From NCBI RefSeq assembly GCF_001278755.1, contig NZ_CP012601.1, positions 434,001 through 498,000 of the forward strand: 64,000 nt of DNA, written 5' to 3'. The notes under the pieces were generated by a model. It was not told the origin of the DNA. It saw only the letters and a program-made list of their open reading frames with translations, and ran no database searches. Of this stretch, positions 1 through 64,000 are shown one piece after another (the stretch's first letter is position 1; every line of letters starts with the position of its first letter). The position numbers were made by a program, and so were the translations under genes. This DNA is from Bacillus sp. FJAT-22090. GTDB taxonomy: Bacteria > Bacillota > Bacilli > Bacillales_A > Planococcaceae.

Positions 1-488
1 TGATCACGCATAACTCCATATTTTACGGTAGTTGTACCACTTGCATTTGTTGCAGCCATTCCACCTAAAGTTGCATCTGCTCCCGGATCAACAGAGAAGA
101 ACAGTCCGTATTTTTTTAACTCCTTATTCAACTGAGTTCTTGTTACACCAGGTTGTACTTTTACAAGCAAATCCTTTTCACGAACTTCTATAATTTTATC
201 CATCAACGAAAAGTCAATGGTAATTCCCTTATCGTAAGGAATGATGTGTCCTTCCAGACTAGAACCACGACCAAATGGGACAACAGGTACTTTTAAATTA
301 TTTGCTACTTTCATGATATTACTTACTTCTACAGTTGTTTTTGGAAATACCACAATATCTGGAAGGCTTATATCATGATAGGATTCGTCTCTACCATGAA
401 GTTCTCTAATTGATTGATTGACTGAAACTTGGTCGTCTCCTAAAAATTCTTTTAAAGCAAGTACTATAATTTCGATGGATGTGCTCAT
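1..488 (-). CDS. glcD: FAD-linked oxidase, glycolate oxidase subunit GlcD type (5' part only)
   Basis: Reading the reverse strand from the ATG at 488 gives about 162 codons that run off the left edge. The fragment carries the PCMH-type FAD-binding fold: a PVVPFGRGSSLEGH segment, then VQPGV and GGMAATNASGTTTVKYG, as in GlcD and D-lactate dehydrogenase family flavoproteins. These oxidise 2-hydroxy acids such as glycolate or D-lactate, usually with a GlcF iron-sulfur partner, which would lie outside the window. The start is supported by GAGGAG seven bases upstream. In B. subtilis glcD also lies close to sspI and ysgA, so the position fits. Substrate cannot be settled from the fragment. Confidence 0.85.
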   Translation of the reverse strand, partial: MSTSIEIIVLALKEFLGDDQVSVNQSIRELHGRDESYHDISLPDIVVFPKTTVEVSNIMKVANNLKVPVVPFGRGSSLEGHIIPYDKGITIDFSLMDKIIEVREKDLLVKVQPGVTRTQLNKELKKYGLFFSVDPGADATLGGMAATNASGTTTVKYGVMRD

Positions 489-753
489 TTTTTTCTCCTC
501 TTCACTAAGAATTAAATATAAATTAGAATTTTTCAGATAATTCCAATAGTGTAATTATCAAATAGAAAAAGGAAAATAGCAAGTTATAAAAATACCTTTT
601 TGGAAGAAAAAAGGAGTCAATATATTGCATATTAGTCTAAAAGTAGCTTAATACAAGGACAAATTCACCTTTGTGAATATTTTCGCAATTTTACTCAAGG
701 AAATATATACAATAGCTAAAAGTGAGGTTTAATTAACTTTTTGTTAATTTTAA

Positions 754-782
754 TTGACATTATGTTAAGTACACGTTACATT
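754..782 (+). promoter_or_regulatory. Probable sigma-A promoter of the XRE gene
   Basis: TTGACA at 754-759, a 17-base spacer and TACATT at 777-782. It lies 42 bases before the start of the XRE regulator and is flanked by two copies of TTAACTTTTTG (733-743 and 796-806), which could be operator half-sites. The rest of 489-823 is AT-rich and shows nothing else I can name. Confidence 0.55.
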
Positions 783-823
783 ATGTATATAAAAGTTAAC
801 TTTTTGAAGAAAGGGTTATTCAA

Positions 824-1033
824 ATGCTTAAAAATCGTGTGAAAGAGCTTAGGGCAAGATTTAGCTACACTCAAGGGGAATTGGGTGAAAAAGCTGGTGT
901 AACAAGACAAACAATTGGGTTTATTGAAAAAGGGGAATTCTCCCCATCTATAACACTTTCTTTAAAGCTTGCACATATTCTCGACTGTAAAGTGGATGAA
1001 TTATTTTGGTTAGAAGGGGAGGAATGGAAATGA
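824..1033 (+). CDS. Small XRE-family transcriptional regulator (YozG-like)
   Basis: A 69-residue protein that is almost entirely one Cro/C1-type helix-turn-helix. The recognition region reads GELGEKAGVTRQTIGFIEKGEF, followed by SITLSLKLAHIL and a short acidic tail ending FWLEGEEWK, the usual layout of stand-alone HTH_3 regulators. The ATG follows AAAGGG. Its stop codon overlaps the start of the next gene (ATGA at 1030-1033), so the two are translationally coupled. In Firmicutes such tiny XRE proteins are often paired with a membrane protein of unknown function, and they usually repress their own promoter. The direct repeat around the promoter would suit that. Confidence 0.85.
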   Translation: MLKNRVKELRARFSYTQGELGEKAGVTRQTIGFIEKGEFSPSITLSLKLAHILDCKVDELFWLEGEEWK

Positions 1034-1533
1034 AGAAGGATTTTCGGGTGCAATATCCACTTTGGCAAATGGGCTTTGCTTTGTTATTTCTATTATTTGC
1101 AATTGTAATTACTGGAGCAATATCTAATTTTGCTAAGGCTAATAGGTCGTTCAACTATTCTGTAGAGTTAGGTGCATTAGAAGGATTTATGGTGTTTTTA
1201 TTGCTTCCTGTATACATTGGGATGGTTCTACTATTTGGTACAAAAATATCGAAATATAACAAAGAACATCCGAGAAACAAAATAACTATTTGGGGTATAA
1301 AACCAGTTGAATATATGGAAGATGATGAAGCATGGCAAATGATTACAACTAAAGCAACTCAGAAAGTTTACACGTTCTTTTCATGGTCATTGCCTTTATC
1401 CGCAGTTATCCATCTATTTTTACCTGCTTCTCAGCTATTGATCATTTTGAATATAATTGTTCTTTCTATGACGCAATATATTATTTATTATGTAAATATT
1501 CGTAAACATACAATGGAAGAAGAGGAAGTATAA
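1030..1533 (+). CDS. Membrane protein coupled to the XRE regulator
   Basis: About 167 residues with four hydrophobic stretches, two near residues 10-75 and two near 115-160, and a charged loop containing WGIKPVEYMEDDEAWQM. I chose the ATG at 1030, which overlaps the stop of the XRE gene, because AGGGGAGG lies seven bases before it. The upstream in-frame ATG at 1006 lies before that ribosome binding site. I do not recognise the family with certainty; it resembles the uncharacterised membrane partners (DUF-type) seen beside small XRE regulators. No catalytic motif is visible. Being coupled to the regulator suggests it is a target or a modulator of it. Confidence 0.75.
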   Translation: MKKDFRVQYPLWQMGFALLFLLFAIVITGAISNFAKANRSFNYSVELGALEGFMVFLLLPVYIGMVLLFGTKISKYNKEHPRNKITIWGIKPVEYMEDDEAWQMITTKATQKVYTFFSWSLPLSAVIHLFLPASQLLIILNIIVLSMTQYIIYYVNIRKHTMEEEEV

Positions 1534-1577
1534 AAAGAACCCGTGAAGAATCATATTTTCTTCACGGGTTCTTTTTA
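1532..1577. terminator. Bidirectional terminator
   Basis: Strong stem AAAAGAACCCGTGAAGAA paired with TTCTTCACGGGTTCTTTT around a 7-base loop, with A- and T-tracts on the two sides. It serves the XRE operon and, on the other strand, sspI, whose stop codon it overlaps. Confidence 0.85.
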
Positions 1578-1781
1578 TTTGAATGCAGTTGAAAGTTCAT
1601 TTAGTACAGCGTTTTTCTTTGTATCATCCGCAATGTTCCACCATTTTTCAAAGAACACTCCAAGACCAGGAAGTAAATGTTCTTCTCCTCTTTGAATTGC
1701 ATCCTCAACAACCCCTCGAATGTCAGTCGGAGATTGCCCTTTCATATTAGCTGATATTGCTTCTCGAATTTGAAAATCCAT
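1575..1781 (-). CDS. sspI: Small acid-soluble spore protein SspI
   Basis: A 68-residue protein starting MDFQIREAISANMKG and containing DAIQRGEEHLLPGLGVFFEKWW, which matches the SspI family (MDFNLR..., GEEKMLPGLGVLFE...). SspI is a minor small acid-soluble protein made in the forespore and held in the spore core. AAGGAG precedes the ATG at 1781. In B. subtilis sspI is next to ysgA, as here. Its presence is direct evidence that the organism makes endospores. I did not find a convincing sigma-G promoter in the short gap before it. Confidence 0.95.
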   Translation of the reverse strand: MDFQIREAISANMKGQSPTDIRGVVEDAIQRGEEHLLPGLGVFFEKWWNIADDTKKNAVLNELSTAFK

Positions 1782-1872
1782 TTTTCATCACTCCTTGCAA
1801 TTATCTTCCCCAAACACTCGCTTGCTATACATGAATTTGTTACTATTAAATAAAAAAGGCGGTTACATATAG

Positions 1873-2637
1873 ATGAAACGAATTGAATCCACGCAAAATT
1901 CGCTAGTGAAACATTGGAAAAAATTATTAAGTGTTCGAAAAGAGCGCGAAAAAACAAGCGAGTTTCTAATAGAGGGATATCACTTAGTAGAAGAAGCGAT
2001 TAAACAAAAAGAAAATGTATTAACTATAATGATTAGTGACACAAGCGAAATCCCTGTGACTTGGGACGTAGACAATATAGAAATAGTAGAAATTAATGAT
2101 GTTATTAAAAAAGAACTTGCAGAAACAGAGCATACACAAGGTATATTTGCTCATTGTAAGCAGCAAACTGTGATAGAGGAAGAGCATGCCAATTGGAAGC
2201 GCATTTTGTTAATTGATGCAGTTCAAGACCCTGGGAATATTGGTACAATGATCCGTACAGCAGATGCTGCTGGAATCGATGCAGTAATTTTAGGTAAAGG
2301 ATCTGCGGATGCATATAATCCAAAGACGCTAAGATCAGCACAAGGCTCTCATTTTCATATACCGATTTTAAAAGGTGACTTGCATTATTGGGTAGATCAA
2401 TTAAAAAAACGTCAGATTCCCGTTTTCGGTACAGCATTTGAAAACTCAACACCTTTTAACAAAGTAGAAACAAGTAATGCATTTGCCTTAATCGTTGGAA
2501 ATGAAGGAAGTGGCATTAGTGAAGAGCTACTGCAAAAAACGGATCAGAACATTATTGTGCCCCTTTTTGGACAAGCTGAGTCATTAAATGTGGCGGTTGC
2601 AACAGGAATCCTTTTATATGGATTGGCACTTAAATAA
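1873..2637 (+). CDS. ysgA: SpoU/TrmH-family RNA 2'-O-methyltransferase YsgA
   Basis: A 254-residue protein with an N-terminal substrate-binding domain (about 1-95; MKRIESTQNSLVKHWKKL is typical) and a C-terminal SPOUT methyltransferase domain. The SAM-binding knot shows LLIDAVQDPGNIGTMIRTADAAG (motif 1, with catalytic Asn/Arg), ALIVGNEGSGIS (motif 2) and PLFGQAESLNVAVATGILLY (motif 3). It should methylate a ribose in rRNA or tRNA; the exact nucleotide cannot be read from sequence. It lies divergent from sspI and upstream of pheS, as in B. subtilis. Confidence 0.9.
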   Translation: MKRIESTQNSLVKHWKKLLSVRKEREKTSEFLIEGYHLVEEAIKQKENVLTIMISDTSEIPVTWDVDNIEIVEINDVIKKELAETEHTQGIFAHCKQQTVIEEEHANWKRILLIDAVQDPGNIGTMIRTADAAGIDAVILGKGSADAYNPKTLRSAQGSHFHIPILKGDLHYWVDQLKKRQIPVFGTAFENSTPFNKVETSNAFALIVGNEGSGISEELLQKTDQNIIVPLFGQAESLNVAVATGILLYGLALK

Positions 2638-2644
2638 ATATCAC

Positions 2645-2673
2645 TTGATGAAACAATTAAAACTCCGTATAAT
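2645..2673 (+). promoter_or_regulatory. sigma-A promoter of pheST
   Basis: TTGATG at 2645-2650, 17 bases, then a perfect TATAAT at 2668-2673. The transcript would begin at about 2680, just before the T-box leader. Confidence 0.75.
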
Positions 2674-2698
2674 AGAATATAATTTGATAAATAAAAAA

Positions 2699-2945
2699 GC
2701 TGTCATCGGGAAAAGTATATATGACGATTCGAATAAAGGAATTTTACACCTTGACTGAAAGTGTAATTGGAGAATGCATATAGAAGTTCACCCCGTTAGC
2801 TGCCACCGGGACCAGCAATAGCTGTAAAGGTGTGCCGGTGTAGAGCCGTTAGTCGAATTGAGTGATTGTACGTTTTTTGTACAATAATCAGGGTGGTACC
2901 GCGAAATTAGTCCTCGTCCCTTTTATAGGGGCGGGGTTTTTATTT
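2699..2945 (+). ncRNA. T-box riboswitch (phenylalanine)
   Basis: The leader contains the T-box core GGGTGGTACCGCG at 2891-2903, followed by a GC-rich terminator (CCTCGTCCC...GGGGCGGGGTTTTT, about 2911-2942). Upstream, the specifier loop reads GAAGTTCACC, placing a TTC phenylalanine codon at 2787-2789. Uncharged tRNA-Phe pairing at this codon and at the T-box would favour the antiterminator and permit transcription of pheST. The codon and the downstream genes agree, so the assignment is firm. Confidence 0.93.
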
Positions 2946-2976
2946 TGTCAAAATTTCAATTAGCGGAAACATGCAT

Positions 2977-3058
2977 GCCTTCGGCGGATGGCACAGATTT
3001 TGTAAAGGAGTTCATCGAGCGGGCTCGTTGCAAAATCTGGACTCATATAAGCCAAGGC
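2977..3058 (+). other. Extended hairpin between the T-box terminator and pheS
   Basis: CAGATTTTG (2994-3002) is the exact reverse complement of CAAAATCTG (3031-3039). A small CGAG/CTCG stem sits inside, and GCCTT (2977-2981) can pair with AAGGC (3054-3058) outside. No T-tract follows, so it is not a terminator. It lies just before the pheS ribosome binding site and may be a decayed intergenic repeat or an mRNA-stabilising structure. Confidence 0.5.
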
Positions 3059-3086
3059 GAATTTGATTAAGGAGAGATCATAAAAC

Positions 3087-4124
3087 ATGGAAGCACAACT
3101 TCAACAATTAAAAGAAGAAGCTTTGCAAAAAATTGAAGCTTCACAAAATGTAAAAGAATTAAATGATGTACGTGTTGCATACCTAGGGAAAAAAGGACCA
3201 ATTACGGATTTATTAAAAGGAATGGGTAAACTTCCTGCAGATGAACGTCCAAAAATGGGAGCTCTAGTAAATGTTGTTCGAGAAGAAGTAACCGAAGTAT
3301 TAGAAGCTCGGATGACACTCCTTCAAGAGCAAGCAATTCAAGAGCAATTAGAAAAAGAATCTATTGATGTTACATTACCAGGTCGCCCAGTTAAAACAGG
3401 GAATCATCATCCTTTAACACGAGTGGTAGAAGAGATTGAGGACTTATTTATCAGCATGGGTTATGAAATTGCCGAAGGTCCAGAAGTGGAAAAGGATTAC
3501 TACAACTTTGAAGCTTTGAATTTACCAAAAGGACATCCAGCTCGTGATATGCAAGACTCTTTTTATATTTCAGAGGATATTCTTCTTCGTACACATACAT
3601 CACCAGTGCAAGCTCGGACAATGGAAGCAAAAGAAGGCAAGCCAATTAAAATTATTTGTCCAGGTAAAGTGTACCGTCGAGATAATGATGATGCGACTCA
3701 TTCACATCAATTCACTCAAATTGAGGGATTGGTAATAGGTGAAAATATTCGAATGAGTGACTTAAAAGGTACACTTTCTGTTTTTGCGAAAAAAATGTTC
3801 GGAGAGGATAGAGAAATCCGTCTACGTCCAAGTTTTTTCCCATTTACAGAGCCATCTGTTGAAATGGATATTTCTTGCTTCAAGTGTGGTGGTAGTGGCT
3901 GTAACGTGTGTAAAAAAACAGGCTGGATTGAGATTTTAGGTGCTGGTATGGTGCATCCGAATGTCCTTGAAATGGCTGGATATGATTCGAAAAAGCTTTC
4001 AGGTTTTGCATTTGGTATGGGCCCAGAACGTATTGCTATGTTGAAATATGGAGTGGAAGATATTCGTCATTTCTATACGAATGATGTGCGTTTCTTATCG
4101 CAATTCCACCGAACAGAAGTGTAA
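3087..4124 (+). CDS. pheS: Phenylalanyl-tRNA synthetase alpha subunit
   Basis: A 345-residue class II synthetase subunit, close to the 344 of B. subtilis. Residues 1-90 form the coiled-coil tRNA-binding arm. Motif 2 is seen as [21 protein letters not shown] and motif 3 as [17 protein letters not shown]. The [17 protein letters not shown] segment is the usual cysteine-rich insertion. With PheT it forms the (alpha-beta)2 enzyme that charges tRNA-Phe in the cytosol. The ATG follows AAGGAGAG. It is cotranscribed with pheT (12-base gap) under the T-box. Confidence 0.97.
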
Positions 4125-4136
4125 GGAGGAAATGAC

Positions 4137-6548
4137 ATGTTAGTTTCTACGAAATGGTTAGCAGAATATGTAAATACACAAGGACTCGATCCTAAGGATT
4201 TGGGTGAAAAAATAACTCGTTCAGGTATTGAAGTTGATGCAGTAATAGATCGTTCTCAAGGCATGACAAACGTTGTAGTAGGTTATGTAAAGGATTGTGT
4301 GAAGCATCCAGAAGCAGACAAATTAAATATATGCCAAGTAGACGTAGGAGAAGAAATAACACAAATTATTTGTGGGGCTCCAAATGTTGCAGCTGGACAA
4401 AAAGTAATCGTTGCACGACCAGGAGCAGTACTGCCTGGTGGAATAAAAATTAAGAAGGCAAAACTTCGTGGAGAAGAATCAAACGGAATGATTTGTTCTC
4501 TTCAAGAACTAGGTATAGAAGGAAGACTCGTACCTAAAGCGTATGCAGAGGGTATTTATGTACTTCCAGAATCAGCAACTCCTGGGGAGAGTGCATTGCC
4601 TTTACTAGGTTTAGATGATATTATCCTTGAACTTGGCCTGACTCCTAACCGTTCAGATGCACTAAGTATGCTTGGGGTAGCTTATGAAGTAGGGGCAATC
4701 CTATCAGAAGACATGAAATATCCGGAAGCAACTTACAATGAAAGTAATGAACAAGCATCTGATTATTTAAATTTACGTTTTAATGCTATGGAAGAAAATC
4801 CAATGTACGTAGCAAAAGTGGTGAAAAATGTTCAAGTAAAAGAATCACCACTATGGTTACAGCATCGCTTGATGGCAGCTGGCGTTCGTCCACATAATAA
4901 CGTAGTAGATATTACAAATTACGTATTAATGGAATATGGTCAACCTCTTCATGCATTCGATTATGACAGATTAGAAACAAAGGAAATTGTGGTTCGTCTT
5001 GCAGAAGAAGGGGAAAAAATTGTCACATTGGATGATCAAGAGCGGACATTGAAGTCCACTCATTTAGTAATTACAAATGGTCAAGAACCAGTTGCAATTG
5101 CTGGTGTAATGGGTGGTGCAAATTCAGAAGTGCATGATGGGACTACAACGGTAGTAATTGAATCTGCATATTTTGCAAGTGGTTCTGTTCGACAAACATC
5201 TAAAGATCACAACTTACGTAGTGATGCAAGCGCTCGATTTGAAAAAGGTGTAGACCCAAATCGTGTAATTCTAGCTGCTGAACGTGCGGCAAGTCTTCTT
5301 GCAGAGCTTGCTGGCGGAGAAGTATTAGCTGGTTCTGTAATAGTGGATGAGTTAGACAAAAAACCTGCAGAAGTAGTCGTGTCTCCTGATTTCGTAAACA
5401 ACCGTTTAGGGATGAAGATTTCTTTAGAAGACATGACATCTACTTTGAGCAGATTAAAGTTTGATTATCAAGCGGCAAATGGATACTTATATATTAATGC
5501 TCCAACTCGTCGTCAAGATATTAAAATTCCAGAGGATATTGTAGAAGAAATTGCTCGTATGTACGGTTACGATGAAATTCCAATGACTTTACCAGTGGAA
5601 GAATCAAAACCAGGTGGCTTAACCTCTTACCAAGCAAAACGTCGTCAAGTTCGAAGTTATTTGGAAGGTGCAGGTCTTTATCAAGCTATTACGTATTCTT
5701 TAACTTCTAAAGAAATGTCTCAAAAATTTGCATTAGAAACTGCTCCAGTCACAGAACTATTAATGCCAATGAGTGAAGAACGTAGCATCCTTCGACAAAG
5801 CTTAATCCCGCATTTATTGGAAGCTGTTACGTATAATACTGCACGTCAAGCAGATACGGTGGCACTTTATGAAGTAGGGTCTGTGTTCTTAGGAGAAACA
5901 GAATCAGGTTTACCACATGAGCAAGAACATTTGGCAGCAGTAATTGCAGGGAAATGGGTAGAGCATAGCTGGCAAGGTGAGAAAAAAGTTGTAGATTTCT
6001 TTGTATTAAAAGGAATTGTAGAAGGATTGATGGAACTTCTTGGCCATACAAGTGAACTTACATTTGAAAAAGCGGTAATAGATGGCTTACATCCAGGACG
6101 TACTGCATCCATTAAGCTAGCAGGTGAAGCAATCGGTGTCATCGGTCAATTACATCCTTCTGAGCAAAAAGCACGTGATTTGAAAGAAACTTATGTAGTA
6201 GAAATTAATTTAGTAAAAGTATTAAATAAAGAATTGGATGCATTATACTATGCACCAGTTTCAAAATTCCCGTCAATTACACGTGATATTGCATTAGTAG
6301 TAGACAGCGAAAAAGCAGCTGGCGAACTACAAGCAATTATTCAATTATCTGGTGGAAGACTATTAAAAGGTGTACATCTTTTCGACTTATATGAAGGAGA
6401 AAAAATGGAACCAGGTAAAAAATCGGTTGCATTCTCTCTCACATACTTCGACCCAGAACGTACACTAACAGACGAAGAAGTTGTGAATGCCCATAACAAA
6501 GTATTAAAAGCACTTGCAGAACAAGCAGGTGCAGAGTTAAGAGGATAA
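4137..6548 (+). CDS. pheT: Phenylalanyl-tRNA synthetase beta subunit
   Basis: A full-length 803-residue PheT. Domains in order: an N-terminal EMAP/tRNA-binding OB fold (about 40-150, GYVKDCVKHPEADKLNICQVDVG), the B3/B4 editing domain (about 210-400, with RPHNNVVDITNYVLMEYGQPLHAFD), B5 (about 405-475), a class II-like core, and the C-terminal ferredoxin-like FDX-ACB domain (about 705-800, SKFPSITRDIALVV). The editing domain removes mischarged tyrosine. The gene follows pheS with AGGAGG before its ATG. Confidence 0.97.
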   Translation: MLVSTKWLAEYVNTQGLDPKDLGEKITRSGIEVDAVIDRSQGMTNVVVGYVKDCVKHPEADKLNICQVDVGEEITQIICGAPNVAAGQKVIVARPGAVLPGGIKIKKAKLRGEESNGMICSLQELGIEGRLVPKAYAEGIYVLPESATPGESALPLLGLDDIILELGLTPNRSDALSMLGVAYEVGAILSEDMKYPEATYNESNEQASDYLNLRFNAMEENPMYVAKVVKNVQVKESPLWLQHRLMAAGVRPHNNVVDITNYVLMEYGQPLHAFDYDRLETKEIVVRLAEEGEKIVTLDDQERTLKSTHLVITNGQEPVAIAGVMGGANSEVHDGTTTVVIESAYFASGSVRQTSKDHNLRSDASARFEKGVDPNRVILAAERAASLLAELAGGEVLAGSVIVDELDKKPAEVVVSPDFVNNRLGMKISLEDMTSTLSRLKFDYQAANGYLYINAPTRRQDIKIPEDIVEEIARMYGYDEIPMTLPVEESKPGGLTSYQAKRRQVRSYLEGAGLYQAITYSLTSKEMSQKFALETAPVTELLMPMSEERSILRQSLIPHLLEAVTYNTARQADTVALYEVGSVFLGETESGLPHEQEHLAAVIAGKWVEHSWQGEKKVVDFFVLKGIVEGLMELLGHTSELTFEKAVIDGLHPGRTASIKLAGEAIGVIGQLHPSEQKARDLKETYVVEINLVKVLNKELDALYYAPVSKFPSITRDIALVVDSEKAAGELQAIIQLSGGRLLKGVHLFDLYEGEKMEPGKKSVAFSLTYFDPERTLTDEEVVNAHNKVLKALAEQAGAELRG

Positions 6549-6557
6549 TTTAAACGG

Positions 6558-6588
6558 AGCAGCACCAATTATTGGTGCTGCTTTTTTA
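6558..6588 (+). terminator. Terminator after pheT
   Basis: AGCAGCACCAAT paired with ATTGGTGCTGCT, followed by seven T residues. Confidence 0.9.
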
Positions 6589-6683
6589 TGAATAAAAAGA
6601 TGAAACATTTTGCAATGACCAAAATGATATGGAGCTGTTACAACATGCAGCCTATGCGCTAAACGTTAGCCTGCACTGAACTA

Positions 6684-6727
6684 AAAATTAAAAGACCTAA
6701 GTTCGAATGGATATCGAACTCAGGTCA
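6684..6727 (-). terminator. Terminator after the MFS gene
   Basis: Read on the reverse strand: GACCTGAGTTCGA, a short loop and TCGAACTTAGGTC, followed by TTTTAATTTTT. It lies about 60 bases past the MFS stop codon. Confidence 0.75.
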
Positions 6728-6787
6728 TGGAAGCTACTACTTAGTCTACTTATTGGGTCAGACCAAAGATAGCTATTTGCTATTCAT

Positions 6788-7927
6788 CTAGTTTCTATGT
6801 TTCCGAATTGTCAATAAAACACCGAATAAAACTCCAATGAATGACATAATGGAAATAATGAAATAAAAAGTATGTCCACCAAATTCTTTATATATGTAAC
6901 CACCAGCATAAGATGCAATTATACTAGATAAACCGAAGAATAAGAGCGCAAGTACGGTTTGTCCAGTAGCACGCCATTCTTTTGGCATAATTTGATATAA
7001 ATATTGAATCGCAGCAGTATAAAAAATAGGGAATGTAAACATCTGTAGTACTTGCAATAATGTTAAAGCAAGGGGACTTAAAATGAAAGCAGCGAGGATA
7101 AAACGTAAAAAGTAGAAAAATGTTGCCATCGTAATAATTTCTAACTCTTTGCCCTTTCGAAGCCACCAAAAACTTAAAGCAAATATAACTATTTCACTTG
7201 TTGCTGCTATAAAGAAGGCAATTCCAATTAATGAAGTATCCCCTCCAAGTGCCCGCAGATGTAGACCTAGAAATGTATCATTCATACGTGCTGGTATTGA
7301 ACTTATGAAAACCATCACTAAAAATAGAAGCATTTCTTTATTCTTTAATACTTGTTTCAGTCCTTCCATAGTAACAGGCTTTGTGGAGGCTTGGACATCC
7401 GGCATGAACCAAACGATTGCAAATGATATCAATCCTAATATTGCAAACAATATAGAAGCGCTGTTCATACCGAAATAGTCCATTGAAAACCCGACAATTA
7501 AAGACAAAATCGCATATCCCAACGCTCCATATGTTCGAATTGATCCATAGCTGACTCGAGCCATTTCGGAAACGGTAAAGTTAAGGCTTTCCGTCAGAGG
7601 ATCCAATGGCATGAGTGCGAAGTATACTAACAAAGCAAACATTACAAGTAACACAAAACTATCCACGTTAAATAAGAAGTATCCAAAAATTGTTGTTAGA
7701 CTAACAAGTATTAGCATCACTTTACGTATAGTTTTTGTCTTATCACTAATGAATCCCCATAGAGGTTGTGCAATTAATGTTACAAATCCGCCCGTTCCAA
7801 TAACTAAACCAATTTCGCTAGCTGATAAACCTTTATCCTCCAAATAGACAGGTAAAAAAGGGATAAATAATGCAAGTAAACCAAAAAATAAAAAATTATA
7901 CCCTTTTAATAAAACTTGAACTTTCAA
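6788..7927 (-). CDS. MFS transporter (sugar/nucleoside symporter-like, YwbF type)
   Basis: A 379-residue hydrophobic protein with about 12 membrane segments. The loop after the second segment, GFISDKTKTIRKV, is the MFS A-motif. The N-terminus (GYNFLFFGLLALFIPFLPVYLEDKGLSASEIG) and the LTESLNFT region resemble the LacY/MFS_1-like group that includes B. subtilis YwbF. The substrate is unknown. The start is TTG at 7927, supported by AAGGAG seven bases before it. The gene is alone, convergent with pheT, and is the first gene of the segment inserted between pheT and rnhC relative to B. subtilis. Confidence 0.8.
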   Translation of the reverse strand: MKVQVLLKGYNFLFFGLLALFIPFLPVYLEDKGLSASEIGLVIGTGGFVTLIAQPLWGFISDKTKTIRKVMLILVSLTTIFGYFLFNVDSFVLLVMFALLVYFALMPLDPLTESLNFTVSEMARVSYGSIRTYGALGYAILSLIVGFSMDYFGMNSASILFAILGLISFAIVWFMPDVQASTKPVTMEGLKQVLKNKEMLLFLVMVFISSIPARMNDTFLGLHLRALGGDTSLIGIAFFIAATSEIVIFALSFWWLRKGKELEIITMATFFYFLRFILAAFILSPLALTLLQVLQMFTFPIFYTAAIQYLYQIMPKEWRATGQTVLALLFFGLSSIIASYAGGYIYKEFGGHTFYFIISIMSFIGVLFGVLLTIRKHRN

Positions 7928-8130
7928 ATCAATTCTCCTTCAACTGTAAAGCTAAATAATTCTGTATTAACTAATATCCTTGAATATTGTAACTGATTTT
8001 AAAGTGAACAAGCGAAAACTGTATTTTTAATTATCTTTTATAGACTGAAAGATAGATACGTACTTTTTGAAAGTTTAAGTAAAGGATGTTGTGCATCTCC
8101 CGCAAGTCTTCCTAACTTATCGGTTGATAA

Positions 8131-8643
8131 TTATTTCCATTCCTCTGCTAATATAGCGTAATAATACTCGTCCCACCACTCATTATCATGAGGAATACAT
8201 TTCTTAAAATACCCTTCTCTTCTCATACCGATCTTTTCCATAACTCGGTAAGAGGGTGGATTTTGAGGTTGGCAAGTAGCAATGATTCTGTGTAATTTCA
8301 TTTCTTCAAAAGCATATTTTAATATGGAAAGAGCAGCTTCCGAAGCATACCCTTTATTATAATATTTAGGATTAAACACCCAACCAATCTCATAGGTATG
8401 ATCACCAAAATATTGTTGAAAGGAAATGTGCCCAATTAATTCTTCTTTATCTGACAATACAACAGGAAACATATGAGCGTCCCCGCCAATATTTTTATGT
8501 ACAAAGCACTTTGCATCCTCTTCAGTAAAAACTCCCTCTGGTATGTATTTCATAACAACTGGATCGGAAGTATACTCGTGCACTGCCTTCCAATCACTTA
8601 TTTTAAAGTTGCGTATATGAAGTCTTTCTGTTTTTATATTCAT
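8131..8643 (-). CDS. GNAT acetyltransferase, RimJ/RimL type
   Basis: About 170 residues from the ATG at 8643 (MNIKTERLHIRNFKISDW), which follows GGTGGGGG. A longer in-frame start at 8697 lacks a ribosome binding site. Acetyl-CoA binding is shown by GWVFNPKYYNKGYASEAALSILKYAF, and the C-terminus has IIATCQPQNPPSYRVMEKIGMRREGYF, both hallmarks of the RimJ/RimL branch. These enzymes N-acetylate protein N-termini or small amines; the acceptor is not predictable. It is a single gene between MFS and a forward operon. Confidence 0.85.
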   Translation of the reverse strand: MNIKTERLHIRNFKISDWKAVHEYTSDPVVMKYIPEGVFTEEDAKCFVHKNIGGDAHMFPVVLSDKEELIGHISFQQYFGDHTYEIGWVFNPKYYNKGYASEAALSILKYAFEEMKLHRIIATCQPQNPPSYRVMEKIGMRREGYFKKCIPHDNEWWDEYYYAILAEEWK

Positions 8644-8785
8644 TCCTGTTCCCCCACCTTTTTCCATTCTTATTTTATTTAACATCATATATCCCAAAAG
8701 TACAATGGTTTAATTTATTAAGAAAAAAGGATTTACCTTCTTTAAATAGAACCTTAATAATATGTATATTGTTGGAGGCTATGAA

Positions 8786-9016
8786 ATGGATAACATAGAC
8801 AAGAGAAAACGTTTAGATGCTAATCCTTTTAGTTATCATATTACAAAGGATCATATTGTTTTTCTTGAGTTTCATGGGAAACGTGTAAAAATATTAAAAG
8901 GAAAAGATGCTGAGAGATTTTTAGAAAAAATGAATGATGCCAAAGACGAAAAAGAAGAACAATTAATATTAGCGAAACTCACTGGCAATTTTAAAAGAGG
9001 AAATGAGAGAAAATAA
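8786..9016 (+). CDS. Small hypothetical protein
   Basis: A 76-residue charged protein, MDNIDKRKRLDANPFSYHITK..., with a KRVKILKGKDAERFLEKM segment. I start it at the ATG at 8786 because GGAGG lies seven bases before it; the in-frame ATG at 8762 is upstream of that site. I do not recognise the family. There is no signal peptide, membrane segment or cysteine. It lies 15 bases before the DUF402 gene on the same strand and is probably cotranscribed. It could be a small regulatory or nucleic-acid-binding protein given its basic character, but that is a guess. Confidence 0.6.
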   Translation: MDNIDKRKRLDANPFSYHITKDHIVFLEFHGKRVKILKGKDAERFLEKMNDAKDEKEEQLILAKLTGNFKRGNERK

Positions 9017-9031
9017 TAAAGGGGAATAGAT

Positions 9032-9595
9032 ATGATAAAAAGGAGATATGGGAATCGTTCGGAATGGAAGCGAATTGTGAAAAGAAAGTATGCACAATAC
9101 TATTTGAATACTAAAGAGTTTACTGGAGTTTTAACATTATTAAATCTTGTTCAAGTTACGGAGCCTTTATGGGTGAACTATGCAGACAAAAGCATTTGTA
9201 TTGTAGATGATGGGTATAGTTGGATGCAACATTTCCCAATAGGAAATAATTACTCCATTACTACGATGTTTAATGCGAATGATGAAATTGTACAATGGTA
9301 TATAGATATATGCCATGATATAGGAACAGAAAATAATATTCCTTGGTGGGATGATTTATTTCTAGATATTATTATTTTGCCTAGTGGAGAGATAATTCTT
9401 CAAGATGAAGACGAACTGGAAGATGCTCTTTCAAATAATCTCATTGATCGGGATATGTATAATTTAGCATGGAACGAAGCCAATAGAATTACATCATTAC
9501 TAAAGGAAGATAAATTTGAGTTGCTTAAATATTCAAAAATCCATAAGGAACAGTTAGAAAAACAGCTTCATACTGTGAGGGATGTAAATGCGTAA
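9032..9595 (+). CDS. DUF402 domain protein (FomD-like barrel)
   Basis: A 187-residue protein. The central YSWMQHFPIGNNYSITTMFNANDEIVQWYIDICHDIG and the following LDIIILPSGEIILQDEDELEDAL fit the DUF402 family, whose members include nucleoside-diphosphate phosphatases such as FomD and B. subtilis YtqA/YgaC-type proteins. The pattern of acidic residues (DICHDIG, WWDDLFLDI, QDEDELEDAL) would bind divalent metals. Its 3' end overlaps the next start by eight bases, so it belongs with the GrpB-Nudix gene. A nucleotide-hydrolysing role would match that neighbour, but the activity is inferred. Confidence 0.75.
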   Translation: MIKRRYGNRSEWKRIVKRKYAQYYLNTKEFTGVLTLLNLVQVTEPLWVNYADKSICIVDDGYSWMQHFPIGNNYSITTMFNANDEIVQWYIDICHDIGTENNIPWWDDLFLDIIILPSGEIILQDEDELEDALSNNLIDRDMYNLAWNEANRITSLLKEDKFELLKYSKIHKEQLEKQLHTVRDVNA

Positions 9596-10592
9596 AGTAG
9601 AAGTTTTGCCTTATTCTGATCAATGGAAGGAACTTTTTGAGGATGAAGCAAGAAAAATAAAAGAAATATTTGGTTCAGACATTCTGGAGATCCATCATAT
9701 TGGGAGCACCTCTGTTAGAGGACTTCAAGCAAAACCAATAATAGATATGATGCCGGTAGTTAGTGATATATCTACAATTGATACATATAACGAAGCAATG
9801 ATTAAACTTGGATATATTCCAAAAGGAGAGAATGGTCTCCCAGGACGTAGATATTTTCAAAAAGGTGGCGATAATCGATCACACCATGTGCATATGTATG
9901 AAACGGGTAATACAGAAATTAAACGACACCTTGTATTTAGAGATTACTTAAGAGTTCATCCACAAGTTGCCCATGAATATGGGGAATTAAAGAATATGTT
10001 AGCAAAACAATTTCCATATAATATGGATTCGTATATTAAAGGAAAAGAAAAATTAGCATTGGAAATTCAACAAAAAGCAATGGAATGGTCAAAAGGCATC
10101 ATCAAAAGGAATTTTCATCGCGCATTTGGTGTATATGGTATATGCGTGCAACAAGAAAAACTGCTTGTTATCAATAAAAATGGTGGTCCTTACATTAACC
10201 GCTTTGATCTTCCTGGAGGGAATTTAGAAGAAAGAGAGAGTTTAGTACTAGCTTTAAAAAGAGAATTTTTAGAAGAAACAGGTTTAGAAATCGAAATTAT
10301 TAAAGCTATAGGCACTACTGATTTCATGATTTCTGCGGACTGGAGAGGTGCGACAGATGTACACCATATTGCAGTGTTTTATTTAGTTAAGCAAGTGGGT
10401 GGTGATATAGTGGAACCTGAACAATTTGAAGGACAAGACTCATTTGGAGCTGTGTGGGTTGCTGAAAATGAAATTAATGCTGAAAATGCTTCACCACTCG
10501 TACTAAAAGCAATGGAATGGTTAAGAACTGAAAGTTTAGGGATGGATGTAAACCATTACCCTAAGTTTGTAGTTAAAAAAGATTGGAGTTGA
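9588..10592 (+). CDS. GrpB-family nucleotidyltransferase-like / Nudix hydrolase fusion
   Basis: A 334-residue two-domain protein. Residues 1-170 are a GrpB/UPF0157 domain: EVLPYSDQWKELFEDEARKI, EIHHIGSTSVRGLQAKPIIDMM and a later HLVFRDYLRVHP, all typical of this nucleotidyltransferase-like fold. Residues 180-334 are a Nudix hydrolase with an intact Nudix box (GGNLEERESLVLALKREFLEETGL, fitting GX5EX7REUXEEXGU). GrpB and Nudix domains are normally separate proteins, so the fusion is notable; no stop or frameshift separates them. It likely acts on a nucleotide derivative. It overlaps the DUF402 gene and is followed, four bases after its stop, by the nitronate monooxygenase start. Confidence 0.85.
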   Translation: MRKVEVLPYSDQWKELFEDEARKIKEIFGSDILEIHHIGSTSVRGLQAKPIIDMMPVVSDISTIDTYNEAMIKLGYIPKGENGLPGRRYFQKGGDNRSHHVHMYETGNTEIKRHLVFRDYLRVHPQVAHEYGELKNMLAKQFPYNMDSYIKGKEKLALEIQQKAMEWSKGIIKRNFHRAFGVYGICVQQEKLLVINKNGGPYINRFDLPGGNLEERESLVLALKREFLEETGLEIEIIKAIGTTDFMISADWRGATDVHHIAVFYLVKQVGGDIVEPEQFEGQDSFGAVWVAENEINAENASPLVLKAMEWLRTESLGMDVNHYPKFVVKKDWS

Positions 10593-10596
10593 GTTG

Positions 10597-11673
10597 ATGT
10601 TGAAAAATGAAATTACTAGGTTAATAAAGATAGAGCATCCTATTATTCAAGCACCAATGGCTGGAGGGATAACTACTTCGAGATTAGTGGCAGCTGTTTC
10701 TAATAGTGGAGCGCTTGGAATGATTGGAGCCGGATATTTAACTCCATCTAAATTAAAAGAGCAAATCAAAGAGGTAAAGCAGTTAACATCAGAATGCTAT
10801 GGAGTAAATTTATTTGTTCCAAACTTTTTTGAGATTGATGAAGCGAAGATAAAGAAAACCAATCAATTACTAAGCAAATACAAAGTGGAATTAAACATTC
10901 AAGATGAAAATATACTTCTTCCAAGTATAGAGAATACCAAACAGACATTTATGGAACAAATACAAATTATTATGGAGGAAAAAGTTCCTATTTGTTCCTT
11001 TACTTTCGGTGTTCCATCCAAAGAAGTATTAAATGAATTAAGGAAACTAAACATTATCTCTATCGGTACGGCAACAACAGTTAAGGAAGCAATGGCAATT
11101 GAGGAACTAGGAATGAATGCTGTCGTTGTACAAGGAAGTGAAGCAGGAGGTCATAGAGGTAACTTTTTAAATGCTCACGAAGAAAGCTTGATTGGCCTAA
11201 TGTCTTTGATTCCTCAAGTAGTAGATCGTGTAAAGATACCTGTTATAGCTGCTGGGGGAATTATGGATGGTAGAGGACTAATGGCTTCTTTAAGCTTAGG
11301 TGCATGTGCTGTCCAAATGGGTACTGCGTTTTTAACCTGTGAGGAAAGTGGTGCTCAACCAATACATAAAGAAGCAATACTCGAAGCAAAAGATGAAGAT
11401 ATAACGTTAACTAATGCTTTTTCAGGTAAATGGGCAAGAGGGATTAAAAATAAATTTATAATAGAAATGCACAAAAATGAAACTGATATTCCAATTTTTC
11501 CTATACAAAATACATTGACACAATCGATTCGAAAGACATCTTCTGATCAACATAATAAAGAATTTATGTCTCTTTGGTCTGGTCAAAGCCCCTTACTTGC
11601 TAGAACGGAGACAGCGGAAGCATTAATACAGCGGATCATAAAAGAAGCAAAAGGAATAAATATAAACATGTAA
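10597..11673 (+). CDS. Nitronate monooxygenase (2-nitropropane dioxygenase family)
   Basis: A 358-residue FMN-dependent TIM-barrel protein. It starts with IKIEHPIIQAPMAGGITTSRLVAAVSNSGALG, has YGVNLFVPN, the catalytic-region QGSEAGGHRG (His conserved) and the phosphate-binding IPVIAAGGIMDGRGLMASLSLGACAVQMGTAFL, all diagnostic of the family. It oxidises alkyl nitronates such as propionate-3-nitronate. ATG at 10597 with GGAG eight bases upstream is preferred over a TTG three bases earlier. Last gene of the operon beginning near 8786. Confidence 0.9.
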   Translation: MLKNEITRLIKIEHPIIQAPMAGGITTSRLVAAVSNSGALGMIGAGYLTPSKLKEQIKEVKQLTSECYGVNLFVPNFFEIDEAKIKKTNQLLSKYKVELNIQDENILLPSIENTKQTFMEQIQIIMEEKVPICSFTFGVPSKEVLNELRKLNIISIGTATTVKEAMAIEELGMNAVVVQGSEAGGHRGNFLNAHEESLIGLMSLIPQVVDRVKIPVIAAGGIMDGRGLMASLSLGACAVQMGTAFLTCEESGAQPIHKEAILEAKDEDITLTNAFSGKWARGIKNKFIIEMHKNETDIPIFPIQNTLTQSIRKTSSDQHNKEFMSLWSGQSPLLARTETAEALIQRIIKEAKGININM

Positions 11674-11680
11674 AAACAAA

Positions 11681-12174
11681 GGGGCTGTCCAATAATTCCC
11701 TAAAATAATGCAAATGGAGAAAAACGACTTACATTATAAGAAATTTGGCGGTTTTTTTGTATACTTTTTTCATAAAAAGATCCTATTTTATTATATTTTA
11801 GATTGAGAGAAGTAATTGATTGGAGTGAAAGGCGGAGACTCCTGCGGGAAAGCGAGATAGTCCGAGACCCCGTACATAGCGCTAGAGAGGAAGGAAGGCT
11901 AAGGCCGCCTCTTCAAACGGAAGGCAATCTAAGTTCGCCGCGTCCTGCTCCTGCGCAAAGCTCGTCGCAAAAGAACTTTTGCGGCAACGATTGCATGACC
12001 CACATCCTGTGGGCCTCAACGCCTTCATGACCAACATCGTGTTGGCCTGAGGAGGCTCGGCGTTCGTTCGCGGAAAGCGTGCCCCTGGAACGGAAATAAT
12101 CGTCATTTTATTAGAAGCTACGAAGAAAGAGGCTGCCCCTAAAAGTCATTTTTTATGACTTTCAAGACAGCCCC
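11681..12174. repeat. GC-rich mosaic intergenic repeat, copy 1 (MITE-like ends)
   Basis: A noncoding block between convergent genes, bounded by GGGGCTGTC (11681-11689) and its reverse complement GACAGCCCC (12166-12174). It is clearly GC-richer than its surroundings. The segment 11893-12015 (GAAGGCTAAGG..., CTAAGTTCGCCGCGTCCTGC, CTCCTGCGCAAAGCTCGTCG) recurs with few changes at 29420-29545. Two small hairpins (CCCACATCCTGTGGG and CCAACATCGTGTTGG) occur about 12000-12045. No transposase is present. Open frames here lack ribosome binding sites. Confidence 0.75.
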
Positions 12175-12176
12175 AT
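12131..12176 (-). terminator. Terminator after the second GNAT gene
   Basis: An imperfect long hairpin joining GGGGCTGTCTTGAAAGTCAT with ATGACTTTTAGGGGCAGCC, read on the reverse strand. It overlaps the right end of the mosaic repeat. Confidence 0.65.
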
Positions 12177-12179
12177 TTT

Positions 12180-12692
12180 CTAGTTTGATACAATAATGTA
12201 TTCATAATAAGGCTCATCTTGTTGCGTATCATCAAACCATTTCATGCCTTTATAAGTAAAACCAATCTTTTCTAGTATTTTGAGTGAACCTTTATTCTCT
12301 GGACTCGCTGATGCTGTAACCTTTTGAATATTTGTGTGACTTTTAGCTAATTCTAAGCAAGCCTTAGCAGCTTCAGATGCAAAACCTTTTCCCCAAGATG
12401 ATTGAATGAAATGATAAATTAATTCAACTTCTTTCATGGAGCCAGTTATATTAAACCCTGCAGAACCAATAACCTCATTCGTCTCTTTTACTATTACAGC
12501 GTAAACGGATAACCCGAGGACTTCATGACATTTACGATAACCTGCGATCACTTGAGACAATAGTTCATGTGGGGTAGGTCCATCACATAATGCCATCACT
12601 TCTTGATTGCCCCAAAAATGTTTTGCAGACTCTATATGTTCTTCTTCAAATACGCATAAATACAATCGAGCAGTTTCCATTACAATCTTCAA
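12180..12692 (-). CDS. GNAT acetyltransferase
   Basis: About 170 residues. The acetyl-CoA site is QSSWGKGFASEAAKACLELAKSH, and ENKGSLKILEKIGFTYKGMKWF is the typical C-terminal helix and strand of RimJ/RimL-like enzymes. I place the start at the TTG at 12692 because AAGGAG lies seven bases before it; the ATG at 12680 is twelve bases further in and is the alternative. The acceptor is unknown. It resembles the GNAT gene at 8131 in family but not closely in sequence. It converges on the nitronate monooxygenase operon and diverges from the urocanase-like gene. Confidence 0.8.
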   Translation of the reverse strand: MKIVMETARLYLCVFEEEHIESAKHFWGNQEVMALCDGPTPHELLSQVIAGYRKCHEVLGLSVYAVIVKETNEVIGSAGFNITGSMKEVELIYHFIQSSWGKGFASEAAKACLELAKSHTNIQKVTASASPENKGSLKILEKIGFTYKGMKWFDDTQQDEPYYEYIIVSN

Positions 12693-12760
12693 ATCCCCAC
12701 TCCTTTTCACTGTTATCAATCTATAAATATGTTATCATGTCCTGTTTGCCTTTTATAGAA

Positions 12761-12802
12761 AATATTATCTGCATTTTTTTTCACTTCGCAAATATTATCT
12801 GC
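12761..12802 (+). promoter_or_regulatory. Putative upstream activator sites before the first urocanase-like gene
   Basis: AATATTATCTGC occurs at 12761-12772 and again at 12791-12802, exactly 30 bases apart (about three helical turns) and each followed by a T-run. They lie about 220-280 bases upstream of the sigma-54 promoter, the usual distance for enhancer-binding protein sites. Related ATCTGCA sequences occur before the second copy. Confidence 0.45.
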
Positions 12803-13022
12803 TTTTTTTTAAAGAAATGAAATTCTGATATCTCATTTAACTAAAAATAAACTAATCGGAATTTGTGAATGTGTACAAGATTGATTAAATTACAAGTTTC
12901 TTATTCTGAGGCTCTATTAAAACATGCTCTTTGTTAGCTCTTGCAGTCTCTCACATAGATACGCTTTTCCCACTGAAATCAATAGCAATATATAACTTAA
13001 TTTTTTCTAATAAAATCGTATG

Positions 13023-13040
13023 TTGGCACGACACTTGCAT
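13023..13040 (+). promoter_or_regulatory. sigma-54 (-24/-12) promoter of urocanase-like gene 1
   Basis: TTGGCACGACACTTGCAT matches the consensus TGGCAC-N5-TTGCW exactly, with GG at -24 and GC at -12. The start codon is 46 bases downstream. Transcription should require RpoN and an AAA+ activator, both encoded nearby. Confidence 0.92.
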
Positions 13041-13086
13041 TATTAAAAGTGTATCAACAAAATTTTATTATTAGGAGGAATTAATA

Positions 13087-14811
13087 ATGACAACACCTGA
13101 AATCTTATATTCCGTGAAAGCACAAAGAGGACCTGAGTTACGTTGTAAAGGATGGAGACAGGAATCCATCCTACGTATGCTTGAAAATAACATGGAAAAC
13201 GCAGAAAAACCAGAAGAGCTGGTCATCTATGGGGGAATCGGGAAAGCTGCACGCAACTGGGAATCCTATCATGCCATCGTGAAATCCTTAAAAGAGTTAG
13301 AGGATGATGAGACATTGGTCGTGCAATCTGGGATGCCGGTGGCGATCTTCAAGACACATAAGTATGCCCCGACCGTGGTGATGGCAACGACGAACATCAT
13401 GAAAGCAGATTGGCCGACATTCTACGATCTACAAGATAAAAACCTAACGATCTATGCGAACTATACAGCGGCGCCTTGGGAGTATATCGGTACCCAAGGG
13501 GTTATCCAAGGAACATTTGAAACACTTTCGGCGATTGCACGCCTGCATTACAATGATTCACTCGTTGGAAAAATTCTACTTACTGCAGGAGCAGGAGGGA
13601 TGGGCGGGAATCAAACACGTGCGATGACGATGCATGGGGGTGTTGCCATCCTTTGTGACTCGAACATCGAAATCATTCAACGTCGTATCGACAAAGGCTT
13701 CATCGATGAGGTTGCGGGATCGCTGGACGAGGCGATTGCGAAGGCGAAGGAATATGCGGCTGCTGGGAAACCGCTTGGCATCGCAGTCGTAGGAAATGCG
13801 GCTGATATTTTTGAGGAAGTGCTTGAAAAAGGATGGCTACCAGACATATCTACTTCCATGACCCCAGGGCATGACCCAATCTCTTACTTACCAGCTGGTT
13901 ATACCGTGGAACAAGCGGAAGAGTTACGTGATTCCAACCGTGAACTTTACCTGGAAAAAGCACGTGAGACAATGGTCCGTGAATTGAAGGCGCTTATCAA
14001 ATTCATGGATTTGGGTGTCCATTCATTCGAATACGGAACAAGCCACCGCAAAGAATGCATCGATGCTGGAATGGACGAAAAAGAGGCGAAGCGACTACCG
14101 GGCTTCGTGGCAGAATATATCCGCCCGCTGTTCTGTGAGGGACGAGGACCATTCCGATGGGTTTGCCTATCGGGTGAGGCAGAGGACTTACGCAAGATTG
14201 ACGACATGATCCTCGAGAAATTCAGTGACGACCACCTGGTGACACGTTGGATCAAGCTCGCGAAGAAACATATCCCGATCGAAGCGCTACCTGCGCGTAT
14301 TTGTTACATGGGCTTCGGTCAACGCAAGGCCTTCGCATTAGAAGTGAACGACATGATCCGTCGCGGAGAACTAGCAGGACCTGTGGCATTCTCCCGTGAC
14401 AACCTGGATTCTGGTTCGATCGTGAACCCGACATTCGAATCAGAAAACATGAAAGACGGCAGTGACTTGATCTCTGACTGGCCGATGTTGAACGGACTTT
14501 TAAACGCAGTAGGCATGTGTGACCTCATCGCGATCCAAGCGAACTATTCAATGGGGGAGGCAGTTCATACAGGCGTGACGATGGTTGCGGATGGAACAGC
14601 AGAATCGGATATGAGACTCGAGGTGGCGATGACCGTAGACTCAGGCATAGGGGTTGTTCGTCACGCACAGGCGGGTTATGAAATTGCACAGGACGTAGCG
14701 AACGGAAAAGGAAAATTAACAGAGGAGAGCATCAAGATCCCATTATGGTGGAAGCGTGAAGCGACATTTGGACCTAAAGATATAAAGAAAGAAGAAGCTA
14801 GAGTGAAATAA
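13087..14811 (+). CDS. Urocanase-family hydratase, copy 1 (divergent HutU)
   Basis: A 574-residue member of the urocanase family (canonical HutU is about 552-560). Conserved features: the NAD loop GAGGMGGNQ (168-176), YGGIGKAARNW, the catalytic-region LPARICYMGFG with Cys406, and MKDGSDLISDWP. Divergent features: canonical FQGLP is IEALP; HHGGGVGxGYS is replaced by IQANYSMGE (483-491); YGQMTAGSW is YANYTAAPW; FDYGNN is FEYGTS; SAHDPL is TPGHDPI. These positions line the NAD and substrate site, so the substrate may not be plain urocanate. Base composition is visibly GC-richer (about 45-50% by eye) than neighbours. AGGAGG precedes the ATG; sigma-54 promoter at 13023. Confidence 0.85.
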   Translation: MTTPEILYSVKAQRGPELRCKGWRQESILRMLENNMENAEKPEELVIYGGIGKAARNWESYHAIVKSLKELEDDETLVVQSGMPVAIFKTHKYAPTVVMATTNIMKADWPTFYDLQDKNLTIYANYTAAPWEYIGTQGVIQGTFETLSAIARLHYNDSLVGKILLTAGAGGMGGNQTRAMTMHGGVAILCDSNIEIIQRRIDKGFIDEVAGSLDEAIAKAKEYAAAGKPLGIAVVGNAADIFEEVLEKGWLPDISTSMTPGHDPISYLPAGYTVEQAEELRDSNRELYLEKARETMVRELKALIKFMDLGVHSFEYGTSHRKECIDAGMDEKEAKRLPGFVAEYIRPLFCEGRGPFRWVCLSGEAEDLRKIDDMILEKFSDDHLVTRWIKLAKKHIPIEALPARICYMGFGQRKAFALEVNDMIRRGELAGPVAFSRDNLDSGSIVNPTFESENMKDGSDLISDWPMLNGLLNAVGMCDLIAIQANYSMGEAVHTGVTMVADGTAESDMRLEVAMTVDSGIGVVRHAQAGYEIAQDVANGKGKLTEESIKIPLWWKREATFGPKDIKKEEARVK

Positions 14812-14817
14812 AATACA

Positions 14818-14849
14818 AAACAGAACGGCATTAAGCCGTTCTGTTTTTT
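14818..14849 (+). terminator. Terminator after urocanase-like gene 1
   Basis: AACAGAACGGC, loop ATTAA, GCCGTTCTGTT and a T-tract. Copy 1 is therefore a monocistronic transcript. Confidence 0.9.
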
Positions 14850-14918
14850 GATGCGCATTTGTGACCATTGCAATGGCAAATAGATACGTAAAATCCTGTA
14901 TGATATTTATCCCTTCAT

Positions 14919-16628
14919 TTAAATAGTAGGTTTTTCAAGATCATGCTTTTTAATATGATACTGTAGACTTTGGCGTGTAATGCCAAGTTTTTTTGCAGCT
15001 CTAGATACATTCCAATTTGATTGTACTAATGTTGTTTCGATTAATTGTCTTTCCGTACTATTAAAGATTTTTTTAAGAGGTCTTTGAGTGTCCTCTCGCT
15101 GATTATAGGAAGTATTGGAATACATCATTATTTTTCCACGCATATAAGATGGAAGGTGCTCAATATCAATAGTTTCACCGTTTTCTGGAACTCGAATAAT
15201 GATGTTTTCAATCAAATGTTCTAATTCTCTAATATTTCCTGGCCAAGTATAATGAAGAAGACTTTTTCGTAACCAATCGGAAAGTGGTGGAACTGTTTTT
15301 GATAATTTTGCTTGATAAGTATCTAAAAAATAATTTATAAAAAAATGTACATCTTCAATTCGATCTCTAAGTGGTGGAATGTATAAACTTGTATGTGCAA
15401 TTCGATAAAATAAATCTAGTCGCATCCTATTTTCTGCAATAAGTTTTTCGGGATCTTCGTTACACGCACTTATAATAGTACATTTTACAGGTGCAACTTC
15501 GTTAGAGCCTACTTTACGAACTAGCCTTTCTTGTAGGACACGCATTAATTTTGTTTGCAAAGTAATGGGCATCGAGTTAATTTCATCTAAAAATAAGGTG
15601 CCATCTTGTGCATATTCAAATAATCCCATTTGGTCTGTAGCACCTGTAAATGCACCTTTTACTGTTCCAAATAACGTACTTTCGAGTAAATTTTCTGGGA
15701 TTGCAGCACAATTTATTGCAACGAATGGTTTATTTGCCCGCGGACTATGGTTATGCATACTTTGCGCAAATAACTCTTTTCCAGTACCAGTCTCGCCTAC
15801 AATTAATGTATCCGCATTATGTATAGAAACATTTTGAGCTTCTTTTATAAGTTCTAATAGAGGAAGGCTTTTTCCCTTAATATCATTAAATGTAAAAATA
15901 GTGCCATTCTTAGAATGGACTTTATCTTCGCTTGAAACATTTGCTTGTCTTTTTAGTTCGATTGTTTCGTGCAGTCGGTCTTTCAATTTTGATTCATTCG
16001 TGCTGATAGAAAATACTGAAATGGTTTTCCCGTCTTTTTGGATAGGAAATGTACTATAGTTAACGTATTTAGGTATACCATTAATTTTTGAATGTGCCCG
16101 ATATCTAGAATAGATAGGTTTTCCTGTTTTAAATGTATGTCGATGTTCCGAGTATTGCGGATTGTAATTATAGACAGACCATAAATGTTTACCTATTATA
16201 TCCTTGCTAGATAAACCTTCCATTTTCTCTTGAGCATCATTATACAAAGTAATTTCTCCTTCTGAATTACTCATCATAACTCCTTCATCAAGAGCTTCAA
16301 TAATTTTTTCTAAGCAAAACAATCTTTCCTCTATATAAGTTATATCGCTTTCCGAATATTTTAGGCATAAAAAAATAATAGAACAATCGGAAGAAAAAAC
16401 TTTCACATCTACTGATAACTTTCTTCCATCTAATTGAAGAGTAAATGATTCATTGTTGTTAAACTGGTTGTAATCACAGTCAATAAAACTACTAATAGCC
16501 ATTCCATTTGAGATCTTAATAGGAAAGTCCATATCTAAGTCATACCAAAGAATATCATGATTCTCGTTTAGTGCAATCACTCCATCTACAAAACTTCGAA
16601 TAATTGATCCGATAGATGCTACAGTCAT
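14919..16628 (-). CDS. PAS-domain sigma-54-dependent transcriptional activator
   Basis: About 569 residues from the ATG at 16628, which follows GGGAG; an in-frame ATG 26 codons upstream lacks a site. An N-terminal sensor with a PAS domain (about 100-215; EGVMMSNSEGEITLYNDAQE) is followed by an AAA+ domain with Walker A GETGTGKE (278-285), the sigma-54 contact loop GAFTGA (325-330) and Walker B TLFLDEI (344-350), then a Fis-type helix-turn-helix (ATTL-like VQSNWNVSRAAKKLGITRQSLQYHIKK) at the C-terminus. It resembles RocR and BkdR. Lying between two sigma-54 promoters, it very probably activates both. The PAS domain may sense the pathway substrate. Confidence 0.92.
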   Translation of the reverse strand: MTVASIGSIIRSFVDGVIALNENHDILWYDLDMDFPIKISNGMAISSFIDCDYNQFNNNESFTLQLDGRKLSVDVKVFSSDCSIIFLCLKYSESDITYIEERLFCLEKIIEALDEGVMMSNSEGEITLYNDAQEKMEGLSSKDIIGKHLWSVYNYNPQYSEHRHTFKTGKPIYSRYRAHSKINGIPKYVNYSTFPIQKDGKTISVFSISTNESKLKDRLHETIELKRQANVSSEDKVHSKNGTIFTFNDIKGKSLPLLELIKEAQNVSIHNADTLIVGETGTGKELFAQSMHNHSPRANKPFVAINCAAIPENLLESTLFGTVKGAFTGATDQMGLFEYAQDGTLFLDEINSMPITLQTKLMRVLQERLVRKVGSNEVAPVKCTIISACNEDPEKLIAENRMRLDLFYRIAHTSLYIPPLRDRIEDVHFFINYFLDTYQAKLSKTVPPLSDWLRKSLLHYTWPGNIRELEHLIENIIIRVPENGETIDIEHLPSYMRGKIMMYSNTSYNQREDTQRPLKKIFNSTERQLIETTLVQSNWNVSRAAKKLGITRQSLQYHIKKHDLEKPTI

Positions 16629-16710
16629 GGTAGTTTTACTCCCTTCCATAAATAAAATTATCAATAGTATAACATAATTCTTCTGACTATTTAGAAGAGT
16701 CTGCATGTAA

Positions 16711-16800
16711 AATTTATCTGCACCTAATAAAACTCAACTCTCTCTATATGTTTTGATAAATAAATAAAATTATTTAATTGGAAGTAAAAAAATATCTGCA
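16711..16800. promoter_or_regulatory. Putative activator sites before urocanase-like gene 2
   Basis: AATTTATCTGCA (16711-16722) and AAATATCTGCA (16790-16800) resemble the AATATTATCTGC pair before copy 1. They lie in the gap between the divergent activator gene and the sigma-54 promoter at 16921. The remainder of 16629-16984 is AT-rich. Confidence 0.4.
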
Positions 16801-16919
16801 GTGTTTTGAATGATTTTGGCATCTCTCTATCTATCAAAATTTCGGTGATAACAAAAATAGACTTATAAAATCAAATGAATTTACGGAATTTTAAAATAGT
16901 TTCAAAAAGATTTAGAAAA

Positions 16920-16937
16920 TTGGCACGGCTCTTGCAT
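16920..16937 (+). promoter_or_regulatory. sigma-54 (-24/-12) promoter of urocanase-like gene 2
   Basis: TTGGCACGGCTCTTGCAT again fits TGGCAC-N5-TTGCW exactly. The start codon is 47 bases downstream, the same geometry as copy 1. It probably also drives the long catabolic operon to 29050, subject to the hairpin at 18796. Confidence 0.92.
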
Positions 16938-16984
16938 TATAAAAATGTGTAGAAAACAATTTTATAATTTAGGAGGAAATAGTA

Positions 16985-18778
16985 ATGACAACACCTGAAA
17001 TCTTATATTCCGTGAAAGCACAAAGAGGACCTGAGTTACGTTGTAAAGGATGGAGACAGGAATCCATCCTACGTATGCTTGAAAATAACATGGAAAACGC
17101 AGAAAAACCAGAAGAGCTGGTCATCTATGGGGGAATCGGGAAAGCTGCACGCAACTGGGAATCCTATCATGCCATCGTGAAATCCTTAAAAGAGTTAGAG
17201 GATGATGAGACATTGGTCGTGCAATCTGGGATGCCGGTGGCGATCTTCAAGACACATAAGTATGCCCCGACCGTGGTGATGGCAACGACGAACATCATGA
17301 AAGCAGATTGGCCGACATTCTACGATCTACAAGATAAAAACCTAACGATCTATGCGAACTATACAGCGGCGCCTTGGGAGTATATCGGTACCCAAGGGGT
17401 TATCCAAGGAACATTTGAAACACTTTCGGCGATTGCACGCCTGCATTACAATGATTCACTCGTTGGAAAAATTCTACTTACTGCAGGAGCAGGAGGGATG
17501 GGCGGGAATCAAACACGTGCGATGACGATGCATGGGGGTGTTGCCATCCTTTGTGACTCGAACATCGAAATCATTCAACGTCGTATCGACAAAGGCTTCA
17601 TCGATGAGGTTGCGGGATCGCTGGACGAGGCGATTGCGAAGGCGAAGGAATATGCGGCTGCTGGGAAACCGCTTGGCATCGCAGTCGTAGGAAATGCGGC
17701 TGATATTTTTGAGGAAGTGCTTGAAAAAGGATGGCTACCAGACATATCTACTTCCATGACCCCAGGGCATGACCCAATCTCTTACTTACCAGCTGGTTAT
17801 ACCGTGGAACAAGCGGAAGAGTTACGTGATTCCAACCGTGAACTTTACCTGGAAAAAGCACGTGAGACAATGGTCCGTGAATTGAAGGCGCTTATCAAAT
17901 TCATGGATTTGGGTGTCCATTCATTCGAATACGGAACAAGCCACCGCAAAGAATGCATCGATGCTGGAATGGACGAAAAAGAGGCGAAGCGACTACCGGG
18001 CTTCGTGGCAGAATATATCCGCCCGCTGTTCTGTGAGGGACGAGGACCATTCCGATGGGTTTGCCTATCGGGTGAGGCAGAGGACTTACGCAAGATTGAC
18101 GACATGATCCTCGAGAAATTCAGTGACGACCACCTGGTGACACGTTGGATCAAGCTCGCGAAGAAACATATCCCGATCGAAGCGCTACCTGCGCGTATTT
18201 GTTACATGGGCTTCGGTCAACGCAAGGCCTTCGCATTAGAAGTGAACGACATGATCCGTCGCGGAGAACTAGCAGGACCTGTGGCATTCTCCCGTGACAA
18301 CCTGGATTCTGGTTCGATCGTGAACCCGACATTCGAATCAGAAAACATGAAAGACGGCAGTGACTTGATCTCTGACTGGCCGATGTTGAACGGACTTTTA
18401 AACGCAGTAGGCATGTGTGACCTCATCGCGATCCAAGCGAACTATTCAATGGGGGAGGCAGTTCATACAGGCGTGACGATGGTTGCGGAGTGTGACCTCA
18501 TCGCGATCCAAGCGAACTATTCAATGGGGGAGGCAGTTCATACAGGCGTGACGATGGTTGCGGACGGAACGGCAGAATCGGATATGAGACTCGAGGTGGC
18601 GATGACCGTAGACTCAGGCATAGGGGTTGTTCGTCACGCACAGGCGGGCTATGAAATTGCACAGGACGTAGCGAACGGAAAAGGAAAATTAACAGAGGAG
18701 AGCATCAAGATCCCATTATGGTGGAAGCGTGAAGCTACATTTGGACCTAAAGATGTGAAAAAGGAAGTTAAGGCATAA
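16985..18778 (+). CDS. Urocanase-family hydratase, copy 2 with internal 25-residue duplication
   Basis: A 597-residue near copy of the gene at 13087. As far as I could compare, the first 1500 or so bases are identical. It then carries a perfect in-frame 75-base tandem duplication (18416-18490 and 18491-18565) that repeats ECDLIAIQANYSMGEAV and the following HTGVTMVA, the very loop that replaces the canonical GGGVG motif. After the duplication the copies differ by a few silent changes and at the last codons (VKKEVKA instead of IKKEEARVK). Whether a protein with a doubled active-site loop folds is unclear. AGGAGG precedes the ATG; own sigma-54 promoter; first gene of the catabolic operon. Confidence 0.85.
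   Translation: MTTPEILYSVKAQRGPELRCKGWRQESILRMLENNMENAEKPEELVIYGGIGKAARNWESYHAIVKSLKELEDDETLVVQSGMPVAIFKTHKYAPTVVMATTNIMKADWPTFYDLQDKNLTIYANYTAAPWEYIGTQGVIQGTFETLSAIARLHYNDSLVGKILLTAGAGGMGGNQTRAMTMHGGVAILCDSNIEIIQRRIDKGFIDEVAGSLDEAIAKAKEYAAAGKPLGIAVVGNAADIFEEVLEKGWLPDISTSMTPGHDPISYLPAGYTVEQAEELRDSNRELYLEKARETMVRELKALIKFMDLGVHSFEYGTSHRKECIDAGMDEKEAKRLPGFVAEYIRPLFCEGRGPFRWVCLSGEAEDLRKIDDMILEKFSDDHLVTRWIKLAKKHIPIEALPARICYMGFGQRKAFALEVNDMIRRGELAGPVAFSRDNLDSGSIVNPTFESENMKDGSDLISDWPMLNGLLNAVGMCDLIAIQANYSMGEAVHTGVTMVAECDLIAIQANYSMGEAVHTGVTMVADGTAESDMRLEVAMTVDSGIGVVRHAQAGYEIAQDVANGKGKLTEESIKIPLWWKREATFGPKDVKKEVKA
18416..18565 (+). repeat. 75-base perfect tandem duplication inside urocanase-like gene 2
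   Basis: Two adjacent 75-base units beginning TGTGACCTCATCGCGATCCA at 18416 and 18491. The unit is present once in copy 1. The reading frame is kept. Confidence 0.95.
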
Positions 18779-18795
18779 GGAAATGAAAAAAGGTA

Positions 18796-18838
18796 GTAGA
18801 TATCTAGACATAGGATATCTACCCTTCTTTTCTTTTAG
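18796..18838 (+). terminator. Hairpin/attenuating terminator after urocanase-like gene 2
   Basis: GTAGATATC (18796-18804) pairs with GATATCTAC (18814-18822), followed by a T-rich tract. It would reduce, not necessarily stop, transcription into the transporter genes, for which I see no other clear promoter. Confidence 0.65.
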
Positions 18839-18887
18839 TTTCATGGATAAATGGCTCTAAAAAAACAAAAAAATAGGGGGCAATGGA

Positions 18888-19712
18888 ATGAAAAAGAATT
18901 TATTTCTTACGATGGTCATGATTTTCTCTTTAATCTTAGCGGCATGTGGGTCAGGAGAGGCTGATGCAGATGCAGATAAGAATGGTAGCGGTGGAGATAA
19001 GAAAACACTTAAAGTTGCAACAGAGGCTAATTATGCGCCTTTTGTTTATTTGGATAAAGGAGATATGACTGGTTTCGATGTAGACTTTATGAATGCTGTT
19101 GCAGCAGAAGCTGGTTATGAGATTGAGCTAGTTAATGTTGGATGGGATCCACTGTTTGTTGAAGTAAAAAGTAAGCTTTCTGATTTAGGGATATGTGCAA
19201 TTACAATCAATGATGAAAGAAAGCAAACGTACGATTTCTCAGTTCCATATTATCTATCAACTAATAAAATTCTAGTTCCAGAAGGTAGTGATATTAAAAC
19301 TGCTGCGGACTTAAAGAATGATAAGGTAGTAGCGGTATTAGGTGGAACGACTGGTCAGGAAGCAGTGGAAGGTATTCTTGGTAAAAATAATAGTAATATA
19401 AAAAAATTCGATAATAATAACTTAGCTATCATGGAAATGATTAGCGGTGGGGCTGATGCTGTTGTTGCAGATAATGCAGTAGTGGAAGAATATGCAAAAA
19501 ATAATCCCGACCAAAAGCTTGTAGTAATTACAGATGAACAAGGATTTGAGAGTGAGTTTTATGGAATTATGTTTCCTAAGGGAAGTGAACTGACAGGAGA
19601 TTTTGATAAAGCGGTGACTACAATTCTTGAAAATGGAACATATACAAAAATCTATAAAGAATGGTTTGGAACAGAACCGGATGTTGATACAATACTTGCT
19701 CAACAGGAATGA
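18888..19712 (+). CDS. Amino acid ABC transporter substrate-binding lipoprotein
   Basis: A 274-residue family 3 solute-binding protein. The N-terminal signal peptide ends in the lipobox LILAAC, so it should be lipid-anchored outside the membrane. A low-complexity linker rich in Asp, Ala and Gly follows. The body (LKVATEANYAPFVYLDKGDMTGFDVDFMNAVA, LGICAITINDERKQTYDFSVPYY, AVLGGTTGQEAVE) is that of polar amino acid binding proteins (FliY/GlnH/ArtP type). It feeds the permease and ATPase encoded next. Given the setting, histidine or a derivative is a reasonable ligand guess. In ITINDERKQTYDFS the binding Arg is conserved. Confidence 0.9.
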   Translation: MKKNLFLTMVMIFSLILAACGSGEADADADKNGSGGDKKTLKVATEANYAPFVYLDKGDMTGFDVDFMNAVAAEAGYEIELVNVGWDPLFVEVKSKLSDLGICAITINDERKQTYDFSVPYYLSTNKILVPEGSDIKTAADLKNDKVVAVLGGTTGQEAVEGILGKNNSNIKKFDNNNLAIMEMISGGADAVVADNAVVEEYAKNNPDQKLVVITDEQGFESEFYGIMFPKGSELTGDFDKAVTTILENGTYTKIYKEWFGTEPDVDTILAQQE

Positions 19713-19722
19713 TATGAAAATG

Positions 19723-19769
19723 AAATAGCGTAACTTTGAATTTATTAGTTACGCTATTTAGTTTTTACT
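19723..19769 (+). terminator. Intraoperon hairpin after the binding protein gene
   Basis: AAATAGCGTAAC pairs with GTTACGCTATTT and a short T-rich stretch follows. Such hairpins after a binding protein gene commonly raise its level over permease and ATPase. Confidence 0.7.
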
Positions 19770-19783
19770 AGGGGGGGAACCTA

Positions 19784-20440
19784 TTGGATTTTAGACTAGA
19801 CATTTTAGTGGAATATATTCCTTTCTTTTTAAAGGGAACGTTATTAACAATAGGATTATCACTTATTGGAATACTACTAGGAACAATATTAGGATTACTA
19901 ATAGGTTTAGGAAAAATGATGCGAAATAAAGTTATTTCTTTTATATGTAGTTGCTATATAGTATTTTTCCGAGGAACACCTTTATTTGTCCAAATCTTAT
20001 TGATCCACTTTGGGGTAGTTCCTATGATTATTGGTCATACAAATGGAATAATAGCTAGTATTATCGCACTTTCATTAATAGCGGGTGCTTATATATCAGA
20101 AATATTCAGAGCTGGGATTCAATCGATTGATAAAGGCCAAATGGAAGCATCACGTTCACTAGGTATGAATCATGTGCAATCAATGAAAGATGTAATTTTG
20201 CCACAAGCATTCAAACGAATGATTCCACCACTGGGTAATGAGTTTATCGTCCTAATTAAGGAATCTTCACTTGCAGCGATTGTTGCAACTCCAGAGCTGA
20301 TGTATTATGGGCGTGCATTAGCAAGTCAATATTACAGAGTATGGGAGCCTTATCTGACCGCTGCCCTTATTTATCTCGTACTAACAACTACTTTAAGCTT
20401 CTTGTTAAATCATCTTGAAAGAAGGTTGGCAACAGAATGA
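19784..20440 (+). CDS. Amino acid ABC transporter permease
   Basis: A 218-residue HisM/GlnP-type permease with about five membrane segments. [17 protein letters not shown] and the EAA loop [43 protein letters not shown] are diagnostic. The start is TTG at 19784 after AGGGGGGG. The 3' end overlaps the ATPase start (ATGA), so the two are coupled. One permease gene means it likely works as a homodimer. Confidence 0.93.
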
Positions 20441-21159
20441 TACAAGTGAAGAACTTAAAAAAATCATTTGGTAGTAACGAAGTATTAAAAGATATTAATG
20501 TTGTCATAAAGCCAAAAGAAGTTGTGGTAGTTATTGGTCCATCAGGGTCCGGAAAATCGACCTTTTTACGATGCTTGAATTTACTGGAATCCATCACGGA
20601 TGGTCGTGTTGCTATAGAAGGTGTTGATATAACGGATAAGAAGACAGATATTAATAAAGTTAGAACTGATGTAGGTATGGTGTTTCAACAATTTAATTTA
20701 TTCCCCCATAAAACGGTAATGGAAAATATAATACTTGCCCCTATGAGGGTGAGAAAACTTTCGGAAGAACAAGCAAAGAAAAAAGGCTTAGATTTACTTC
20801 GCAAAGTGGGACTTGAAGAGAAAGCAAATGCTTATCCCGATTCTCTATCAGGCGGTCAAAAACAACGAGTAGCTATTGCAAGGGCACTTGCGATGGAGCC
20901 GAAAATTATGCTTTTTGATGAACCGACATCTGCATTAGATCCTGAAATGGTTGGGGAAGTTCTGGAAGTAATGAAGCAATTAGCAAAAGAGGGGATGACG
21001 ATGGTAGTAGTAACTCATGAAATGGGATTTGCTCGAGAAGTAGGTGACCGCGTTATATTTATGGATGGTGGTTTCATAGTGGAAGAAAATATTCCAAAAG
21101 AAATTTTTGAAAACCCACAACACGATCGTACAAAATCCTTCTTGAGCAAGGTTCTCTAA
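20437..21159 (+). CDS. Amino acid ABC transporter ATP-binding protein (GlnQ/HisP type)
   Basis: A 240-residue ATPase with Walker [10 protein letters not shown]-loop [13 protein letters not shown], signature [17 protein letters not shown], Walker [15 protein letters not shown] and the switch His in VVTHEMGF. These are the PAAT-family features. It drives uptake by the permease and binding protein encoded just upstream. Confidence 0.95.
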
Positions 21160-21199
21160 TAGTTTCCGAGATTTAAGAAATCAAAAATGGGGTGAAAAA

Positions 21200-22549
21200 A
21201 TGAATAGCCTTCCAGAATCATTAGAAAATCATCAAGTTTCGTTTAATGAGCAACAAAAGATATATTCGTTTCGGAATTTCTTAAAGTTCTTCTTTTTTAG
21301 TACGATAGGAATCTTTATGTTTTTTATACCTATCAATATAAATGATAAAAATTCCATTCCTTTAGATCATTTGGTTACATGGATTCGGTCATTTTCTAAT
21401 ACGGCAAATGCCTATTATGCCATGATATTAGTAGTTTTGGGTGCAGCTTACCCATTTTACAAAAAGACATGGCGCAAAAGTAAAGTGGAAATGGTGTTAT
21501 CTGGTTTTAAAGTATTAGGAGCTATTGCTGCTTTTCTTGTATTGTTTGAAATTGGTCCTGCCTGGCTTATGGCAGAAGATATGGGCCCATACTGGTACTA
21601 TAGTTTACTCATTCCTATTGGAGTTCTTGTACCAATTGGTGCCATCTTTTTAGCAATGTTAGTCGGATATGGATTACTTGAATTTATTGGTATTTTCATG
21701 CAGCCGATCATGCGTCCAATATGGAGAACTCCTGGTAGATCTGCTATTGATGCAGTTGCATCTTTTGTTGGTAGTTACTCAATTGGTTTGTTAATAACGA
21801 ACAGAATTTACAAGGAAGGTAAATATACAAAAAAAGAAGCAGTTATTATTGCAACGGGTTTTTCAACTGTGTCCGCTACATTTATGATTGTTGTGGCAAA
21901 CACTTTAGACTTAATGCATATTTGGAATTTATATTTTTGGCTCACGTTTTTAGTTACTTTTGTGGTAACAGCAATTACGGTAAGAATTTGGCCAATAAAT
22001 AAAATGAGCGATGAGTATTACACAGAAGAAGGTTATCCAGAAGAAATTATAAAAGAGAATCGAGTAAAGTATGCATGGGAGCAAGCAATGCTTACTGCTC
22101 ATAATGCTCCTAAATTAAAGACAAATATTTATGAGAATGTCAAAGATGGATTAGTAATGGCAATGGGTATTTTACCGTCCATTATGTCCATTGGATTATT
22201 TGGGCTAATATTGGCCAATCATACACCGGTGTTCGACTTTCTTGGTTATATTTTTTATCCATTAACTTGGATTCTTCAAATTCCAGAACCACTTCTAGCT
22301 GCAAAGGCTGCAGCCATTAACCTGATCGATATGTTTTTACCGTCATTGGTTGTATTGGAGGCAAGTTTAGAAACTCGATTTATCATTGGATCTCTTTCCA
22401 TCTCAACGATTCTTTTCTTCTCTGCTTTGATACCTTGTATTCTATCAACGGAAATACCAATTAAGATGACTCATATATTAGCAATTTGGTTTTGGAGAAC
22501 AATATTAACGCTAATTATTGTTACACCACTTGCATTTTTATTCCTCTAA
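21200..22549 (+). CDS. YjiH-like membrane protein with nucleoside-recognition (Gate) domains
   Basis: A 449-residue protein with about ten membrane segments. The halves contain PGRSAIDAVASFVGSYSIGLLITNRIYKEGKYTKKEAVIIATGFSTVSATFMIVVANTLDL-type Gate sequence and a second one near LLAAKAAAINLIDMFLPSLV, matching the YjiH/Gate family. Members are uncharacterised or act as transporters. GGTG before the ATG serves as ribosome binding site. Its place between the ABC importer and the HutI-like gene suggests transport of the substrate or export of a product. The assignment to family is firmer than the function. Confidence 0.75.
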   Translation: MNSLPESLENHQVSFNEQQKIYSFRNFLKFFFFSTIGIFMFFIPININDKNSIPLDHLVTWIRSFSNTANAYYAMILVVLGAAYPFYKKTWRKSKVEMVLSGFKVLGAIAAFLVLFEIGPAWLMAEDMGPYWYYSLLIPIGVLVPIGAIFLAMLVGYGLLEFIGIFMQPIMRPIWRTPGRSAIDAVASFVGSYSIGLLITNRIYKEGKYTKKEAVIIATGFSTVSATFMIVVANTLDLMHIWNLYFWLTFLVTFVVTAITVRIWPINKMSDEYYTEEGYPEEIIKENRVKYAWEQAMLTAHNAPKLKTNIYENVKDGLVMAMGILPSIMSIGLFGLILANHTPVFDFLGYIFYPLTWILQIPEPLLAAKAAAINLIDMFLPSLVVLEASLETRFIIGSLSISTILFFSALIPCILSTEIPIKMTHILAIWFWRTILTLIIVTPLAFLFL

Positions 22550-22607
22550 AATAGCGAGGTGTGGCTGAAATGTGTCTCTTACTACTTATAATGGAGGTAT
22601 GAAAACA

Positions 22608-23849
22608 ATGAGTGAAAAAATAGAAGTCGACCTTTTAATTAGTAATGCAGCGGAAATCGTAACTTGTTCTGGCGAAGGTATGTCTGGCATTGGAGTTCTA
22701 AAGAATACTTCGATTGTAATTAATGATGGAAGAATTATTGGAGTCGGATTAAAAGATGAACTAAGTAAGAAGTTTGATATTGAAAATACACAAATAATCG
22801 ATGCGACTGGAAAAGTAGTTGCACCTGGATTTGTAGATTGTCATACACATTTAGTATTTAACGGTACACGCGTAGAGGAATACGCAGCAAAACTGACTGG
22901 CAACAATCCTGAAAAATTAAAAGAACTTGGCATTACTACAGGTCCTAATCGGACGATAGAATTGACACGGGATGCTTCCATAGAAGATTTATTTGAACAG
23001 TCCAAGAAAAGAATGCTAAGCATGTTAAATTACGGAATTACAACAATAGAGAGTAAAAGTGGGTATGGTTTGACTACCGAAAGTGAAATTAAAATACTTG
23101 AGGTGGGAAGAAGGCTTGATAGAGAAACTCCTGTCGATGTATTAAATACTTTTCTGGGAGCACATGGTTTTCCGAAAGGTATGGAAAAGAGTGATTATCT
23201 CTCTATTATTATAAATGAAATGATTCCAGAAGTAGGTAAGCGCAATCTTGCAGAATTCTGTGATGCTTGGTGTGATGAAGGTTACTATACGGCGAAGGAA
23301 TCAAAGCTAATATTGGAAGCTGCTTTGCAATATGGAATGAAACCGAAGTTACACGCAGATGCTTATTCCTATATTGGAGGATCTGATTTAGCGGTGGAGA
23401 TGAACATGGTTTCCGTAGATCATCTTAATTATACACCTGTAGAAGTAATGGAAAGGCTAGCACATTCCAAAGTCACAGGAGTATTAATGCCGGCATTGGA
23501 TTTTGCTGTTAGACACAAACAACCATTTGATGCGAGAAAAATGCTCGACTTAGGGATGGAAATAGCTCTTGCAACTGATTTATGCCCTGCATGTTATACA
23601 GAGTCCATGCAATTTGTTATTAACCTTGCATGTAGACTGTATAAATTCACAGTTGAAGAAGCAATAAAAGCGGCTACATATGGAGGTGCACGAGCACTAA
23701 ATTTAAATGATCGTGGTGTTATTGAAGTAGGTAAACTAGCAGACTTGCAGATTTGGGATATTCCTACGTATAAACATATAGCCTACGAGCTTGGAACGAA
23801 CATAGTTGAAACAGTTATTAAAGACGGCAAAGTAGTAGTCAATCGATAA
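22608..23849 (+). CDS. Imidazolonepropionase-like amidohydrolase (divergent HutI)
   Basis: About 413 residues from the ATG at 22608, ten bases after GGAGG; the earlier in-frame ATGs precede that site. Metal ligands of HutI are all present at B. subtilis-equivalent positions: His79 and His81 (DCHTHLVF), His249 (KLHAD) and Asp324 (ATD). The substrate Arg in NGTRVEEY, Tyr in SGYGL and His272 (VDHL) are kept. However Glu252, which follows in the canonical HADE motif and takes part in catalysis, is Ala here (HADA), and STDCNPGS is ATDLCPAC. So it hydrolyses a cyclic amide but probably not plain imidazolonepropionate in the standard way. Eighteen bases separate it from the M20 gene. Confidence 0.85.
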   Translation: MSEKIEVDLLISNAAEIVTCSGEGMSGIGVLKNTSIVINDGRIIGVGLKDELSKKFDIENTQIIDATGKVVAPGFVDCHTHLVFNGTRVEEYAAKLTGNNPEKLKELGITTGPNRTIELTRDASIEDLFEQSKKRMLSMLNYGITTIESKSGYGLTTESEIKILEVGRRLDRETPVDVLNTFLGAHGFPKGMEKSDYLSIIINEMIPEVGKRNLAEFCDAWCDEGYYTAKESKLILEAALQYGMKPKLHADAYSYIGGSDLAVEMNMVSVDHLNYTPVEVMERLAHSKVTGVLMPALDFAVRHKQPFDARKMLDLGMEIALATDLCPACYTESMQFVINLACRLYKFTVEEAIKAATYGGARALNLNDRGVIEVGKLADLQIWDIPTYKHIAYELGTNIVETVIKDGKVVVNR

Positions 23850-23866
23850 AATAGGAGGAGTTATAG

Positions 23867-25027
23867 ATGACAAAAAAACAATTCACTTCAGCTGCAGAAG
23901 AAGTAAAAGAAGAGCGCTTGCTCCAGTTGTTTTTGGAACTTGCAAAAATTAATGGTCCAAGTACTAAAGAACAACTTGTAGCGGAATATTTAATGAAAGC
24001 ATTACCGGAGCTTGGATTTACAATAGAATTTGATGAAGCACATAAAAATTTTAATGGTGAAGTTGGTAATTTAATTGCTTGGCATGAGGGAACTGATGCA
24101 ACTATTCCTCCACTATTTTTCTCTACACATATGGATACAGTGCTTCCGACTGATGGACTTAAACCAGTTATAAAAGATGGAATTATCTATTCTGATGGCA
24201 CAACTATATTGGGTGCAGATGATCGAGCTGCATTAGCTGCATATTTAGAAGGAATTCGAGCGGTTGTTGAAAGCGGGATACAACATGGACCAATTGAATT
24301 TGTTTTAACTGTTAATGAGCAACCAGGACTTGTGGGAGCAAAATATATGGACTATTCAAAGATTAAGAGTAAAGCAGGTTACATTTTTGATAGTAGTGGC
24401 GATGTCGGTCAAATAATTTTAAAAGGACCATACAGTAGTCGCATCTGGATGGAAGTGGAAGGTAGAGCGGCACATATTGCACTAAACGCTGAGGAAGGAA
24501 ATAGTGCATTTCTAATAGCTGCAAATGGCTTATTGAATATGAAGTTAGGCACCATTGATGAAGAGACACTAGCTAATATAGGTATTATAAATGGAGGAGA
24601 ATTAACATCCATTATTCCTGGTTCTGTGACGGTGGCAGGAGAAGTACGAAGCTTTTCTAAAGATAAATTAGAACGCCAGTTAAAGCATATGGAGGATGCG
24701 ATGCAAGAGGCAGCTAGAAAAAGTGATGGTAAAGTAAATGTTCGTATTGAAAAGAAATATAGCGGATTTGATATTCCTAAGGATCATATTCTAACCTCCA
24801 CGGTTGAAAAATCAGCGAGAAACATACATGTAAAACCATATTTAACCGAAACATTAGGAGGTGCAGATACTAATGTACTTAACGAGAATGGTTTGACTTG
24901 TATTACTTTGGGTAATGGGTTTCAAAACATCCACTCCTTTAGAGAATGTATTAGTATAGAAAACTTAATAAATACAGGTAGACTAACAGCTGAATTAATA
25001 GAACAATGGTATGAGAATCATAAATAA
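23867..25027 (+). CDS. M20-family metallohydrolase (peptidase T-like)
   Basis: A 386-residue protein of the M20 fold: THMDTV (His88, Asp90), GADDRAALAAYLEG (Asp118) and IHSFRECI (C-terminal His) are metal-binding motifs. The catalytic pair, normally EE, reads NEQ (Glu151-Gln152): the general base stays, but the second Glu, a zinc ligand in this family, is Gln. FDSSGDVGQII supplies the Asp ligand. The dimerisation domain is residues about 185-300. It likely cleaves an amide or formimino-type bond of a small molecule. AGGAGG before ATG. It lies between HutI-like and HutH-like genes, where HutG would be expected. Confidence 0.8.
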   Translation: MTKKQFTSAAEEVKEERLLQLFLELAKINGPSTKEQLVAEYLMKALPELGFTIEFDEAHKNFNGEVGNLIAWHEGTDATIPPLFFSTHMDTVLPTDGLKPVIKDGIIYSDGTTILGADDRAALAAYLEGIRAVVESGIQHGPIEFVLTVNEQPGLVGAKYMDYSKIKSKAGYIFDSSGDVGQIILKGPYSSRIWMEVEGRAAHIALNAEEGNSAFLIAANGLLNMKLGTIDEETLANIGIINGGELTSIIPGSVTVAGEVRSFSKDKLERQLKHMEDAMQEAARKSDGKVNVRIEKKYSGFDIPKDHILTSTVEKSARNIHVKPYLTETLGGADTNVLNENGLTCITLGNGFQNIHSFRECISIENLINTGRLTAELIEQWYENHK

Positions 25028-25066
25028 TTATTCTATTTAGTAGTAGACATAGGGAGTGAACGGACA

Positions 25067-26581
25067 ATGAGAAATGAAGAAGTAGTTGAATTAGATGGAC
25101 GTACGTTAGATAGACATAAAATTGAGCGTGTGGTTTATGGGGATGTAAAGGCGATTGTACCAGAGGCTGATTTAATAAGGGTACGTGCTAGTCGGGAAAG
25201 AATCGAAAAACAGCTTAGAGATGGAAAAGTGATCTATGGAGTCAATACTGGATTTGGTAAATTAAGTGATATCGAAATAGAAAAAGAAGATATCGCGAAA
25301 TTACAATTAAATTTACTACGTGCAGACGCAGTTGGGGTAGGAGACCCACTACCAACACCCGTTGTACGGGCGATGATGGTTCTTCGTGCAAATGCACTAG
25401 CAAAAGGTTTTTCAGGGATTAAAGAAGACACACTTCTATTATTAGTAAATATGATTAATAAAGGTGTTCATCCTATTGTCCCTAGTAAGGGGTCAGTTGG
25501 AGCAAGTGGCGATTTGGCACCGTTAGCTCATGTAGCAATAGTGTTAATAGGTGAGGGGAAAGCCGAATATGAAGGTGAGATTCTTTCGGGTGCTGAAGCT
25601 CTCAAGCGAGCTGGTTTAACACCTGTTTCCTTAGAAGCAAAAGAAGGACTTGCATTAATCAATGGGACACAGGCGATGACTGGAGTTGGAGTTGTTACAA
25701 TTAATGAAGCAGAACGTGTAGGCTTAGCCGCGGATATGGCTGCATGCTTAACAATGGAAGCACTACAAGGAATTATTTCTGCTTTTGATAGTGAATTATT
25801 AGCTGTACGTCCACATCCGGAACTGGAATTCGTCGCTTCTCGAATGAGAAATTGGTTGGAAGGAAGTAAACGAATTACGCATCAAGGGGAAATAAGAATG
25901 CAAGATGCATACTCCATTCGATGTATTCCTCAAGTTCATGGTGCATCCTGGCAAGCATTTAATTATGTAGAAGAAAGACTGAAAATTGAAATTAATTCTG
26001 CAACGGATAACCCTATTATATTAGAAAATGGTGAAATAATTTCTGGTGGACATTTTCATGGTCAACCAATTGCATTGGCAATGGATTTTTTGAAAGTTGG
26101 GGCTGCAGAGTGGGCGAATATTTCAGAAAGAAGAACGGAACGTCTAGTTAATCCCCAATTAAGTGGGTTATCTCCATTTTTAGCTATGGATCCAGGTTTA
26201 GAATGTGGATTAATGGTTCCGCAATATGCTGCGGCTGCTCTAGTTTCGGAAAATAAAGTCCTTGCTCATCCAGCAAGTGTTGATTCCATTCCGACGTCAG
26301 CAAACCAGGAAGATCATGTGAGTATGGGGACTATTGGGTCACGCCAAGCACGTGAAATTGTTCATAACAGCGCGAGAGTCATTGCTATTGAGTTAATATG
26401 TGCATCTCAAGCGATTTACTTAGAGAAAGCGGAAAACCAACTTGCACCAGCGACAAGGGATTACTTAGAAAAAGTGCGAGCGATATGCCCGCCATTAGAT
26501 AGTGATCGAGCAATCTCTGACCAAATGGAAGCATTAGCCCAGTATATTTTGCGAGAAGACGTATTAAAATTCGGCAAGTAA
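25067..26581 (+). CDS. Histidine ammonia-lyase-like MIO enzyme (divergent HutH)
   Basis: A 504-residue lyase. The tripeptide that forms the MIO electrophile is intact (GSVGASGDLAPLAH, Ala146-Ser147-Gly148). Tyr57 (YGVNTGFG), Asn199 (NGTQ), Tyr282/Arg285 and Glu415 (SANQEDHVSM) are present, the last being typical of histidine lyases. The specificity position differs: canonical LSHAAGVG is RADAVGVG, putting Asp87 where HutH has His83 and tyrosine lyase has the residue that selects tyrosine or phenylalanine. GGNFHGEP is GGHFHGQP. I expect elimination of an amine from a histidine-like acid that is not histidine itself, although histidine cannot be excluded. GGGAGTG precedes the ATG. Confidence 0.85.
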   Translation: MRNEEVVELDGRTLDRHKIERVVYGDVKAIVPEADLIRVRASRERIEKQLRDGKVIYGVNTGFGKLSDIEIEKEDIAKLQLNLLRADAVGVGDPLPTPVVRAMMVLRANALAKGFSGIKEDTLLLLVNMINKGVHPIVPSKGSVGASGDLAPLAHVAIVLIGEGKAEYEGEILSGAEALKRAGLTPVSLEAKEGLALINGTQAMTGVGVVTINEAERVGLAADMAACLTMEALQGIISAFDSELLAVRPHPELEFVASRMRNWLEGSKRITHQGEIRMQDAYSIRCIPQVHGASWQAFNYVEERLKIEINSATDNPIILENGEIISGGHFHGQPIALAMDFLKVGAAEWANISERRTERLVNPQLSGLSPFLAMDPGLECGLMVPQYAAAALVSENKVLAHPASVDSIPTSANQEDHVSMGTIGSRQAREIVHNSARVIAIELICASQAIYLEKAENQLAPATRDYLEKVRAICPPLDSDRAISDQMEALAQYILREDVLKFGK

Positions 26582-26617
26582 TATTAATAAAGCTATTTCT
26601 AAAATGGGGGGAAGGAA

Positions 26618-27805
26618 ATGACGGAATTTCAATTAAAAAGTAACATGGATAGCCTCATTACAGATGTATTTGAGGACGTAATTAAATGGAGAAGATATTT
26701 TCATCAAAACCCTGAATTATCGTATGAAGAGATTAAAACATCTCAATATGTTTTTGAAACACTCACATCATTTGGAAATATAGAAGTTACACGTCCAACA
26801 AAAACAAGTGTAGTGGGACGTCTGAAAGGTAGCCAGCCCGGTGAAGTTCTAGCGATGCGAGCTGATATGGATGCTTTGCCCATAACGGAAGAAACTGGGT
26901 TGCCATTTGCTTCAAGTAATTCGGGCGTCATGCACGCTTGTGGGCATGACGGACATACTGCTATGCTCCTTGGTGCTGCTAAAATTCTTGTGCAACTAAA
27001 GGATGAAATAAAAGGTGAGATAAGATTTATTTTCCAACACGCTGAAGAACTCTTTCCTGGTGGTGCGCAAGAAATGGTGAAAGCTGGAGTGCTGGATGGT
27101 GTCGACAAAATAATTGGATTACATGTTTTTTCCAATATTCCAACTGGAAAAGTTATTATGCCTTATGGAACATTCTCAGCAAATTCAGACGTGTTTGACA
27201 TTAAAATTATTGGTAAGGGGGGACATTCCTCTCAGCCTGAAGAAACAATTGATCCCATATCAATAGGAGCGCAAGTAGTAAATAACATGCAGCATATAAT
27301 TGCACGCAATGTAGCGCCATTAGAACAAGCGGTAGTTTCCGTTACTGAGTTTAATGGTGGAACCGCAAAAAATATCATACCCGATTCCATTAAAATCGGT
27401 GGTGGAGTAAGAAGTTTTGATCAAGGAGTTCGAGAAAAAATTGTACATCGTATGGAAGAAATAGTGAAAGGAGTTTCAGAGGCTCACAAAGCATCCTACG
27501 AGTTTGATTATATATATGGTTATGGTTCTGTAATGAACAATCACAAATTAACGGAGGAAATGGAAGAACTTATTAAAGAAGAATTTAGTGATGAAACAAT
27601 TATGATTGTTCCACCGATGATGGGTGGGGAAGACTTCTCAGCTTTTTCAGACAAAGTTCCTGGCTGTTTTATAGGTGTTGGAGCAGCATTTGCTGATGAT
27701 TGGCGTAATTTTCCCCATCATCATCCTCGATTTGATATTGATGAAAAATCTTTGGAGATGGGCCTTAAGCTATTGATTAAAGCACCGTTTAAATTATTGA
27801 ATTAA
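26618..27805 (+). CDS. M20D amidohydrolase (IAA-amino acid hydrolase/aminoacylase-like)
   Basis: A 395-residue enzyme with standard M20D motifs: RYFHQNPELSYEE, MRADMDALPI, MHACGHDGHTAMLLGAA, FQHAEELFPGGA (Glu base and ligand both present), GLHVFSNIPTGKV and MGGEDFSAFSDKVPG. Unlike the M20 gene upstream, all metal-binding positions look normal. Family members remove acyl groups from amino acids. Here it could release the amino acid from an N-acyl or N-formimino intermediate or free the initial substrate from a conjugate. GGGGGGAAGG precedes the ATG, and it follows the HutH-like gene by 36 bases. Confidence 0.88.
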   Translation: MTEFQLKSNMDSLITDVFEDVIKWRRYFHQNPELSYEEIKTSQYVFETLTSFGNIEVTRPTKTSVVGRLKGSQPGEVLAMRADMDALPITEETGLPFASSNSGVMHACGHDGHTAMLLGAAKILVQLKDEIKGEIRFIFQHAEELFPGGAQEMVKAGVLDGVDKIIGLHVFSNIPTGKVIMPYGTFSANSDVFDIKIIGKGGHSSQPEETIDPISIGAQVVNNMQHIIARNVAPLEQAVVSVTEFNGGTAKNIIPDSIKIGGGVRSFDQGVREKIVHRMEEIVKGVSEAHKASYEFDYIYGYGSVMNNHKLTEEMEELIKEEFSDETIMIVPPMMGGEDFSAFSDKVPGCFIGVGAAFADDWRNFPHHHPRFDIDEKSLEMGLKLLIKAPFKLLN

Positions 27806-27877
27806 CAAGTACATCATCTTAGAAAAACTCTATAAATAATTTTCCATAAAATAATGATAGAGAAGAGGAAGAGATGT

Positions 27878-29050
27878 ATGTTTCAAGAACCTGTTGTAGC
27901 AGCAATGGTGATTTTAGGATTAATCGCTGTTGGAGAGGTAATATCTATTTTAACAAAAGCAAGAATTCCAATGCTGTTCATAGCGTTGATGGGTTATCTT
28001 GTACTAATTTGGACAGGAATATTACCAAAGAGTATGATTGTTGATTCTGGATTCGTAACTGTAGGTACTGTTTTAGGTACTGCTCCGATTATTGTTCATA
28101 TGGGAACATTAATTCCGTTAAAAAGCATTAAGTCCCAATGGAGAGCGGTTGCAATAGCAGTGTTAGGTATAATCTTTGCTTCTGTGCTAATCTTAACAAT
28201 TGTTACTTTCATTTTTGATTATTCTGTAGCAGTTGCGGGTGTTGGTCCTCTAACTGGAGGTATTATCGCCCTTCTTGTTACGTCAGAAGGACTAGCGGAG
28301 TTAGGCTTAGTTTCACTGGTAACAATTCCTGTATTAATTATGGCGATACAATCCTTATTTGGAATACCTATCGCGACAAATATTCTCCGTAAATATGCAC
28401 TAAAAATTCGTTCTGAAATGGACAATGGAACATACGTCTCAGAATATAAGGCAAGCGATAATAATGAAAAGGAAAATGACAAGTTTTTTCTTCCGGATAA
28501 ATTTAGAAGTAATTTAATTTTACTCTTCTTATTATTTGTCGGTGGAGCTCTTGCAGTTGTTCTAGGGAAATACACACCTATTCCATATAGTTTATGGGCT
28601 CTAGTTATCGGTGTTTTAGGAAGGTTAATTGGATTTTATCCAGAGAGAGTTATGGAGCGTGCGAATGCATTTACTGTCGGTATGGCAGGAATTATATTTT
28701 TAATTATTATCATGATGAATGATATTACATTTGGCCAATTTATTGGTTACCTCCCAGAAGTACTATCTATTATGGTAGTTGGGATTATAGGAATTATTGT
28801 CGGTGCGTACATCGGATCAAAAATATTTAAGTGGGACCCACTTAAAGGGATTCCAGTGGCCCTAACTGCTACGTTTGGCTTCCCTGGAGATTATATTGTG
28901 TGTGAAGAAGTTAGCAGAAGTGTAGGAAGAGATAAAGAAGAAGAAGAAAAGATTTTTAATGAGATATTAACCCCCATGCTCGTAGGTGGTTTTACAACTG
29001 TAACTGTGGGGTCGGTTATTATTGCAAGTATATTAATAAAAACACTATAA
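27878..29050 (+). CDS. Polytopic membrane protein, possible transporter
   Basis: About 390 residues from the ATG at 27878, just after GAGGAAGAG; an in-frame ATG at 27854 lies before that site. It has about ten membrane segments in two halves separated by a charged loop (SEYKASDNNEKENDKFF). I do not recognise the family with confidence. Its layout (ARIPMLFIALMGYLVLIWTGILP, PLTGGIIALLVTSEGLAELG, and a C-terminal ALTATFGFPGDYIVCEEVSRSVG) looks like a secondary carrier with re-entrant Gly-rich loops. Last gene of the catabolic operon, so import of the substrate or export of a breakdown product is likely. Confidence 0.7.
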   Translation: MFQEPVVAAMVILGLIAVGEVISILTKARIPMLFIALMGYLVLIWTGILPKSMIVDSGFVTVGTVLGTAPIIVHMGTLIPLKSIKSQWRAVAIAVLGIIFASVLILTIVTFIFDYSVAVAGVGPLTGGIIALLVTSEGLAELGLVSLVTIPVLIMAIQSLFGIPIATNILRKYALKIRSEMDNGTYVSEYKASDNNEKENDKFFLPDKFRSNLILLFLLFVGGALAVVLGKYTPIPYSLWALVIGVLGRLIGFYPERVMERANAFTVGMAGIIFLIIIMMNDITFGQFIGYLPEVLSIMVVGIIGIIVGAYIGSKIFKWDPLKGIPVALTATFGFPGDYIVCEEVSRSVGRDKEEEEKIFNEILTPMLVGGFTTVTVGSVIIASILIKTL

Positions 29051-29064
29051 AGGGAAATAGAAAA

Positions 29065-29091
29065 AGAGATTATGTAAAATTCATAATCTCT
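29065..29091 (+). terminator. Hairpin after the catabolic operon
   Basis: AGAGATTATG pairs with CATAATCTCT, without a T-tract. The same arms recur in the hairpin at 29638. Confidence 0.5.
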
Positions 29092-29125
29092 CAGATATAA
29101 GACAAAAGGCAGTAAGGTATCTCTT

Positions 29126-29169
29126 AGCGAGTATGTGAACGACATTTCGTTCACATACTCGCTTTTTGT
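29126..29169 (+). terminator. Strong terminator of the catabolic operon
   Basis: GCGAGTATGTGAACGA, loop CAT, TTCGTTCACATACTCGC and TTTTT. A further outer pairing (AGACAAAAGGC with GCTTTTTGTCT) encloses it. Confidence 0.88.
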
Positions 29170-29600
29170 CTGGGACCCGTTAATTTCCTGTTCCAGGCGG
29201 ACGCGTTCCGCCGGCATGGCTTCAGCCGCTTCCCTTGCTCCTGCGCAAGCTCGTCGCAAAAATTAATTTCGCTACGCTCAGTCCAGCAGCGCAGCGAGGA
29301 GGCTAAGGCAACGCCAGCGGAAAGGGAGCCGTTTCAACGCTTTTCTTATTTATCGGACGACATTATTTAGTAAAGTCGATTTCTATGGACTTTTTAGTTC
29401 CCTCAGCGTAGGAGAGGAAGGAAGGCTATAGGCGCCTATTCAAATGGAAGGTAATCTAAGTTCGCCGCATCCTGCTCCTGCGCAAAGCTCGTCGCAAAAG
29501 AACTTTTGTGGCAACGATTGCATGACCAACATCCTGTTGGCCCAAGCGGCTCGGCGCTCTTCCGCGAAAAGCGAGCGGTAAGCTTCGGAAGACCTGAACT
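29170..29600. repeat. GC-rich mosaic intergenic repeat, copy 2
   Basis: Noncoding and GC-rich. About 29420-29545 is closely similar to 11893-12015 (AATCTAAGTTCGCCGC, CTCCTGCGCAAAGCTCGTCG, CAACGATTGCATGACC). The left part (29180-29330) is another module containing CCTGCTC/TGCGCAAGCTCGTCGCAAAA. AGCGAGCGGTAAGCTTCGG at 29571-29589 recurs in part at 43098-43118. No gene seen. Confidence 0.75.
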
Positions 29601-29637
29601 ATCTATATAAAAATAAATTCAAGTATGTTTAGTGTTT

Positions 29638-29670
29638 AAGAGATTATGGATTGACCATAATCTCTTTTTC
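29638..29670 (-). terminator. Terminator after rpoN
   Basis: AAGAGATTATGG pairs with CCATAATCTCTT. It lies just beyond the rpoN stop codon and shares its arms with the hairpin at 29065-29091. Confidence 0.65.
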
Positions 29671-29672
29671 AA

Positions 29673-30962
29673 TTAAATTTCTTTGCGTAAACTAGAAGAA
29701 GGAATATTCAACTCTTCCCGATATTTAGTTATTGTACGTCTAGAGATTGTAATTCCTTTTTCTGTTATAAAATAATCGGCTATTTTTTGATCGGATAAAG
29801 GCTTACACTTATTTTCTTTCTTAATAATGTTTTCTAAGAGTTGTTTAACTTCCGTTTGAGAGATAGAATTCCCATCTACCGTCTCAAGCTTGGAGGTAAA
29901 TAACATGCGTATATCGAACGTGCCATGAGGAGTTTGAATAATTTTATTCATAGTAGCTCTACTAACAGTAGACTCATGCATGTCAATTTCCGTTGCGACA
30001 TCTTTTAATGTTAATGGCTTTAATGATGAAAAGCCTTCTTTAAAAAAACTAGCTTGTTTTTCCAATAACACTTTCATTATTTTCAAAATGGTTACGCGGC
30101 GTTGCTCTATACTGTTTATCAGCCACTTGTATTTGGAAAATTGATTGGAAATATAGTGTGATGTTTCATCCTTAACGTTTAATAAACTGGAATAGTCTTT
30201 ATTTAGACTAATTTTTGGTAAATAGCTTTCATTTAAATAATGAATTAATTTTCCTTCTTTCAATTCAACAACAATGTCTGGTACTACATATTCAACTTTA
30301 AAATCAGCCAAGTGTAGACAAGGCTTTGGGTTAAGTGTTTGTATAAACTCATAAATTTCTTTTACTTTTTCTAATGATATTTTCATCACACGTACAATAT
30401 CGTTCCACTTTCTATTCGCTATTAGGTCAAGGTGATTGTCAATTATCGCTTTAGCTAGCAATTGATCTGGGTAGTTGTATGTTAATTGTAATTGTAAGCA
30501 CTCTACTAAACTTCTTGCGCCAATACCGATTGGTCCAATCTCTTGGAGAAGATGAATGCCTCTTTTAACTGTTTTTTCATCATATATTGCACTATCATCT
30601 AAACGTAAGTACCCGCTATCATCTAAGTTTTGAACTAGATATGAAAGGAGTTGTTGATCTTTTTCTTTGTAATGAAGCCTAACTTGTTCACATAGCTTTT
30701 GCCTCATACTGATTTCATCGTTTTTTATATAATCAAGCATATCTGATGTAGGAGAGGAAGAAAGCGATTTTCTATTCGTTTGCTCGGTATATACTATATC
30801 CTTTGTCTGTTCCTTTAATTCTATCAATGGATTTTCAATCTCTTGTTCTTTTATGTATTGATATAAATCGTAAGTGGAGAATTGTAATAGTTCGATGGCT
30901 TGTCTTAACTGAAATGTCATAACTAAGCCGAGTTCCTGTCTTTGGTTAAGAATCAAATCCAT
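29673..30962 (-). CDS. rpoN: RNA polymerase sigma-54 factor
   Basis: A 429-residue RpoN/SigL. Region I starts LNQRQELGLVMTFQLRQAIELLQFSTYDLYQYIKEQEIENPLIEL (activator-responding Q-rich region). The core-binding region follows, then the helix-turn-helix KDVATEIDMHESTVSRATMNKIIQTPHG, and the RpoN box SRRTITKYREEL near the C-terminus, which reads the -24 element. AGGAGG-like GGAGG lies before the ATG. In B. subtilis sigL is elsewhere, so its place at the end of a cluster with two -24/-12 promoters is noteworthy. It may serve other sigma-54 promoters in the genome as well. Confidence 0.95.
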   Translation of the reverse strand: MDLILNQRQELGLVMTFQLRQAIELLQFSTYDLYQYIKEQEIENPLIELKEQTKDIVYTEQTNRKSLSSSPTSDMLDYIKNDEISMRQKLCEQVRLHYKEKDQQLLSYLVQNLDDSGYLRLDDSAIYDEKTVKRGIHLLQEIGPIGIGARSLVECLQLQLTYNYPDQLLAKAIIDNHLDLIANRKWNDIVRVMKISLEKVKEIYEFIQTLNPKPCLHLADFKVEYVVPDIVVELKEGKLIHYLNESYLPKISLNKDYSSLLNVKDETSHYISNQFSKYKWLINSIEQRRVTILKIMKVLLEKQASFFKEGFSSLKPLTLKDVATEIDMHESTVSRATMNKIIQTPHGTFDIRMLFTSKLETVDGNSISQTEVKQLLENIIKKENKCKPLSDQKIADYFITEKGITISRRTITKYREELNIPSSSLRKEI

Positions 30963-31076
30963 TAACTAACCTCCTTCAGTAATTACGAAAGCGTTTTCAT
31001 TATTATACAATATATTCTCAGAATTTTCGACAAAAATAATGAATATTAAGAATGTTCTAACATGAGTGTAGAAAAG

Positions 31077-31113
31077 AAAAGAGCAAAAACAATGGAATGC
31101 GTTTGCTCTAGTA
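31077..31113 (-). terminator. Terminator after rnhC
   Basis: Reverse strand: AGAGCAAA, a 14-base loop, TTTGCTCTTTTC. Confidence 0.6.
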
Positions 31114-31148
31114 TGCTTAAAATTCTCTTTGTATCCAAATGAGGTATT

Positions 31149-32075
31149 TTAAAATTTTCTTTTGTTAACAAGCATCATTGCTTTTTGCGTGTTTGCAAAA
31201 TGCCATTTTGTAATGGATTTTAGAAATGCTTCTCCATTTTTTATATAAATTTTTGCTGCTATTTCATCCACTTTTGCGCTAGCGCCTTTAGGGATAGTTG
31301 TTCCGGCTATTTCGGTAAGACGATCCATCTCCTTCAAAAAAGCATATCTTGCAATAATGGATGCTGCTGCAACAGAAACATGAAGTTGTTCAGCTTTTGT
31401 AGCGAAGAGTACATTTTCACGTATAATTTCTTTTTCCATCTTAATATGATTATAGTAGATTCCACGTTCAGCAAATTGATCGATTAATATAAAAGATGGC
31501 TTTTCAGGATTTATTTTGTTTATTACATGCTTGAGTGCTTGGTTATGCATGAGTGCTTTTATTTTCCCTTGGGACCAACCTCGGCTCTGTATATCATTAT
31601 ATTTTTCATTTTTTAATACTAGAACACTGTGTGATAATGAAGCCATTAAATCAGGTGCCATTTTACGCATCACATCATCGGTAAGCATTTTTGAATCTTT
31701 GACTCCTAGCTCGTTAACTAACTCTATTTGGTCTTCGCGTACAAAACATGCAGCAACTGTTATAGGACCAAAATAATCACCCGTTCCAGTTTCATCTGAT
31801 CCGATGACAGATAGAGAAGAGAAATTAGGTGGTAATGTATCGCCTTTAGTAGAAACGGTAACTTTTTCAGGAGACATTCCCCATAAAGAAGCTTCCCGAG
31901 ATGCTCCGTTTCCTTGAAACATGACTTTGCCAGATTTATAGACTGTTATAGCTGTATCGGCTAGCTTTGCCGCAAAAACGACACCTGGAGCAGATCTTTC
32001 AATTTTATAATTCATATAATGAAGTTTCACTTTTTTAATCTCATCGGGTGATAATACTAGCACTACATTGGACAT
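31149..32075 (-). CDS. rnhC: Ribonuclease HIII
   Basis: A 308-residue RNase HIII. Residues 1-90 form the TBP-like substrate-binding domain. The catalytic domain starts at GSDETGTGDYFGPITVAA (Asp and Glu of the DEDE set), continues with GVKDSKML and ends in FILIDQFAERG and SVAAASIIARYAFL. It cuts RNA in RNA-DNA hybrids. AAAGGA lies before the ATG. It diverges from zapA, the same arrangement as in B. subtilis, but there rnhC follows pheT directly. Confidence 0.95.
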   Translation of the reverse strand: MSNVVLVLSPDEIKKVKLHYMNYKIERSAPGVVFAAKLADTAITVYKSGKVMFQGNGASREASLWGMSPEKVTVSTKGDTLPPNFSSLSVIGSDETGTGDYFGPITVAACFVREDQIELVNELGVKDSKMLTDDVMRKMAPDLMASLSHSVLVLKNEKYNDIQSRGWSQGKIKALMHNQALKHVINKINPEKPSFILIDQFAERGIYYNHIKMEKEIIRENVLFATKAEQLHVSVAAASIIARYAFLKEMDRLTEIAGTTIPKGASAKVDEIAAKIYIKNGEAFLKSITKWHFANTQKAMMLVNKRKF

Positions 32076-32147
32076 TCGATTGTTCCTTTCTTCACATCAG
32101 AATCTATTTCGTGTTATTATAATTAATAGGATTTTCTGGGGGAGGGT

Positions 32148-32414
32148 ATGTCTTTGTCAGAACAACAAAAAACAAGAATTTCTGTTGATATATATGGACA
32201 GAATTATACAATGGTAGGTACAGAAACTTCTGGACATATGCGTCTTGTAGCCTCCATGGTAGATGATAAAATGAGAGAAATTCATTCTCATAATAGTCAA
32301 CTAGATATTGCTAAACTTGGGGTGTTAACAGCCGTTAATGCAGTAAACGATTACATAAAAGTAAAAGAACAATTAGAGCTTCTGGAAGAAGAAGTGAAAA
32401 AGTTAAAGGACTGA
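32148..32414 (+). CDS. zapA: Cell division protein ZapA
   Basis: An 88-residue Zap[38 protein letters not shown], then a long coiled coil ([37 protein letters not shown]). It bundles FtsZ filaments at midcell. The ATG at 32148 is only one base after GGGAGGG; the TTG at 32154 has better spacing and may be the true start, shortening it by two residues. It is followed by cvpA after four bases. Confidence 0.93.
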
Positions 32415-32418
32415 AAAA

Positions 32419-32961
32419 ATGTTAGATATTCTGATTTTAATATTACTAGTAGCTGGTTTAATTACTGGCGCAAAACGAGGGTTAATTGTTCAGCTTATTC
32501 ATATGACTGGATTTATCATCGCTTTAATCGTTGCCTATACTTATTATAAACCACTTGCGGATAAATTTGTTTTATGGATTCCTTTTCCAGCAGTAACTGC
32601 GGGATCTAAGCTTACAATTGCTGTAGAAAGTTTAGATTTGGATCAAACATTTTATCGTATTATTGCATTTGCACTTATTTTTGTTGTTGTAAAGTTTGCA
32701 TTACAGTTATTAGCTTCGATGTTTGATTTTTTAAAGTATTTGCCTATACTTGGTTTTATAAGCAATATTGTGGGTGCAGTTTTAGGATTTATAGAGTTTT
32801 ATTTTATATTATTTGTTTTACTTTATGTTTTTGCGTTACTACCGATAGATTTTATTCAAAATTTAATTTCCAAATCTATTTTGACATCTTGGATGTTGGA
32901 TCATACTCCTTTACTATCGGAAACAGTAAAAAAATGGTGGTATATTTATATCGAAAAATAA
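32419..32961 (+). CDS. cvpA: CvpA family membrane protein
   Basis: A 180-residue protein with four membrane segments, MLDILILILLVAGLITGAKRGLIVQLIHMTGFI at the N-terminus, and IVGAVLGFIEFYFILFVLLY later, as in the CvpA/YshB family (colicin V production homologues). The biochemical role is not established. Downstream of zapA with AAGGA in the end of zapA. It ends in a terminator. Confidence 0.9.
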   Translation: MLDILILILLVAGLITGAKRGLIVQLIHMTGFIIALIVAYTYYKPLADKFVLWIPFPAVTAGSKLTIAVESLDLDQTFYRIIAFALIFVVVKFALQLLASMFDFLKYLPILGFISNIVGAVLGFIEFYFILFVLLYVFALLPIDFIQNLISKSILTSWMLDHTPLLSETVKKWWYIYIEK

Positions 32962-32962
32962 C

Positions 32963-32992
32963 TTCTCTCAGTAGAGGGAAGTTTTTTTTGAA
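32963..32992 (+). terminator. Terminator after cvpA
   Basis: AACTTCTCTC, loop AGTA, GAGGGAAGTT and eight T residues. Confidence 0.85.
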
Positions 32993-33067
32993 TATCTAAA
33001 CTTAGCACATAGCTACTCAAGGCACTGACCAAGTGCTTGGCTCTATGGACAGAAAGGGGTTTTTGTT

Positions 33068-34771
33068 TTGGATAAAAAGACAATCATTAAAACTTTAGAA
33101 AAGATTGCATTATATATGGAGTTGCAGGGTGAGAATCCTTTTAAAGTTTCTGCATTTCGGAAAGCTGCCCAAGTAATAGAATTAGATTCAAGAAGTCTTT
33201 CAGAAATGGATAATATTTTATCACTTAAAGGGATCGGTGCTGCGACAGGAGCTGTTATTGAAGATTTGATGAATAAAGGAGAATCCTCTTTCCTAATTGA
33301 ACTACAAAATTCAGTGCCAAGTGGATTACTTCCTATGTTAAAAATACCTGGGCTTGGCGGTAAGAAAATTGCAAAGCTTTATAAAGAATTACAAATAGAT
33401 TCAATTGAAGCATTGAAAGAAGCATGTGAATCACATAAGGTTCAAAAACTTCCTGGCTTTGCCGCGAAGACAGAAGTGAAAATACTAGCTGAATTAGAAA
33501 ACTTTCAAGTGAAACCTGAAAGAAGTGCAGTTTGGCTATTAGAGCCAATTGTTGAAATAATTAATGAGAAGCTTTCACATATTACCGCGATTGAAAAATT
33601 TTCTGTTGCGGGTTCTTATAGACGGGTAAAGGAAGCAAGTAAGGACATTGACTTTATCATTGCAACAGAGTACCCAATCGAAGTTAGAGAAGAAATTTTG
33701 AAAGTTCTCCCGGTTTTAAAAGTTATTGCTGCTGGCGACACAAAAGTTTCTATTACACTTGACGTAGAGAATGAGGTAGACGTTGACTTTCGTTTAGTAA
33801 ACATTGATCAATTTGCCTCCGCTCTCAACCATTTTACAGGTTTAAAAGATCATAATATTAAAATGAGGCAAATTGCAAAGGACCAAGGGAAAAAAATAAG
33901 TGAATACGGTGTGGAGTTAGAAGACGGGACAGTTCAGCATTTTAAAACTGAGGAGGAATTCTATGCATTTTTCGATTTGCCATTTATTCCCCCAACTGTT
34001 CGAGAGGATGGCTCAGAATTTACAAAACTAGATCAGCTATCACGACTTGTAAAGTTAGAGGATATAAAGGCAGACCTTCATATGCATACTACTTGGTCTG
34101 ATGGAGCTTATTCCATAGAGGAAATGGTGGAAGCTTGTCGAACTAAAGGATATTCGCATTTAGTCATTACGGATCATTCCGATTATTTAAAAGTAGCAAA
34201 TGGACTAACAAAAGAGCGTTTGTTGCATCAAATAGAAACAATTCACGAGATAAACGAAAAGTATACAGACATCGAAATATTTACTGGAACAGAAATGGAT
34301 ATTCTACCTGATGGCTCGCTAGACTTTGATGAGGATGTATTAAAACAATTGGATTTTGTTATTGCTTCGATCCATTCAAGTTTTAGTCAGCCAGAGGAGA
34401 AAATAATGGAGCGTTTGTTTAACGCTATTAAAAATCCTTTTGTTCACATGATTGCCCACCCTACCGGAAGAATAATTGAAACTCGGAATGGGTACAATCC
34501 CGATGTCCCGACTTTAATCGAGTGGGCAAAGGAATATGGAAAGATACTTGAGCTCAATGCTAGCCCTTATCGGTTAGATTTAAAAACAGAATATTTAAGG
34601 ATCGCAAAAGAATTAGGTGTTCCGATTGCCATAAATACGGATGCTCATCATATAATCCAACTTAAATACATGGATCTTGGAGTACGTTATGCACAAAAAG
34701 CTTGGTTATCCAAAGATGAAATTGTGAATACATGGTCATTGGATATGTTTAAGCAATTTATAACGAAATAA
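33068..34771 (+). CDS. polX: DNA polymerase/3'-5' exonuclease PolX
   Basis: A 567-residue family X polymerase. Residues 1-140 hold the HhH DNA-binding helices (SLKGIGAATGAVIEDLM, LKIPGLGGKKIAKLY). The palm includes GSYRRVKEASKDIDFIIAT with the catalytic Asp pair and DVDFRLV. From residue 335 on is a PHP domain (ADLHMHTTWSDGAYSIEEMV, VITDHSDYL, ASIHSSFSQ, INTDAHH) giving metal-dependent exonuclease. It works in base excision repair gap filling. TTG start after AAAGGGG. Same order as in B. subtilis (yshC). Confidence 0.95.
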   Translation: MDKKTIIKTLEKIALYMELQGENPFKVSAFRKAAQVIELDSRSLSEMDNILSLKGIGAATGAVIEDLMNKGESSFLIELQNSVPSGLLPMLKIPGLGGKKIAKLYKELQIDSIEALKEACESHKVQKLPGFAAKTEVKILAELENFQVKPERSAVWLLEPIVEIINEKLSHITAIEKFSVAGSYRRVKEASKDIDFIIATEYPIEVREEILKVLPVLKVIAAGDTKVSITLDVENEVDVDFRLVNIDQFASALNHFTGLKDHNIKMRQIAKDQGKKISEYGVELEDGTVQHFKTEEEFYAFFDLPFIPPTVREDGSEFTKLDQLSRLVKLEDIKADLHMHTTWSDGAYSIEEMVEACRTKGYSHLVITDHSDYLKVANGLTKERLLHQIETIHEINEKYTDIEIFTGTEMDILPDGSLDFDEDVLKQLDFVIASIHSSFSQPEEKIMERLFNAIKNPFVHMIAHPTGRIIETRNGYNPDVPTLIEWAKEYGKILELNASPYRLDLKTEYLRIAKELGVPIAINTDAHHIIQLKYMDLGVRYAQKAWLSKDEIVNTWSLDMFKQFITK

Positions 34772-34786
34772 ATAGGAGGTGCCTTA

Positions 34787-37150
34787 GTGATAACTGAAAG
34801 AGCACTGAAAACATTAGAATATTATAAAATTAGAGAAGAAGTTTCGAAATACTGTACGTCTTCTATAGGAAAAAGTCATATAGAGGCGCTTGTTCCTTCT
34901 GTGGACTATGCAAAAGTAACTAAGCTTTTGGAAGAAATGGATGAAGGCTTAACTGTACTACGACTACGAGGTAATGTTCCAATGGGGGGAATCACAGATA
35001 TACGTCCCCATGCTAAACGAGCGCAAATAGGTGGAATGTTAAGTCCAATGGAGCTTATGGAAACAGCAAGCACCATACGTGCAAGTAAAATTTTACGTCA
35101 ATTTTTAGAAAATGTGTCGGAAACTGAAGATGTGGAGATAGCTCACCTTCTAGAAAAAAAGGAAGCCATTCCTATTCTAACTGCATTAGAACACGAAATA
35201 AATGATTGCATCGATGAAAATGGTACCGTTTTAGATAGCGCTAGTAGTACACTAAGATCTATTCGTCAGCAACTACGTATTTACGTAGGACGCGTACGTG
35301 AAAAATTAGAGAGCTATACTAGAGGTGCAAATGCATCTAAAATGTTGTCTGATTCAATTATTACGATTCGTAATGACCGCTATGTTATACCTGTGAAATC
35401 AGAATATAGAAGCCATTATGGAGGAATTATTCATGATCAATCTTCTTCGGGGCAAACGCTTTTTATTGAACCATCTGCAGTTGTTCAATTGAATAATGAT
35501 ATTCGGGGTTTGAAAGTAAAAGAACAAGAAGAAATTGAACGAATCTTAATCAAGCTAACAGCAGAAGTTGAAGTAGTAGGTCACGAAATTTTTCAATTAG
35601 TTAATATACTAGGCGAAATTGACGCTATTCTAGCCAAAGCAAAATATGGACAAGCGGAGAAATGTACGATGCCGCTTATTAATAATGAAGGATATATTAG
35701 GTTAGTAAAAGCACGACATCCACTTATTCCTGTAGACTCCGCTGTTACAAATACAATTGAATTTGGAAGAGATATTACGGCTATTGTTATTACAGGTCCT
35801 AATACAGGGGGGAAGACCGTTACACTAAAAACAGTAGGTTTATGTACTTTGATGGCACAAAGTGGAATACCAATCCCTGCTTTAGACGGTTCTGAAGTAG
35901 CTTTGTTTGAATCGGTATTTGCAGACATCGGGGACGAGCAATCTATTGAACAAAGTTTAAGTACATTCTCCTCACACATGGTCAATATCGTAGATATCCT
36001 AAAGAAATATGATGAAAAGTCTTTAATATTATTTGATGAGCTTGGTGCAGGTACTGATCCTCAAGAAGGAGCTGCCCTTGCAATATCTATTTTGGATGCG
36101 GTCCATGGAACAGGAGCACGCGTTATGGCGACTACTCACTATCCTGAACTAAAAGCATATGGCTATAATCGTCCTGGGGTGGCAAATGCAAGTGTGGAGT
36201 TTGATATTGAAACACTAAGTCCGACTTATAAACTGTTAATCGGAGTTCCTGGTCGCAGTAATGCATTTGAAATTTCGGAACGTTTAGGGCTTCCAACTCA
36301 TATTATTTCCCAGGCTCAATCCTTTACTGGTACGGACCGTGGGGAAGTAAATTCCATGATTGCATCTCTTGAAGAAAGTAGAAGGCAAGCAGAAAAAGAT
36401 GCGGAAGAAACAGAAGAACAGTTAGTAGAAGCACGTCAAGTAAAAGAAGAGTTAGAACAAAAACTATCAGAACTTGATAAGAAGAAAGAGCAATTAGAGC
36501 AAAAAGCAAAGGAAAAAGCAAAGAAAATAGTGGAAGACGCAAGACGTGAAGCGGATGAAATTATTAGTGAGTTACGAAAGATGCAAGCAAATACGCATAA
36601 GCTCGTAAAAGAACATGAATTAATTGACGCAAAAAAACGTTTGGAAGAGGCATTACCGAACAATCCGGTTCTTAAAAAACAAAAGAAATTAAACGAACAA
36701 CTGAAAGAATTAAAAGCAGGTGACGAAGTAAAGGTACTTAGTTTTGGTCAAAAAGGTACATTGCTTGAAAAGCTATCCAACACTGAGTGGTCAGTACAAA
36801 TAGGTATGCTGAAAATGAAGCTTGATGAAGCAGATTTGGAATATATAAAACCTGAAAAACAAAAACAAACAGTATCAGTTAATGCGGTTAGAGGAAGAGA
36901 CTCACATGTGAAACTCGAGCTAGATCTTCGAGGAGAAAGATACGAAGATGCAATTATCCGTACAGAAAAATATTTAGATGACGCAATACTTGCCAACTAT
37001 CCACGTGTTTCCATTATTCATGGGAAAGGCACTGGTGTATTAAGGCAAGCTATTCAACAATATTTGAAAAACCACACTCGAGTGAAAAGTTATCGATATG
37101 GAGAAGCGGGAGAAGGCGGACATGGAGTTACAGTAGTTGAATTAAAGTAA
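34787..37150 (+). CDS. mutS2: Endonuclease MutS2
   Basis: A 787-residue protein. It has the MutS core and ATPase without the mismatch recognition domain: Walker [49 protein letters not shown] long coiled coil (about 510-630) leads to the C-terminal Smr nuclease domain ([12 protein letters not shown]...[11 protein letters not shown]). MutS2 acts on branched DNA or, in B. subtilis, in ribosome rescue after collisions. GTG start at 34787 behind AGGAGG, 15 bases from polX. Confidence 0.96.
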
Positions 37151-37218
37151 AATATTAAATTTTGAAACCTTTTATTTTGTTGAACGTAGAGTAAGAAAAG
37201 TTTAAAGGGGTTATTTAA

Positions 37219-37632
37219 ATGATACTATTAAGTTTTTGGTCGAACCCACTTGTAGAGTCTGCTGGCTATTTTAGCGTAGTCATATTGTGCTTAGTCGTTT
37301 CCATGGTAATATTTGAAATCGTAACAAAGTATAAAAATTGGGCAGAAATCAGAAACGGGAATATAGCTGTTGCAATGGCAACAGGAGGGAAAATATTTGG
37401 TGTATGTAATATTTTCCGTTACTCAATTGAACAACATAATTCACTTTTTGAAATGATTGGATGGGGAGGGTTTGGCTTTTTCCTGCTCATCATTGCATAT
37501 TGGTTATTTGAATTTTTAACACCCTCTTTTAATGTGGACAAAGAAATTGAACAGGACAACCGTTCTGTTGGTTTTATTTCTCTCATAATTTCCGTAGGTT
37601 TGTCATTTGTTATTGGTGCAAGTATTTCTTAG
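37219..37632 (+). CDS. yshE: DUF350 membrane protein YshE
   Basis: A 137-residue protein with four membrane segments; IVTKYKNWAEIRNGNIAVAMATGGKIFGV is the DUF350 signature (YjfL-like). Function unknown. AAAGGGG before the ATG. It follows mutS2 as yshE does in B. subtilis and is followed after 11 bases by a very short ORF. Confidence 0.9.
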   Translation: MILLSFWSNPLVESAGYFSVVILCLVVSMVIFEIVTKYKNWAEIRNGNIAVAMATGGKIFGVCNIFRYSIEQHNSLFEMIGWGGFGFFLLIIAYWLFEFLTPSFNVDKEIEQDNRSVGFISLIISVGLSFVIGASIS

Positions 37633-37643
37633 GAGAGATTAAA

Positions 37644-37724
37644 ATGGAAAAATTATCGAAAGTGTTAATAGCAGTAGGCATATGTTTTGTTATAGTCGGA
37701 ATAGTATATGTAGTAATCAATTAA
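37644..37724 (+). CDS. 26-residue single-span membrane microprotein
   Basis: ATG at 37644 behind AGGAGAG at a good distance, 26 codons and TAA. The product is MEKLSKVLIAVG followed by ICFVIVGIVYVVIN, one hydrophobic helix after a short positively charged end, so it would sit in the membrane with its N-terminus inside. It follows yshE by 11 bases and precedes a terminator, so it has the layout of a real last gene of the operon. I know no named family. It is too short for ordinary gene finders. Confidence 0.6.
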   Translation: MEKLSKVLIAVGICFVIVGIVYVVIN

Positions 37725-37753
37725 GAATGAGCAGCCAACTCATTCATTTTTTT
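37725..37753 (+). terminator. Terminator of the mutS2-yshE operon
   Basis: GAATGAG (37725-37731) pairs with CTCATTC (37739-37745) and is followed by a T-tract. Confidence 0.75.
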
Positions 37754-37761
37754 ACAAGGAA

Positions 37762-37790
37762 TTGAATTGTCATTCATTTTTCATTATAAT
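37762..37790 (+). promoter_or_regulatory. sigma-A promoter of lcfA
   Basis: TTGAAT, 17 bases, TATAAT (37785-37790). The spacer carries TGTCATTCATT, a possible FadR half-site. Confidence 0.6.
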
Positions 37791-37838
37791 CAAAAATAGG
37801 AATATTCACGCTATTATAAAACAAAGGGGGTTTTTATA

Positions 37839-39533
37839 ATGACAGAAAGAAGATGGTTATCAAATTATCCACCTGAAATACCGCATACGCTTGATTATGA
37901 AGCTATTCCAGTTCAAGAATATCTAACTAGATCGTATAAAAAGTTCCCATCAAATGTTGCTATTCATTTCATGGGAAAGGATATTACGTACAAAGAACTC
38001 TATGAATCTTCTTTAAAGTTCGCGAATTATCTGCAAACTTTAGGAATTCAAAAAGGTGATCGAGTAGCTATTATGTTGCCAAACTGTCCACAAGGGGTTA
38101 TTGGATACTATGGCGCACTTTATGCAGGGGCAATTGTTGTTCAGACAAACCCATTGTATACTGAAAGAGAAATATCCTACCAAATGAAAGATTCGGGTGC
38201 AAAAGTTATATTAGCAATGGACATTTTATTCCCTCGAATCTCAAAAATTTTAAAAGAGACAGAGCTTGAAAATATTATTATTACAGGTATTAAAGATTAC
38301 TTGCCTTTCCCTAAAAATGTAGTGTATCCATTTATTCAAAAGAAGCAATATGGATTTAGTGTAAAAGTAGAGCATCGTGGTATGAATCATCTATTCCCTG
38401 AAATTATGAAAGTCGCAAAAGCGGAACCTATTAAACTAGAGTTTGATTTTGAAGAAGATATCGCTCTTTTACAATACACTGGGGGTACAACCGGATTTCC
38501 TAAAGGAGTTATGTTGACACATAAAAATTTAGTATCGAATACTGCTATGTGTACCGCTTGGAATTATAAATGTGTTGAAGGAGAAGAAAGTATCTTAGGA
38601 GTCCTTCCATTCTTTCATGTATATGGCCTGACTACTGTATTGATTTTCTCCGTAATGTTAGGGAATAGAATGATATTATTACCTAAGTTTGATGTGGAGA
38701 CTACACTTAAAACGATAGATAAGCAAAAACCAACTATATTTCCCGGTGCTCCAACAATTTATATCGGTCTTTTAAATCATCCTGATATTCAAAAATATGA
38801 CTTATCCTCGATCGTTGCTTGTTTAAGCGGTTCAGCTGCTTTACCAGCTGAAGTTCAAGAGAAGTTTGAAAAAGTTACTGGTGGTCGATTAGTGGAGGGT
38901 TATGGTTTAACAGAGACTTCCCCTGTTACCCATGCTAATTTAATATATAGTGACGAACGTGTAAAAGGATCAGTAGGTATTCCATGGCCAGACACGGATG
39001 CTGCTATTTTTAATGTTGACTCGACGATTCCGCTACCTCCTGGTGAAATAGGTGAAATAGCTGTTAAAGGACCTCAAGTAATGAAGGGCTATTGGAAACG
39101 TCCAGAGGAGACAGCTATGTCGATGCGTGATGGATGGTTTTTAACAGGTGATTTAGGGTATATGGATGAAAACGGTTTCTTTTACGTTGTTGATCGTAAA
39201 AAAGACATGATAATAGCAGGAGGGTACAATATTTATCCTCGTGACGTTGAAGAAATATTATATGAACACCCTGAAGTCCAAGAGTGTGTTGTAGCAGGTG
39301 TACCCGACCCTTATCGTGGGGAAACGGTTAAGGCGTTTATCGTTTTAAAAGAAGGTGCAAGAGTTACAGAGGAAGATTTAAATCAGTTCTGTCGTGAAAA
39401 TCTAGCAGCTTTTAAAGTTCCTAGAATCTATGAATTTAGAAAAGAACTACCAAAAACAGCTGTCGGAAAGATATTACGAAGAAAGTTAATTGAAGAAGAA
39501 AAAGAAAAATTAACACAAGCACTCGAGGCATAA
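37839..39533 (+). CDS. lcfA: Long-chain fatty acid-CoA ligase
   Basis: A 564-residue AMP-forming ligase: P-loop YTGGTTGFPKGVMLTHKN, LPFFHVYGLT, GYGLTETSPVTH, GWFLTGDLGYMDENGFFYVVDRKKDMIIAGGYNIYPRDVEE and the C-terminal lysine motif PKTAVGKILRR. It activates imported fatty acids to acyl-CoA for beta-oxidation. Followed by fadR, enoyl-CoA hydratase and etfBA in the B. subtilis order. AAAGGGGG before the ATG. Confidence 0.95.
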   Translation: MTERRWLSNYPPEIPHTLDYEAIPVQEYLTRSYKKFPSNVAIHFMGKDITYKELYESSLKFANYLQTLGIQKGDRVAIMLPNCPQGVIGYYGALYAGAIVVQTNPLYTEREISYQMKDSGAKVILAMDILFPRISKILKETELENIIITGIKDYLPFPKNVVYPFIQKKQYGFSVKVEHRGMNHLFPEIMKVAKAEPIKLEFDFEEDIALLQYTGGTTGFPKGVMLTHKNLVSNTAMCTAWNYKCVEGEESILGVLPFFHVYGLTTVLIFSVMLGNRMILLPKFDVETTLKTIDKQKPTIFPGAPTIYIGLLNHPDIQKYDLSSIVACLSGSAALPAEVQEKFEKVTGGRLVEGYGLTETSPVTHANLIYSDERVKGSVGIPWPDTDAAIFNVDSTIPLPPGEIGEIAVKGPQVMKGYWKRPEETAMSMRDGWFLTGDLGYMDENGFFYVVDRKKDMIIAGGYNIYPRDVEEILYEHPEVQECVVAGVPDPYRGETVKAFIVLKEGARVTEEDLNQFCRENLAAFKVPRIYEFRKELPKTAVGKILRRKLIEEEKEKLTQALEA

Positions 39534-39540
39534 TTCAAGA

Positions 39541-39594
39541 TTGACATTCAGAAAAATTAAATATAATATAAAAATATGAATGAATCATCATTCA
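39541..39594 (+). promoter_or_regulatory. Promoter and FadR operator before fadR
   Basis: TTGACA at 39541 and TATAAT at 39562 (spacing 15, slightly short). Directly after lies TGAATGAATCATCATTCA (39577-39594), which agrees fully with the B. subtilis FadR box TGAATGAMTANTCATTCA. Binding there would block transcription, with release by long-chain acyl-CoA. Confidence 0.88.
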
Positions 39595-39619
39595 TATTTT
39601 TATTTTGGTGGTGAATTCA

Positions 39620-40201
39620 TTGAAGAAAGACAAGCCTAAGTATAAACAAATTATCGATGCGGCAATTATTGTTATTGCAGAAAATGGCTATCATCAATCA
39701 CAAGTTTCAAAAATAGCTAAACAAGCAGGTGTAGCCGACGGTACGATCTATTTATACTTTAAAAACAAGGAAGACATTTTAATCTCAGTTTTCGAAGAGA
39801 AGATGGAGATGTTCGCAGATAATTTAAAAGTTATTTTAGAAGAAAATACGACATCCTCCGAGAAATTATTTAAAATGATCGAAAATCATTTTAATGTATT
39901 AGCAGAAGATCATCATTTAGCAACAGTGACTCAATTAGAGTTAAGACAATCTAATTTAGCGCTAAGACTAAGAATCAATGAGATACTGAAAAACTATCTA
40001 GTTTTATTGGATACTATATTAAAAGAAGGAATTGAAAATGGTGAATTTGATCCAACGATCGATATTCGCTTAGCAAGACAGATGGTTTTTGGTACAATTG
40101 ATGAGACGACTACTACTTGGGTAATGAATGAATACAAGTATGATTTAATTGCCTTAACAGAAAAAGTACATCGTCTATTATTTAAGGGGTTAAAAGCATA
40201 A
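39620..40201 (+). CDS. fadR: TetR-family fatty acid degradation regulator FadR
   Basis: About 193 residues. The N-terminal HTH (YKQIIDAAIIVIAENGYHQSQVSKIAKQAGVADGTIYLYFKNKEDILISVF) is nearly the same as in B. subtilis FadR, as is TVTQLELRQSNLALRLRINEILKNYL in the ligand domain. It represses beta-oxidation genes until acyl-CoA binds. I start it at TTG 39620, six bases after GGTGGTG, giving MKKDKPKYKQ; the upstream TTG at 39605 has no such site. Its own operator lies immediately upstream. Confidence 0.95.
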   Translation: MKKDKPKYKQIIDAAIIVIAENGYHQSQVSKIAKQAGVADGTIYLYFKNKEDILISVFEEKMEMFADNLKVILEENTTSSEKLFKMIENHFNVLAEDHHLATVTQLELRQSNLALRLRINEILKNYLVLLDTILKEGIENGEFDPTIDIRLARQMVFGTIDETTTTWVMNEYKYDLIALTEKVHRLLFKGLKA

Positions 40202-40219
40202 CAAAGGGGAAGTGAACAG

Positions 40220-40993
40220 ATGGAATTTTTGTCATGGACTATTGAGGGTGGAGTAGCAACAGCTACGATCAACCGTCCGCCAGCAAATGCGTTGGCAAGA
40301 GGGGTTATATTAGAAATAAATGAATTACTGGATGCAGTAGAACACGATGAATCTGTCCGAGTTATATTGTTAAGGGGAGAAGGAAGATTCTTTTCAGCAG
40401 GAGCTGATATTAAAGAGTTTACTTCCATTTCTTCAGGAGCAGAATTTTCTGAATTGGCAGCAAGTGGTCAATCTATCTTTGAAAGACTAGAAACATTCTC
40501 CAAACCAGTCATTGCTGCAATTCATGGAGCTGCACTCGGTGGTGGTCTTGAACTAGCAATGAGCTGTCATATAAGACTAGTTGCAGAGAATGCTAAGCTA
40601 GGGCTACCTGAGTTACAACTAGGATTAATACCTGGTTTTGCAGGAACGCAACGTCTACCTCGTTATGTTGGTTTTGCGAAAGCGGCAGAGATGTTATTAA
40701 CGAGTGATCCAATAAGTGGCAAAGATGCTGCGCAATTTGGACTTGCAAATCATGCATATCCGGAAGAAGAGCTATTTAATAGAGCACAAGAACTTGCAAG
40801 TAAAATTGCAACTAAAAGTCCTATTGCTGTTAAAGCAGCACTTGAAATGCTTCAATTTGTCAAACCGGCGTCATACCATGAAGGCGTGAAAGCGGAAGCA
40901 AGTGCATTTGGAACCGTTTTTGTTTCGGAAGATGCAAAAGAAGGTATTACTGCATTTTTAGAAAAAAGAAATCCTGTATTTAAAGGGAAGTAA
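40220..40993 (+). CDS. fadB: Enoyl-CoA hydratase
   Basis: A 257-residue crotonase: RPPANALARGVILEINELL, GRFFSAGADIKEFT (oxyanion hole), AAIHGAALGGGLELAMSCHIRL, LGLPELQLGLIPGFAGTQRLPRYVG with the acidic catalytic residue. It hydrates 2-enoyl-CoA in beta-oxidation. The gene matches the small enoyl-CoA hydratase called fadB in the B. subtilis lcfA-fadR operon, not the large bifunctional FadB of enterics. AAAGGGG before the ATG. Confidence 0.92.
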   Translation: MEFLSWTIEGGVATATINRPPANALARGVILEINELLDAVEHDESVRVILLRGEGRFFSAGADIKEFTSISSGAEFSELAASGQSIFERLETFSKPVIAAIHGAALGGGLELAMSCHIRLVAENAKLGLPELQLGLIPGFAGTQRLPRYVGFAKAAEMLLTSDPISGKDAAQFGLANHAYPEEELFNRAQELASKIATKSPIAVKAALEMLQFVKPASYHEGVKAEASAFGTVFVSEDAKEGITAFLEKRNPVFKGK

Positions 40994-41027
40994 AAATAAT
41001 AATAAGATGCAATAGGAGGAATTCTAC

Positions 41028-41801
41028 ATGAATATTTATGTTTTAGTAAAACGTACATTTGATACAGAAGAAAAGATTGTTGTAAACGGTGGCAAAATTC
41101 AAGAAGACGGAGCAGAATTCATCATTAATCCATACGATGAATATGCAATTGAAGAAGCTATTCAAGTTCGTGATGCACATGGTGGAGAAGTAACTGTCTT
41201 AACGATGGGCGGAGAAGACGCTGAGAAACAACTTCGTACAGCACTAGCGATGGGAGCAGATAAGGCGGTTCTAATCAATACAGAGGATGATGTAGAAGAA
41301 TTGGATCAATTTACATCGGCTTATATTATTTCTGAATACTTAAAAGATAAAAATCCAGACTTAATCTTAGCAGGTAACGTTGCGATTGACGGTGGTTCTG
41401 GTCAAGTTGGTCCGCGTGTTGCAGAATTACTAGGCATCAATTATGTTACAACTATTACTAATTTAGAAATTGATGGAACTACAGTGACTATCAAACGTGA
41501 CGTAGAAGGAGATACAGAAGTTTTGGAAACTTCTTTACCACTATTAGTAACAGCTCAACAGGGACTAAACGAACCACGTTACCCATCATTGCCTGGAATT
41601 ATGAAAGCAAAGAAAAAACCTCTAGAAGAATTAGAGTTGGATGACTTAGATATTGATGAAGACGATGTAGAAGCAAAAACAGAAACAATTGAAATTTATT
41701 TACCTCCTAAAAAGGAAGCCGGAAAAATATTGGAAGGCGATTTAGCTGACCAAGTAAAAGAGTTAGTTCATTTACTTCATTCAGAAGCAAAAGTGATTTA
41801 A
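41028..41801 (+). CDS. etfB: Electron transfer flavoprotein beta subunit
   Basis: A 257-residue EtfB: MNIYVLVKRTFDTEEKI, NPYDEYAIEEAIQVRDAHGGEVTVLTMG, AMGADKAVLI, LAGNVAIDGGSGQVGPRVAELLG and the EtfAB signature region NEPRYPSLPGIMKAKKKPLEE. It binds AMP and with EtfA takes electrons from acyl-CoA dehydrogenases. AGGAGG before the ATG. Confidence 0.96.
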   Translation: MNIYVLVKRTFDTEEKIVVNGGKIQEDGAEFIINPYDEYAIEEAIQVRDAHGGEVTVLTMGGEDAEKQLRTALAMGADKAVLINTEDDVEELDQFTSAYIISEYLKDKNPDLILAGNVAIDGGSGQVGPRVAELLGINYVTTITNLEIDGTTVTIKRDVEGDTEVLETSLPLLVTAQQGLNEPRYPSLPGIMKAKKKPLEELELDDLDIDEDDVEAKTETIEIYLPPKKEAGKILEGDLADQVKELVHLLHSEAKVI

Positions 41802-41880
41802 TCATTTTCTTTAGAAGCTTCACATTTAAGTAGAGAACTGATTATGAACGAATTTATATTTAAAATAGGAGGAAATAAAC

Positions 41881-42858
41881 ATGTCTAAAAAAGTATTAGT
41901 ATTAGGAGAAGCACGTGAAGGTGCTTTACGTAATGTATCATACGAAGCAATTGCCGCTGCAAAACAAATTTCAAGTGGCGGAGAAGTAGTTAGTGTTCTC
42001 TTAGGAGATTCAGTGAAGGATTTTGCTGGTGAATTAGGAAAATTTGGAGCAGACCGCGTTATCACTGTAGAACATCCTCATTTAAAACAATATACTTCTG
42101 ATGGCTACGGGCAAGCATTACTTGCTGTAATTGACCAAGAGCAACCAGAAGCTATTGTTTTTGGACATACTGCATTAGGTAAAGATCTATCACCGAAAAT
42201 TGCTAGTAAATTACAAGTTGGCTTAGTATCGGATGTTACATCAATTGAGGGTGAAGGTGATTCAGCAGTATTTGTTCGCCCAATTTATTCTGGTAAAGCA
42301 TTTGAAAAGGTTAAAGTAAAAGAAGGAATTGAATTTATTACGATCCGTCCAAATAATATTGCACCACTTTCAAAAGATGATAGTAAATCAGTAGATGTTT
42401 CTTCGTTATCTGTTGATATTACGAATCTACGAACTATTATTAAAGAAGTAGTTCGTAAATCTACTGAAGGTGTTGACTTATCAGAGGCAAAAGTGGTTGT
42501 TGCTGGTGGACGTGGTGTGAAGAGTGAAGAAGGTTTCGCGCCTTTAAAAGAGCTTGCAGACGTTTTAGGTGGGGCAGTTGGAGCATCTCGTGGAGCTTGT
42601 GACGCGGACTATTGTGACTATTCACTGCAAATTGGTCAAACAGGAAAAGTTGTTACCCCAGACCTTTATATAGCAGCAGGTATTTCAGGAGCTATCCAAC
42701 ATTTAGCAGGTATGTCTAACTCGAAAATTATTGTTGCGATCAATAAAGATCCAGAAGCGAATATTTTCAAAGTAGCTGACTATGGTATTGTAGGAGATTT
42801 ATTTGAAGTAATTCCAATGCTTACAGAGGAATTTAAAAAGTTAAAAGTAAACGCTTAA
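41881..42858 (+). CDS. etfA: Electron transfer flavoprotein alpha subunit
   Basis: A 325-residue EtfA. The C-terminal FAD domain shows [69 protein letters not shown] and [24 protein letters not shown]. The pocket reads [10 protein letters not shown] where many homologues have GASRAAVD, a common variation. It follows etfB with AGGAGG. A terminator ends the operon. Confidence 0.96.
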
Positions 42859-42863
42859 AAAAT

Positions 42864-42894
42864 TGCTCGGCTCTCTTTGGAGCCGAGCTTTTGC
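42864..42894 (+). terminator. Terminator after etfA
   Basis: GCTCGGCTC, TCTTT loop, GGAGCCGAGC, TTTT. Confidence 0.9.
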
Positions 42895-42929
42895 TTGTAG
42901 GAGAGTAAGGGAGTAAGATGACACCCCTG

Positions 42930-43145
42930 GGGTTGTCCAATAAATAAGAAAATCGTTGAAATGGCTCCCTTTCCGCAGGGGTTACCTCTACCTCCTCGCT
43001 ACGTTCCAGGGTCTTCGATTAACGCTCTTACCGCAGGGAGTATCGCCTTTTTCAACGATTTTCTATATGTTGTTTGGAGGCACCTCGATCTCCCGCTAAA
43101 AGCGACTGGTAAGCTTCGAAAATCAAATGCTTCAACAGGTGTAAG
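42930..43145. repeat. GC-rich intergenic repeat, copy 3 (degenerate)
   Basis: GGGGTTGTCCAATAA at 42930 resembles the GGGGCTGTCCAATAA that opens the copy at 11681, and AAAAGCGACTGGTAAGCTTCG near 43097 resembles 29565-29588. AAATCGTTGAAA... (42951) and TTTCAACGATTTT (43051) form an inverted repeat around GC-rich sequence. No gene seen. Confidence 0.55.
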
Positions 43146-43215
43146 CTAATATGTAGAAGTAGCAATATGAGTCTGCTATAATCTATCTATAGTTAACCAA
43201 AGGAGGAATTTTTTT

Positions 43216-43530
43216 ATGGCAATAGTTCACGGAACAGATCAAACCTTCTCTCAAGAAGTGGAAAAAGGATTAGTATTAGTAGATTTTTGGGCAACATGGT
43301 GTGGCCCTTGTAAAATGATTGCTCCTGTTTTAGAAGAAATGGATGCTGAAATGAGCGATAAAGTAAAAATTGTAAAAGTAGATGTAGATGAAAACCAAGC
43401 AACTGCAAGTCAATTTGGCATCATGTCTATCCCAACTTTAGTATTATTTAAAGATGGGCAACCAGTAGACAAAGCAGTTGGTTTCCAACCAAAAGAAGCA
43501 TTAGTTCAATTTGTAGAAAAAAACGCATAA
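43216..43530 (+). CDS. trxA: Thioredoxin
   Basis: A 104-residue thioredoxin with the active site [14 protein letters not shown], cis-Pro in [11 protein letters not shown], and the usual length. General cytosolic disulfide reductant. AGGAGG before the ATG. In the B. subtilis order between etfA and uvrC. Confidence 0.98.
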
Positions 43531-43534
43531 TATT

Positions 43535-43568
43535 AAACCGGGTGTCCTGAATGGTGCCCGGTTTTTTT
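43535..43568 (+). terminator. Terminator after trxA
   Basis: AAACCGGGTGTC paired with GGTGCCCGGTTT, followed by T residues. Confidence 0.88.
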
Positions 43569-43582
43569 AAACAGGTGATAAT

Positions 43583-45373
43583 ATGAATGATTTGATTCAG
43601 CAGAAGTGTGCAATTTTACCAGATCAACCTGGTTGTTATTTAATGAAGGATCGACAAGGTACTATTATTTATGTCGGTAAAGCTAAGATACTAAAAAATC
43701 GTGTGCGTTCTTATTTTACTGGATCTCACGATGGAAAAACCCAAAGACTTGTTCAAGAAATAGTTGACTTCGAATATATCGTTACATCGTCTGAATTAGA
43801 AGCATTAATACTCGAGCTTCATCTTATTAAAAAACATGACCCAAAGTATAATATCATGCTAAAGGACGATAAGACGTACCCATACATTAAAATTACAGCT
43901 GAAAAGAACCCTAAACTTATTATTACAAGACAGGTTAAAAAAGATAAAGGGAAATATTTTGGCCCCTATCCTAATTCTCACGCCGCTCATGAAACAAAAA
44001 AGCTATTGGACAGATTATATCCATTACGTAAATGTCAGAAAATGCCTAATCGTGTTTGCCTATATTATCACATGGGACAATGTCTAGCACCATGCGTGAA
44101 AAAAATAGAGGAATCCACTTATAACGAAATAATTCAAGAGATATCTAGCTTCTTAAATGGCGGACATACAACTGTGAAGAATAATCTGACGGAAAAAATG
44201 AATGCTGCTGCCGAAAGTTTAGAATTTGAGCGTGCTAAGGAATATCGAGATCAAATATCTCATATTGAACAAGTGATGGAAAAACAAAAAATGACAATGA
44301 ATGACTTTACTAGTCGAGATGTATTTGGGTATTCCGTTGACAAAGGATGGATGTGTGTCCAAGTATTCTTTGTTCGACAAGGGAAGTTAATCGAAAGGGA
44401 TGTTTCTTTATTTCCTATTTATCGTGATCCCGAGGAAGAGTTTCTAACATTTTTAGGTCAGTTTTATGCAAAACCAGAACATATCAAGCCAAGAGAAATT
44501 TTTGTGCCAAATAGTACAGATTTGCATTTAGCAACTGAATTACTAGAAATGAAAGTCATAATACCTCAAAAAGGAACCAAAAAGAATTTAGTAGATCTCG
44601 CAGAGAAAAATGCAGTGTTGGCTTTGAATGAGAAATTTCATCTTATTGAGAGACAAGAAGAACGTACTATTGGTGCTGTAGAAGAATTAGGCGACTTAAT
44701 GGGTATCGCAATTCCAAGTCGAATTGAAGCTTTTGATAATTCGCATATACATGGAACGGATGCAGTATCAGCAATGGTTGTTTTTGTAGATGGTAGAGCA
44801 TATAAAAAAGATTATCGAAAATATAAAACAAGAACAGCTGCCAAACATGATGATTATGGAGCGATGCGTGAAGTAGTAAGAAGAAGATACACGAGAGTTT
44901 TAAAAGAAAACTTGCCTTTGCCTGATTTAATCATTATTGATGGTGGAAAAGGTCAAATAGAGGCTGCACGAGAGGTTATCGAAGATGAATTAGGATTAGA
45001 TATTCCCATTGCAGGTCTTGCGAAAGATGGAAAACATCAAACTTCCCAGTTGTTATTTGGAGATCCAATGGAAATTATAGCGATGAAACGAACAAGTGAA
45101 GCGTTTTACCTATTACAGCGAATACAAGATGAAGTACATCGTTTTGCAATTACATTTCATCGACAACAGCGTGGAAAACATACAATTGCTTCTTCATTAG
45201 ATGGTATCGAAGGAATTGGGCCAAAGAGAAAGACCTTATTATTAAAGCATTTTGGTTCCATTAAGAAAATGCAAGCGGCTAGTAAAGAAGAATTCATGGA
45301 GGCAGGGCTTCCTGAAAAGTTAGCAGATATAATGATAGCTCATTTTCAGAAAAAGTTATTGTCTTCTGAATAG
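43583..45373 (+). CDS. uvrC: Excinuclease ABC subunit C
   Basis: A 596-residue UvrC. GIY-YIG nuclease at residues 12-95 ([29 protein letters not shown]), UVR motif near 200-235 ([15 protein letters not shown]), RNase H-like endonuclease ([31 protein letters not shown]) and C-terminal HhH ([21 protein letters not shown]). It cuts on both sides of damage in nucleotide excision repair. AAACAGGTGATA precedes the ATG. Confidence 0.97.
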
Positions 45374-45415
45374 TCTTATGTTATGGTTGAAACAATTTAA
45401 TATTCACTTTAAGTG

Positions 45416-45655
45416 AAGATAGAGGTGCGAATTGACAAGAGTACTCAGCAGAAGGATGAAAAGATCCTGTGATGGTTGAGGAAAGGGTCGTTCGCCGAAA
45501 CATAGAAAAGCTTTTCCTTTTCTTATGTTGGTTCTGCATTTAATAAATGTAGAATTGTCAGAATGCAATATTCTGGAGGGCTATCTCACATGGACAATTC
45601 TTTTGACCGTGTATGGGACAAAGCTTTTCACAATATGTGAGAAGCTTTTTTTATT
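45416..45655 (+). ncRNA. Lysine riboswitch (L-box)
   Basis: The leader between uvrC and lysC starts AGATAGAGGTGCGAATT and continues with AGTACTCAGCAGAAGGATGAAAAGATCCTGTGATGGTTGAGGAAAGGG, conserved elements of the lysine aptamer. It ends in a terminator (AAGCTTTTCACA, ATAT, GTGAGAAGCTTTTTTT, 45620-45655). Lysine binding should stop transcription before lysC. Confidence 0.93.
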
Positions 45656-45742
45656 CAGTTATCGTCCCAACTCCAGCGCCTTATTATGATGCAAACATAG
45701 GCGGTTGCATTGATAGATAATGAAATAAGGGAGAAGATGTTC

Positions 45743-46960
45743 ATGAGTAAAATCGTAATGAAATTTGGTGGTACTTCCGTTGCCACTACAGAAAAAATTG
45801 CTAACGTTGCTAGAAGAATTCAAATGGAGAAAGAAAAAGGTAATGAGGTTGTAGTAGTTGTCTCAGCTATGGGAAAATCTACAGATGAACTAGTGGATTT
45901 GGCGAACGAGTTATCGGATGCACCATCAAAAAGGGAAATGGATATGCTTCTATCAACAGGAGAACAGATCACCATGTCTCTATTGGCCATCAAATTAAGT
46001 ACTTTAGGAATAGATGCAATTTCTTTAACTGGATGGCAAGCAGGATTACAGACAGATGATGTACATAGAAATGCCAAAATCCTTACGCTCGAACCTTCCA
46101 AAATTTTGGACAAACTTTCGGAAGATAAGGTAGTGATTGTTGCAGGTTTTCAAGGTATTTCCACACAGGGAGACATTACAACACTTGGTAGAGGTGGATC
46201 AGATACCTCCGCAGTGGCAATTGCAGCTTCTATCGGGGCAGAAATTTGTGATATCTACACAGATGTAGATGGAATATATACTTCAGATCCCCGATATATC
46301 AAAAATGCCCGGAAACTGGAGCAACTTGAATATGATGAAATGTTAGAACTTGCCAACTTAGGTGCAGGTGTATTACATCCAAGAGCAGTTGAATTTGCAA
46401 AAAACTACAAGATACCATTACGTGTACGCCCAAGTTTTAGTGAGGAAGAGGGTACAATTTTAAAGGAGGAAGTCGATGTGGAAAATAATTTAGTTGTTCG
46501 AGGAGTTGCTTTTGAATCCGATATAGTCCGTTTAACAATCGAATATGAAGTACCGTTTAATGGGTCATTAGCTTCTATATTTACGACACTTGCAGCAAAT
46601 CATATAGATGTTGATATAATCGTGCAGTCGATAGTGGACGGTGTAAAACCAGCAGTTTCATTTTCTATCAAAAAAGATTCATTAGCGGAAGCGATTACGG
46701 TGTTGGAATCCAATAAACAAAATCTTGGCTTTACATTTGCTGACTTTGAAGTAGGTCTGGCAAAAGTCTCGATCGTTGGCTCGGGTATGGTTTCTAATCC
46801 CGGTGTTGCTGCCCAAATGTTCGATCGTCTTCGAAAAGAAAATATTCCTGTGAAGATGGTAAGCACATCAGAAATAAAAATATCTGTCGTCGTACCTCAA
46901 ACGGATATGATTTCAGCGGCTAATGCCTTACACAATGAATTTGGTTTAGAGATTGCATAA
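45743..46960 (+). CDS. lysC: Aspartokinase (lysine-sensitive type II)
   Basis: About 405 residues from the ATG at 45743 (nine bases after AAGGGAG; in-frame ATG at 45710 is upstream of that site). KFGGTSVATTEKI at the start, FQGISTQGDITTLGRGGSDTSAVA and EICDIYTDVDGIYTSDPR mark the kinase. Two ACT domains follow (about 265-405). An internal ATG near 46476 behind AAAGGAGGAA may start the separate beta subunit, as in B. subtilis LysC. First step of the lysine, threonine and methionine pathways. The lysine riboswitch controls it. Confidence 0.95.
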   Translation: MSKIVMKFGGTSVATTEKIANVARRIQMEKEKGNEVVVVVSAMGKSTDELVDLANELSDAPSKREMDMLLSTGEQITMSLLAIKLSTLGIDAISLTGWQAGLQTDDVHRNAKILTLEPSKILDKLSEDKVVIVAGFQGISTQGDITTLGRGGSDTSAVAIAASIGAEICDIYTDVDGIYTSDPRYIKNARKLEQLEYDEMLELANLGAGVLHPRAVEFAKNYKIPLRVRPSFSEEEGTILKEEVDVENNLVVRGVAFESDIVRLTIEYEVPFNGSLASIFTTLAANHIDVDIIVQSIVDGVKPAVSFSIKKDSLAEAITVLESNKQNLGFTFADFEVGLAKVSIVGSGMVSNPGVAAQMFDRLRKENIPVKMVSTSEIKISVVVPQTDMISAANALHNEFGLEIA

Positions 46961-46963
46961 CAA

Positions 46964-47004
46964 ACAAAAAAGCAATGTACGGTTTTTTTGTACATTGCTT
47001 TTTT
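46964..47004. terminator. Bidirectional terminator between lysC and yslB
   Basis: AAAAAAGCAATGTAC pairs with GTACATTGCTTTTTT, with A and T tracts on both sides. Confidence 0.9.
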
Positions 47005-47010
47005 GCATCA

Positions 47011-47427
47011 TTATAAAATAGTAGTTTTTAAGTCCCATTTAACTTGAAAAGTGACGATTCCATTTTTCTTTTGCTGTTCGTCATAGCATTCTGTTAAATA
47101 ACCACCAATTTTCTGCTGTTGTTCAGCTAAAAAACCAGCTTCTAATCGATGACTTCTGCCTTTCCCGCTTTGTGGCAAATTTAAGGTTTGTAAAGTATAA
47201 AAAGCGGAATCTTTTGTCGTTTTTTCTAAAACTAAAATTCCCCAACCTGCTTCTTGAAAGAAAGAGGAGGCCTCTTCCATCGAATATAGGGGAAATTTGC
47301 GGGCTAGGTCTTTCCCTGCCCAATATAGAATATCTTTTTCATGTTTTCCGAGAATAGAAGCAAGAACGTGATCGCGTATTAATTCATATCCAAAGGAAGT
47401 TACATGTGAATGTTCCTTTTCATCCAA
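47011..47427 (-). CDS. yslB: YslB family protein (DUF2507)
   Basis: A 138-residue protein matching YslB of B. subtilis: SFGYELIRDHVLASILGKHEKDILYWAGKDLARKFP, FFQEAGWGILVLEKTTKDSAFYTL, and FLAEQQQKIGGYLTECYDEQQKKNGIVTFQVKWD. Its fold resembles V4R-like small-molecule domains, but function is not established. It lies between lysC and sdhC in the conserved order. Opposite strand to its neighbours. Confidence 0.88.
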   Translation of the reverse strand: MDEKEHSHVTSFGYELIRDHVLASILGKHEKDILYWAGKDLARKFPLYSMEEASSFFQEAGWGILVLEKTTKDSAFYTLQTLNLPQSGKGRSHRLEAGFLAEQQQKIGGYLTECYDEQQKKNGIVTFQVKWDLKTTIL

Positions 47428-47581
47428 GTAGCAACCCTTCTTTCTAAGCTAAATTCTAATAATCTAGTTTATTTTATCATAAAAAAATTTCACTTGGTAA
47501 GGGTATATAGTATGTGAAAAAATAGTCTAATCATTATAGGGAAATGAATCATTTTACATTTTGAATAGTGGGAAAGAAATC

Positions 47582-47610
47582 TTGACGCTCTAGAGTGTTG
47601 AGAGTACAAT
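47582..47610 (+). promoter_or_regulatory. sigma-A promoter of sdhCAB
   Basis: TTGACG (47582-47587), 17 bases, TACAAT (47605-47610). A leader of about 100 bases follows before the sdhC start. Confidence 0.8.
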
Positions 47611-47719
47611 GGATATGTCATAAATTCGAAACATGATGATGTGAGTACGGAATGAATCCTATTGTTCTATTACAATAGTAATCATTGCGTCAATTGTAAA
47701 TCTGAGGGGGGTAACTGTT

Positions 47720-48331
47720 TTGTCGAAAGATCGCGAATTTTACTGGCGCCGACTACATTCACTATTAGGAATTATTCCTGTTGGATTGTTTTTGACGCAA
47801 CATTTGATCATTAACCATTTTGCTACTAAAGGACCAGAAGCATTTAATGGGGCAACACACTTTATGGAGAGTCTTCCATTCTTATTATTCTTGGAAGTCT
47901 TTGTAATTTACTTACCGTTGATGTTCCATGCATTTTACGGGGTTTATATTGCATTTACTGCAAAAAATAATCCGAAAAACTTTGGAACACTTCGTAATTA
48001 TTTGTTCATTTTACAACGTTTCACTGGAATCTTTCTTGTTGTATTCATCGCTTGGCATGTATTTGAAACAAGATTCCAAGCAGCTATTGGAGCGAAAGAA
48101 GTTAATTTTAACATGATGGTTGAAATTTTATCAAACCCATGGATGTTAGGCTTCTATATAGTAGGTGTAATTTCTGCTACCTTCCACTTAGCAAATGGTA
48201 TTTGGTCATTCCTTGTAAGCTGGGGAATTACTCAATCTGCAAAATCACAACAAATTGTTACTTATGTAACATTAATAATCTTCCTAGCGTTATCTGTAGT
48301 TGGTGTACAAGCTCTTCTTGCGTTCGTATAA
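47720..48331 (+). CDS. sdhC: Succinate dehydrogenase cytochrome b558 subunit
   Basis: A 203-residue protein with five membrane segments and the histidines expected for two hemes (LFLTQHLIINH, LMFHAFYGVY, IAWHVFETRF, ATFHLANGIW). It anchors SdhAB and passes electrons to menaquinone. TTG start behind GAGGGGGG. First gene of sdhCAB. Confidence 0.95.
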   Translation: MSKDREFYWRRLHSLLGIIPVGLFLTQHLIINHFATKGPEAFNGATHFMESLPFLLFLEVFVIYLPLMFHAFYGVYIAFTAKNNPKNFGTLRNYLFILQRFTGIFLVVFIAWHVFETRFQAAIGAKEVNFNMMVEILSNPWMLGFYIVGVISATFHLANGIWSFLVSWGITQSAKSQQIVTYVTLIIFLALSVVGVQALLAFV

Positions 48332-48379
48332 GATCCTTCTACACGTTCAACTACTATTAAAATGAGGAGTGAGATTGAC

Positions 48380-50140
48380 ATGGCAAAAAGTAAACTTATT
48401 GTTGTCGGTGGTGGATTAGCCGGATTAATGGCAACAATGAAAGCGGCCGAAGATGGTACGCATGTAGATCTATTTTCATTAGTTCCTGTAAAACGCTCAC
48501 ACTCTGTTTGTGCACAAGGCGGTATTAACGGGGCTGTAAATACAAAAGGTGAAGGAGATTCACCAACAGTACATTTAGATGACACTGTTTATGGCGGAGA
48601 CTTCTTAGCAAACCAAGGTCCAGTAAAAGCAATGACTGATGCTGCACCTGGAATTATAAATTTATTTGATCGTATGGGTGTAATGTTTAACCGTACACCT
48701 GAAGGATTATTAGACTTCCGTCGTTTTGGTGGTACATTGATGCACCGTACAGCGTTTGCTGGTGCAACGACTGGTCAACAACTTCTATATGCTTTGGACG
48801 AGCAAGTACGTCGTTTCGAGGTAGACGGTCTTGTTACAAAATTCGAAGGATGGGAATTCCTTGGAATAATTAAAGATAGCGAAGGTGTTTGTCGCGGTAT
48901 TAAAGCACAAAACCTTAAAACTATGGAAATTCGTGCTTTCCGTGGAGATGCTGTTATCATGGCTACTGGTGGCCCTGGTATTATCTTTGGTAAAACGACT
49001 AACTCTATTATTAACACTGGTTCTGCAGCTTCTATCGTTTATCAACAAGGTGCATATTATTCAAACGGGGAATTTATACAAATTCATCCTACTGCAATAC
49101 CTGGTGATGATAAACTACGATTAATGTCAGAATCTGCACGTGGTGAAGGTGGACGTATTTGGACTTACAAAGACGGTAAACCTTGGTACTTCCTTGAAGA
49201 GAAATATCCTGCCTACGGAAATCTAGTTCCACGTGATATTGCAACACGTGAAATTTTCGACGTATGTGTTAACCAAAAACTAGGTATTAATGGCGAAAAC
49301 ATGGTTTACTTAGATCTTTCACATAAAGATCCTCATGAACTAGATGTTAAACTTGGTGGTATCATTGAAATTTACGAAAAATTCACTGGTGATGATCCTC
49401 GTAAAGTTCCAATGAAAATCTTCCCAGCTGTTCATTACTCTATGGGCGGACTTTGGGTTGATGAAGATCAAATGACTAATATTCCTGGTTTATTTGCTGC
49501 AGGTGAATGTGATTATTCACAACATGGTGCTAACCGTTTAGGAGCTAACTCATTACTTTCTGCTGTATTTGGTGGAAGTGTAGCTGGTCCTAATGCAGTT
49601 AAATATATGAGAAATCTTGATTCTCATGCAGAAGATATGGACTCTACTATTTTCGATGCAGAGGTTCAACTTGAGCAAGAGAAATGGGATAAAACGTTAG
49701 CGATGAAAGGTACTGAAAATGCTTACTTACTTCATAAAGAGTTAGGTGAGTGGATGACTGATAATGTAACGGTTGTACGTTACAATGACAAACTTGAAGC
49801 TACCGATAAAAAAATCCAAGAATTACTAGAGCGCTACGAGAATATCAATATGGATGATACGCAAAAATGGTCAAACCAAGGCGCTTCATTTACTCGTCAA
49901 TTAAAAAATATGCTATACTTAGCACGCGTTATTACGATAGGTGCACTAAAACGTAATGAAAGTCGTGGAGCACATTACAAACCAGATTTCCCAGAACGTA
50001 ATGATGAGGAATTCTTGAAAACAACAATGGCTAAGTTTGATCCAGCTACTGGTGCTCCTGTTATTTATTATGAAGAAGTAGATGTATCACTTGTTCCACC
50101 TCGTAAACGTGATTATTCTTCTACGAAAGGAGAAAAATAA
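48380..50140 (+). CDS. sdhA: Succinate dehydrogenase flavoprotein subunit
   Basis: About 586 residues from the ATG at 48380, which follows GAGGAG; the upstream in-frame ATG precedes that site. FAD fold GGGLAGLMATMKAAE, flavinylation site HSVCAQGGINGA, active-site HPTAIPG and REGAR-like SARGEGGRIW, and GLWVDEDQMTNIPGLFAAGECDYSQHGANRLGANSLL. It oxidises succinate to fumarate. Confidence 0.97.
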   Translation: MAKSKLIVVGGGLAGLMATMKAAEDGTHVDLFSLVPVKRSHSVCAQGGINGAVNTKGEGDSPTVHLDDTVYGGDFLANQGPVKAMTDAAPGIINLFDRMGVMFNRTPEGLLDFRRFGGTLMHRTAFAGATTGQQLLYALDEQVRRFEVDGLVTKFEGWEFLGIIKDSEGVCRGIKAQNLKTMEIRAFRGDAVIMATGGPGIIFGKTTNSIINTGSAASIVYQQGAYYSNGEFIQIHPTAIPGDDKLRLMSESARGEGGRIWTYKDGKPWYFLEEKYPAYGNLVPRDIATREIFDVCVNQKLGINGENMVYLDLSHKDPHELDVKLGGIIEIYEKFTGDDPRKVPMKIFPAVHYSMGGLWVDEDQMTNIPGLFAAGECDYSQHGANRLGANSLLSAVFGGSVAGPNAVKYMRNLDSHAEDMDSTIFDAEVQLEQEKWDKTLAMKGTENAYLLHKELGEWMTDNVTVVRYNDKLEATDKKIQELLERYENINMDDTQKWSNQGASFTRQLKNMLYLARVITIGALKRNESRGAHYKPDFPERNDEEFLKTTMAKFDPATGAPVIYYEEVDVSLVPPRKRDYSSTKGEK

Positions 50141-50142
50141 AA

Positions 50143-50919
50143 ATGGTTACAGCGACAGAAACAAAAAAAGTTGCTTTTGAGATTCTCCGCCAAGATACTC
50201 CTGAATCTACACCGTATTGGGAAAAGTTCGAAGTGAACTATCGTCCTAATATGAACGTTATCTCTGCCTTAATGGAAATTCGTCAAAATCCAGTCAATGC
50301 TGATGGAAAAGCGACGTCTCCAGTAACATGGGATATGAACTGTCTAGAGGAAGTATGCGGAGCTTGTTCAATGGTTATAAATGATAAGCCACGTCAATCA
50401 TGTTCAGCACTTGTTGATCAATTGACTCAACCTATTCGTTTGGCACCAATGAAAACTTTCCCAGTAGTTCGTGACCTTCAAGTTGATAGAACTCGTATGT
50501 TTGATTCTTTGAAAAAAGTAAAAGCATGGGTTCCAATTGATGGATCATACGAACTTGGAGAAGGTCCTCGTATGCCTGAACGTAAGCGTCAGTGGGCGTA
50601 TGAATTATCTAAATGTATGACTTGTGGTGTTTGTTTGGAAGCTTGTCCTAATGTTAATAGCGGTTCTAACTTTATTGGACCAGCACCACTTTCACAAGTA
50701 CGTTTATTTAACGCTCACCCAACAGGTTCTATGAACAAAGATGAAAGATTAAACGCTATAATGGGAGACGGAGGCCTTGCAAACTGTGGTAACGCACAAA
50801 ACTGTGTAGTTGCATGTCCAAAAGGTATTCCGTTAACAACATCCATTGCAGCTTTAAACCGTGATACAACTGTTCAAATGTTCAAAAACTTCTTCGGAAG
50901 CGATCACATGGTCGATTAA
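50143..50919 (+). CDS. sdhB: Succinate dehydrogenase iron-sulfur subunit
   Basis: A 258-residue subunit. The 2Fe-2S cluster cysteines are in CLEEVCGACSMVINDKPRQSC, and the 4Fe-4S and 3Fe-4S cysteines in CMTCGVCLEACP and CGNAQNCVVACPKG. AAAGGAG precedes the ATG, two bases after sdhA stops. A terminator follows. Confidence 0.97.
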   Translation: MVTATETKKVAFEILRQDTPESTPYWEKFEVNYRPNMNVISALMEIRQNPVNADGKATSPVTWDMNCLEEVCGACSMVINDKPRQSCSALVDQLTQPIRLAPMKTFPVVRDLQVDRTRMFDSLKKVKAWVPIDGSYELGEGPRMPERKRQWAYELSKCMTCGVCLEACPNVNSGSNFIGPAPLSQVRLFNAHPTGSMNKDERLNAIMGDGGLANCGNAQNCVVACPKGIPLTTSIAALNRDTTVQMFKNFFGSDHMVD

Positions 50920-50953
50920 TAGTAGAAATCGTTTTCTAAGAGCACTATAAAGT

Positions 50954-50987
50954 AAAATCTGTGTAGAATTTAGTATTCTATGCAGAT
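50954..50987 (+). terminator. Terminator after sdhB
   Basis: AAATCTGTGTAGAAT pairs with ATTCTATGCAGATTT and a T-tract follows. Confidence 0.85.
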
Positions 50988-51046
50988 TTTTTATTTTTTT
51001 GCTATAATAAATGAATTAATATTCAGTTATTAGGAGGATGGTTTTC

Positions 51047-51490
51047 ATGAGAGCTAGTTACATAGAAGATATAAAAAGTTGGGAGCAGGAATTTACTTTT
51101 TATTCAGAAGTAAGTGTTCGTTTTTCAGAAACAGATATGTTCGGACATTTAAATAATACGGTGACTTTTGCGTATTTTGAGTATGCACGTATTGAGTTTC
51201 TAAAACATATAAAGTTAATGAATGATTGGCTAAACCCTACTAATGAAACCATCCCAGTTGTTGCTGATTTGCAATGCGATTACTTGAGACAAGTGTTTTT
51301 CGATGAAAAGCTTCGAATTTATGTAAAAATCAATTCTGTAGGTTCTTCATCCATAGATATCCATTACATGGCTAAAAATGTGAAGCAGGAAATCGTCTTC
51401 ACTGGAAGAGGTACGATGGTGCAAATTGATAAAAAAACAGGAAAAGGATCAAAATGGTCCGAAGAAAAATTAAAAGTTTTTAATAAGTAG
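51047..51490 (+). CDS. ysmA: Acyl-CoA thioesterase, 4HBT hotdog family (YsmA-like)
   Basis: About 147 residues. SVRFSETDMFGHLNNTVTFAYFEYARIEFL carries the 4HBT catalytic Asp/His motif. YsmA occupies this place in B. subtilis, between sdhB and gerE. The first ATG at 51038 touches AGGAGG, so the ATG at 51047 (nine bases away) is taken. It would hydrolyse an acyl-CoA; specificity unknown. Confidence 0.88.
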   Translation: MRASYIEDIKSWEQEFTFYSEVSVRFSETDMFGHLNNTVTFAYFEYARIEFLKHIKLMNDWLNPTNETIPVVADLQCDYLRQVFFDEKLRIYVKINSVGSSSIDIHYMAKNVKQEIVFTGRGTMVQIDKKTGKGSKWSEEKLKVFNK

Positions 51491-51505
51491 GCATCACTAG
51501 CCGTC

Positions 51506-51533
51506 ACCTACTTTCCCCATGCTACATACGTTA
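51506..51533 (+). promoter_or_regulatory. Probable sigma-K promoter of gerE
   Basis: AC at 51506-51507, 17 bases, CATACGTTA at 51525-51533, matching the sigma-K pattern AC-N16/17-CATANNNTA. It lies 24 bases before the gerE start. gerE is a sigma-K target in B. subtilis. Confidence 0.7.
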
Positions 51534-51556
51534 GTAGAAGAGTGGATAGGGGGGCT

Positions 51557-51787
51557 ATGGCATTGTATGATAGTAATCAGCATCGATCAATACTGACGAG
51601 CAGGGAACGTCAAATATTTCAGTTATTAGTAGAGGATTATTCTACAAAAGAAATATCTGTACAGTTATCTATAAGTGAAAAAACAGTAAGAAATCATATT
51701 TCCAATACGATACAAAAATTAGGAGTATCGGGTAGGTCACAAGCGATTGTCGAATTATTACGATTAGGTGAACTATCGTTGAATTAA
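51557..51787 (+). CDS. gerE: Spore coat transcription regulator GerE
   Basis: About 76 residues, nearly all one LuxR-type HTH: LTSRERQIFQLLVEDYSTKEISVQLSISEKTVRNHISNTIQKLGVSGRSQAIVELLRLGEL, as in GerE. It is a late mother-cell regulator of spore coat genes. ATG at 51557 is only two bases after AGGGGGG; the TTG at 51563 has better spacing and gives 74 residues, the B. subtilis length, so may be the real start. Confidence 0.95.
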   Translation: MALYDSNQHRSILTSRERQIFQLLVEDYSTKEISVQLSISEKTVRNHISNTIQKLGVSGRSQAIVELLRLGELSLN

Positions 51788-51864
51788 TTAGAATCCTTGC
51801 CATTTTCCTCAGAACACGTCACAATAATAAATAGAACGTAATGTTTTGAGGAGTGAAGGATTAA

Positions 51865-52323
51865 ATGGCAGATGAAACAAAAAATGCACACCATGATCAT
51901 CAAGAGGTTGCTTTTTTAGAAAAAGAACTTAGACATATATCGGGCATCATCAAGCAAAAAGGGCGTCAAATTTTAAATGCCTATACAATAACTCCCCCAC
52001 AGTTTGTGGCACTTCAATGGCTCTTGGAGCAAGGAGATATGACAATTGGCGATTTATCAAATAAAATGTATTTAGCTTTTAGTACAACGACCGATTTAAT
52101 CGACCGGATGGAAAGAAGCGAACTTGTTCAAAGAATTAGAGATGATCAAGATCGTCGTGTAGTGCGAATACATTTATTAAAAGAAGGCGAACGTATCATT
52201 GAAGAAGTAATAGCTAAAAGACAAAATTATTTAGAAGACATACTAAAACAATTTAACAAAGACGAAGTAGCAAATCTATCTACATTATTGGAAAAATTAC
52301 ATCAAGAGATGAAAAAGAACTGA
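51865..52323 (+). CDS. ysmB: MarR-family transcriptional regulator (YsmB)
   Basis: A 152-residue winged-helix MarR protein: TPPQFVALQWLLEQGDMTIGDLSNKMYLAFSTTTDLIDRMERSELVQRIRDDQDRRVVRIHLLKEGERI. GAGGAGTG before the ATG. It lies directly before racE, ten bases apart, as in B. subtilis. Ligand and targets unknown. Confidence 0.9.
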   Translation: MADETKNAHHDHQEVAFLEKELRHISGIIKQKGRQILNAYTITPPQFVALQWLLEQGDMTIGDLSNKMYLAFSTTTDLIDRMERSELVQRIRDDQDRRVVRIHLLKEGERIIEEVIAKRQNYLEDILKQFNKDEVANLSTLLEKLHQEMKKN

Positions 52324-52333
52324 GGAATTAAAA

Positions 52334-53131
52334 GTGAAAGCCCCGATTGGCGTTATAGACTCTGGAGTTGGCGGTTTAACAGTCGCAAAAGAAATTATGC
52401 GACTTTTGCCGAATGAAGAAATTATTTATATTGGTGATACTGCAAGATGTCCATATGGACCGCGTTCAAGCGGAGAAGTACGTAAGTTTACATGGCAATT
52501 AGCAACTGCCTTGTCTAAAATGAACATTAAAATGCTGGTCATTGCTTGTAATACAGCAACGGCTGTTGCACTTGATTCTTTAAGCAAAAAAATGCCCTTT
52601 CCAGTAATTGGTGTTATTTTTCCAGGCGCACGTGCGGCGATGAAAGCTACAAAAAAAAATGAAATTGTAGTCTTAGGTACAAGCGGTACAATAAAAAGTG
52701 GGGCTTATGAAGAGGCTATAACTGCTCTGAATACATCGAGCAAAGTTATACCGCTTGCATGCCCTACTTTCGTGCCTCTTGTGGAAAGCAATGAGTATGA
52801 AGGGGAATTTGCCCGTAATATGGTATTTAACACGTTATTACCATTGCAAAATGAACAATTTGATACGGTCATCCTTGGATGTACGCATTACCCTTTATTA
52901 CAAAAATACATAGAGGAAGCTGTTGGCCCTCAGGTAAAGGTGCTTTCCTCGGCAGAGGAAACAGCCCAGGAAGTATTAGAGTACTTGGATTATCATCAAA
53001 TGCATAATCCACTTTCGGATTACAAACAGCCAATATTCTATACAACTGGCTCTATTCCAATCTTTAAGACAATTGTCGAGAAGTGGTTAGTACTGCAAAA
53101 TGCGGATGTAAGAACAATTTCATTTACATGA
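52334..53131 (+). CDS. racE: Glutamate racemase
   Basis: A 265-residue racemase with both catalytic cysteines: ACNTATA and GCTHYPLL; IGVIDSGVGGLTVAKEIM at the N-terminus and YIGDTARCPYGPR nearby. It makes D-glutamate for peptidoglycan. GTG start at 52334, with GAGGAA overlapping the stop of the MarR gene. In B. subtilis gerM lies between racE and rph; it is absent here. Confidence 0.96.
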   Translation: MKAPIGVIDSGVGGLTVAKEIMRLLPNEEIIYIGDTARCPYGPRSSGEVRKFTWQLATALSKMNIKMLVIACNTATAVALDSLSKKMPFPVIGVIFPGARAAMKATKKNEIVVLGTSGTIKSGAYEEAITALNTSSKVIPLACPTFVPLVESNEYEGEFARNMVFNTLLPLQNEQFDTVILGCTHYPLLQKYIEEAVGPQVKVLSSAEETAQEVLEYLDYHQMHNPLSDYKQPIFYTTGSIPIFKTIVEKWLVLQNADVRTISFT

Positions 53132-53203
53132 CCCTGTTAACTTGAGAATCCTCGAATAGCGGGGTCTTATTTTGCTTGATGGGTAATAAAAAAGGAGAAG
53201 TAT

Positions 53204-53968
53204 ATGACAACAAGAACTGATGGTAGAAATGTAGATCAACTAAGGGATATACAAATAGAAACAAATTATTTAATTCATCCAGAAGGCTCCGTATTAATAA
53301 CAGTTGGACGAACAAAGGTCATTTGTAACGCAACGATTGAAGATAGAGTGCCACCTTTTTTAAGAGGACAAGGTAAGGGCTGGATTACTGCAGAATATTC
53401 TATGCTTCCACGAGCTACGCAATCTCGTACACAACGAGAAGCATCAAAAGGTAAAGTAACAGGTCGTACTATGGAAATACAACGTCTAATAGGACGAGCG
53501 TTGCGTTCGGTAGTCGACCTAGAAAGCATTGGTGAAAAAACCATTTGGATCGATTGTGATGTTATCCAAGCGGATGGGGGAACCAGAACAGCTAGTATAA
53601 CAGGAGCATTTGTTGCTTTAACGATTGCACTTGGTAAATTGTATGAAGAAAAGAACTTGCCAGTATTTCCTGTGCGTCATTATTTAGCAGCGACAAGTGT
53701 TGGAATTATTGATAATGTTGGTGTTGTATTAGATTTAAACTACGAGGAAGATTCTTCAGCAGCGGTGGATATGAACATTGTTCAAACAAGTAGTGGAGAG
53801 TATGTGGAACTACAAGGCACTGGGGAAGAAGCAACTTTTTCGAAAAAAGAGTTATTGGTACTGCTTGAGTTTGGAGAGATTGGTATTCAACAACTAATGA
53901 GTGTTCAACGAAACGCACTTGGAGAGTTGGCCAATAAAATCGGTGATAAAGGTCAGGTGTTAGAATGA
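53204..53968 (+). CDS. rph: Ribonuclease PH
   Basis: A 254-residue 3'-5' phosphorolytic exoribonuclease: [65 protein letters not shown] and [23 protein letters not shown]. It trims the 3' ends of tRNA precursors. AAGGAG before the ATG. Its end overlaps rdgB (ATGA). Confidence 0.97.
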
Positions 53969-54567
53969 TAAAAATTATTATTGCAACAAAAAACAAAGGA
54001 AAAGCAAAAGATTTTGAAGCACTATTTGGACCACTTGGCTATGAAGTCTTAACTTTGCATGATGTTGCAGAAGATATGGATGTAGAAGAAACTGGCACTA
54101 CATTTGAAGAAAATGCATTGTTAAAGGCGACAGCCCTAGCAGAGCGTTTACAAACGATGGTCATAGCAGATGATAGCGGATTAGAAATTGATGCGTTAGA
54201 CGGACGTCCAGGCATCTATTCTGCACGATACGCAGGAGAAGAAAAAAGTGATGAAGCAAATATTGTTAAAGTGTTAAAAGAGCTTGAAAATGTGGCTGAT
54301 TCAAACCGCACAGCAAGATTTGTTTGTGCTATTGCAGTTGCTTCTCCTTCAATTGAACCAATAACAGTAAGAGGGACTTGTGAAGGGGTTATTGCAAGAG
54401 AAAAAAGAGGAAGCAATGGGTTTGGATATGATCCAATTTTTTATGTTCCATCTGAAAATAGGATGATGGCTGAATTATCTGGAGAAGAAAAAGGTGCAAT
54501 TTCTCATAGAGGTAATGCAATTAAAAAATTGTCGGTCAAGCTACCTGAGTTATTGAAGGGCGAATAG
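53965..54567 (+). CDS. rdgB: Non-canonical purine NTP pyrophosphatase (RdgB/HAM1)
   Basis: A 200-residue enzyme: [56 protein letters not shown] and [15 protein letters not shown]. It removes ITP, dITP and XTP. Coupled to rph by a four-base overlap and followed by the YsnB-like gene; B. subtilis names these ysnA and ysnB. Confidence 0.95.
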
Positions 54568-54575
54568 GTAGTAGA

Positions 54576-55076
54576 ATGAAGTTATTAATTATCAGTGATA
54601 CTCATCAGGATACAAAAACAATGGAAGAAGTTATCCAACATCACCATGAAGTTGATACGATCATCCATTGTGGAGATAGTGAACTGGACTTTTCATACTT
54701 TGCAGATAAACCAATTTATGTTGTTCGTGGGAACTGTGATTTTGATTTACAATTTCCGGAGGAACAGGTGTTTAAAGTGGGAGATGAAATTGTGTATGTT
54801 ACTCATGGGCATAAGCATAGAGTGAAATCAACGCTTATGCCACTGAGTTATCGTGCACAAGAATTAAATGCGTCCATTGTGTGCTTTGGTCATTCTCATT
54901 TGATTGGTGCAGAAATAAACAATGGCATTCTTTTTGTGAATCCCGGCAGCTTACATAAGCCACGTGGCCGTAAAGAAAAAAGCTATGCTATTGTTGAAAA
55001 GCACAAAGATGGGTGGAATGTATTTTTCTATTCCTCCGAGCATATTATTATTGAAAATATAATTTTAAAGTTTTAG
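54576..55076 (+). CDS. ysnB: YfcE/MJ0936-type phosphodiesterase (YsnB)
   Basis: A 166-residue calcineurin-like metallophosphatase. Metal motifs in order: SDTHQD, HCGDSELDF, VRGNCD, YVTHGHKH and CFGHSHLIG. It hydrolyses phosphodiesters in the cytosol; natural substrate unknown. Eight bases after rdgB; AGGTAG is a modest ribosome binding site. Last gene of the B. subtilis-like block. Confidence 0.9.
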   Translation: MKLLIISDTHQDTKTMEEVIQHHHEVDTIIHCGDSELDFSYFADKPIYVVRGNCDFDLQFPEEQVFKVGDEIVYVTHGHKHRVKSTLMPLSYRAQELNASIVCFGHSHLIGAEINNGILFVNPGSLHKPRGRKEKSYAIVEKHKDGWNVFFYSSEHIIIENIILKF

Positions 55077-55086
55077 TGAAATAGCG

Positions 55087-55115
55087 TTGACTTAATTCAA
55101 AATAGATTATATAAT
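55087..55115 (+). promoter_or_regulatory. Promoter of tRNA-Arg copy 1
   Basis: TTGACT (55087-55092), 17 bases, TATAAT (55110-55115), 40 bases upstream of the tRNA. Confidence 0.8.
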
Positions 55116-55154
55116 AAATCTTGTCTTTCCTATCTGTGTGGTGGGGGAGTTCTT

Positions 55155-55228
<74 letters not shown>

Positions 55229-55339
55229 TAAACATTAATAATCCAAACCATGATATATCAATGTTTAGACGAATAGGGGTAAACGGTCAGGATTCGAACC
55301 TAACTTAAATATCCCTACTAAATATTGAAACGAAACTAC

Positions 55340-55373
55340 CTTCTAATCAAATTTGATTAGGAGGTTTTTTTTG
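55340..55373 (+). terminator. Terminator after tRNA-Arg copy 1
   Basis: Perfect palindrome CTAATCAAATTTGATTAG within CCTT...AGG arms, followed by eight T residues. Confidence 0.85.
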
Positions 55374-55499
55374 TGTCTAATATATTCAATGGAATATGAA
55401 TTCTATGTAATCTCTATTTTATTTTCGATAACTTTACTTATAATACTTTGTTTTATTGTCAAAACTATGCAATACCTACTAATGATAGAAGGTTTTATA

Positions 55500-55613
55500 G
55501 TGAAAGGAATCAGTGTCGGACAAATTAATATATTACACGTCATTTTTCTTTCGATGACTGTTATTGGGTTAAAAAATCATGTGACGATCCTTCCGCCAAT
55601 TTGCAAGTTGTAG
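55500..55613 (+). pseudogene. Remnant of a GerAB-type spore germination permease gene
   Basis: From the GTG at 55500 (behind AGAAGG) the frame reads VKGISVGQINILHVIFLSMTVIGLKNHVTILPPI, the usual beginning of GerAB/GerKB proteins, then stops at 55613. One base frame away the text continues as QVVGRDGWI, the next conserved piece of GerAB, so there is a frameshift near 55600. After GRDGWI the sequence jumps to GerAC-like text. Thus only about the first 45 codons of a roughly 360-codon gene remain. Confidence 0.65.
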
Positions 55614-55619
55614 GGAGAG

Positions 55620-56039
55620 ATGGCTGGATTAAAGGTCAATTTAAAACCTCAAGTGGAGAACTATATGATTGTAATATTAGATGATATTAAAGTAAAAGTA
55701 GATCCAATAGTCAATAATGATGTAGTGAAATTTGATATCAATGTAAGTGTGAATGCAGATGTTAGTGTCTTTCAAGGAAATATAACATCTGAAGAAATTC
55801 GAAAGGGTGTTATTAAGCAAGTGAAAAAAGAGATAAACGAAACATATAAAGAAGGCATAAAAAATGATATTGATATTTACCGACTGTCTGAACAGGTTTA
55901 CAGAAAAAACGTAAAGACTTGGAAAAAACAACAAACAGATGGAAAGATAAAGCTCAACGGGGACTCCATACGAAATCTTAATGTTAGCGTAATCAAGGTC
56001 TATTCAGGTAGAAATTCATTTAAAGAAACAATTCAATAA
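55620..56039 (+). pseudogene. Remnant of a GerAC-type germination lipoprotein gene (C-terminal third)
   Basis: The 139 codons contain VILDDIKVKVDPIVNNDVVKFDINVSVNADVSVF, VIKQVKKEINETYKEGIKNDIDIYRLSEQVYRKNVKTWKKQ and a C-terminal NVSVIKVYSGRN, the normal end of Ger(x)C proteins. The signal peptide, lipobox and first two domains are gone. Its frame begins inside the junction with the gerAB remnant. It could still be translated but should not be functional. Confidence 0.7.
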
Positions 56040-56055
56040 TTATCAAAATTTATTC

Positions 56056-56084
56056 TTGACATTATATAGAAAATCTCAGATAAT
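56056..56084 (+). promoter_or_regulatory. Promoter of tRNA-Arg copy 2
   Basis: TTGACA (56056-56061), 17 bases, GATAAT (56079-56084). Confidence 0.8.
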
Positions 56085-56124
56085 ATATATTGTCTTCCTA
56101 CTATTTGGATAGGCAGGTAATATT

Positions 56125-56198
<74 letters not shown>

Positions 56199-56226
56199 TT
56201 TTCTGTGTGTTTTACCTAATAACATG

Positions 56227-56280
56227 AAAAAGCGTTTAAGATGTTGTTGTTTCAACATTTTAAACGCTTTTTCTTTTTTG
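56227..56280 (+). terminator. Terminator after tRNA-Arg copy 2
   Basis: AAAAAGCGTTTAAGATGTTG pairs with CAACATTTTAAACGCTTTTT, then C and more T residues. Confidence 0.85.
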
Positions 56281-56383
56281 TAGTTTTTTAACTGTGTAAT
56301 CCGTTGATTTCGCCTTCCATTTTCGCCTAAGCAAAAAAATGTATATAGAATATTTATACATAATCGGGATTGGGGGAGCTTGA

Positions 56384-56740
56384 TTGGATACAATCACAAA
56401 TTATGTGGATCTATGTAGAAAAATCGATACTATTGAAAAGCATTTACTACAAATTGATGAGGATTTAGAGGTTTGGAGAGAAGAAAATAAGCTGTTATTC
56501 ACAGTGATGAACAGCGAGGAAATTTTCCATACTACACAAGTAAGAAACATTCAGAACTTACGAAACAAAAAAAGTAGGCTACAAAAGATGCATGATTTTT
56601 ATTTAGAATTAAAGAGTGAGAAAGAAAGCAAAACAAGTATGCTGAAGGGGTTAAATTATCAAATTTCTCGAATGAAATACAAAGAGAATAAATCGTATAA
56701 ACAAATTGCGGACGAATTAAATTGGCATATACAATATTAA
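56384..56740 (+). CDS. Hypothetical coiled-coil protein
   Basis: 118 residues from a TTG at 56384 behind TGGGGGAGC. It is mostly helical and charged, with a long likely coiled coil (residues 10-85), ending in MKYKENKSYKQIADELNWHIQY, which looks like a small helix-turn-helix end as seen in some phage-type sigma-like or ArpU proteins. I do not recognise it. It has its own terminator and no close neighbours, next to a tRNA gene, a usual site for acquired DNA. Confidence 0.6.
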   Translation: MDTITNYVDLCRKIDTIEKHLLQIDEDLEVWREENKLLFTVMNSEEIFHTTQVRNIQNLRNKKSRLQKMHDFYLELKSEKESKTSMLKGLNYQISRMKYKENKSYKQIADELNWHIQY

Positions 56741-56748
56741 GGACGAAC

Positions 56749-56775
56749 GAGCATCTCATAGAGGTGCTTTTTTAT
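56749..56775 (+). terminator. Terminator after the coiled-coil gene
   Basis: GCATCTC, ATA loop, GAGGTGC and TTTTTT. The remaining bases to 56978 are AT-rich without visible signals. Confidence 0.8.
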
Positions 56776-56978
56776 ATTCTTATAATTTTATGATATTTAT
56801 TAGGCGTTCTACTTTCTTCTAATCATTCATATATTTTCAATAAAATGTACAGAATATTTTGTCTTTTTATTATTTTCTTTTATAATTAATTTAAAGCAAT
56901 AGCAATATTTTCTTTCTATCCTATTTAGTTTACTAACATAAATTATTTCTATTTTAATAAGAGAGAGGTGTAAATATT

Positions 56979-58589
56979 TTGAAGGCGATATATACAAATG
57001 GTACTTTCTATACAATGAATCCTCTTAAACCTACTGTTCAGGCTATTGTTGTTGATAATGAAAGAATTTTAGATATGGGAGCGCATGAAGATATGATTCT
57101 TCAATGGGGGAGAAAAGGAACCCCCATTATTAACATGGAAGAAAAAACTATAATACCAGGTTTGATTGACAGTCATCTACATATTTCAAGTGTAGGGATT
57201 AATTCTTTAGAGCTTAATCTTATTGGCATAAAATCGAAAGATGAGCTACTAGCTGCGATTAAGAAAAAAGCAAGCACATTATTGCCAGGAGAATGGATTT
57301 TAGGTCGTGGGTGGGATGAAAATATTTTTCCTGATAAACGAATTCCTTCCATACAAGAACTGGACTATGTTGCTCCTTACTTTCCGCTTTTTTTACCTCG
57401 AATATGTGGACACGCATTTTTAGTAAACAGTCGTGCCCTTTCACTCTGTGGATATCATGCCGATATGTTCATTCCGTACGGTGGCACTATCGTAACAGAT
57501 CCTACTAGCCATAAACCTACTGGCTTATTGCTTGAAACTGCTTCAACCCTCATTACAAAACATATACCCCAAAAAAGTTTTTCACAGTTAAAAGATGCTT
57601 TAAAAAATGCACTACAAGATGCAGTTAGCCTTGGATTAACAAGCATACACACAAATGACCCTAATTATTTAGGAGGTGCAAGTCAAACCTACAAACTATT
57701 CAATGAGCTTGTAAATAAAGAAGGCATCAGTCCAAGAAGTAATCTTTTAATGGACTATGATTATTTAGAAGAATTAAAAGCATCCAGTATGTTTACAGGT
57801 TATGGAAATAATAAAGTGATGATCGGAGCAATCAAGCTTTTTGCAGATGGCGCATTAGGAGGCAGAACCGCTCTACTTTCTCAGCCTTATGAAGATGATG
57901 GAAATAACCTTGGAAATGCGATGTATGATAATGATGAACTTTTTCAAATTATTAAAGATATCCGAGAAAATAATATGCCTGTTGCCATACACGCTATTGG
58001 TGACTTAGCTTTAAAAAATGTTTTAGATAGTTTAGATTTATTCGAACCAACTAGATTTAGAGATAGACTCATTCATGTATCTATTTTAAATGAAGTATTG
58101 ATGGAAAGACTAAAAGGTTCACATCGAATTTCGGATGTACAACCAAAGTTTGTAACAAGTGATTACCCATGGATTATAGATAGATTAGGTGAATACAGAG
58201 CTAAGTTTGCTTATCCATTTAAAACACTTTTACAAAACGGGGTATTGTGTGCAGGTGGTTCAGATGCACCAATCGAACCGTTAAATCCATTGTTAGGAAT
58301 TCATGCAGCTGTGACACGCAAGAAAAGAGAAGAGACTCACGATGGATATAATGTACAAGAGAAATTGTCCATGTATGAAGCGATTCAACTTTTTACTCTA
58401 GGAGGTGCTTATGCAACAAACGAGGAATATGAGAAGGGAACACTTGAAAGAGGAAAACTATGTGATATGACGGTACTCTCACAAGACCCATTTCGTATGA
58501 AAAGTGCTGATGAGTTGTTGACTACAAAAGTAGAAATGACAGTAATCGGCGGAGAAATTAAATACCGAAATAACGAACTAATTAACTAA
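56979..58589 (+). CDS. YtcJ-like metal-dependent amidohydrolase
   Basis: A 536-residue Amidohydro_3 family protein: IIPGLIDSHLHISSVG (HxH metal site), WILGRGWDENIFP, KLFADGALGGRTALLSQPYEDD, VAIHAIGDLALKNVLD, and GSDAPIEPLNPLLGIHAAVTRK near the end. YtcJ and NfdA (formamide-type deformylase) belong here; the substrate cannot be named. The start is TTG at 56979 behind GAGAGGTG. The sodium symporter follows 34 bases later, so uptake and hydrolysis may be linked. Confidence 0.85.
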   Translation: MKAIYTNGTFYTMNPLKPTVQAIVVDNERILDMGAHEDMILQWGRKGTPIINMEEKTIIPGLIDSHLHISSVGINSLELNLIGIKSKDELLAAIKKKASTLLPGEWILGRGWDENIFPDKRIPSIQELDYVAPYFPLFLPRICGHAFLVNSRALSLCGYHADMFIPYGGTIVTDPTSHKPTGLLLETASTLITKHIPQKSFSQLKDALKNALQDAVSLGLTSIHTNDPNYLGGASQTYKLFNELVNKEGISPRSNLLMDYDYLEELKASSMFTGYGNNKVMIGAIKLFADGALGGRTALLSQPYEDDGNNLGNAMYDNDELFQIIKDIRENNMPVAIHAIGDLALKNVLDSLDLFEPTRFRDRLIHVSILNEVLMERLKGSHRISDVQPKFVTSDYPWIIDRLGEYRAKFAYPFKTLLQNGVLCAGGSDAPIEPLNPLLGIHAAVTRKKREETHDGYNVQEKLSMYEAIQLFTLGGAYATNEEYEKGTLERGKLCDMTVLSQDPFRMKSADELLTTKVEMTVIGGEIKYRNNELIN

Positions 58590-58629
58590 GAAAGTAACTA
58601 AAACTAAAAAATAAGGGAGGAAATTGAAT

Positions 58630-60093
58630 ATGGATGCTGTACTTGAAACAATTGTTGGATGGCTATGGGGATTACCACTAATTTTCACTGTTTTATTTGT
58701 CGGGTTATATTTCACCATTGGGAGCAAGCTATTCCAGTTCGGGTATTTACCTCATATCTTTAAATCTACCTTTGGTAAAGTATTTTCAAAGCGAGACAAG
58801 TCGAAAGATTTGAAAGGAATATTAACTCCATTTCAAGCCGTAAGTACAGCAATTGGCGGAAGTGTAGGCGTTGGAAATATCGGGGGAGTTGCTACAGCCA
58901 TCGCAATTGGTGGTCCTGGAGCGGTTTTTTGGATGTGGATCACAGCACTTCTTGGTATGATAACGAAAACCGTAGAAGTAACATTATCTGTTTACTATCG
59001 CAACACAGATGAAAAAGGAAATCCGTATGGCGGTCCAACCTATTACATGGAAAAAGGGCTTGGTGAAGAAAAGAAATTTAAATATTGGAAAGTGCCCGCC
59101 ATTCTCTTTGGTTTTGGAATCTTTACAACGTTTTTTATTACGCTTCAAAATTATACGATTTCTGAAGCATTGAGCTCGTCGTTTAATATTGGTATGATTC
59201 CCGCTTCTCTTATCTATTTAACAATTATTTATATCATCATTTACGGTGGCATCAAGCGTATTGGTGAAATTGCCTCTTTACTTGTGCCTTTCATGTGTTT
59301 GTTTTATGTTATTGCGGGTCTATTTATTATTTTCAAAAATTACTCCGAAATTATCCCTGTCTTTGGTTTAATATTTGACAGTGCATTTTCTGGAATGGCA
59401 GCTGTCGGCGGTTTTACTGGTGCTGCTATTGCTCAAGTAATCCGTATGGGTGTAGCGCGTGCCGTGTATAGTAATGAAGCTGGCTGGGGAACTTCTCCAA
59501 TGATTCACTCTACAGCGAAAACGGATCATCCTATTAAACAAGGTATGTGGGGAGCAGTAGAAGTTTTTGTTGATACGATTATTGTTTGTTCGATTACAGC
59601 TTTTACAATCATCATTACGGGTGTTTGGTCGTCTGGCTTAGATGGTGCTGCATTAACATTGTCTGCTTTTGAAATTGGAATCGGTGAATTCGGTCGTTAT
59701 ATTATCACCATATCAATTTTCTTATTTGGGCTAACAACTTCTACCGGATGGTATACGTACTATGAAATCTTATTAAGACACGTGTTTAAAGACGAGAAAA
59801 AGATTACGCTAAAATATAAAATTCTAACCCTTTTCAAGTGGCTGTATCCAATTCCTGGATCATTGATGGTTATTTACGCTGTAATGTATAATCTCCCTGG
59901 AAAAGCAGTTTGGTATTTTGCAGACATAACAACTGCCATTCCGACATTTGTAAACTTAGTTGTTATATTAATACTTAGTAAAAAATTCTTTGAATTACTT
60001 CGAGATTATAAGGCTAGATATTTAAATATAGGAGTAGTTGACCCAAATTTTAGTGTCTTTTATGAAGATAAAATGAAGAAAGGGAATAGGTAG
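58630..60093 (+). CDS. Sodium:alanine (AGCS) symporter
   Basis: About 487 residues and ten to eleven membrane segments. GGSVGVGNIGGVATAIAIGGPGAVFWMWITALLGM, NPYGGPTYYMEKGLG, and MGVARAVYSNEAGWGTSPMIHSTA are AGCS/DagA signatures. It imports alanine, glycine or similar amino acids with sodium. ATG at 58630 is nine bases after GGGAGG; a TTG six bases earlier is too close. Ends in a bidirectional terminator. Confidence 0.93.
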   Translation: MDAVLETIVGWLWGLPLIFTVLFVGLYFTIGSKLFQFGYLPHIFKSTFGKVFSKRDKSKDLKGILTPFQAVSTAIGGSVGVGNIGGVATAIAIGGPGAVFWMWITALLGMITKTVEVTLSVYYRNTDEKGNPYGGPTYYMEKGLGEEKKFKYWKVPAILFGFGIFTTFFITLQNYTISEALSSSFNIGMIPASLIYLTIIYIIIYGGIKRIGEIASLLVPFMCLFYVIAGLFIIFKNYSEIIPVFGLIFDSAFSGMAAVGGFTGAAIAQVIRMGVARAVYSNEAGWGTSPMIHSTAKTDHPIKQGMWGAVEVFVDTIIVCSITAFTIIITGVWSSGLDGAALTLSAFEIGIGEFGRYIITISIFLFGLTTSTGWYTYYEILLRHVFKDEKKITLKYKILTLFKWLYPIPGSLMVIYAVMYNLPGKAVWYFADITTAIPTFVNLVVILILSKKFFELLRDYKARYLNIGVVDPNFSVFYEDKMKKGNR

Positions 60094-60102
60094 AGAATAT
60101 TT

Positions 60103-60137
60103 AAAACCGCAAAGAATAGTCTTTGCGGTTTTTTCAT
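60103..60137. terminator. Bidirectional terminator
   Basis: AAAACCGCAAAGA, ATAG, TCTTTGCGGTTTTTT between the symporter and the convergent catalase. Confidence 0.9.
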
Positions 60138-60139
60138 AC

Positions 60140-60997
60140 TTACTTATTCATATCCGACAATCCAGGGCTATGCTCATTTTGCATATCTGGCATTAGTGGC
60201 ACTGGGTATCCTTGAGGAGGATCTGTAACCGCAAGAGTTCCATCATTTCTACTTGGTGATTGTCCCTGAAATACTTCAGCTATTCTAGTCGGGTCCAGTC
60301 TAAAATTAAATTGGGAATTATGGAATCCCATATCAACATACTTTTTACATTCTGGATACTTGTTAATATCGTAATTAGGAATTGGGAAAATTTTTCCCCA
60401 ATCTACCCCTAGTGTTTCTAAAGCCTTTGCGAAAGCATTTTGATGTGCATTATCACGTACGATTAAAAAAGCGAGCGTTTCCCGGAAGGTTTTGTTCGAA
60501 CTCATTTCGTAAATTCGAGTCTTTTGTAATACTCCTGTTGATTCTAGTACAACGTTGTTTAATAAATCCGCAATTAGATTGCCGTGTGCATACACCCAAG
60601 AACCGTTCCATGGATTTCCGGCTGCATCTACTGGTAGAGAAGCTTGTGCTCCAACGATAAAATGATGCGGGTTTGCATGTCTTACAGCATCATCTAGTGG
60701 GGCATTATCCATTCCAGCGTTTCCTGGAATTGCAGATTCACCTGAGTCATTTAATAACTGATTTATTGTATTTTGTACAAGTTCTACATGGGCGATTTCT
60801 TCCAAGAAAACACCTCGAAGCAAGTCGCGAAATTGCGTTTCTTTTCCTCTAAAATTGGAGCTTTGGAAAAAGTATTGCATCATCGTTCTCATTTCACCAT
60901 AATGTCCACCAAGTATTTCTTGTAAAACTCTTGCTGCTTGTGGATCAGGTTTGTCTGGTGTAATTATATTAATTAGTTCTTCTTTGTAATAATACAT
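60140..60997 (-). CDS. Manganese catalase
   Basis: A 285-residue ferritin-like dimanganese catalase. Metal-site helices: LGGHYGEMRTMMQYFFQ, GVFLEEIAHVELVQNTIN, VLESTGVLQKTRIYEM and IVRDNAHQNAFAKALE. The length matches full non-heme catalases such as YdbD/YjqC, not the shorter coat protein CotJC. It removes hydrogen peroxide. GAGGG before the ATG. It may be forespore or stress related, but no promoter class is evident. Confidence 0.92.
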   Translation of the reverse strand: MYYYKEELINIITPDKPDPQAARVLQEILGGHYGEMRTMMQYFFQSSNFRGKETQFRDLLRGVFLEEIAHVELVQNTINQLLNDSGESAIPGNAGMDNAPLDDAVRHANPHHFIVGAQASLPVDAAGNPWNGSWVYAHGNLIADLLNNVVLESTGVLQKTRIYEMSSNKTFRETLAFLIVRDNAHQNAFAKALETLGVDWGKIFPIPNYDINKYPECKKYVDMGFHNSQFNFRLDPTRIAEVFQGQSPSRNDGTLAVTDPPQGYPVPLMPDMQNEHSPGLSDMNK

Positions 60998-61065
60998 TCT
61001 TTATTTACCCTCGTTTCAAAATTTAATCGATTCATCATAAAGTGGGTTTAAATGAGTTCAATTAT

Positions 61066-61905
61066 TCACGCTAAAGTTTTTGCTTTTGTTGTTCTCTTTC
61101 TTGTTGCAGGCTTTTTCTTTTTCGTTTTATCAAGGGAAGCTTGTAGAGCGGACATTAAATCTGTCACATTGGAAGGGGCAACAGGTTGTTTTTCATCTGT
61201 TGCTGTCACTATTTGATTGCCTGTTTTCTTTTCTTCAATTAACTCCATTAGAGCGGTACGATAGTCATCTGTGTACTTTTCAGGATCGAACGCGGTTGTT
61301 AACTGATCGACCAATAATAGAGCCGTCTCGAGTTCTCGTTGCACAACTTCTTGTTCGCTAGGGATATTTGGAACGTCTTGAGTGCTTCTAACTTCATCTG
61401 GAAAATGAATAGTTTCCATCATTAATGTCTCTTTATACACTCGGACTACCGCTAACTGCTCCTTGGATCTAATAATGATTTTGGCTATGCCAATTTTTCC
61501 TGACTCAAGTAAAGCCTTTCTTAAAAGGGAGTAGGCTTTTCCTCCTCCGCTATCTGGAGCCATGAAATAACTACGTTCAAAGTAAATAGGATCTATTTCC
61601 TCCAATTTTACGAAGTCGATTATTTCTACTGCCTTATCCTCATTTTCTTTTCTTAATTTCTCCAGTTCTTCCTCATCCAAAATAACAAATTTATTCTTGG
61701 AGTACTCATATGCTTTTACGATATCTTCACTTTTTACTTCTTGTTTACACCCTTCACAAACTTTTTGATAACTGATAGGTGTATGGCATTCCTTATGAAG
61801 TTGTCTTAATTTAATATCTTTATTTTCCGTTGCAGTGTGAAGCTTAATCGGAATATTAACTAAGCCAAAGCTAATACTTCCTTTCCAAACTGTATGCATG
61901 TGCAT
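61066..61905 (-). CDS. ku: DNA end-binding protein Ku
   Basis: A 279-residue bacterial Ku: VWKGSISFGLVNIPIKLHTATENKDIKLRQLHKECHTPISYQKVCEGCKQEVKSEDIVKAYEYSKNKFV, YFERSYFMAPDSGGGKAYSLLRKAL, and a basic Lys-rich C-terminal tail (KTKKKKPATRKRTTKAKTLA) used to recruit the ligase and thread on DNA. It acts with LigD in end joining, known in B. subtilis as important in spores. Two in-frame ATGs (61905 and 61899) could be the start. Confidence 0.95.
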   Translation of the reverse strand: MHMHTVWKGSISFGLVNIPIKLHTATENKDIKLRQLHKECHTPISYQKVCEGCKQEVKSEDIVKAYEYSKNKFVILDEEELEKLRKENEDKAVEIIDFVKLEEIDPIYFERSYFMAPDSGGGKAYSLLRKALLESGKIGIAKIIIRSKEQLAVVRVYKETLMMETIHFPDEVRSTQDVPNIPSEQEVVQRELETALLLVDQLTTAFDPEKYTDDYRTALMELIEEKKTGNQIVTATDEKQPVAPSNVTDLMSALQASLDKTKKKKPATRKRTTKAKTLA

Positions 61906-61998
61906 TCACCACTTTTTCTTTTTCTTCTTACTATGCAATCTTTTGACCATTTTTATGTATTAGGATGGCTAATTGTTCAAAAGCTAGGTAAAAAGAAA

Positions 61999-63840
61999 AT
62001 GCGGGTGAAAATGTTGAAACCTATGCTTTTAACAGATGCAACGGAAATTCCAGTAGGAAAAGACTGGTTATATGAACCAAAATATGATGGTTTTCGGTGC
62101 ATTTTAGAATGGGAAAGTGAACCAATACTAAAAAGTAGAAATGGGAAAATACTTAACCTGATGTTTCCGGAGATTATTAATTATTGTCATGAAATTTATG
62201 AACAAATTCAGTCTTACTTGCCTTTAACACTCGATGGCGAGTTGGTTCATTTAACGAATAATTTTAATAGTAACTTTTCTGTTGTCCAATTGAGAGGAAG
62301 AATGCGTAACGAAGATGTCATTCAAAACCATGTACAACGGTTCCCATGTCATTATGTTGCTTTTGATCTTCTTGTTAATAAAGGAGAAGGTCAATTCGAT
62401 CTTTCTCTTACAAAGCGAAAACAGCAATTGCAAAAACTATTTCAGAAGCTAAATCTTCCTCTTTCCATAAATTATGAAAATGTACAGCGACTGCAAGCAA
62501 TTGAAGTTTACAAGGATGATAAAACCTTATGGAATCAAATTGTAGTGAATAATGGAGAAGGGATAATCGCAAAGAGAAAAAATAGTATATGGATTAGTGA
62601 GAGGCGCACCGGTAACTGGTTGAAAATAAAAAACTGGAAATTTGTTAGTGTGATTCTAACCAAATTTGATAAAAGTAATAATTTTTTTCATGGTGCTATT
62701 TACTTGAATGAGGAACTTGTAGAAATAGTTACGTTTCTTCATGGACTAAAGGAAGAAGAGTTAAAAACATTGGCAACACTATTTCAATCCAATGGAAAGA
62801 AGGTAAATAAAAACATTTGGGAAATAGAACCTTCGATATGCGTGGATATCGCATGTATAGATTTTGATGGAAAAAGTTTAAGAGAACCAAGATTCCATCG
62901 ATTTAGCTTTGAAAAGGAGCCACATGAATGTCAGTGGCAACAAATGCAAAGACAACTATTCCCTTTGCCAGAAAAGGTTACAATCACTCACCCAGATAAA
63001 CCGATTTGGCCAGCTAATGGTCTTCAAAAAGATGATTATTTATTTTATTTACAAAATATTTCCTCTTTTATTCTTCCTTTTTTAAGTGACCGCCAGCTTA
63101 CGGTTATTCGATATCCGCATGGAGTTCCTGGAGAAAGTTTTTATCAAAAAAATTTCCCTGATACTGTTCCAGATTTCATTAAAACAGAACAGATGGAGGA
63201 TAACCGTTACGTGATGTGCAATGATTTGGAATCATTGCTTTGGCTTGGAAATCAGCTGGCATTAGAATTTCATATACCTTTTCAGCCTATCTACACAACT
63301 AAACCGACTGAAATAGTTTTTGACCTTGATCCTCCTTCTGTGCACGAGTTTTCCTTAGCGGTTGAAGCAGCATTAAGAATGAAAGCTATATTCGATCATT
63401 TTGAACTTCCATCTTTTGTTAAAACTTCTGGTGGTAAGGGGTTACAGGTTTATATTCCATTGCCTTTGAATAAGTATTCTTATGATGATACCCGCGTGTT
63501 TACAAAGTTTGTTTGCGATTTTTTATGTGAGCAGGAACCAAAATGGTTTACCACCGAGCGCCTAAAAAAAAATCGTAATAACAAATTATATTTGGATTAT
63601 GTTCAACATCACGAAGGAAAAACGATTATCGCTCCATATTCTACTAGAGGAAACGAACATGGTTTTGTTGCCACTCCATTAATTTGGGAAGAAGTATGTG
63701 ACTCTTTAAAGCCAGACTTATTTTCTATTCATTCTGTTTTGGAACGTATAAAAAAAATTGGCAATCCATTTCGTGACTTTCGTCAAGGAGTCGAGGAGCA
63801 AAAACTTGAAAATGTACTACAGCAGTTAAAAGGGGATTAA
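61999..63840 (+). CDS. ligD: ATP-dependent DNA ligase D (ligase-polymerase)
   Basis: About 613 residues. Ligase first: motif I EPKYDGFRC with the adenylated Lys, LPLTLDGELVHL, EGIIAKRKNSIW, WLKIKNWKF; OB domain to about 330. Then the archaeo-eukaryotic primase-like polymerase: HPDKPIWP, VIRYPHGVPGESFYQKN, LWLGNQLALEFHIPFQ, VFDLDPPS with catalytic Asp, KTSGGKGLQVYIPLP. The order and absence of a phosphoesterase domain match B. subtilis YkoU. I place the start at the ATG at 61999; the ATG at 62011 is possible. A longer frame overlapping ku has no site. Confidence 0.93.
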   Translation: MRVKMLKPMLLTDATEIPVGKDWLYEPKYDGFRCILEWESEPILKSRNGKILNLMFPEIINYCHEIYEQIQSYLPLTLDGELVHLTNNFNSNFSVVQLRGRMRNEDVIQNHVQRFPCHYVAFDLLVNKGEGQFDLSLTKRKQQLQKLFQKLNLPLSINYENVQRLQAIEVYKDDKTLWNQIVVNNGEGIIAKRKNSIWISERRTGNWLKIKNWKFVSVILTKFDKSNNFFHGAIYLNEELVEIVTFLHGLKEEELKTLATLFQSNGKKVNKNIWEIEPSICVDIACIDFDGKSLREPRFHRFSFEKEPHECQWQQMQRQLFPLPEKVTITHPDKPIWPANGLQKDDYLFYLQNISSFILPFLSDRQLTVIRYPHGVPGESFYQKNFPDTVPDFIKTEQMEDNRYVMCNDLESLLWLGNQLALEFHIPFQPIYTTKPTEIVFDLDPPSVHEFSLAVEAALRMKAIFDHFELPSFVKTSGGKGLQVYIPLPLNKYSYDDTRVFTKFVCDFLCEQEPKWFTTERLKKNRNNKLYLDYVQHHEGKTIIAPYSTRGNEHGFVATPLIWEEVCDSLKPDLFSIHSVLERIKKIGNPFRDFRQGVEEQKLENVLQQLKGD

Positions 63841-63858
63841 AATTACTCATAATTACCA

Positions 63859-63903
63859 TTGATTAAAAACGTATGTTCTGTATATAATAAGAACAAACGT
63901 TCT
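63859..63903 (+). promoter_or_regulatory. Promoter with LexA-like box
   Basis: TTGATT (63859-63864), 18 bases, TATAAT (63883-63888). AGAACAAACGTTCT (63890-63903) has the GAAC-N4-GTTC core of Gram-positive LexA sites right after the -10. A weaker match, AAACGTATGTTC, lies at about 63867-63878. Confidence 0.65.
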
Positions 63904-63918
63904 TAAGGAGAGGTTAAT

Positions 63919-64000
63919 GTGAAGGATGAAATTTCGAAGTATATGCGTTATGGACAATTACTGGATGTAATGTATCTATCGAGAAGTGGTGAGGTGACGA
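63919..64000 (+). CDS. Start of an unidentified gene, cut by the window edge
   Basis: GTG at 63919 behind AAGGAGAGG. The 27 visible codons read MKDEISKYMRYGQLLDVMYLSRSGEVT. The text resembles small WYL-like proteins of Bacillales, but the piece is too short to be sure. The LexA-like box before it suggests SOS control, and the gene lies next to ligD. Confidence 0.55.
   Translation, partial: MKDEISKYMRYGQLLDVMYLSRSGEVT

Follow-up and report, generated by a model that had tools for sequence, protein, structure and literature searches.

Within the 64,000-nucleotide stretch of Bacillus sp. FJAT-22090 DNA analyzed here (the window), homologues of histidine ammonia-lyase (HAL; HutH), urocanate hydratase (HutU), and imidazolonepropionase (HutI) are encoded together and, judged by their sequences, are distinct from canonical Hut. 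From what is directly observed (the gene set, the residue changes, the promoter boxes, co-inheritance, and a parallel canonical set), we infer the substrate, all of the reactions, and the induction, and conclude that the cluster is probably a second histidine-type pathway, inducible and acting on N-tau-methylhistidine. The open reading frames of this variant hut locus include two HutU, one HutI, and one HutH homologue, a sigma-54 activator, transporters, and two M20 hydrolases, and two sigma-54 boxes precede the HutU genes (all features lie on the forward strand unless noted); every gene listed in an initial annotation of this DNA was recovered in its place.

Elsewhere in the same genome, ordinary HutU, HutI, HutH, and HutG were detected, and because of this canonical set we regard the variant locus as a second, specialized route. 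The window copies of HutU and HutI share 45% and 39% identity, respectively, with the genome's own canonical enzymes, and at least two HutH matches occur in 26 of the 28 genomes examined. The window enzymes exceed the cut-offs of the ordinary models (HutU, 648.2 bits for a hutU cut-off of 375; HutI, 373 bits for a hutI cut-off of 298; HutH, 656 bits for a hutH cut-off of 539). The variant locus resembles canonical Hut in its three enzyme families, in the expected order of its chemistry, and in its intact catalytic cores (the MIO A-S-G triad of HutH, the ARIC cysteine of HutU, and the H-x-H and ATD motifs of HutI are all retained, as had been claimed), but it replaces the His83, Glu252, and GGGVG positions, has an M20 gene in the place of HutG, and adds a sigma-54 activator. 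The residue changes reported at the outset for HutH, HutI, and HutU hold against the genome's own canonical enzymes and persist across relatives; that all three enzymes are altered together suggests a changed substrate.

The first HutU-like hydratase (copy 1, 574 amino acids, 13087..14811), a predicted N-tau-methylurocanate hydratase, carries an ANYSMGE loop, reading IQ--ANYSMGE where the canonical HutU of the same genome has HHGGGVGMGY, and is two residues shorter there. The GGG loop occurs in 19 of 20 aligned canonical HutU rows (here and below, canonical rows are homologues rather than assayed enzymes), and the altered loop, like Y126, N175, N439, and F450, is the same in all 17 variant rows compared, which come from Bacilli, Synergistaceae, a Deltaproteobacterium, and anaerobic Bacillota. 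Variant HutU rows form a single clade, in which copy 1 groups with 14 other variant rows, and variant HutI rows likewise form a single clade, both in quick trees (33 and 42 rows, respectively) that leave out close duplicates and split Roseovarius genes. An AlphaFold model of HutU (17 rows) had a mean pLDDT of 60, with values below 50 in the altered loop, and was left out of the evidence. Beginning at the promoter, copy 2 (597 amino acids, 16985..18778) and copy 1 are nearly identical (99.2% DNA identity over 1,571 and 97.1% over 278 aligned positions). An in-frame tandem duplication of 75 bp (two units, 18416..18565), absent from the initial annotation, spans the altered loop of copy 2 and may impair its protein.

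In the HutI-like hydrolase (22611..23849), a predicted N-methyl-imidazolonepropionase, HADAY replaces HADE, such that site 252 is Ala (H-A-D-A) where the genome's canonical enzyme has Glu (H-A-D-E); Ala is found at this site in none of 29 canonical HutI rows (22 Glu, 6 Gln, and 1 Gly). We take Glu252 to lie near the ring nitrogen and to face the tau nitrogen. The HutH-like ammonia-lyase (25067..26581), which has the MIO triad and is a predicted N-tau-methylhistidine ammonia-lyase, bears Asp87 at the His83 site (R-A-D87, compared with R-S-H in the genome's canonical HutH). Its retained triad implies that the substrate likely has a free alpha-amine. At site 83, each of the 38 rows tied to a variant HutU has Asp, Cys, or Asn, and each of the 20 others has His, a count over 58 rows (56 distinct, since L053/L065 and L054/L095 each represent the same genome twice) from which HutH rows shorter than 400 amino acids, including a 119-amino-acid fragment in L061, were dropped. 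The counts given here for canonical homologues of HutU, HutI, and HutH address the refuting condition named in the initial annotation, that such residues be common in proven Hut enzymes.

His83 has probably been lost from HutH repeatedly. In a careful tree of 32 HutH rows, Asp at site 83 requires three changes, and a single Asp clade appears in none of 200 bootstrap trees; three changes for Asp are also required in a 37-row quick tree that keeps long-branched rows. The 26 of 58 rows outside the careful tree are 17 close Bacilli, 5 further Bacilli, and 4 long-branched rows, one of which is the Roseovarius Asn row. Repeated loss is favored rather than established, because a single Asp clade remains acceptable under the approximately unbiased (AU) test (P = 0.139; P = 0.121 for a clade of Asp plus Cys) and the deep forks are poorly resolved.

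The end of the pathway also departs from the canonical one. A PepT-like M20 hydrolase (23867..25027; 316 bits for a cut-off of 274), a predicted terminal amidine hydrolase in the place of HutG, adjoins HutI in all 25 family loci, and in every one of them its EE motif is replaced by EQ, whereas the PepT-like paralogue of the same genome has EE. The absence of HutG and HutF asserted in the initial annotation agrees with our searches: the three places that the hutG model finds in the genome all lie outside the window (one HutG at 2813206); tblastn with the genome's own HutG at 1e-3, with that HutG as positive control, gave no match in the window or in the loci of 41 relatives, nor in the 33 Bacilli loci tested, where the M20 gene is present; and nothing in the genome scored above the HutF cut-off. 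Since formylglutamate deformylase (PF05013) is also absent genome-wide, no known enzyme is available here for a formylglutamate route. The missing HutG is a weak departure from canonical Hut, as the genome's canonical HutG also lies apart from the canonical HutU and HutI. Whereas Bacilli have the M20 hydrolase, FtcD stands in as the ending in anaerobic relatives, which would fit an unthiolated substrate with hydrogen at C2; in one relative, flavin monooxygenase genes occupy the place of HutH and HutU.

Each HutU gene is preceded by a sigma-54 promoter box: TGGCACGACACTTGCA (13024..13039, no mismatches) begins 63 nucleotides before the start of copy 1, and TGGCACGGCTCTTGCA (16921..16936, one mismatch) begins 64 nucleotides before that of copy 2. 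By number these boxes are unremarkable (with one mismatch allowed, three matches in the window against 1.13 expected, and at least three in 12 of 100 shuffles), and what gives them weight is where they lie and how well they are conserved: among 42 HutU genes from relatives, 33 have a box (31 exact, 2 with one mismatch) at most 250 nucleotides upstream. The sigma-54-dependent activator (14919..16706, reverse strand) is called PrdR-like only, because its NF041552 score of 366 bits is below the curated PrdR cut-off of 795; of the family loci, 24 contain HutU, and in 23 of these the activator gene immediately precedes it. The boxes and the activator gene bear out the earlier description of the cluster as sigma-54 driven. 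No convincing activator-binding palindrome was common to the 37 regions upstream of HutU that were compared, the most widespread word occurring in 7. Adjoining the cluster is an rpoN-like (sigma-54) gene (29673..30962, reverse strand; named from a reading of its sequence) that the initial annotation did not include; a homologue occurs in 8 of 25 family loci and is downstream of the cluster in 7 of those 8.

Among the remaining genes, those for a polar amino acid ABC importer encode a binding protein (18888..19712), which scores below the cut-offs of specific models, and a permease (19784..20440) and ATPase (20437..21159) that were found with the cluster at 6 of the 25 family loci. A membrane protein with a Gate/nucleoside-recognition domain (PF07670; 21200..22549) is present in 22 of 25. 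The accessory M20 amidohydrolase (TIGR01891; 26618..27805), in 8 of 25 family loci, may cleave an N-acyl or dipeptide form to free the amino acid. The last membrane protein (27854..29050), which has no Pfam or NCBIfam match at 0.001 and accompanies the amidohydrolase in 7 family loci, could possibly take up a conjugate.

In the pathway we propose, the ABC system would import N-tau-methylhistidine, and the HutH-like MIO lyase would remove ammonia to give N-tau-methylurocanate. The HutU-like enzyme would hydrate this to an N-methyl-imidazolonepropionate, whose ring the HutI-like enzyme would open to N-(N'-methylformimidoyl)-L-glutamate. The PepT-like M20 enzyme, replacing HutG, would then yield L-glutamate, with N-methylformamide as the probable second product. 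Both promoters would be turned on by sigma-54 together with the PrdR-like activator, and the amidohydrolase and last membrane protein may supply a conjugated form of the substrate. The assignment to the tau and not the pi nitrogen, and to methyl and not some other group, is provisional. Several points count against N-tau-methylhistidine: the enzymes still score above the ordinary hutU, hutI, and hutH cut-offs; the FtcD of anaerobic relatives is known to act on plain formiminoglutamate; and MttB-type methyltransferase genes, found beside the variant genes in two relatives (L068/L156 and L070), are a better match to quaternary amines than to a ring N-methyl group.

Among the matches listed in a literature search, no paper addressed this gene cluster in its title or the start of its abstract. 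The pathway reported in 2022, however, is said to lead to L-glutamate through homologues of HAL, urocanate hydratase, and imidazolonepropionase whose genes lie together in Bacillus terra, from soil, and in further soil bacteria; compared by this description, it shares with our locus the same three clustered homologue types, distinct from canonical Hut. By its title, that report (Beliaeva, Atac, and Seebeck 2022, ACS Chem Biol 17:1989) concerns bacterial N-tau-methylhistidine degradation, and HAL activity on this compound has been published. The locus probably belongs to this pathway, and the statement in the initial annotation that no published match could be named is probably wrong, given the title and described content of the report.

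Another ring-modified histidine with hydrogen at C2 and its alpha-amine kept (a different N-alkyl or a C-substituted form) is an unlikely substrate; the sequences reveal just altered positions that likely touch the ring, and the MttB-type genes hint at other methylated compounds, but methylhistidines are the abundant natural candidates, and the pathway in print, as its title has it, is that of the tau isomer. Somewhat less probable still is N-pi-methylhistidine (e.g., from anserine), which would follow the same gene logic to N-methylglutamate and could employ the amidohydrolase, judged by its family, to cut a beta-alanyl dipeptide. Against it, no N-methylglutamate-oxidizing family was matched by the ten cluster proteins scanned (for three of them, among the best 25 hits listed), and the HutI change falls at the residue presumed to face the tau nitrogen.

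We also doubt strongly that the locus is a second ordinary histidine pathway, retained for sigma-54-controlled expression while its active sites drifted neutrally. The model scores and the promoter boxes would suit it, but drift would have had to strike every one of the three enzymes and then remain fixed in different phyla, and the Bacilli loci pair the M20 gene with no HutG match. Moreover, the equivalent of HutH site 83 is, we assume, His82 of Geobacillus HAL. Mutation of that residue abolishes activity, according to PMC11432326, which also speaks against an ordinary pathway.

Degradation of ergothioneine, S-methyl-ergothioneine, or another thiohistidine, which likewise relies on enzymes derived from Hut to break down a modified histidine, ranks last and is very improbable: among NCBIfam models, HutU scores highest with S-methylthiourocanate hydratase (NF058531, 649.9 bits, compared with 648.2 for hutU), but this and the thiourocanate hydratase score (NF058530, 611.9 bits) are below the curated cut-offs of 880 and 930, HutH retains the MIO triad that ergothionase presumably lacks, and FtcD in relatives would imply a sulfur-free C2. 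The earlier suggestion of a ring-modified histidine is largely sound as to a Hut-like route with three altered enzymes controlled by sigma-54; of its candidates, the thiolated ones are unlikely, and N-tau-methylhistidine is favored.

A broader and speculative possibility, which we hold at well under even chances, is that variant HutU and HutI together form a transferable core that handles methylated imidazole acids, joined to independently recruited HutH enzymes, each of which lost His83, and to two unrelated endings (the EQ-type M20 enzyme, or formimidoyl transfer to tetrahydrofolate releasing methylamine in anaerobes), with an HpaB-type flavin monooxygenase, perhaps acting on methylimidazoleacetate, supplying HutI and M20 in one relative. 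The two exchangeable endings (M20 in Bacilli, FtcD type in anaerobes), the probably repeated loss of His83 from HutH, the EE-to-EQ change of the M20 enzyme, and the relative with flavin monooxygenase genes in place of HutH and HutU all appear to be new; the FtcD ending, the flavin-monooxygenase relative, and the His83 losses are not known from the 2022 report, which may nevertheless contain them.

N-tau-methylhistidine comes from muscle protein and is excreted, and it serves as a clinical marker since animals do not degrade it. Because general models label all three variant enzymes as Hut, a signature of HutH without His83, HutI with HxxAY, HutU with NYSMGE, and an EQ-type M20 enzyme would be useful in separating such pathways from ordinary histidine use. 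The anaerobic FtcD branch predicts the release of methylamine, which is directly testable, and the enzyme trio constitutes a natural experiment on substrate change in a conserved pathway.

The cluster lies at 13024-29050 of the window, within positions 434001-498000 of a one-contig genome of 4.21 Mb. It opens with two HutU-like genes (13087-14811 and 16985-18778) that hold an activator gene between them on the opposite strand, continues with the genes of an ABC importer for polar amino acids and then those for a membrane protein (21200-22549), a HutI-like enzyme, a PepT-like M20 enzyme (23867-25027) and a HutH-like enzyme, and closes with a second M20 amidohydrolase (26618-27805) and a last membrane protein (27854-29050), beyond which stands an rpoN-like gene. 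The genome also carries ordinary Hut genes elsewhere, with HutU and HutI paired near 3864193-3867156 and HutH and HutG standing at 2769048 and 2813206, respectively; the window enzymes are 45% (HutU), 39% (HutI) and 53% (HutH) identical to their canonical counterparts. At least one HutH match was found in all 28 genomes with variant genes and two or more in 26 of them, the second match of G444 consisting of two pieces and G050 and G238 having one match each. In the genome studied here, the HutF model scored below its cut-off (47.8 bits versus 413), and a search for PF05013 returned no matches.

HutI-like genes (E <= 1e-100) occur in 26/261 genomes and 6/19 genera of the family, and HutU-like genes (E <= 1e-210) in 3/398 genomes sampled from the class and 3/398 from the phylum, both counts including this genome. 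Among the 25 loci of relatives within the family, the PepT-like M20 gene adjoins HutI in every case, and 24 of the loci contain variant HutU, 23 HutH and 8 the second amidohydrolase. In a Synergistaceae locus (L154), an Asp-type HutH gene neighbours those for the amidohydrolase (38%) and the last membrane protein (30%). Importer type differs among loci (ABC, NhaC-type, amino acid permease, sodium symporter, LIV-type ABC or TRAP). A sigma-54 box precedes 33 of 42 HutU genes, the other nine comprising six from distant relatives, two with likely miscalled starts and one on a truncated stretch.

All 28 close variant HutU rows have the loop AN--YSMG, versus a GGG loop in 19 of 20 canonical rows, and all 28 show Q130 to N, M131 to Y, H444 to N and R455 to F (numbering of the genome's own canonical HutU). 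The variant loop is invariant across 17 rows that include Synergistaceae, a Deltaproteobacterium and anaerobic Bacillota; Q130 is retained in several distant variant rows, and the loop of a Roseovarius MAG reads ENYSMGE. Every one of the 40 variant HutI rows read has Ala (as HADAY, HTDAY or HTGAY), 26 of these rows coming from the window and family, 12 from named records and 2 from anaerobes; none of 29 canonical rows has it. Site 83 of HutH, read in 58 rows, is Asp in 34, Cys in 3 and Asn in 1, all tied to variant HutU, and His in 20 that are not. Tied rows share a locus with variant HutU, with three exceptions: L095, which starts past HutU and whose genome has HutU in L054; the Synergistaceae Asp row, on the same contig as L069; and one Cys row (L156), on another contig of the genome that contains L068. 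We take His82 of Geobacillus HAL to be the same site as HutH His83. Mutation of His82 led to complete loss of activity, according to passages of PMC11432326.

Two alternative endings of the predicted pathway occur among the loci. The PepT-like M20 gene is present in all 33 Bacilli loci tested (the 25 family loci, L061-L067 and L071, with L065 and L066 representing genomes already counted), and FtcD was found in none of the same 33. Five other loci (L069, L070, L152, L153 and L156) contain a glutamate formimidoyltransferase and a cyclodeaminase-type protein, and the PepT-like M20 gene was not found in them; the formimidoyltransferase scored above its cut-off in the two loci scanned, and the cyclodeaminase-type protein fell below that of the cyclohydrolase model. 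Neither ending lies within the stretches L068, L154 and L123, the L068 contig stopping after HutI. A search with the genome's own HutG against the window and 41 loci (42 records in all) gave no match at 1e-3 but recovered HutG itself as a control. The PepT-like enzyme has EQ in 25/25 family rows, versus EE in the genome's own paralogue; the second Glu of EE is a metal ligand in M20 enzymes.

Retention of the MIO triad in the HutH-like enzyme argues for a substrate with a free alpha-amine, and the FtcD ending, together with HutU scores below the thio-model cut-offs, argues for a sulphur-free C2 at the formyl level. Combined with altered sites in three successive enzymes and a new hydrolase gene in the place of HutG, these features point to a ring N-substituted histidine as the predicted substrate; each reaction is likewise a prediction. 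The favoured substituent would be N-tau-methyl, because the product would then stay L-glutamate and because such a pathway is in print by title. The abstract of that 2022 N-tau-methylhistidine paper reportedly describes a gene cluster of Bacillus terra that encodes homologues of HAL, hydratase and imidazolonepropionase. Passages of PMC9960084 cite the 2022 paper for the three canonical steps only.

Quick trees place the variant rows together in a single clade both for HutU (33-row tree) and for HutI (42-row tree), with SH-aLRT of 100 each; a long-branched Spirochaetaceae row joins the HutU clade, a placement flagged by the tool as possibly false. The HutH tree is unlike these two: the Bacilli Asp rows cluster with canonical Bacilli HutH (100/98), and the Cys rows lie elsewhere, as do the Asp rows from the Deltaproteobacterium and Synergistaceae, on deep forks without clear resolution. 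A single Asp clade was not rejected (p 0.139). The HutU of a Spirochaetaceae MAG (fen_1365, L090) has an unusual loop, SSAGGAAG; this HutU and a HutI close to it branch beside the variant clades and possibly represent another altered Hut-like pathway.

L060:3201-9741 (genome G238) combines HutI-like (60%) and PepT-like M20 (57%) genes with an HpaB-type monooxygenase gene (Pfam) and contains no variant HutH or HutU; sequence reading alone adds a flavin reductase gene and one for a sodium symporter, and a related activator gene adjoins. Together they may form a route for some imidazole acid, e.g., (methyl)imidazoleacetate. MttB-family methyltransferase genes occur near variant genes in two anaerobic-type relatives, as open reading frames found by family search at L068:4189-5628 and L070:445-1977 and 10103-11557, and by similarity at L156:3254-4714, 7886-9373 and 17919-19478 (L068 and L156 being one genome); none was found in L069, L152 or L153. 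A HutP homologue (PF09021; L068:1051-1494) lies near the variant HutU and HutI genes of this Bacillota MAG. A 119-aa open frame, 74% like variant HutH (L061:17672-18028), is perhaps the remnant of a second HutH copy.

The two HutU copies of the window are alike from the sigma-54 box on, with homology beginning at 13023 and 16920. An in-frame, 75-bp tandem duplication (18416-18565) spans the altered loop in copy 2 and is absent from copy 1; copy 2, with this duplication, stands at the head of the long gene row. Four further loci (L036, L049, L051 and L062) each have two direct HutU copies, 94.5-99.6% alike and aligned without gaps over 1722 bases, likewise with the activator gene between them and, in L062, the gene for the first membrane protein as well. 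This arrangement, an activator flanked by near-identical direct HutU copies, is found in more than one genus and suggests gene conversion or repeated duplication. Recombination between the direct copies in these four loci could remove the activator.
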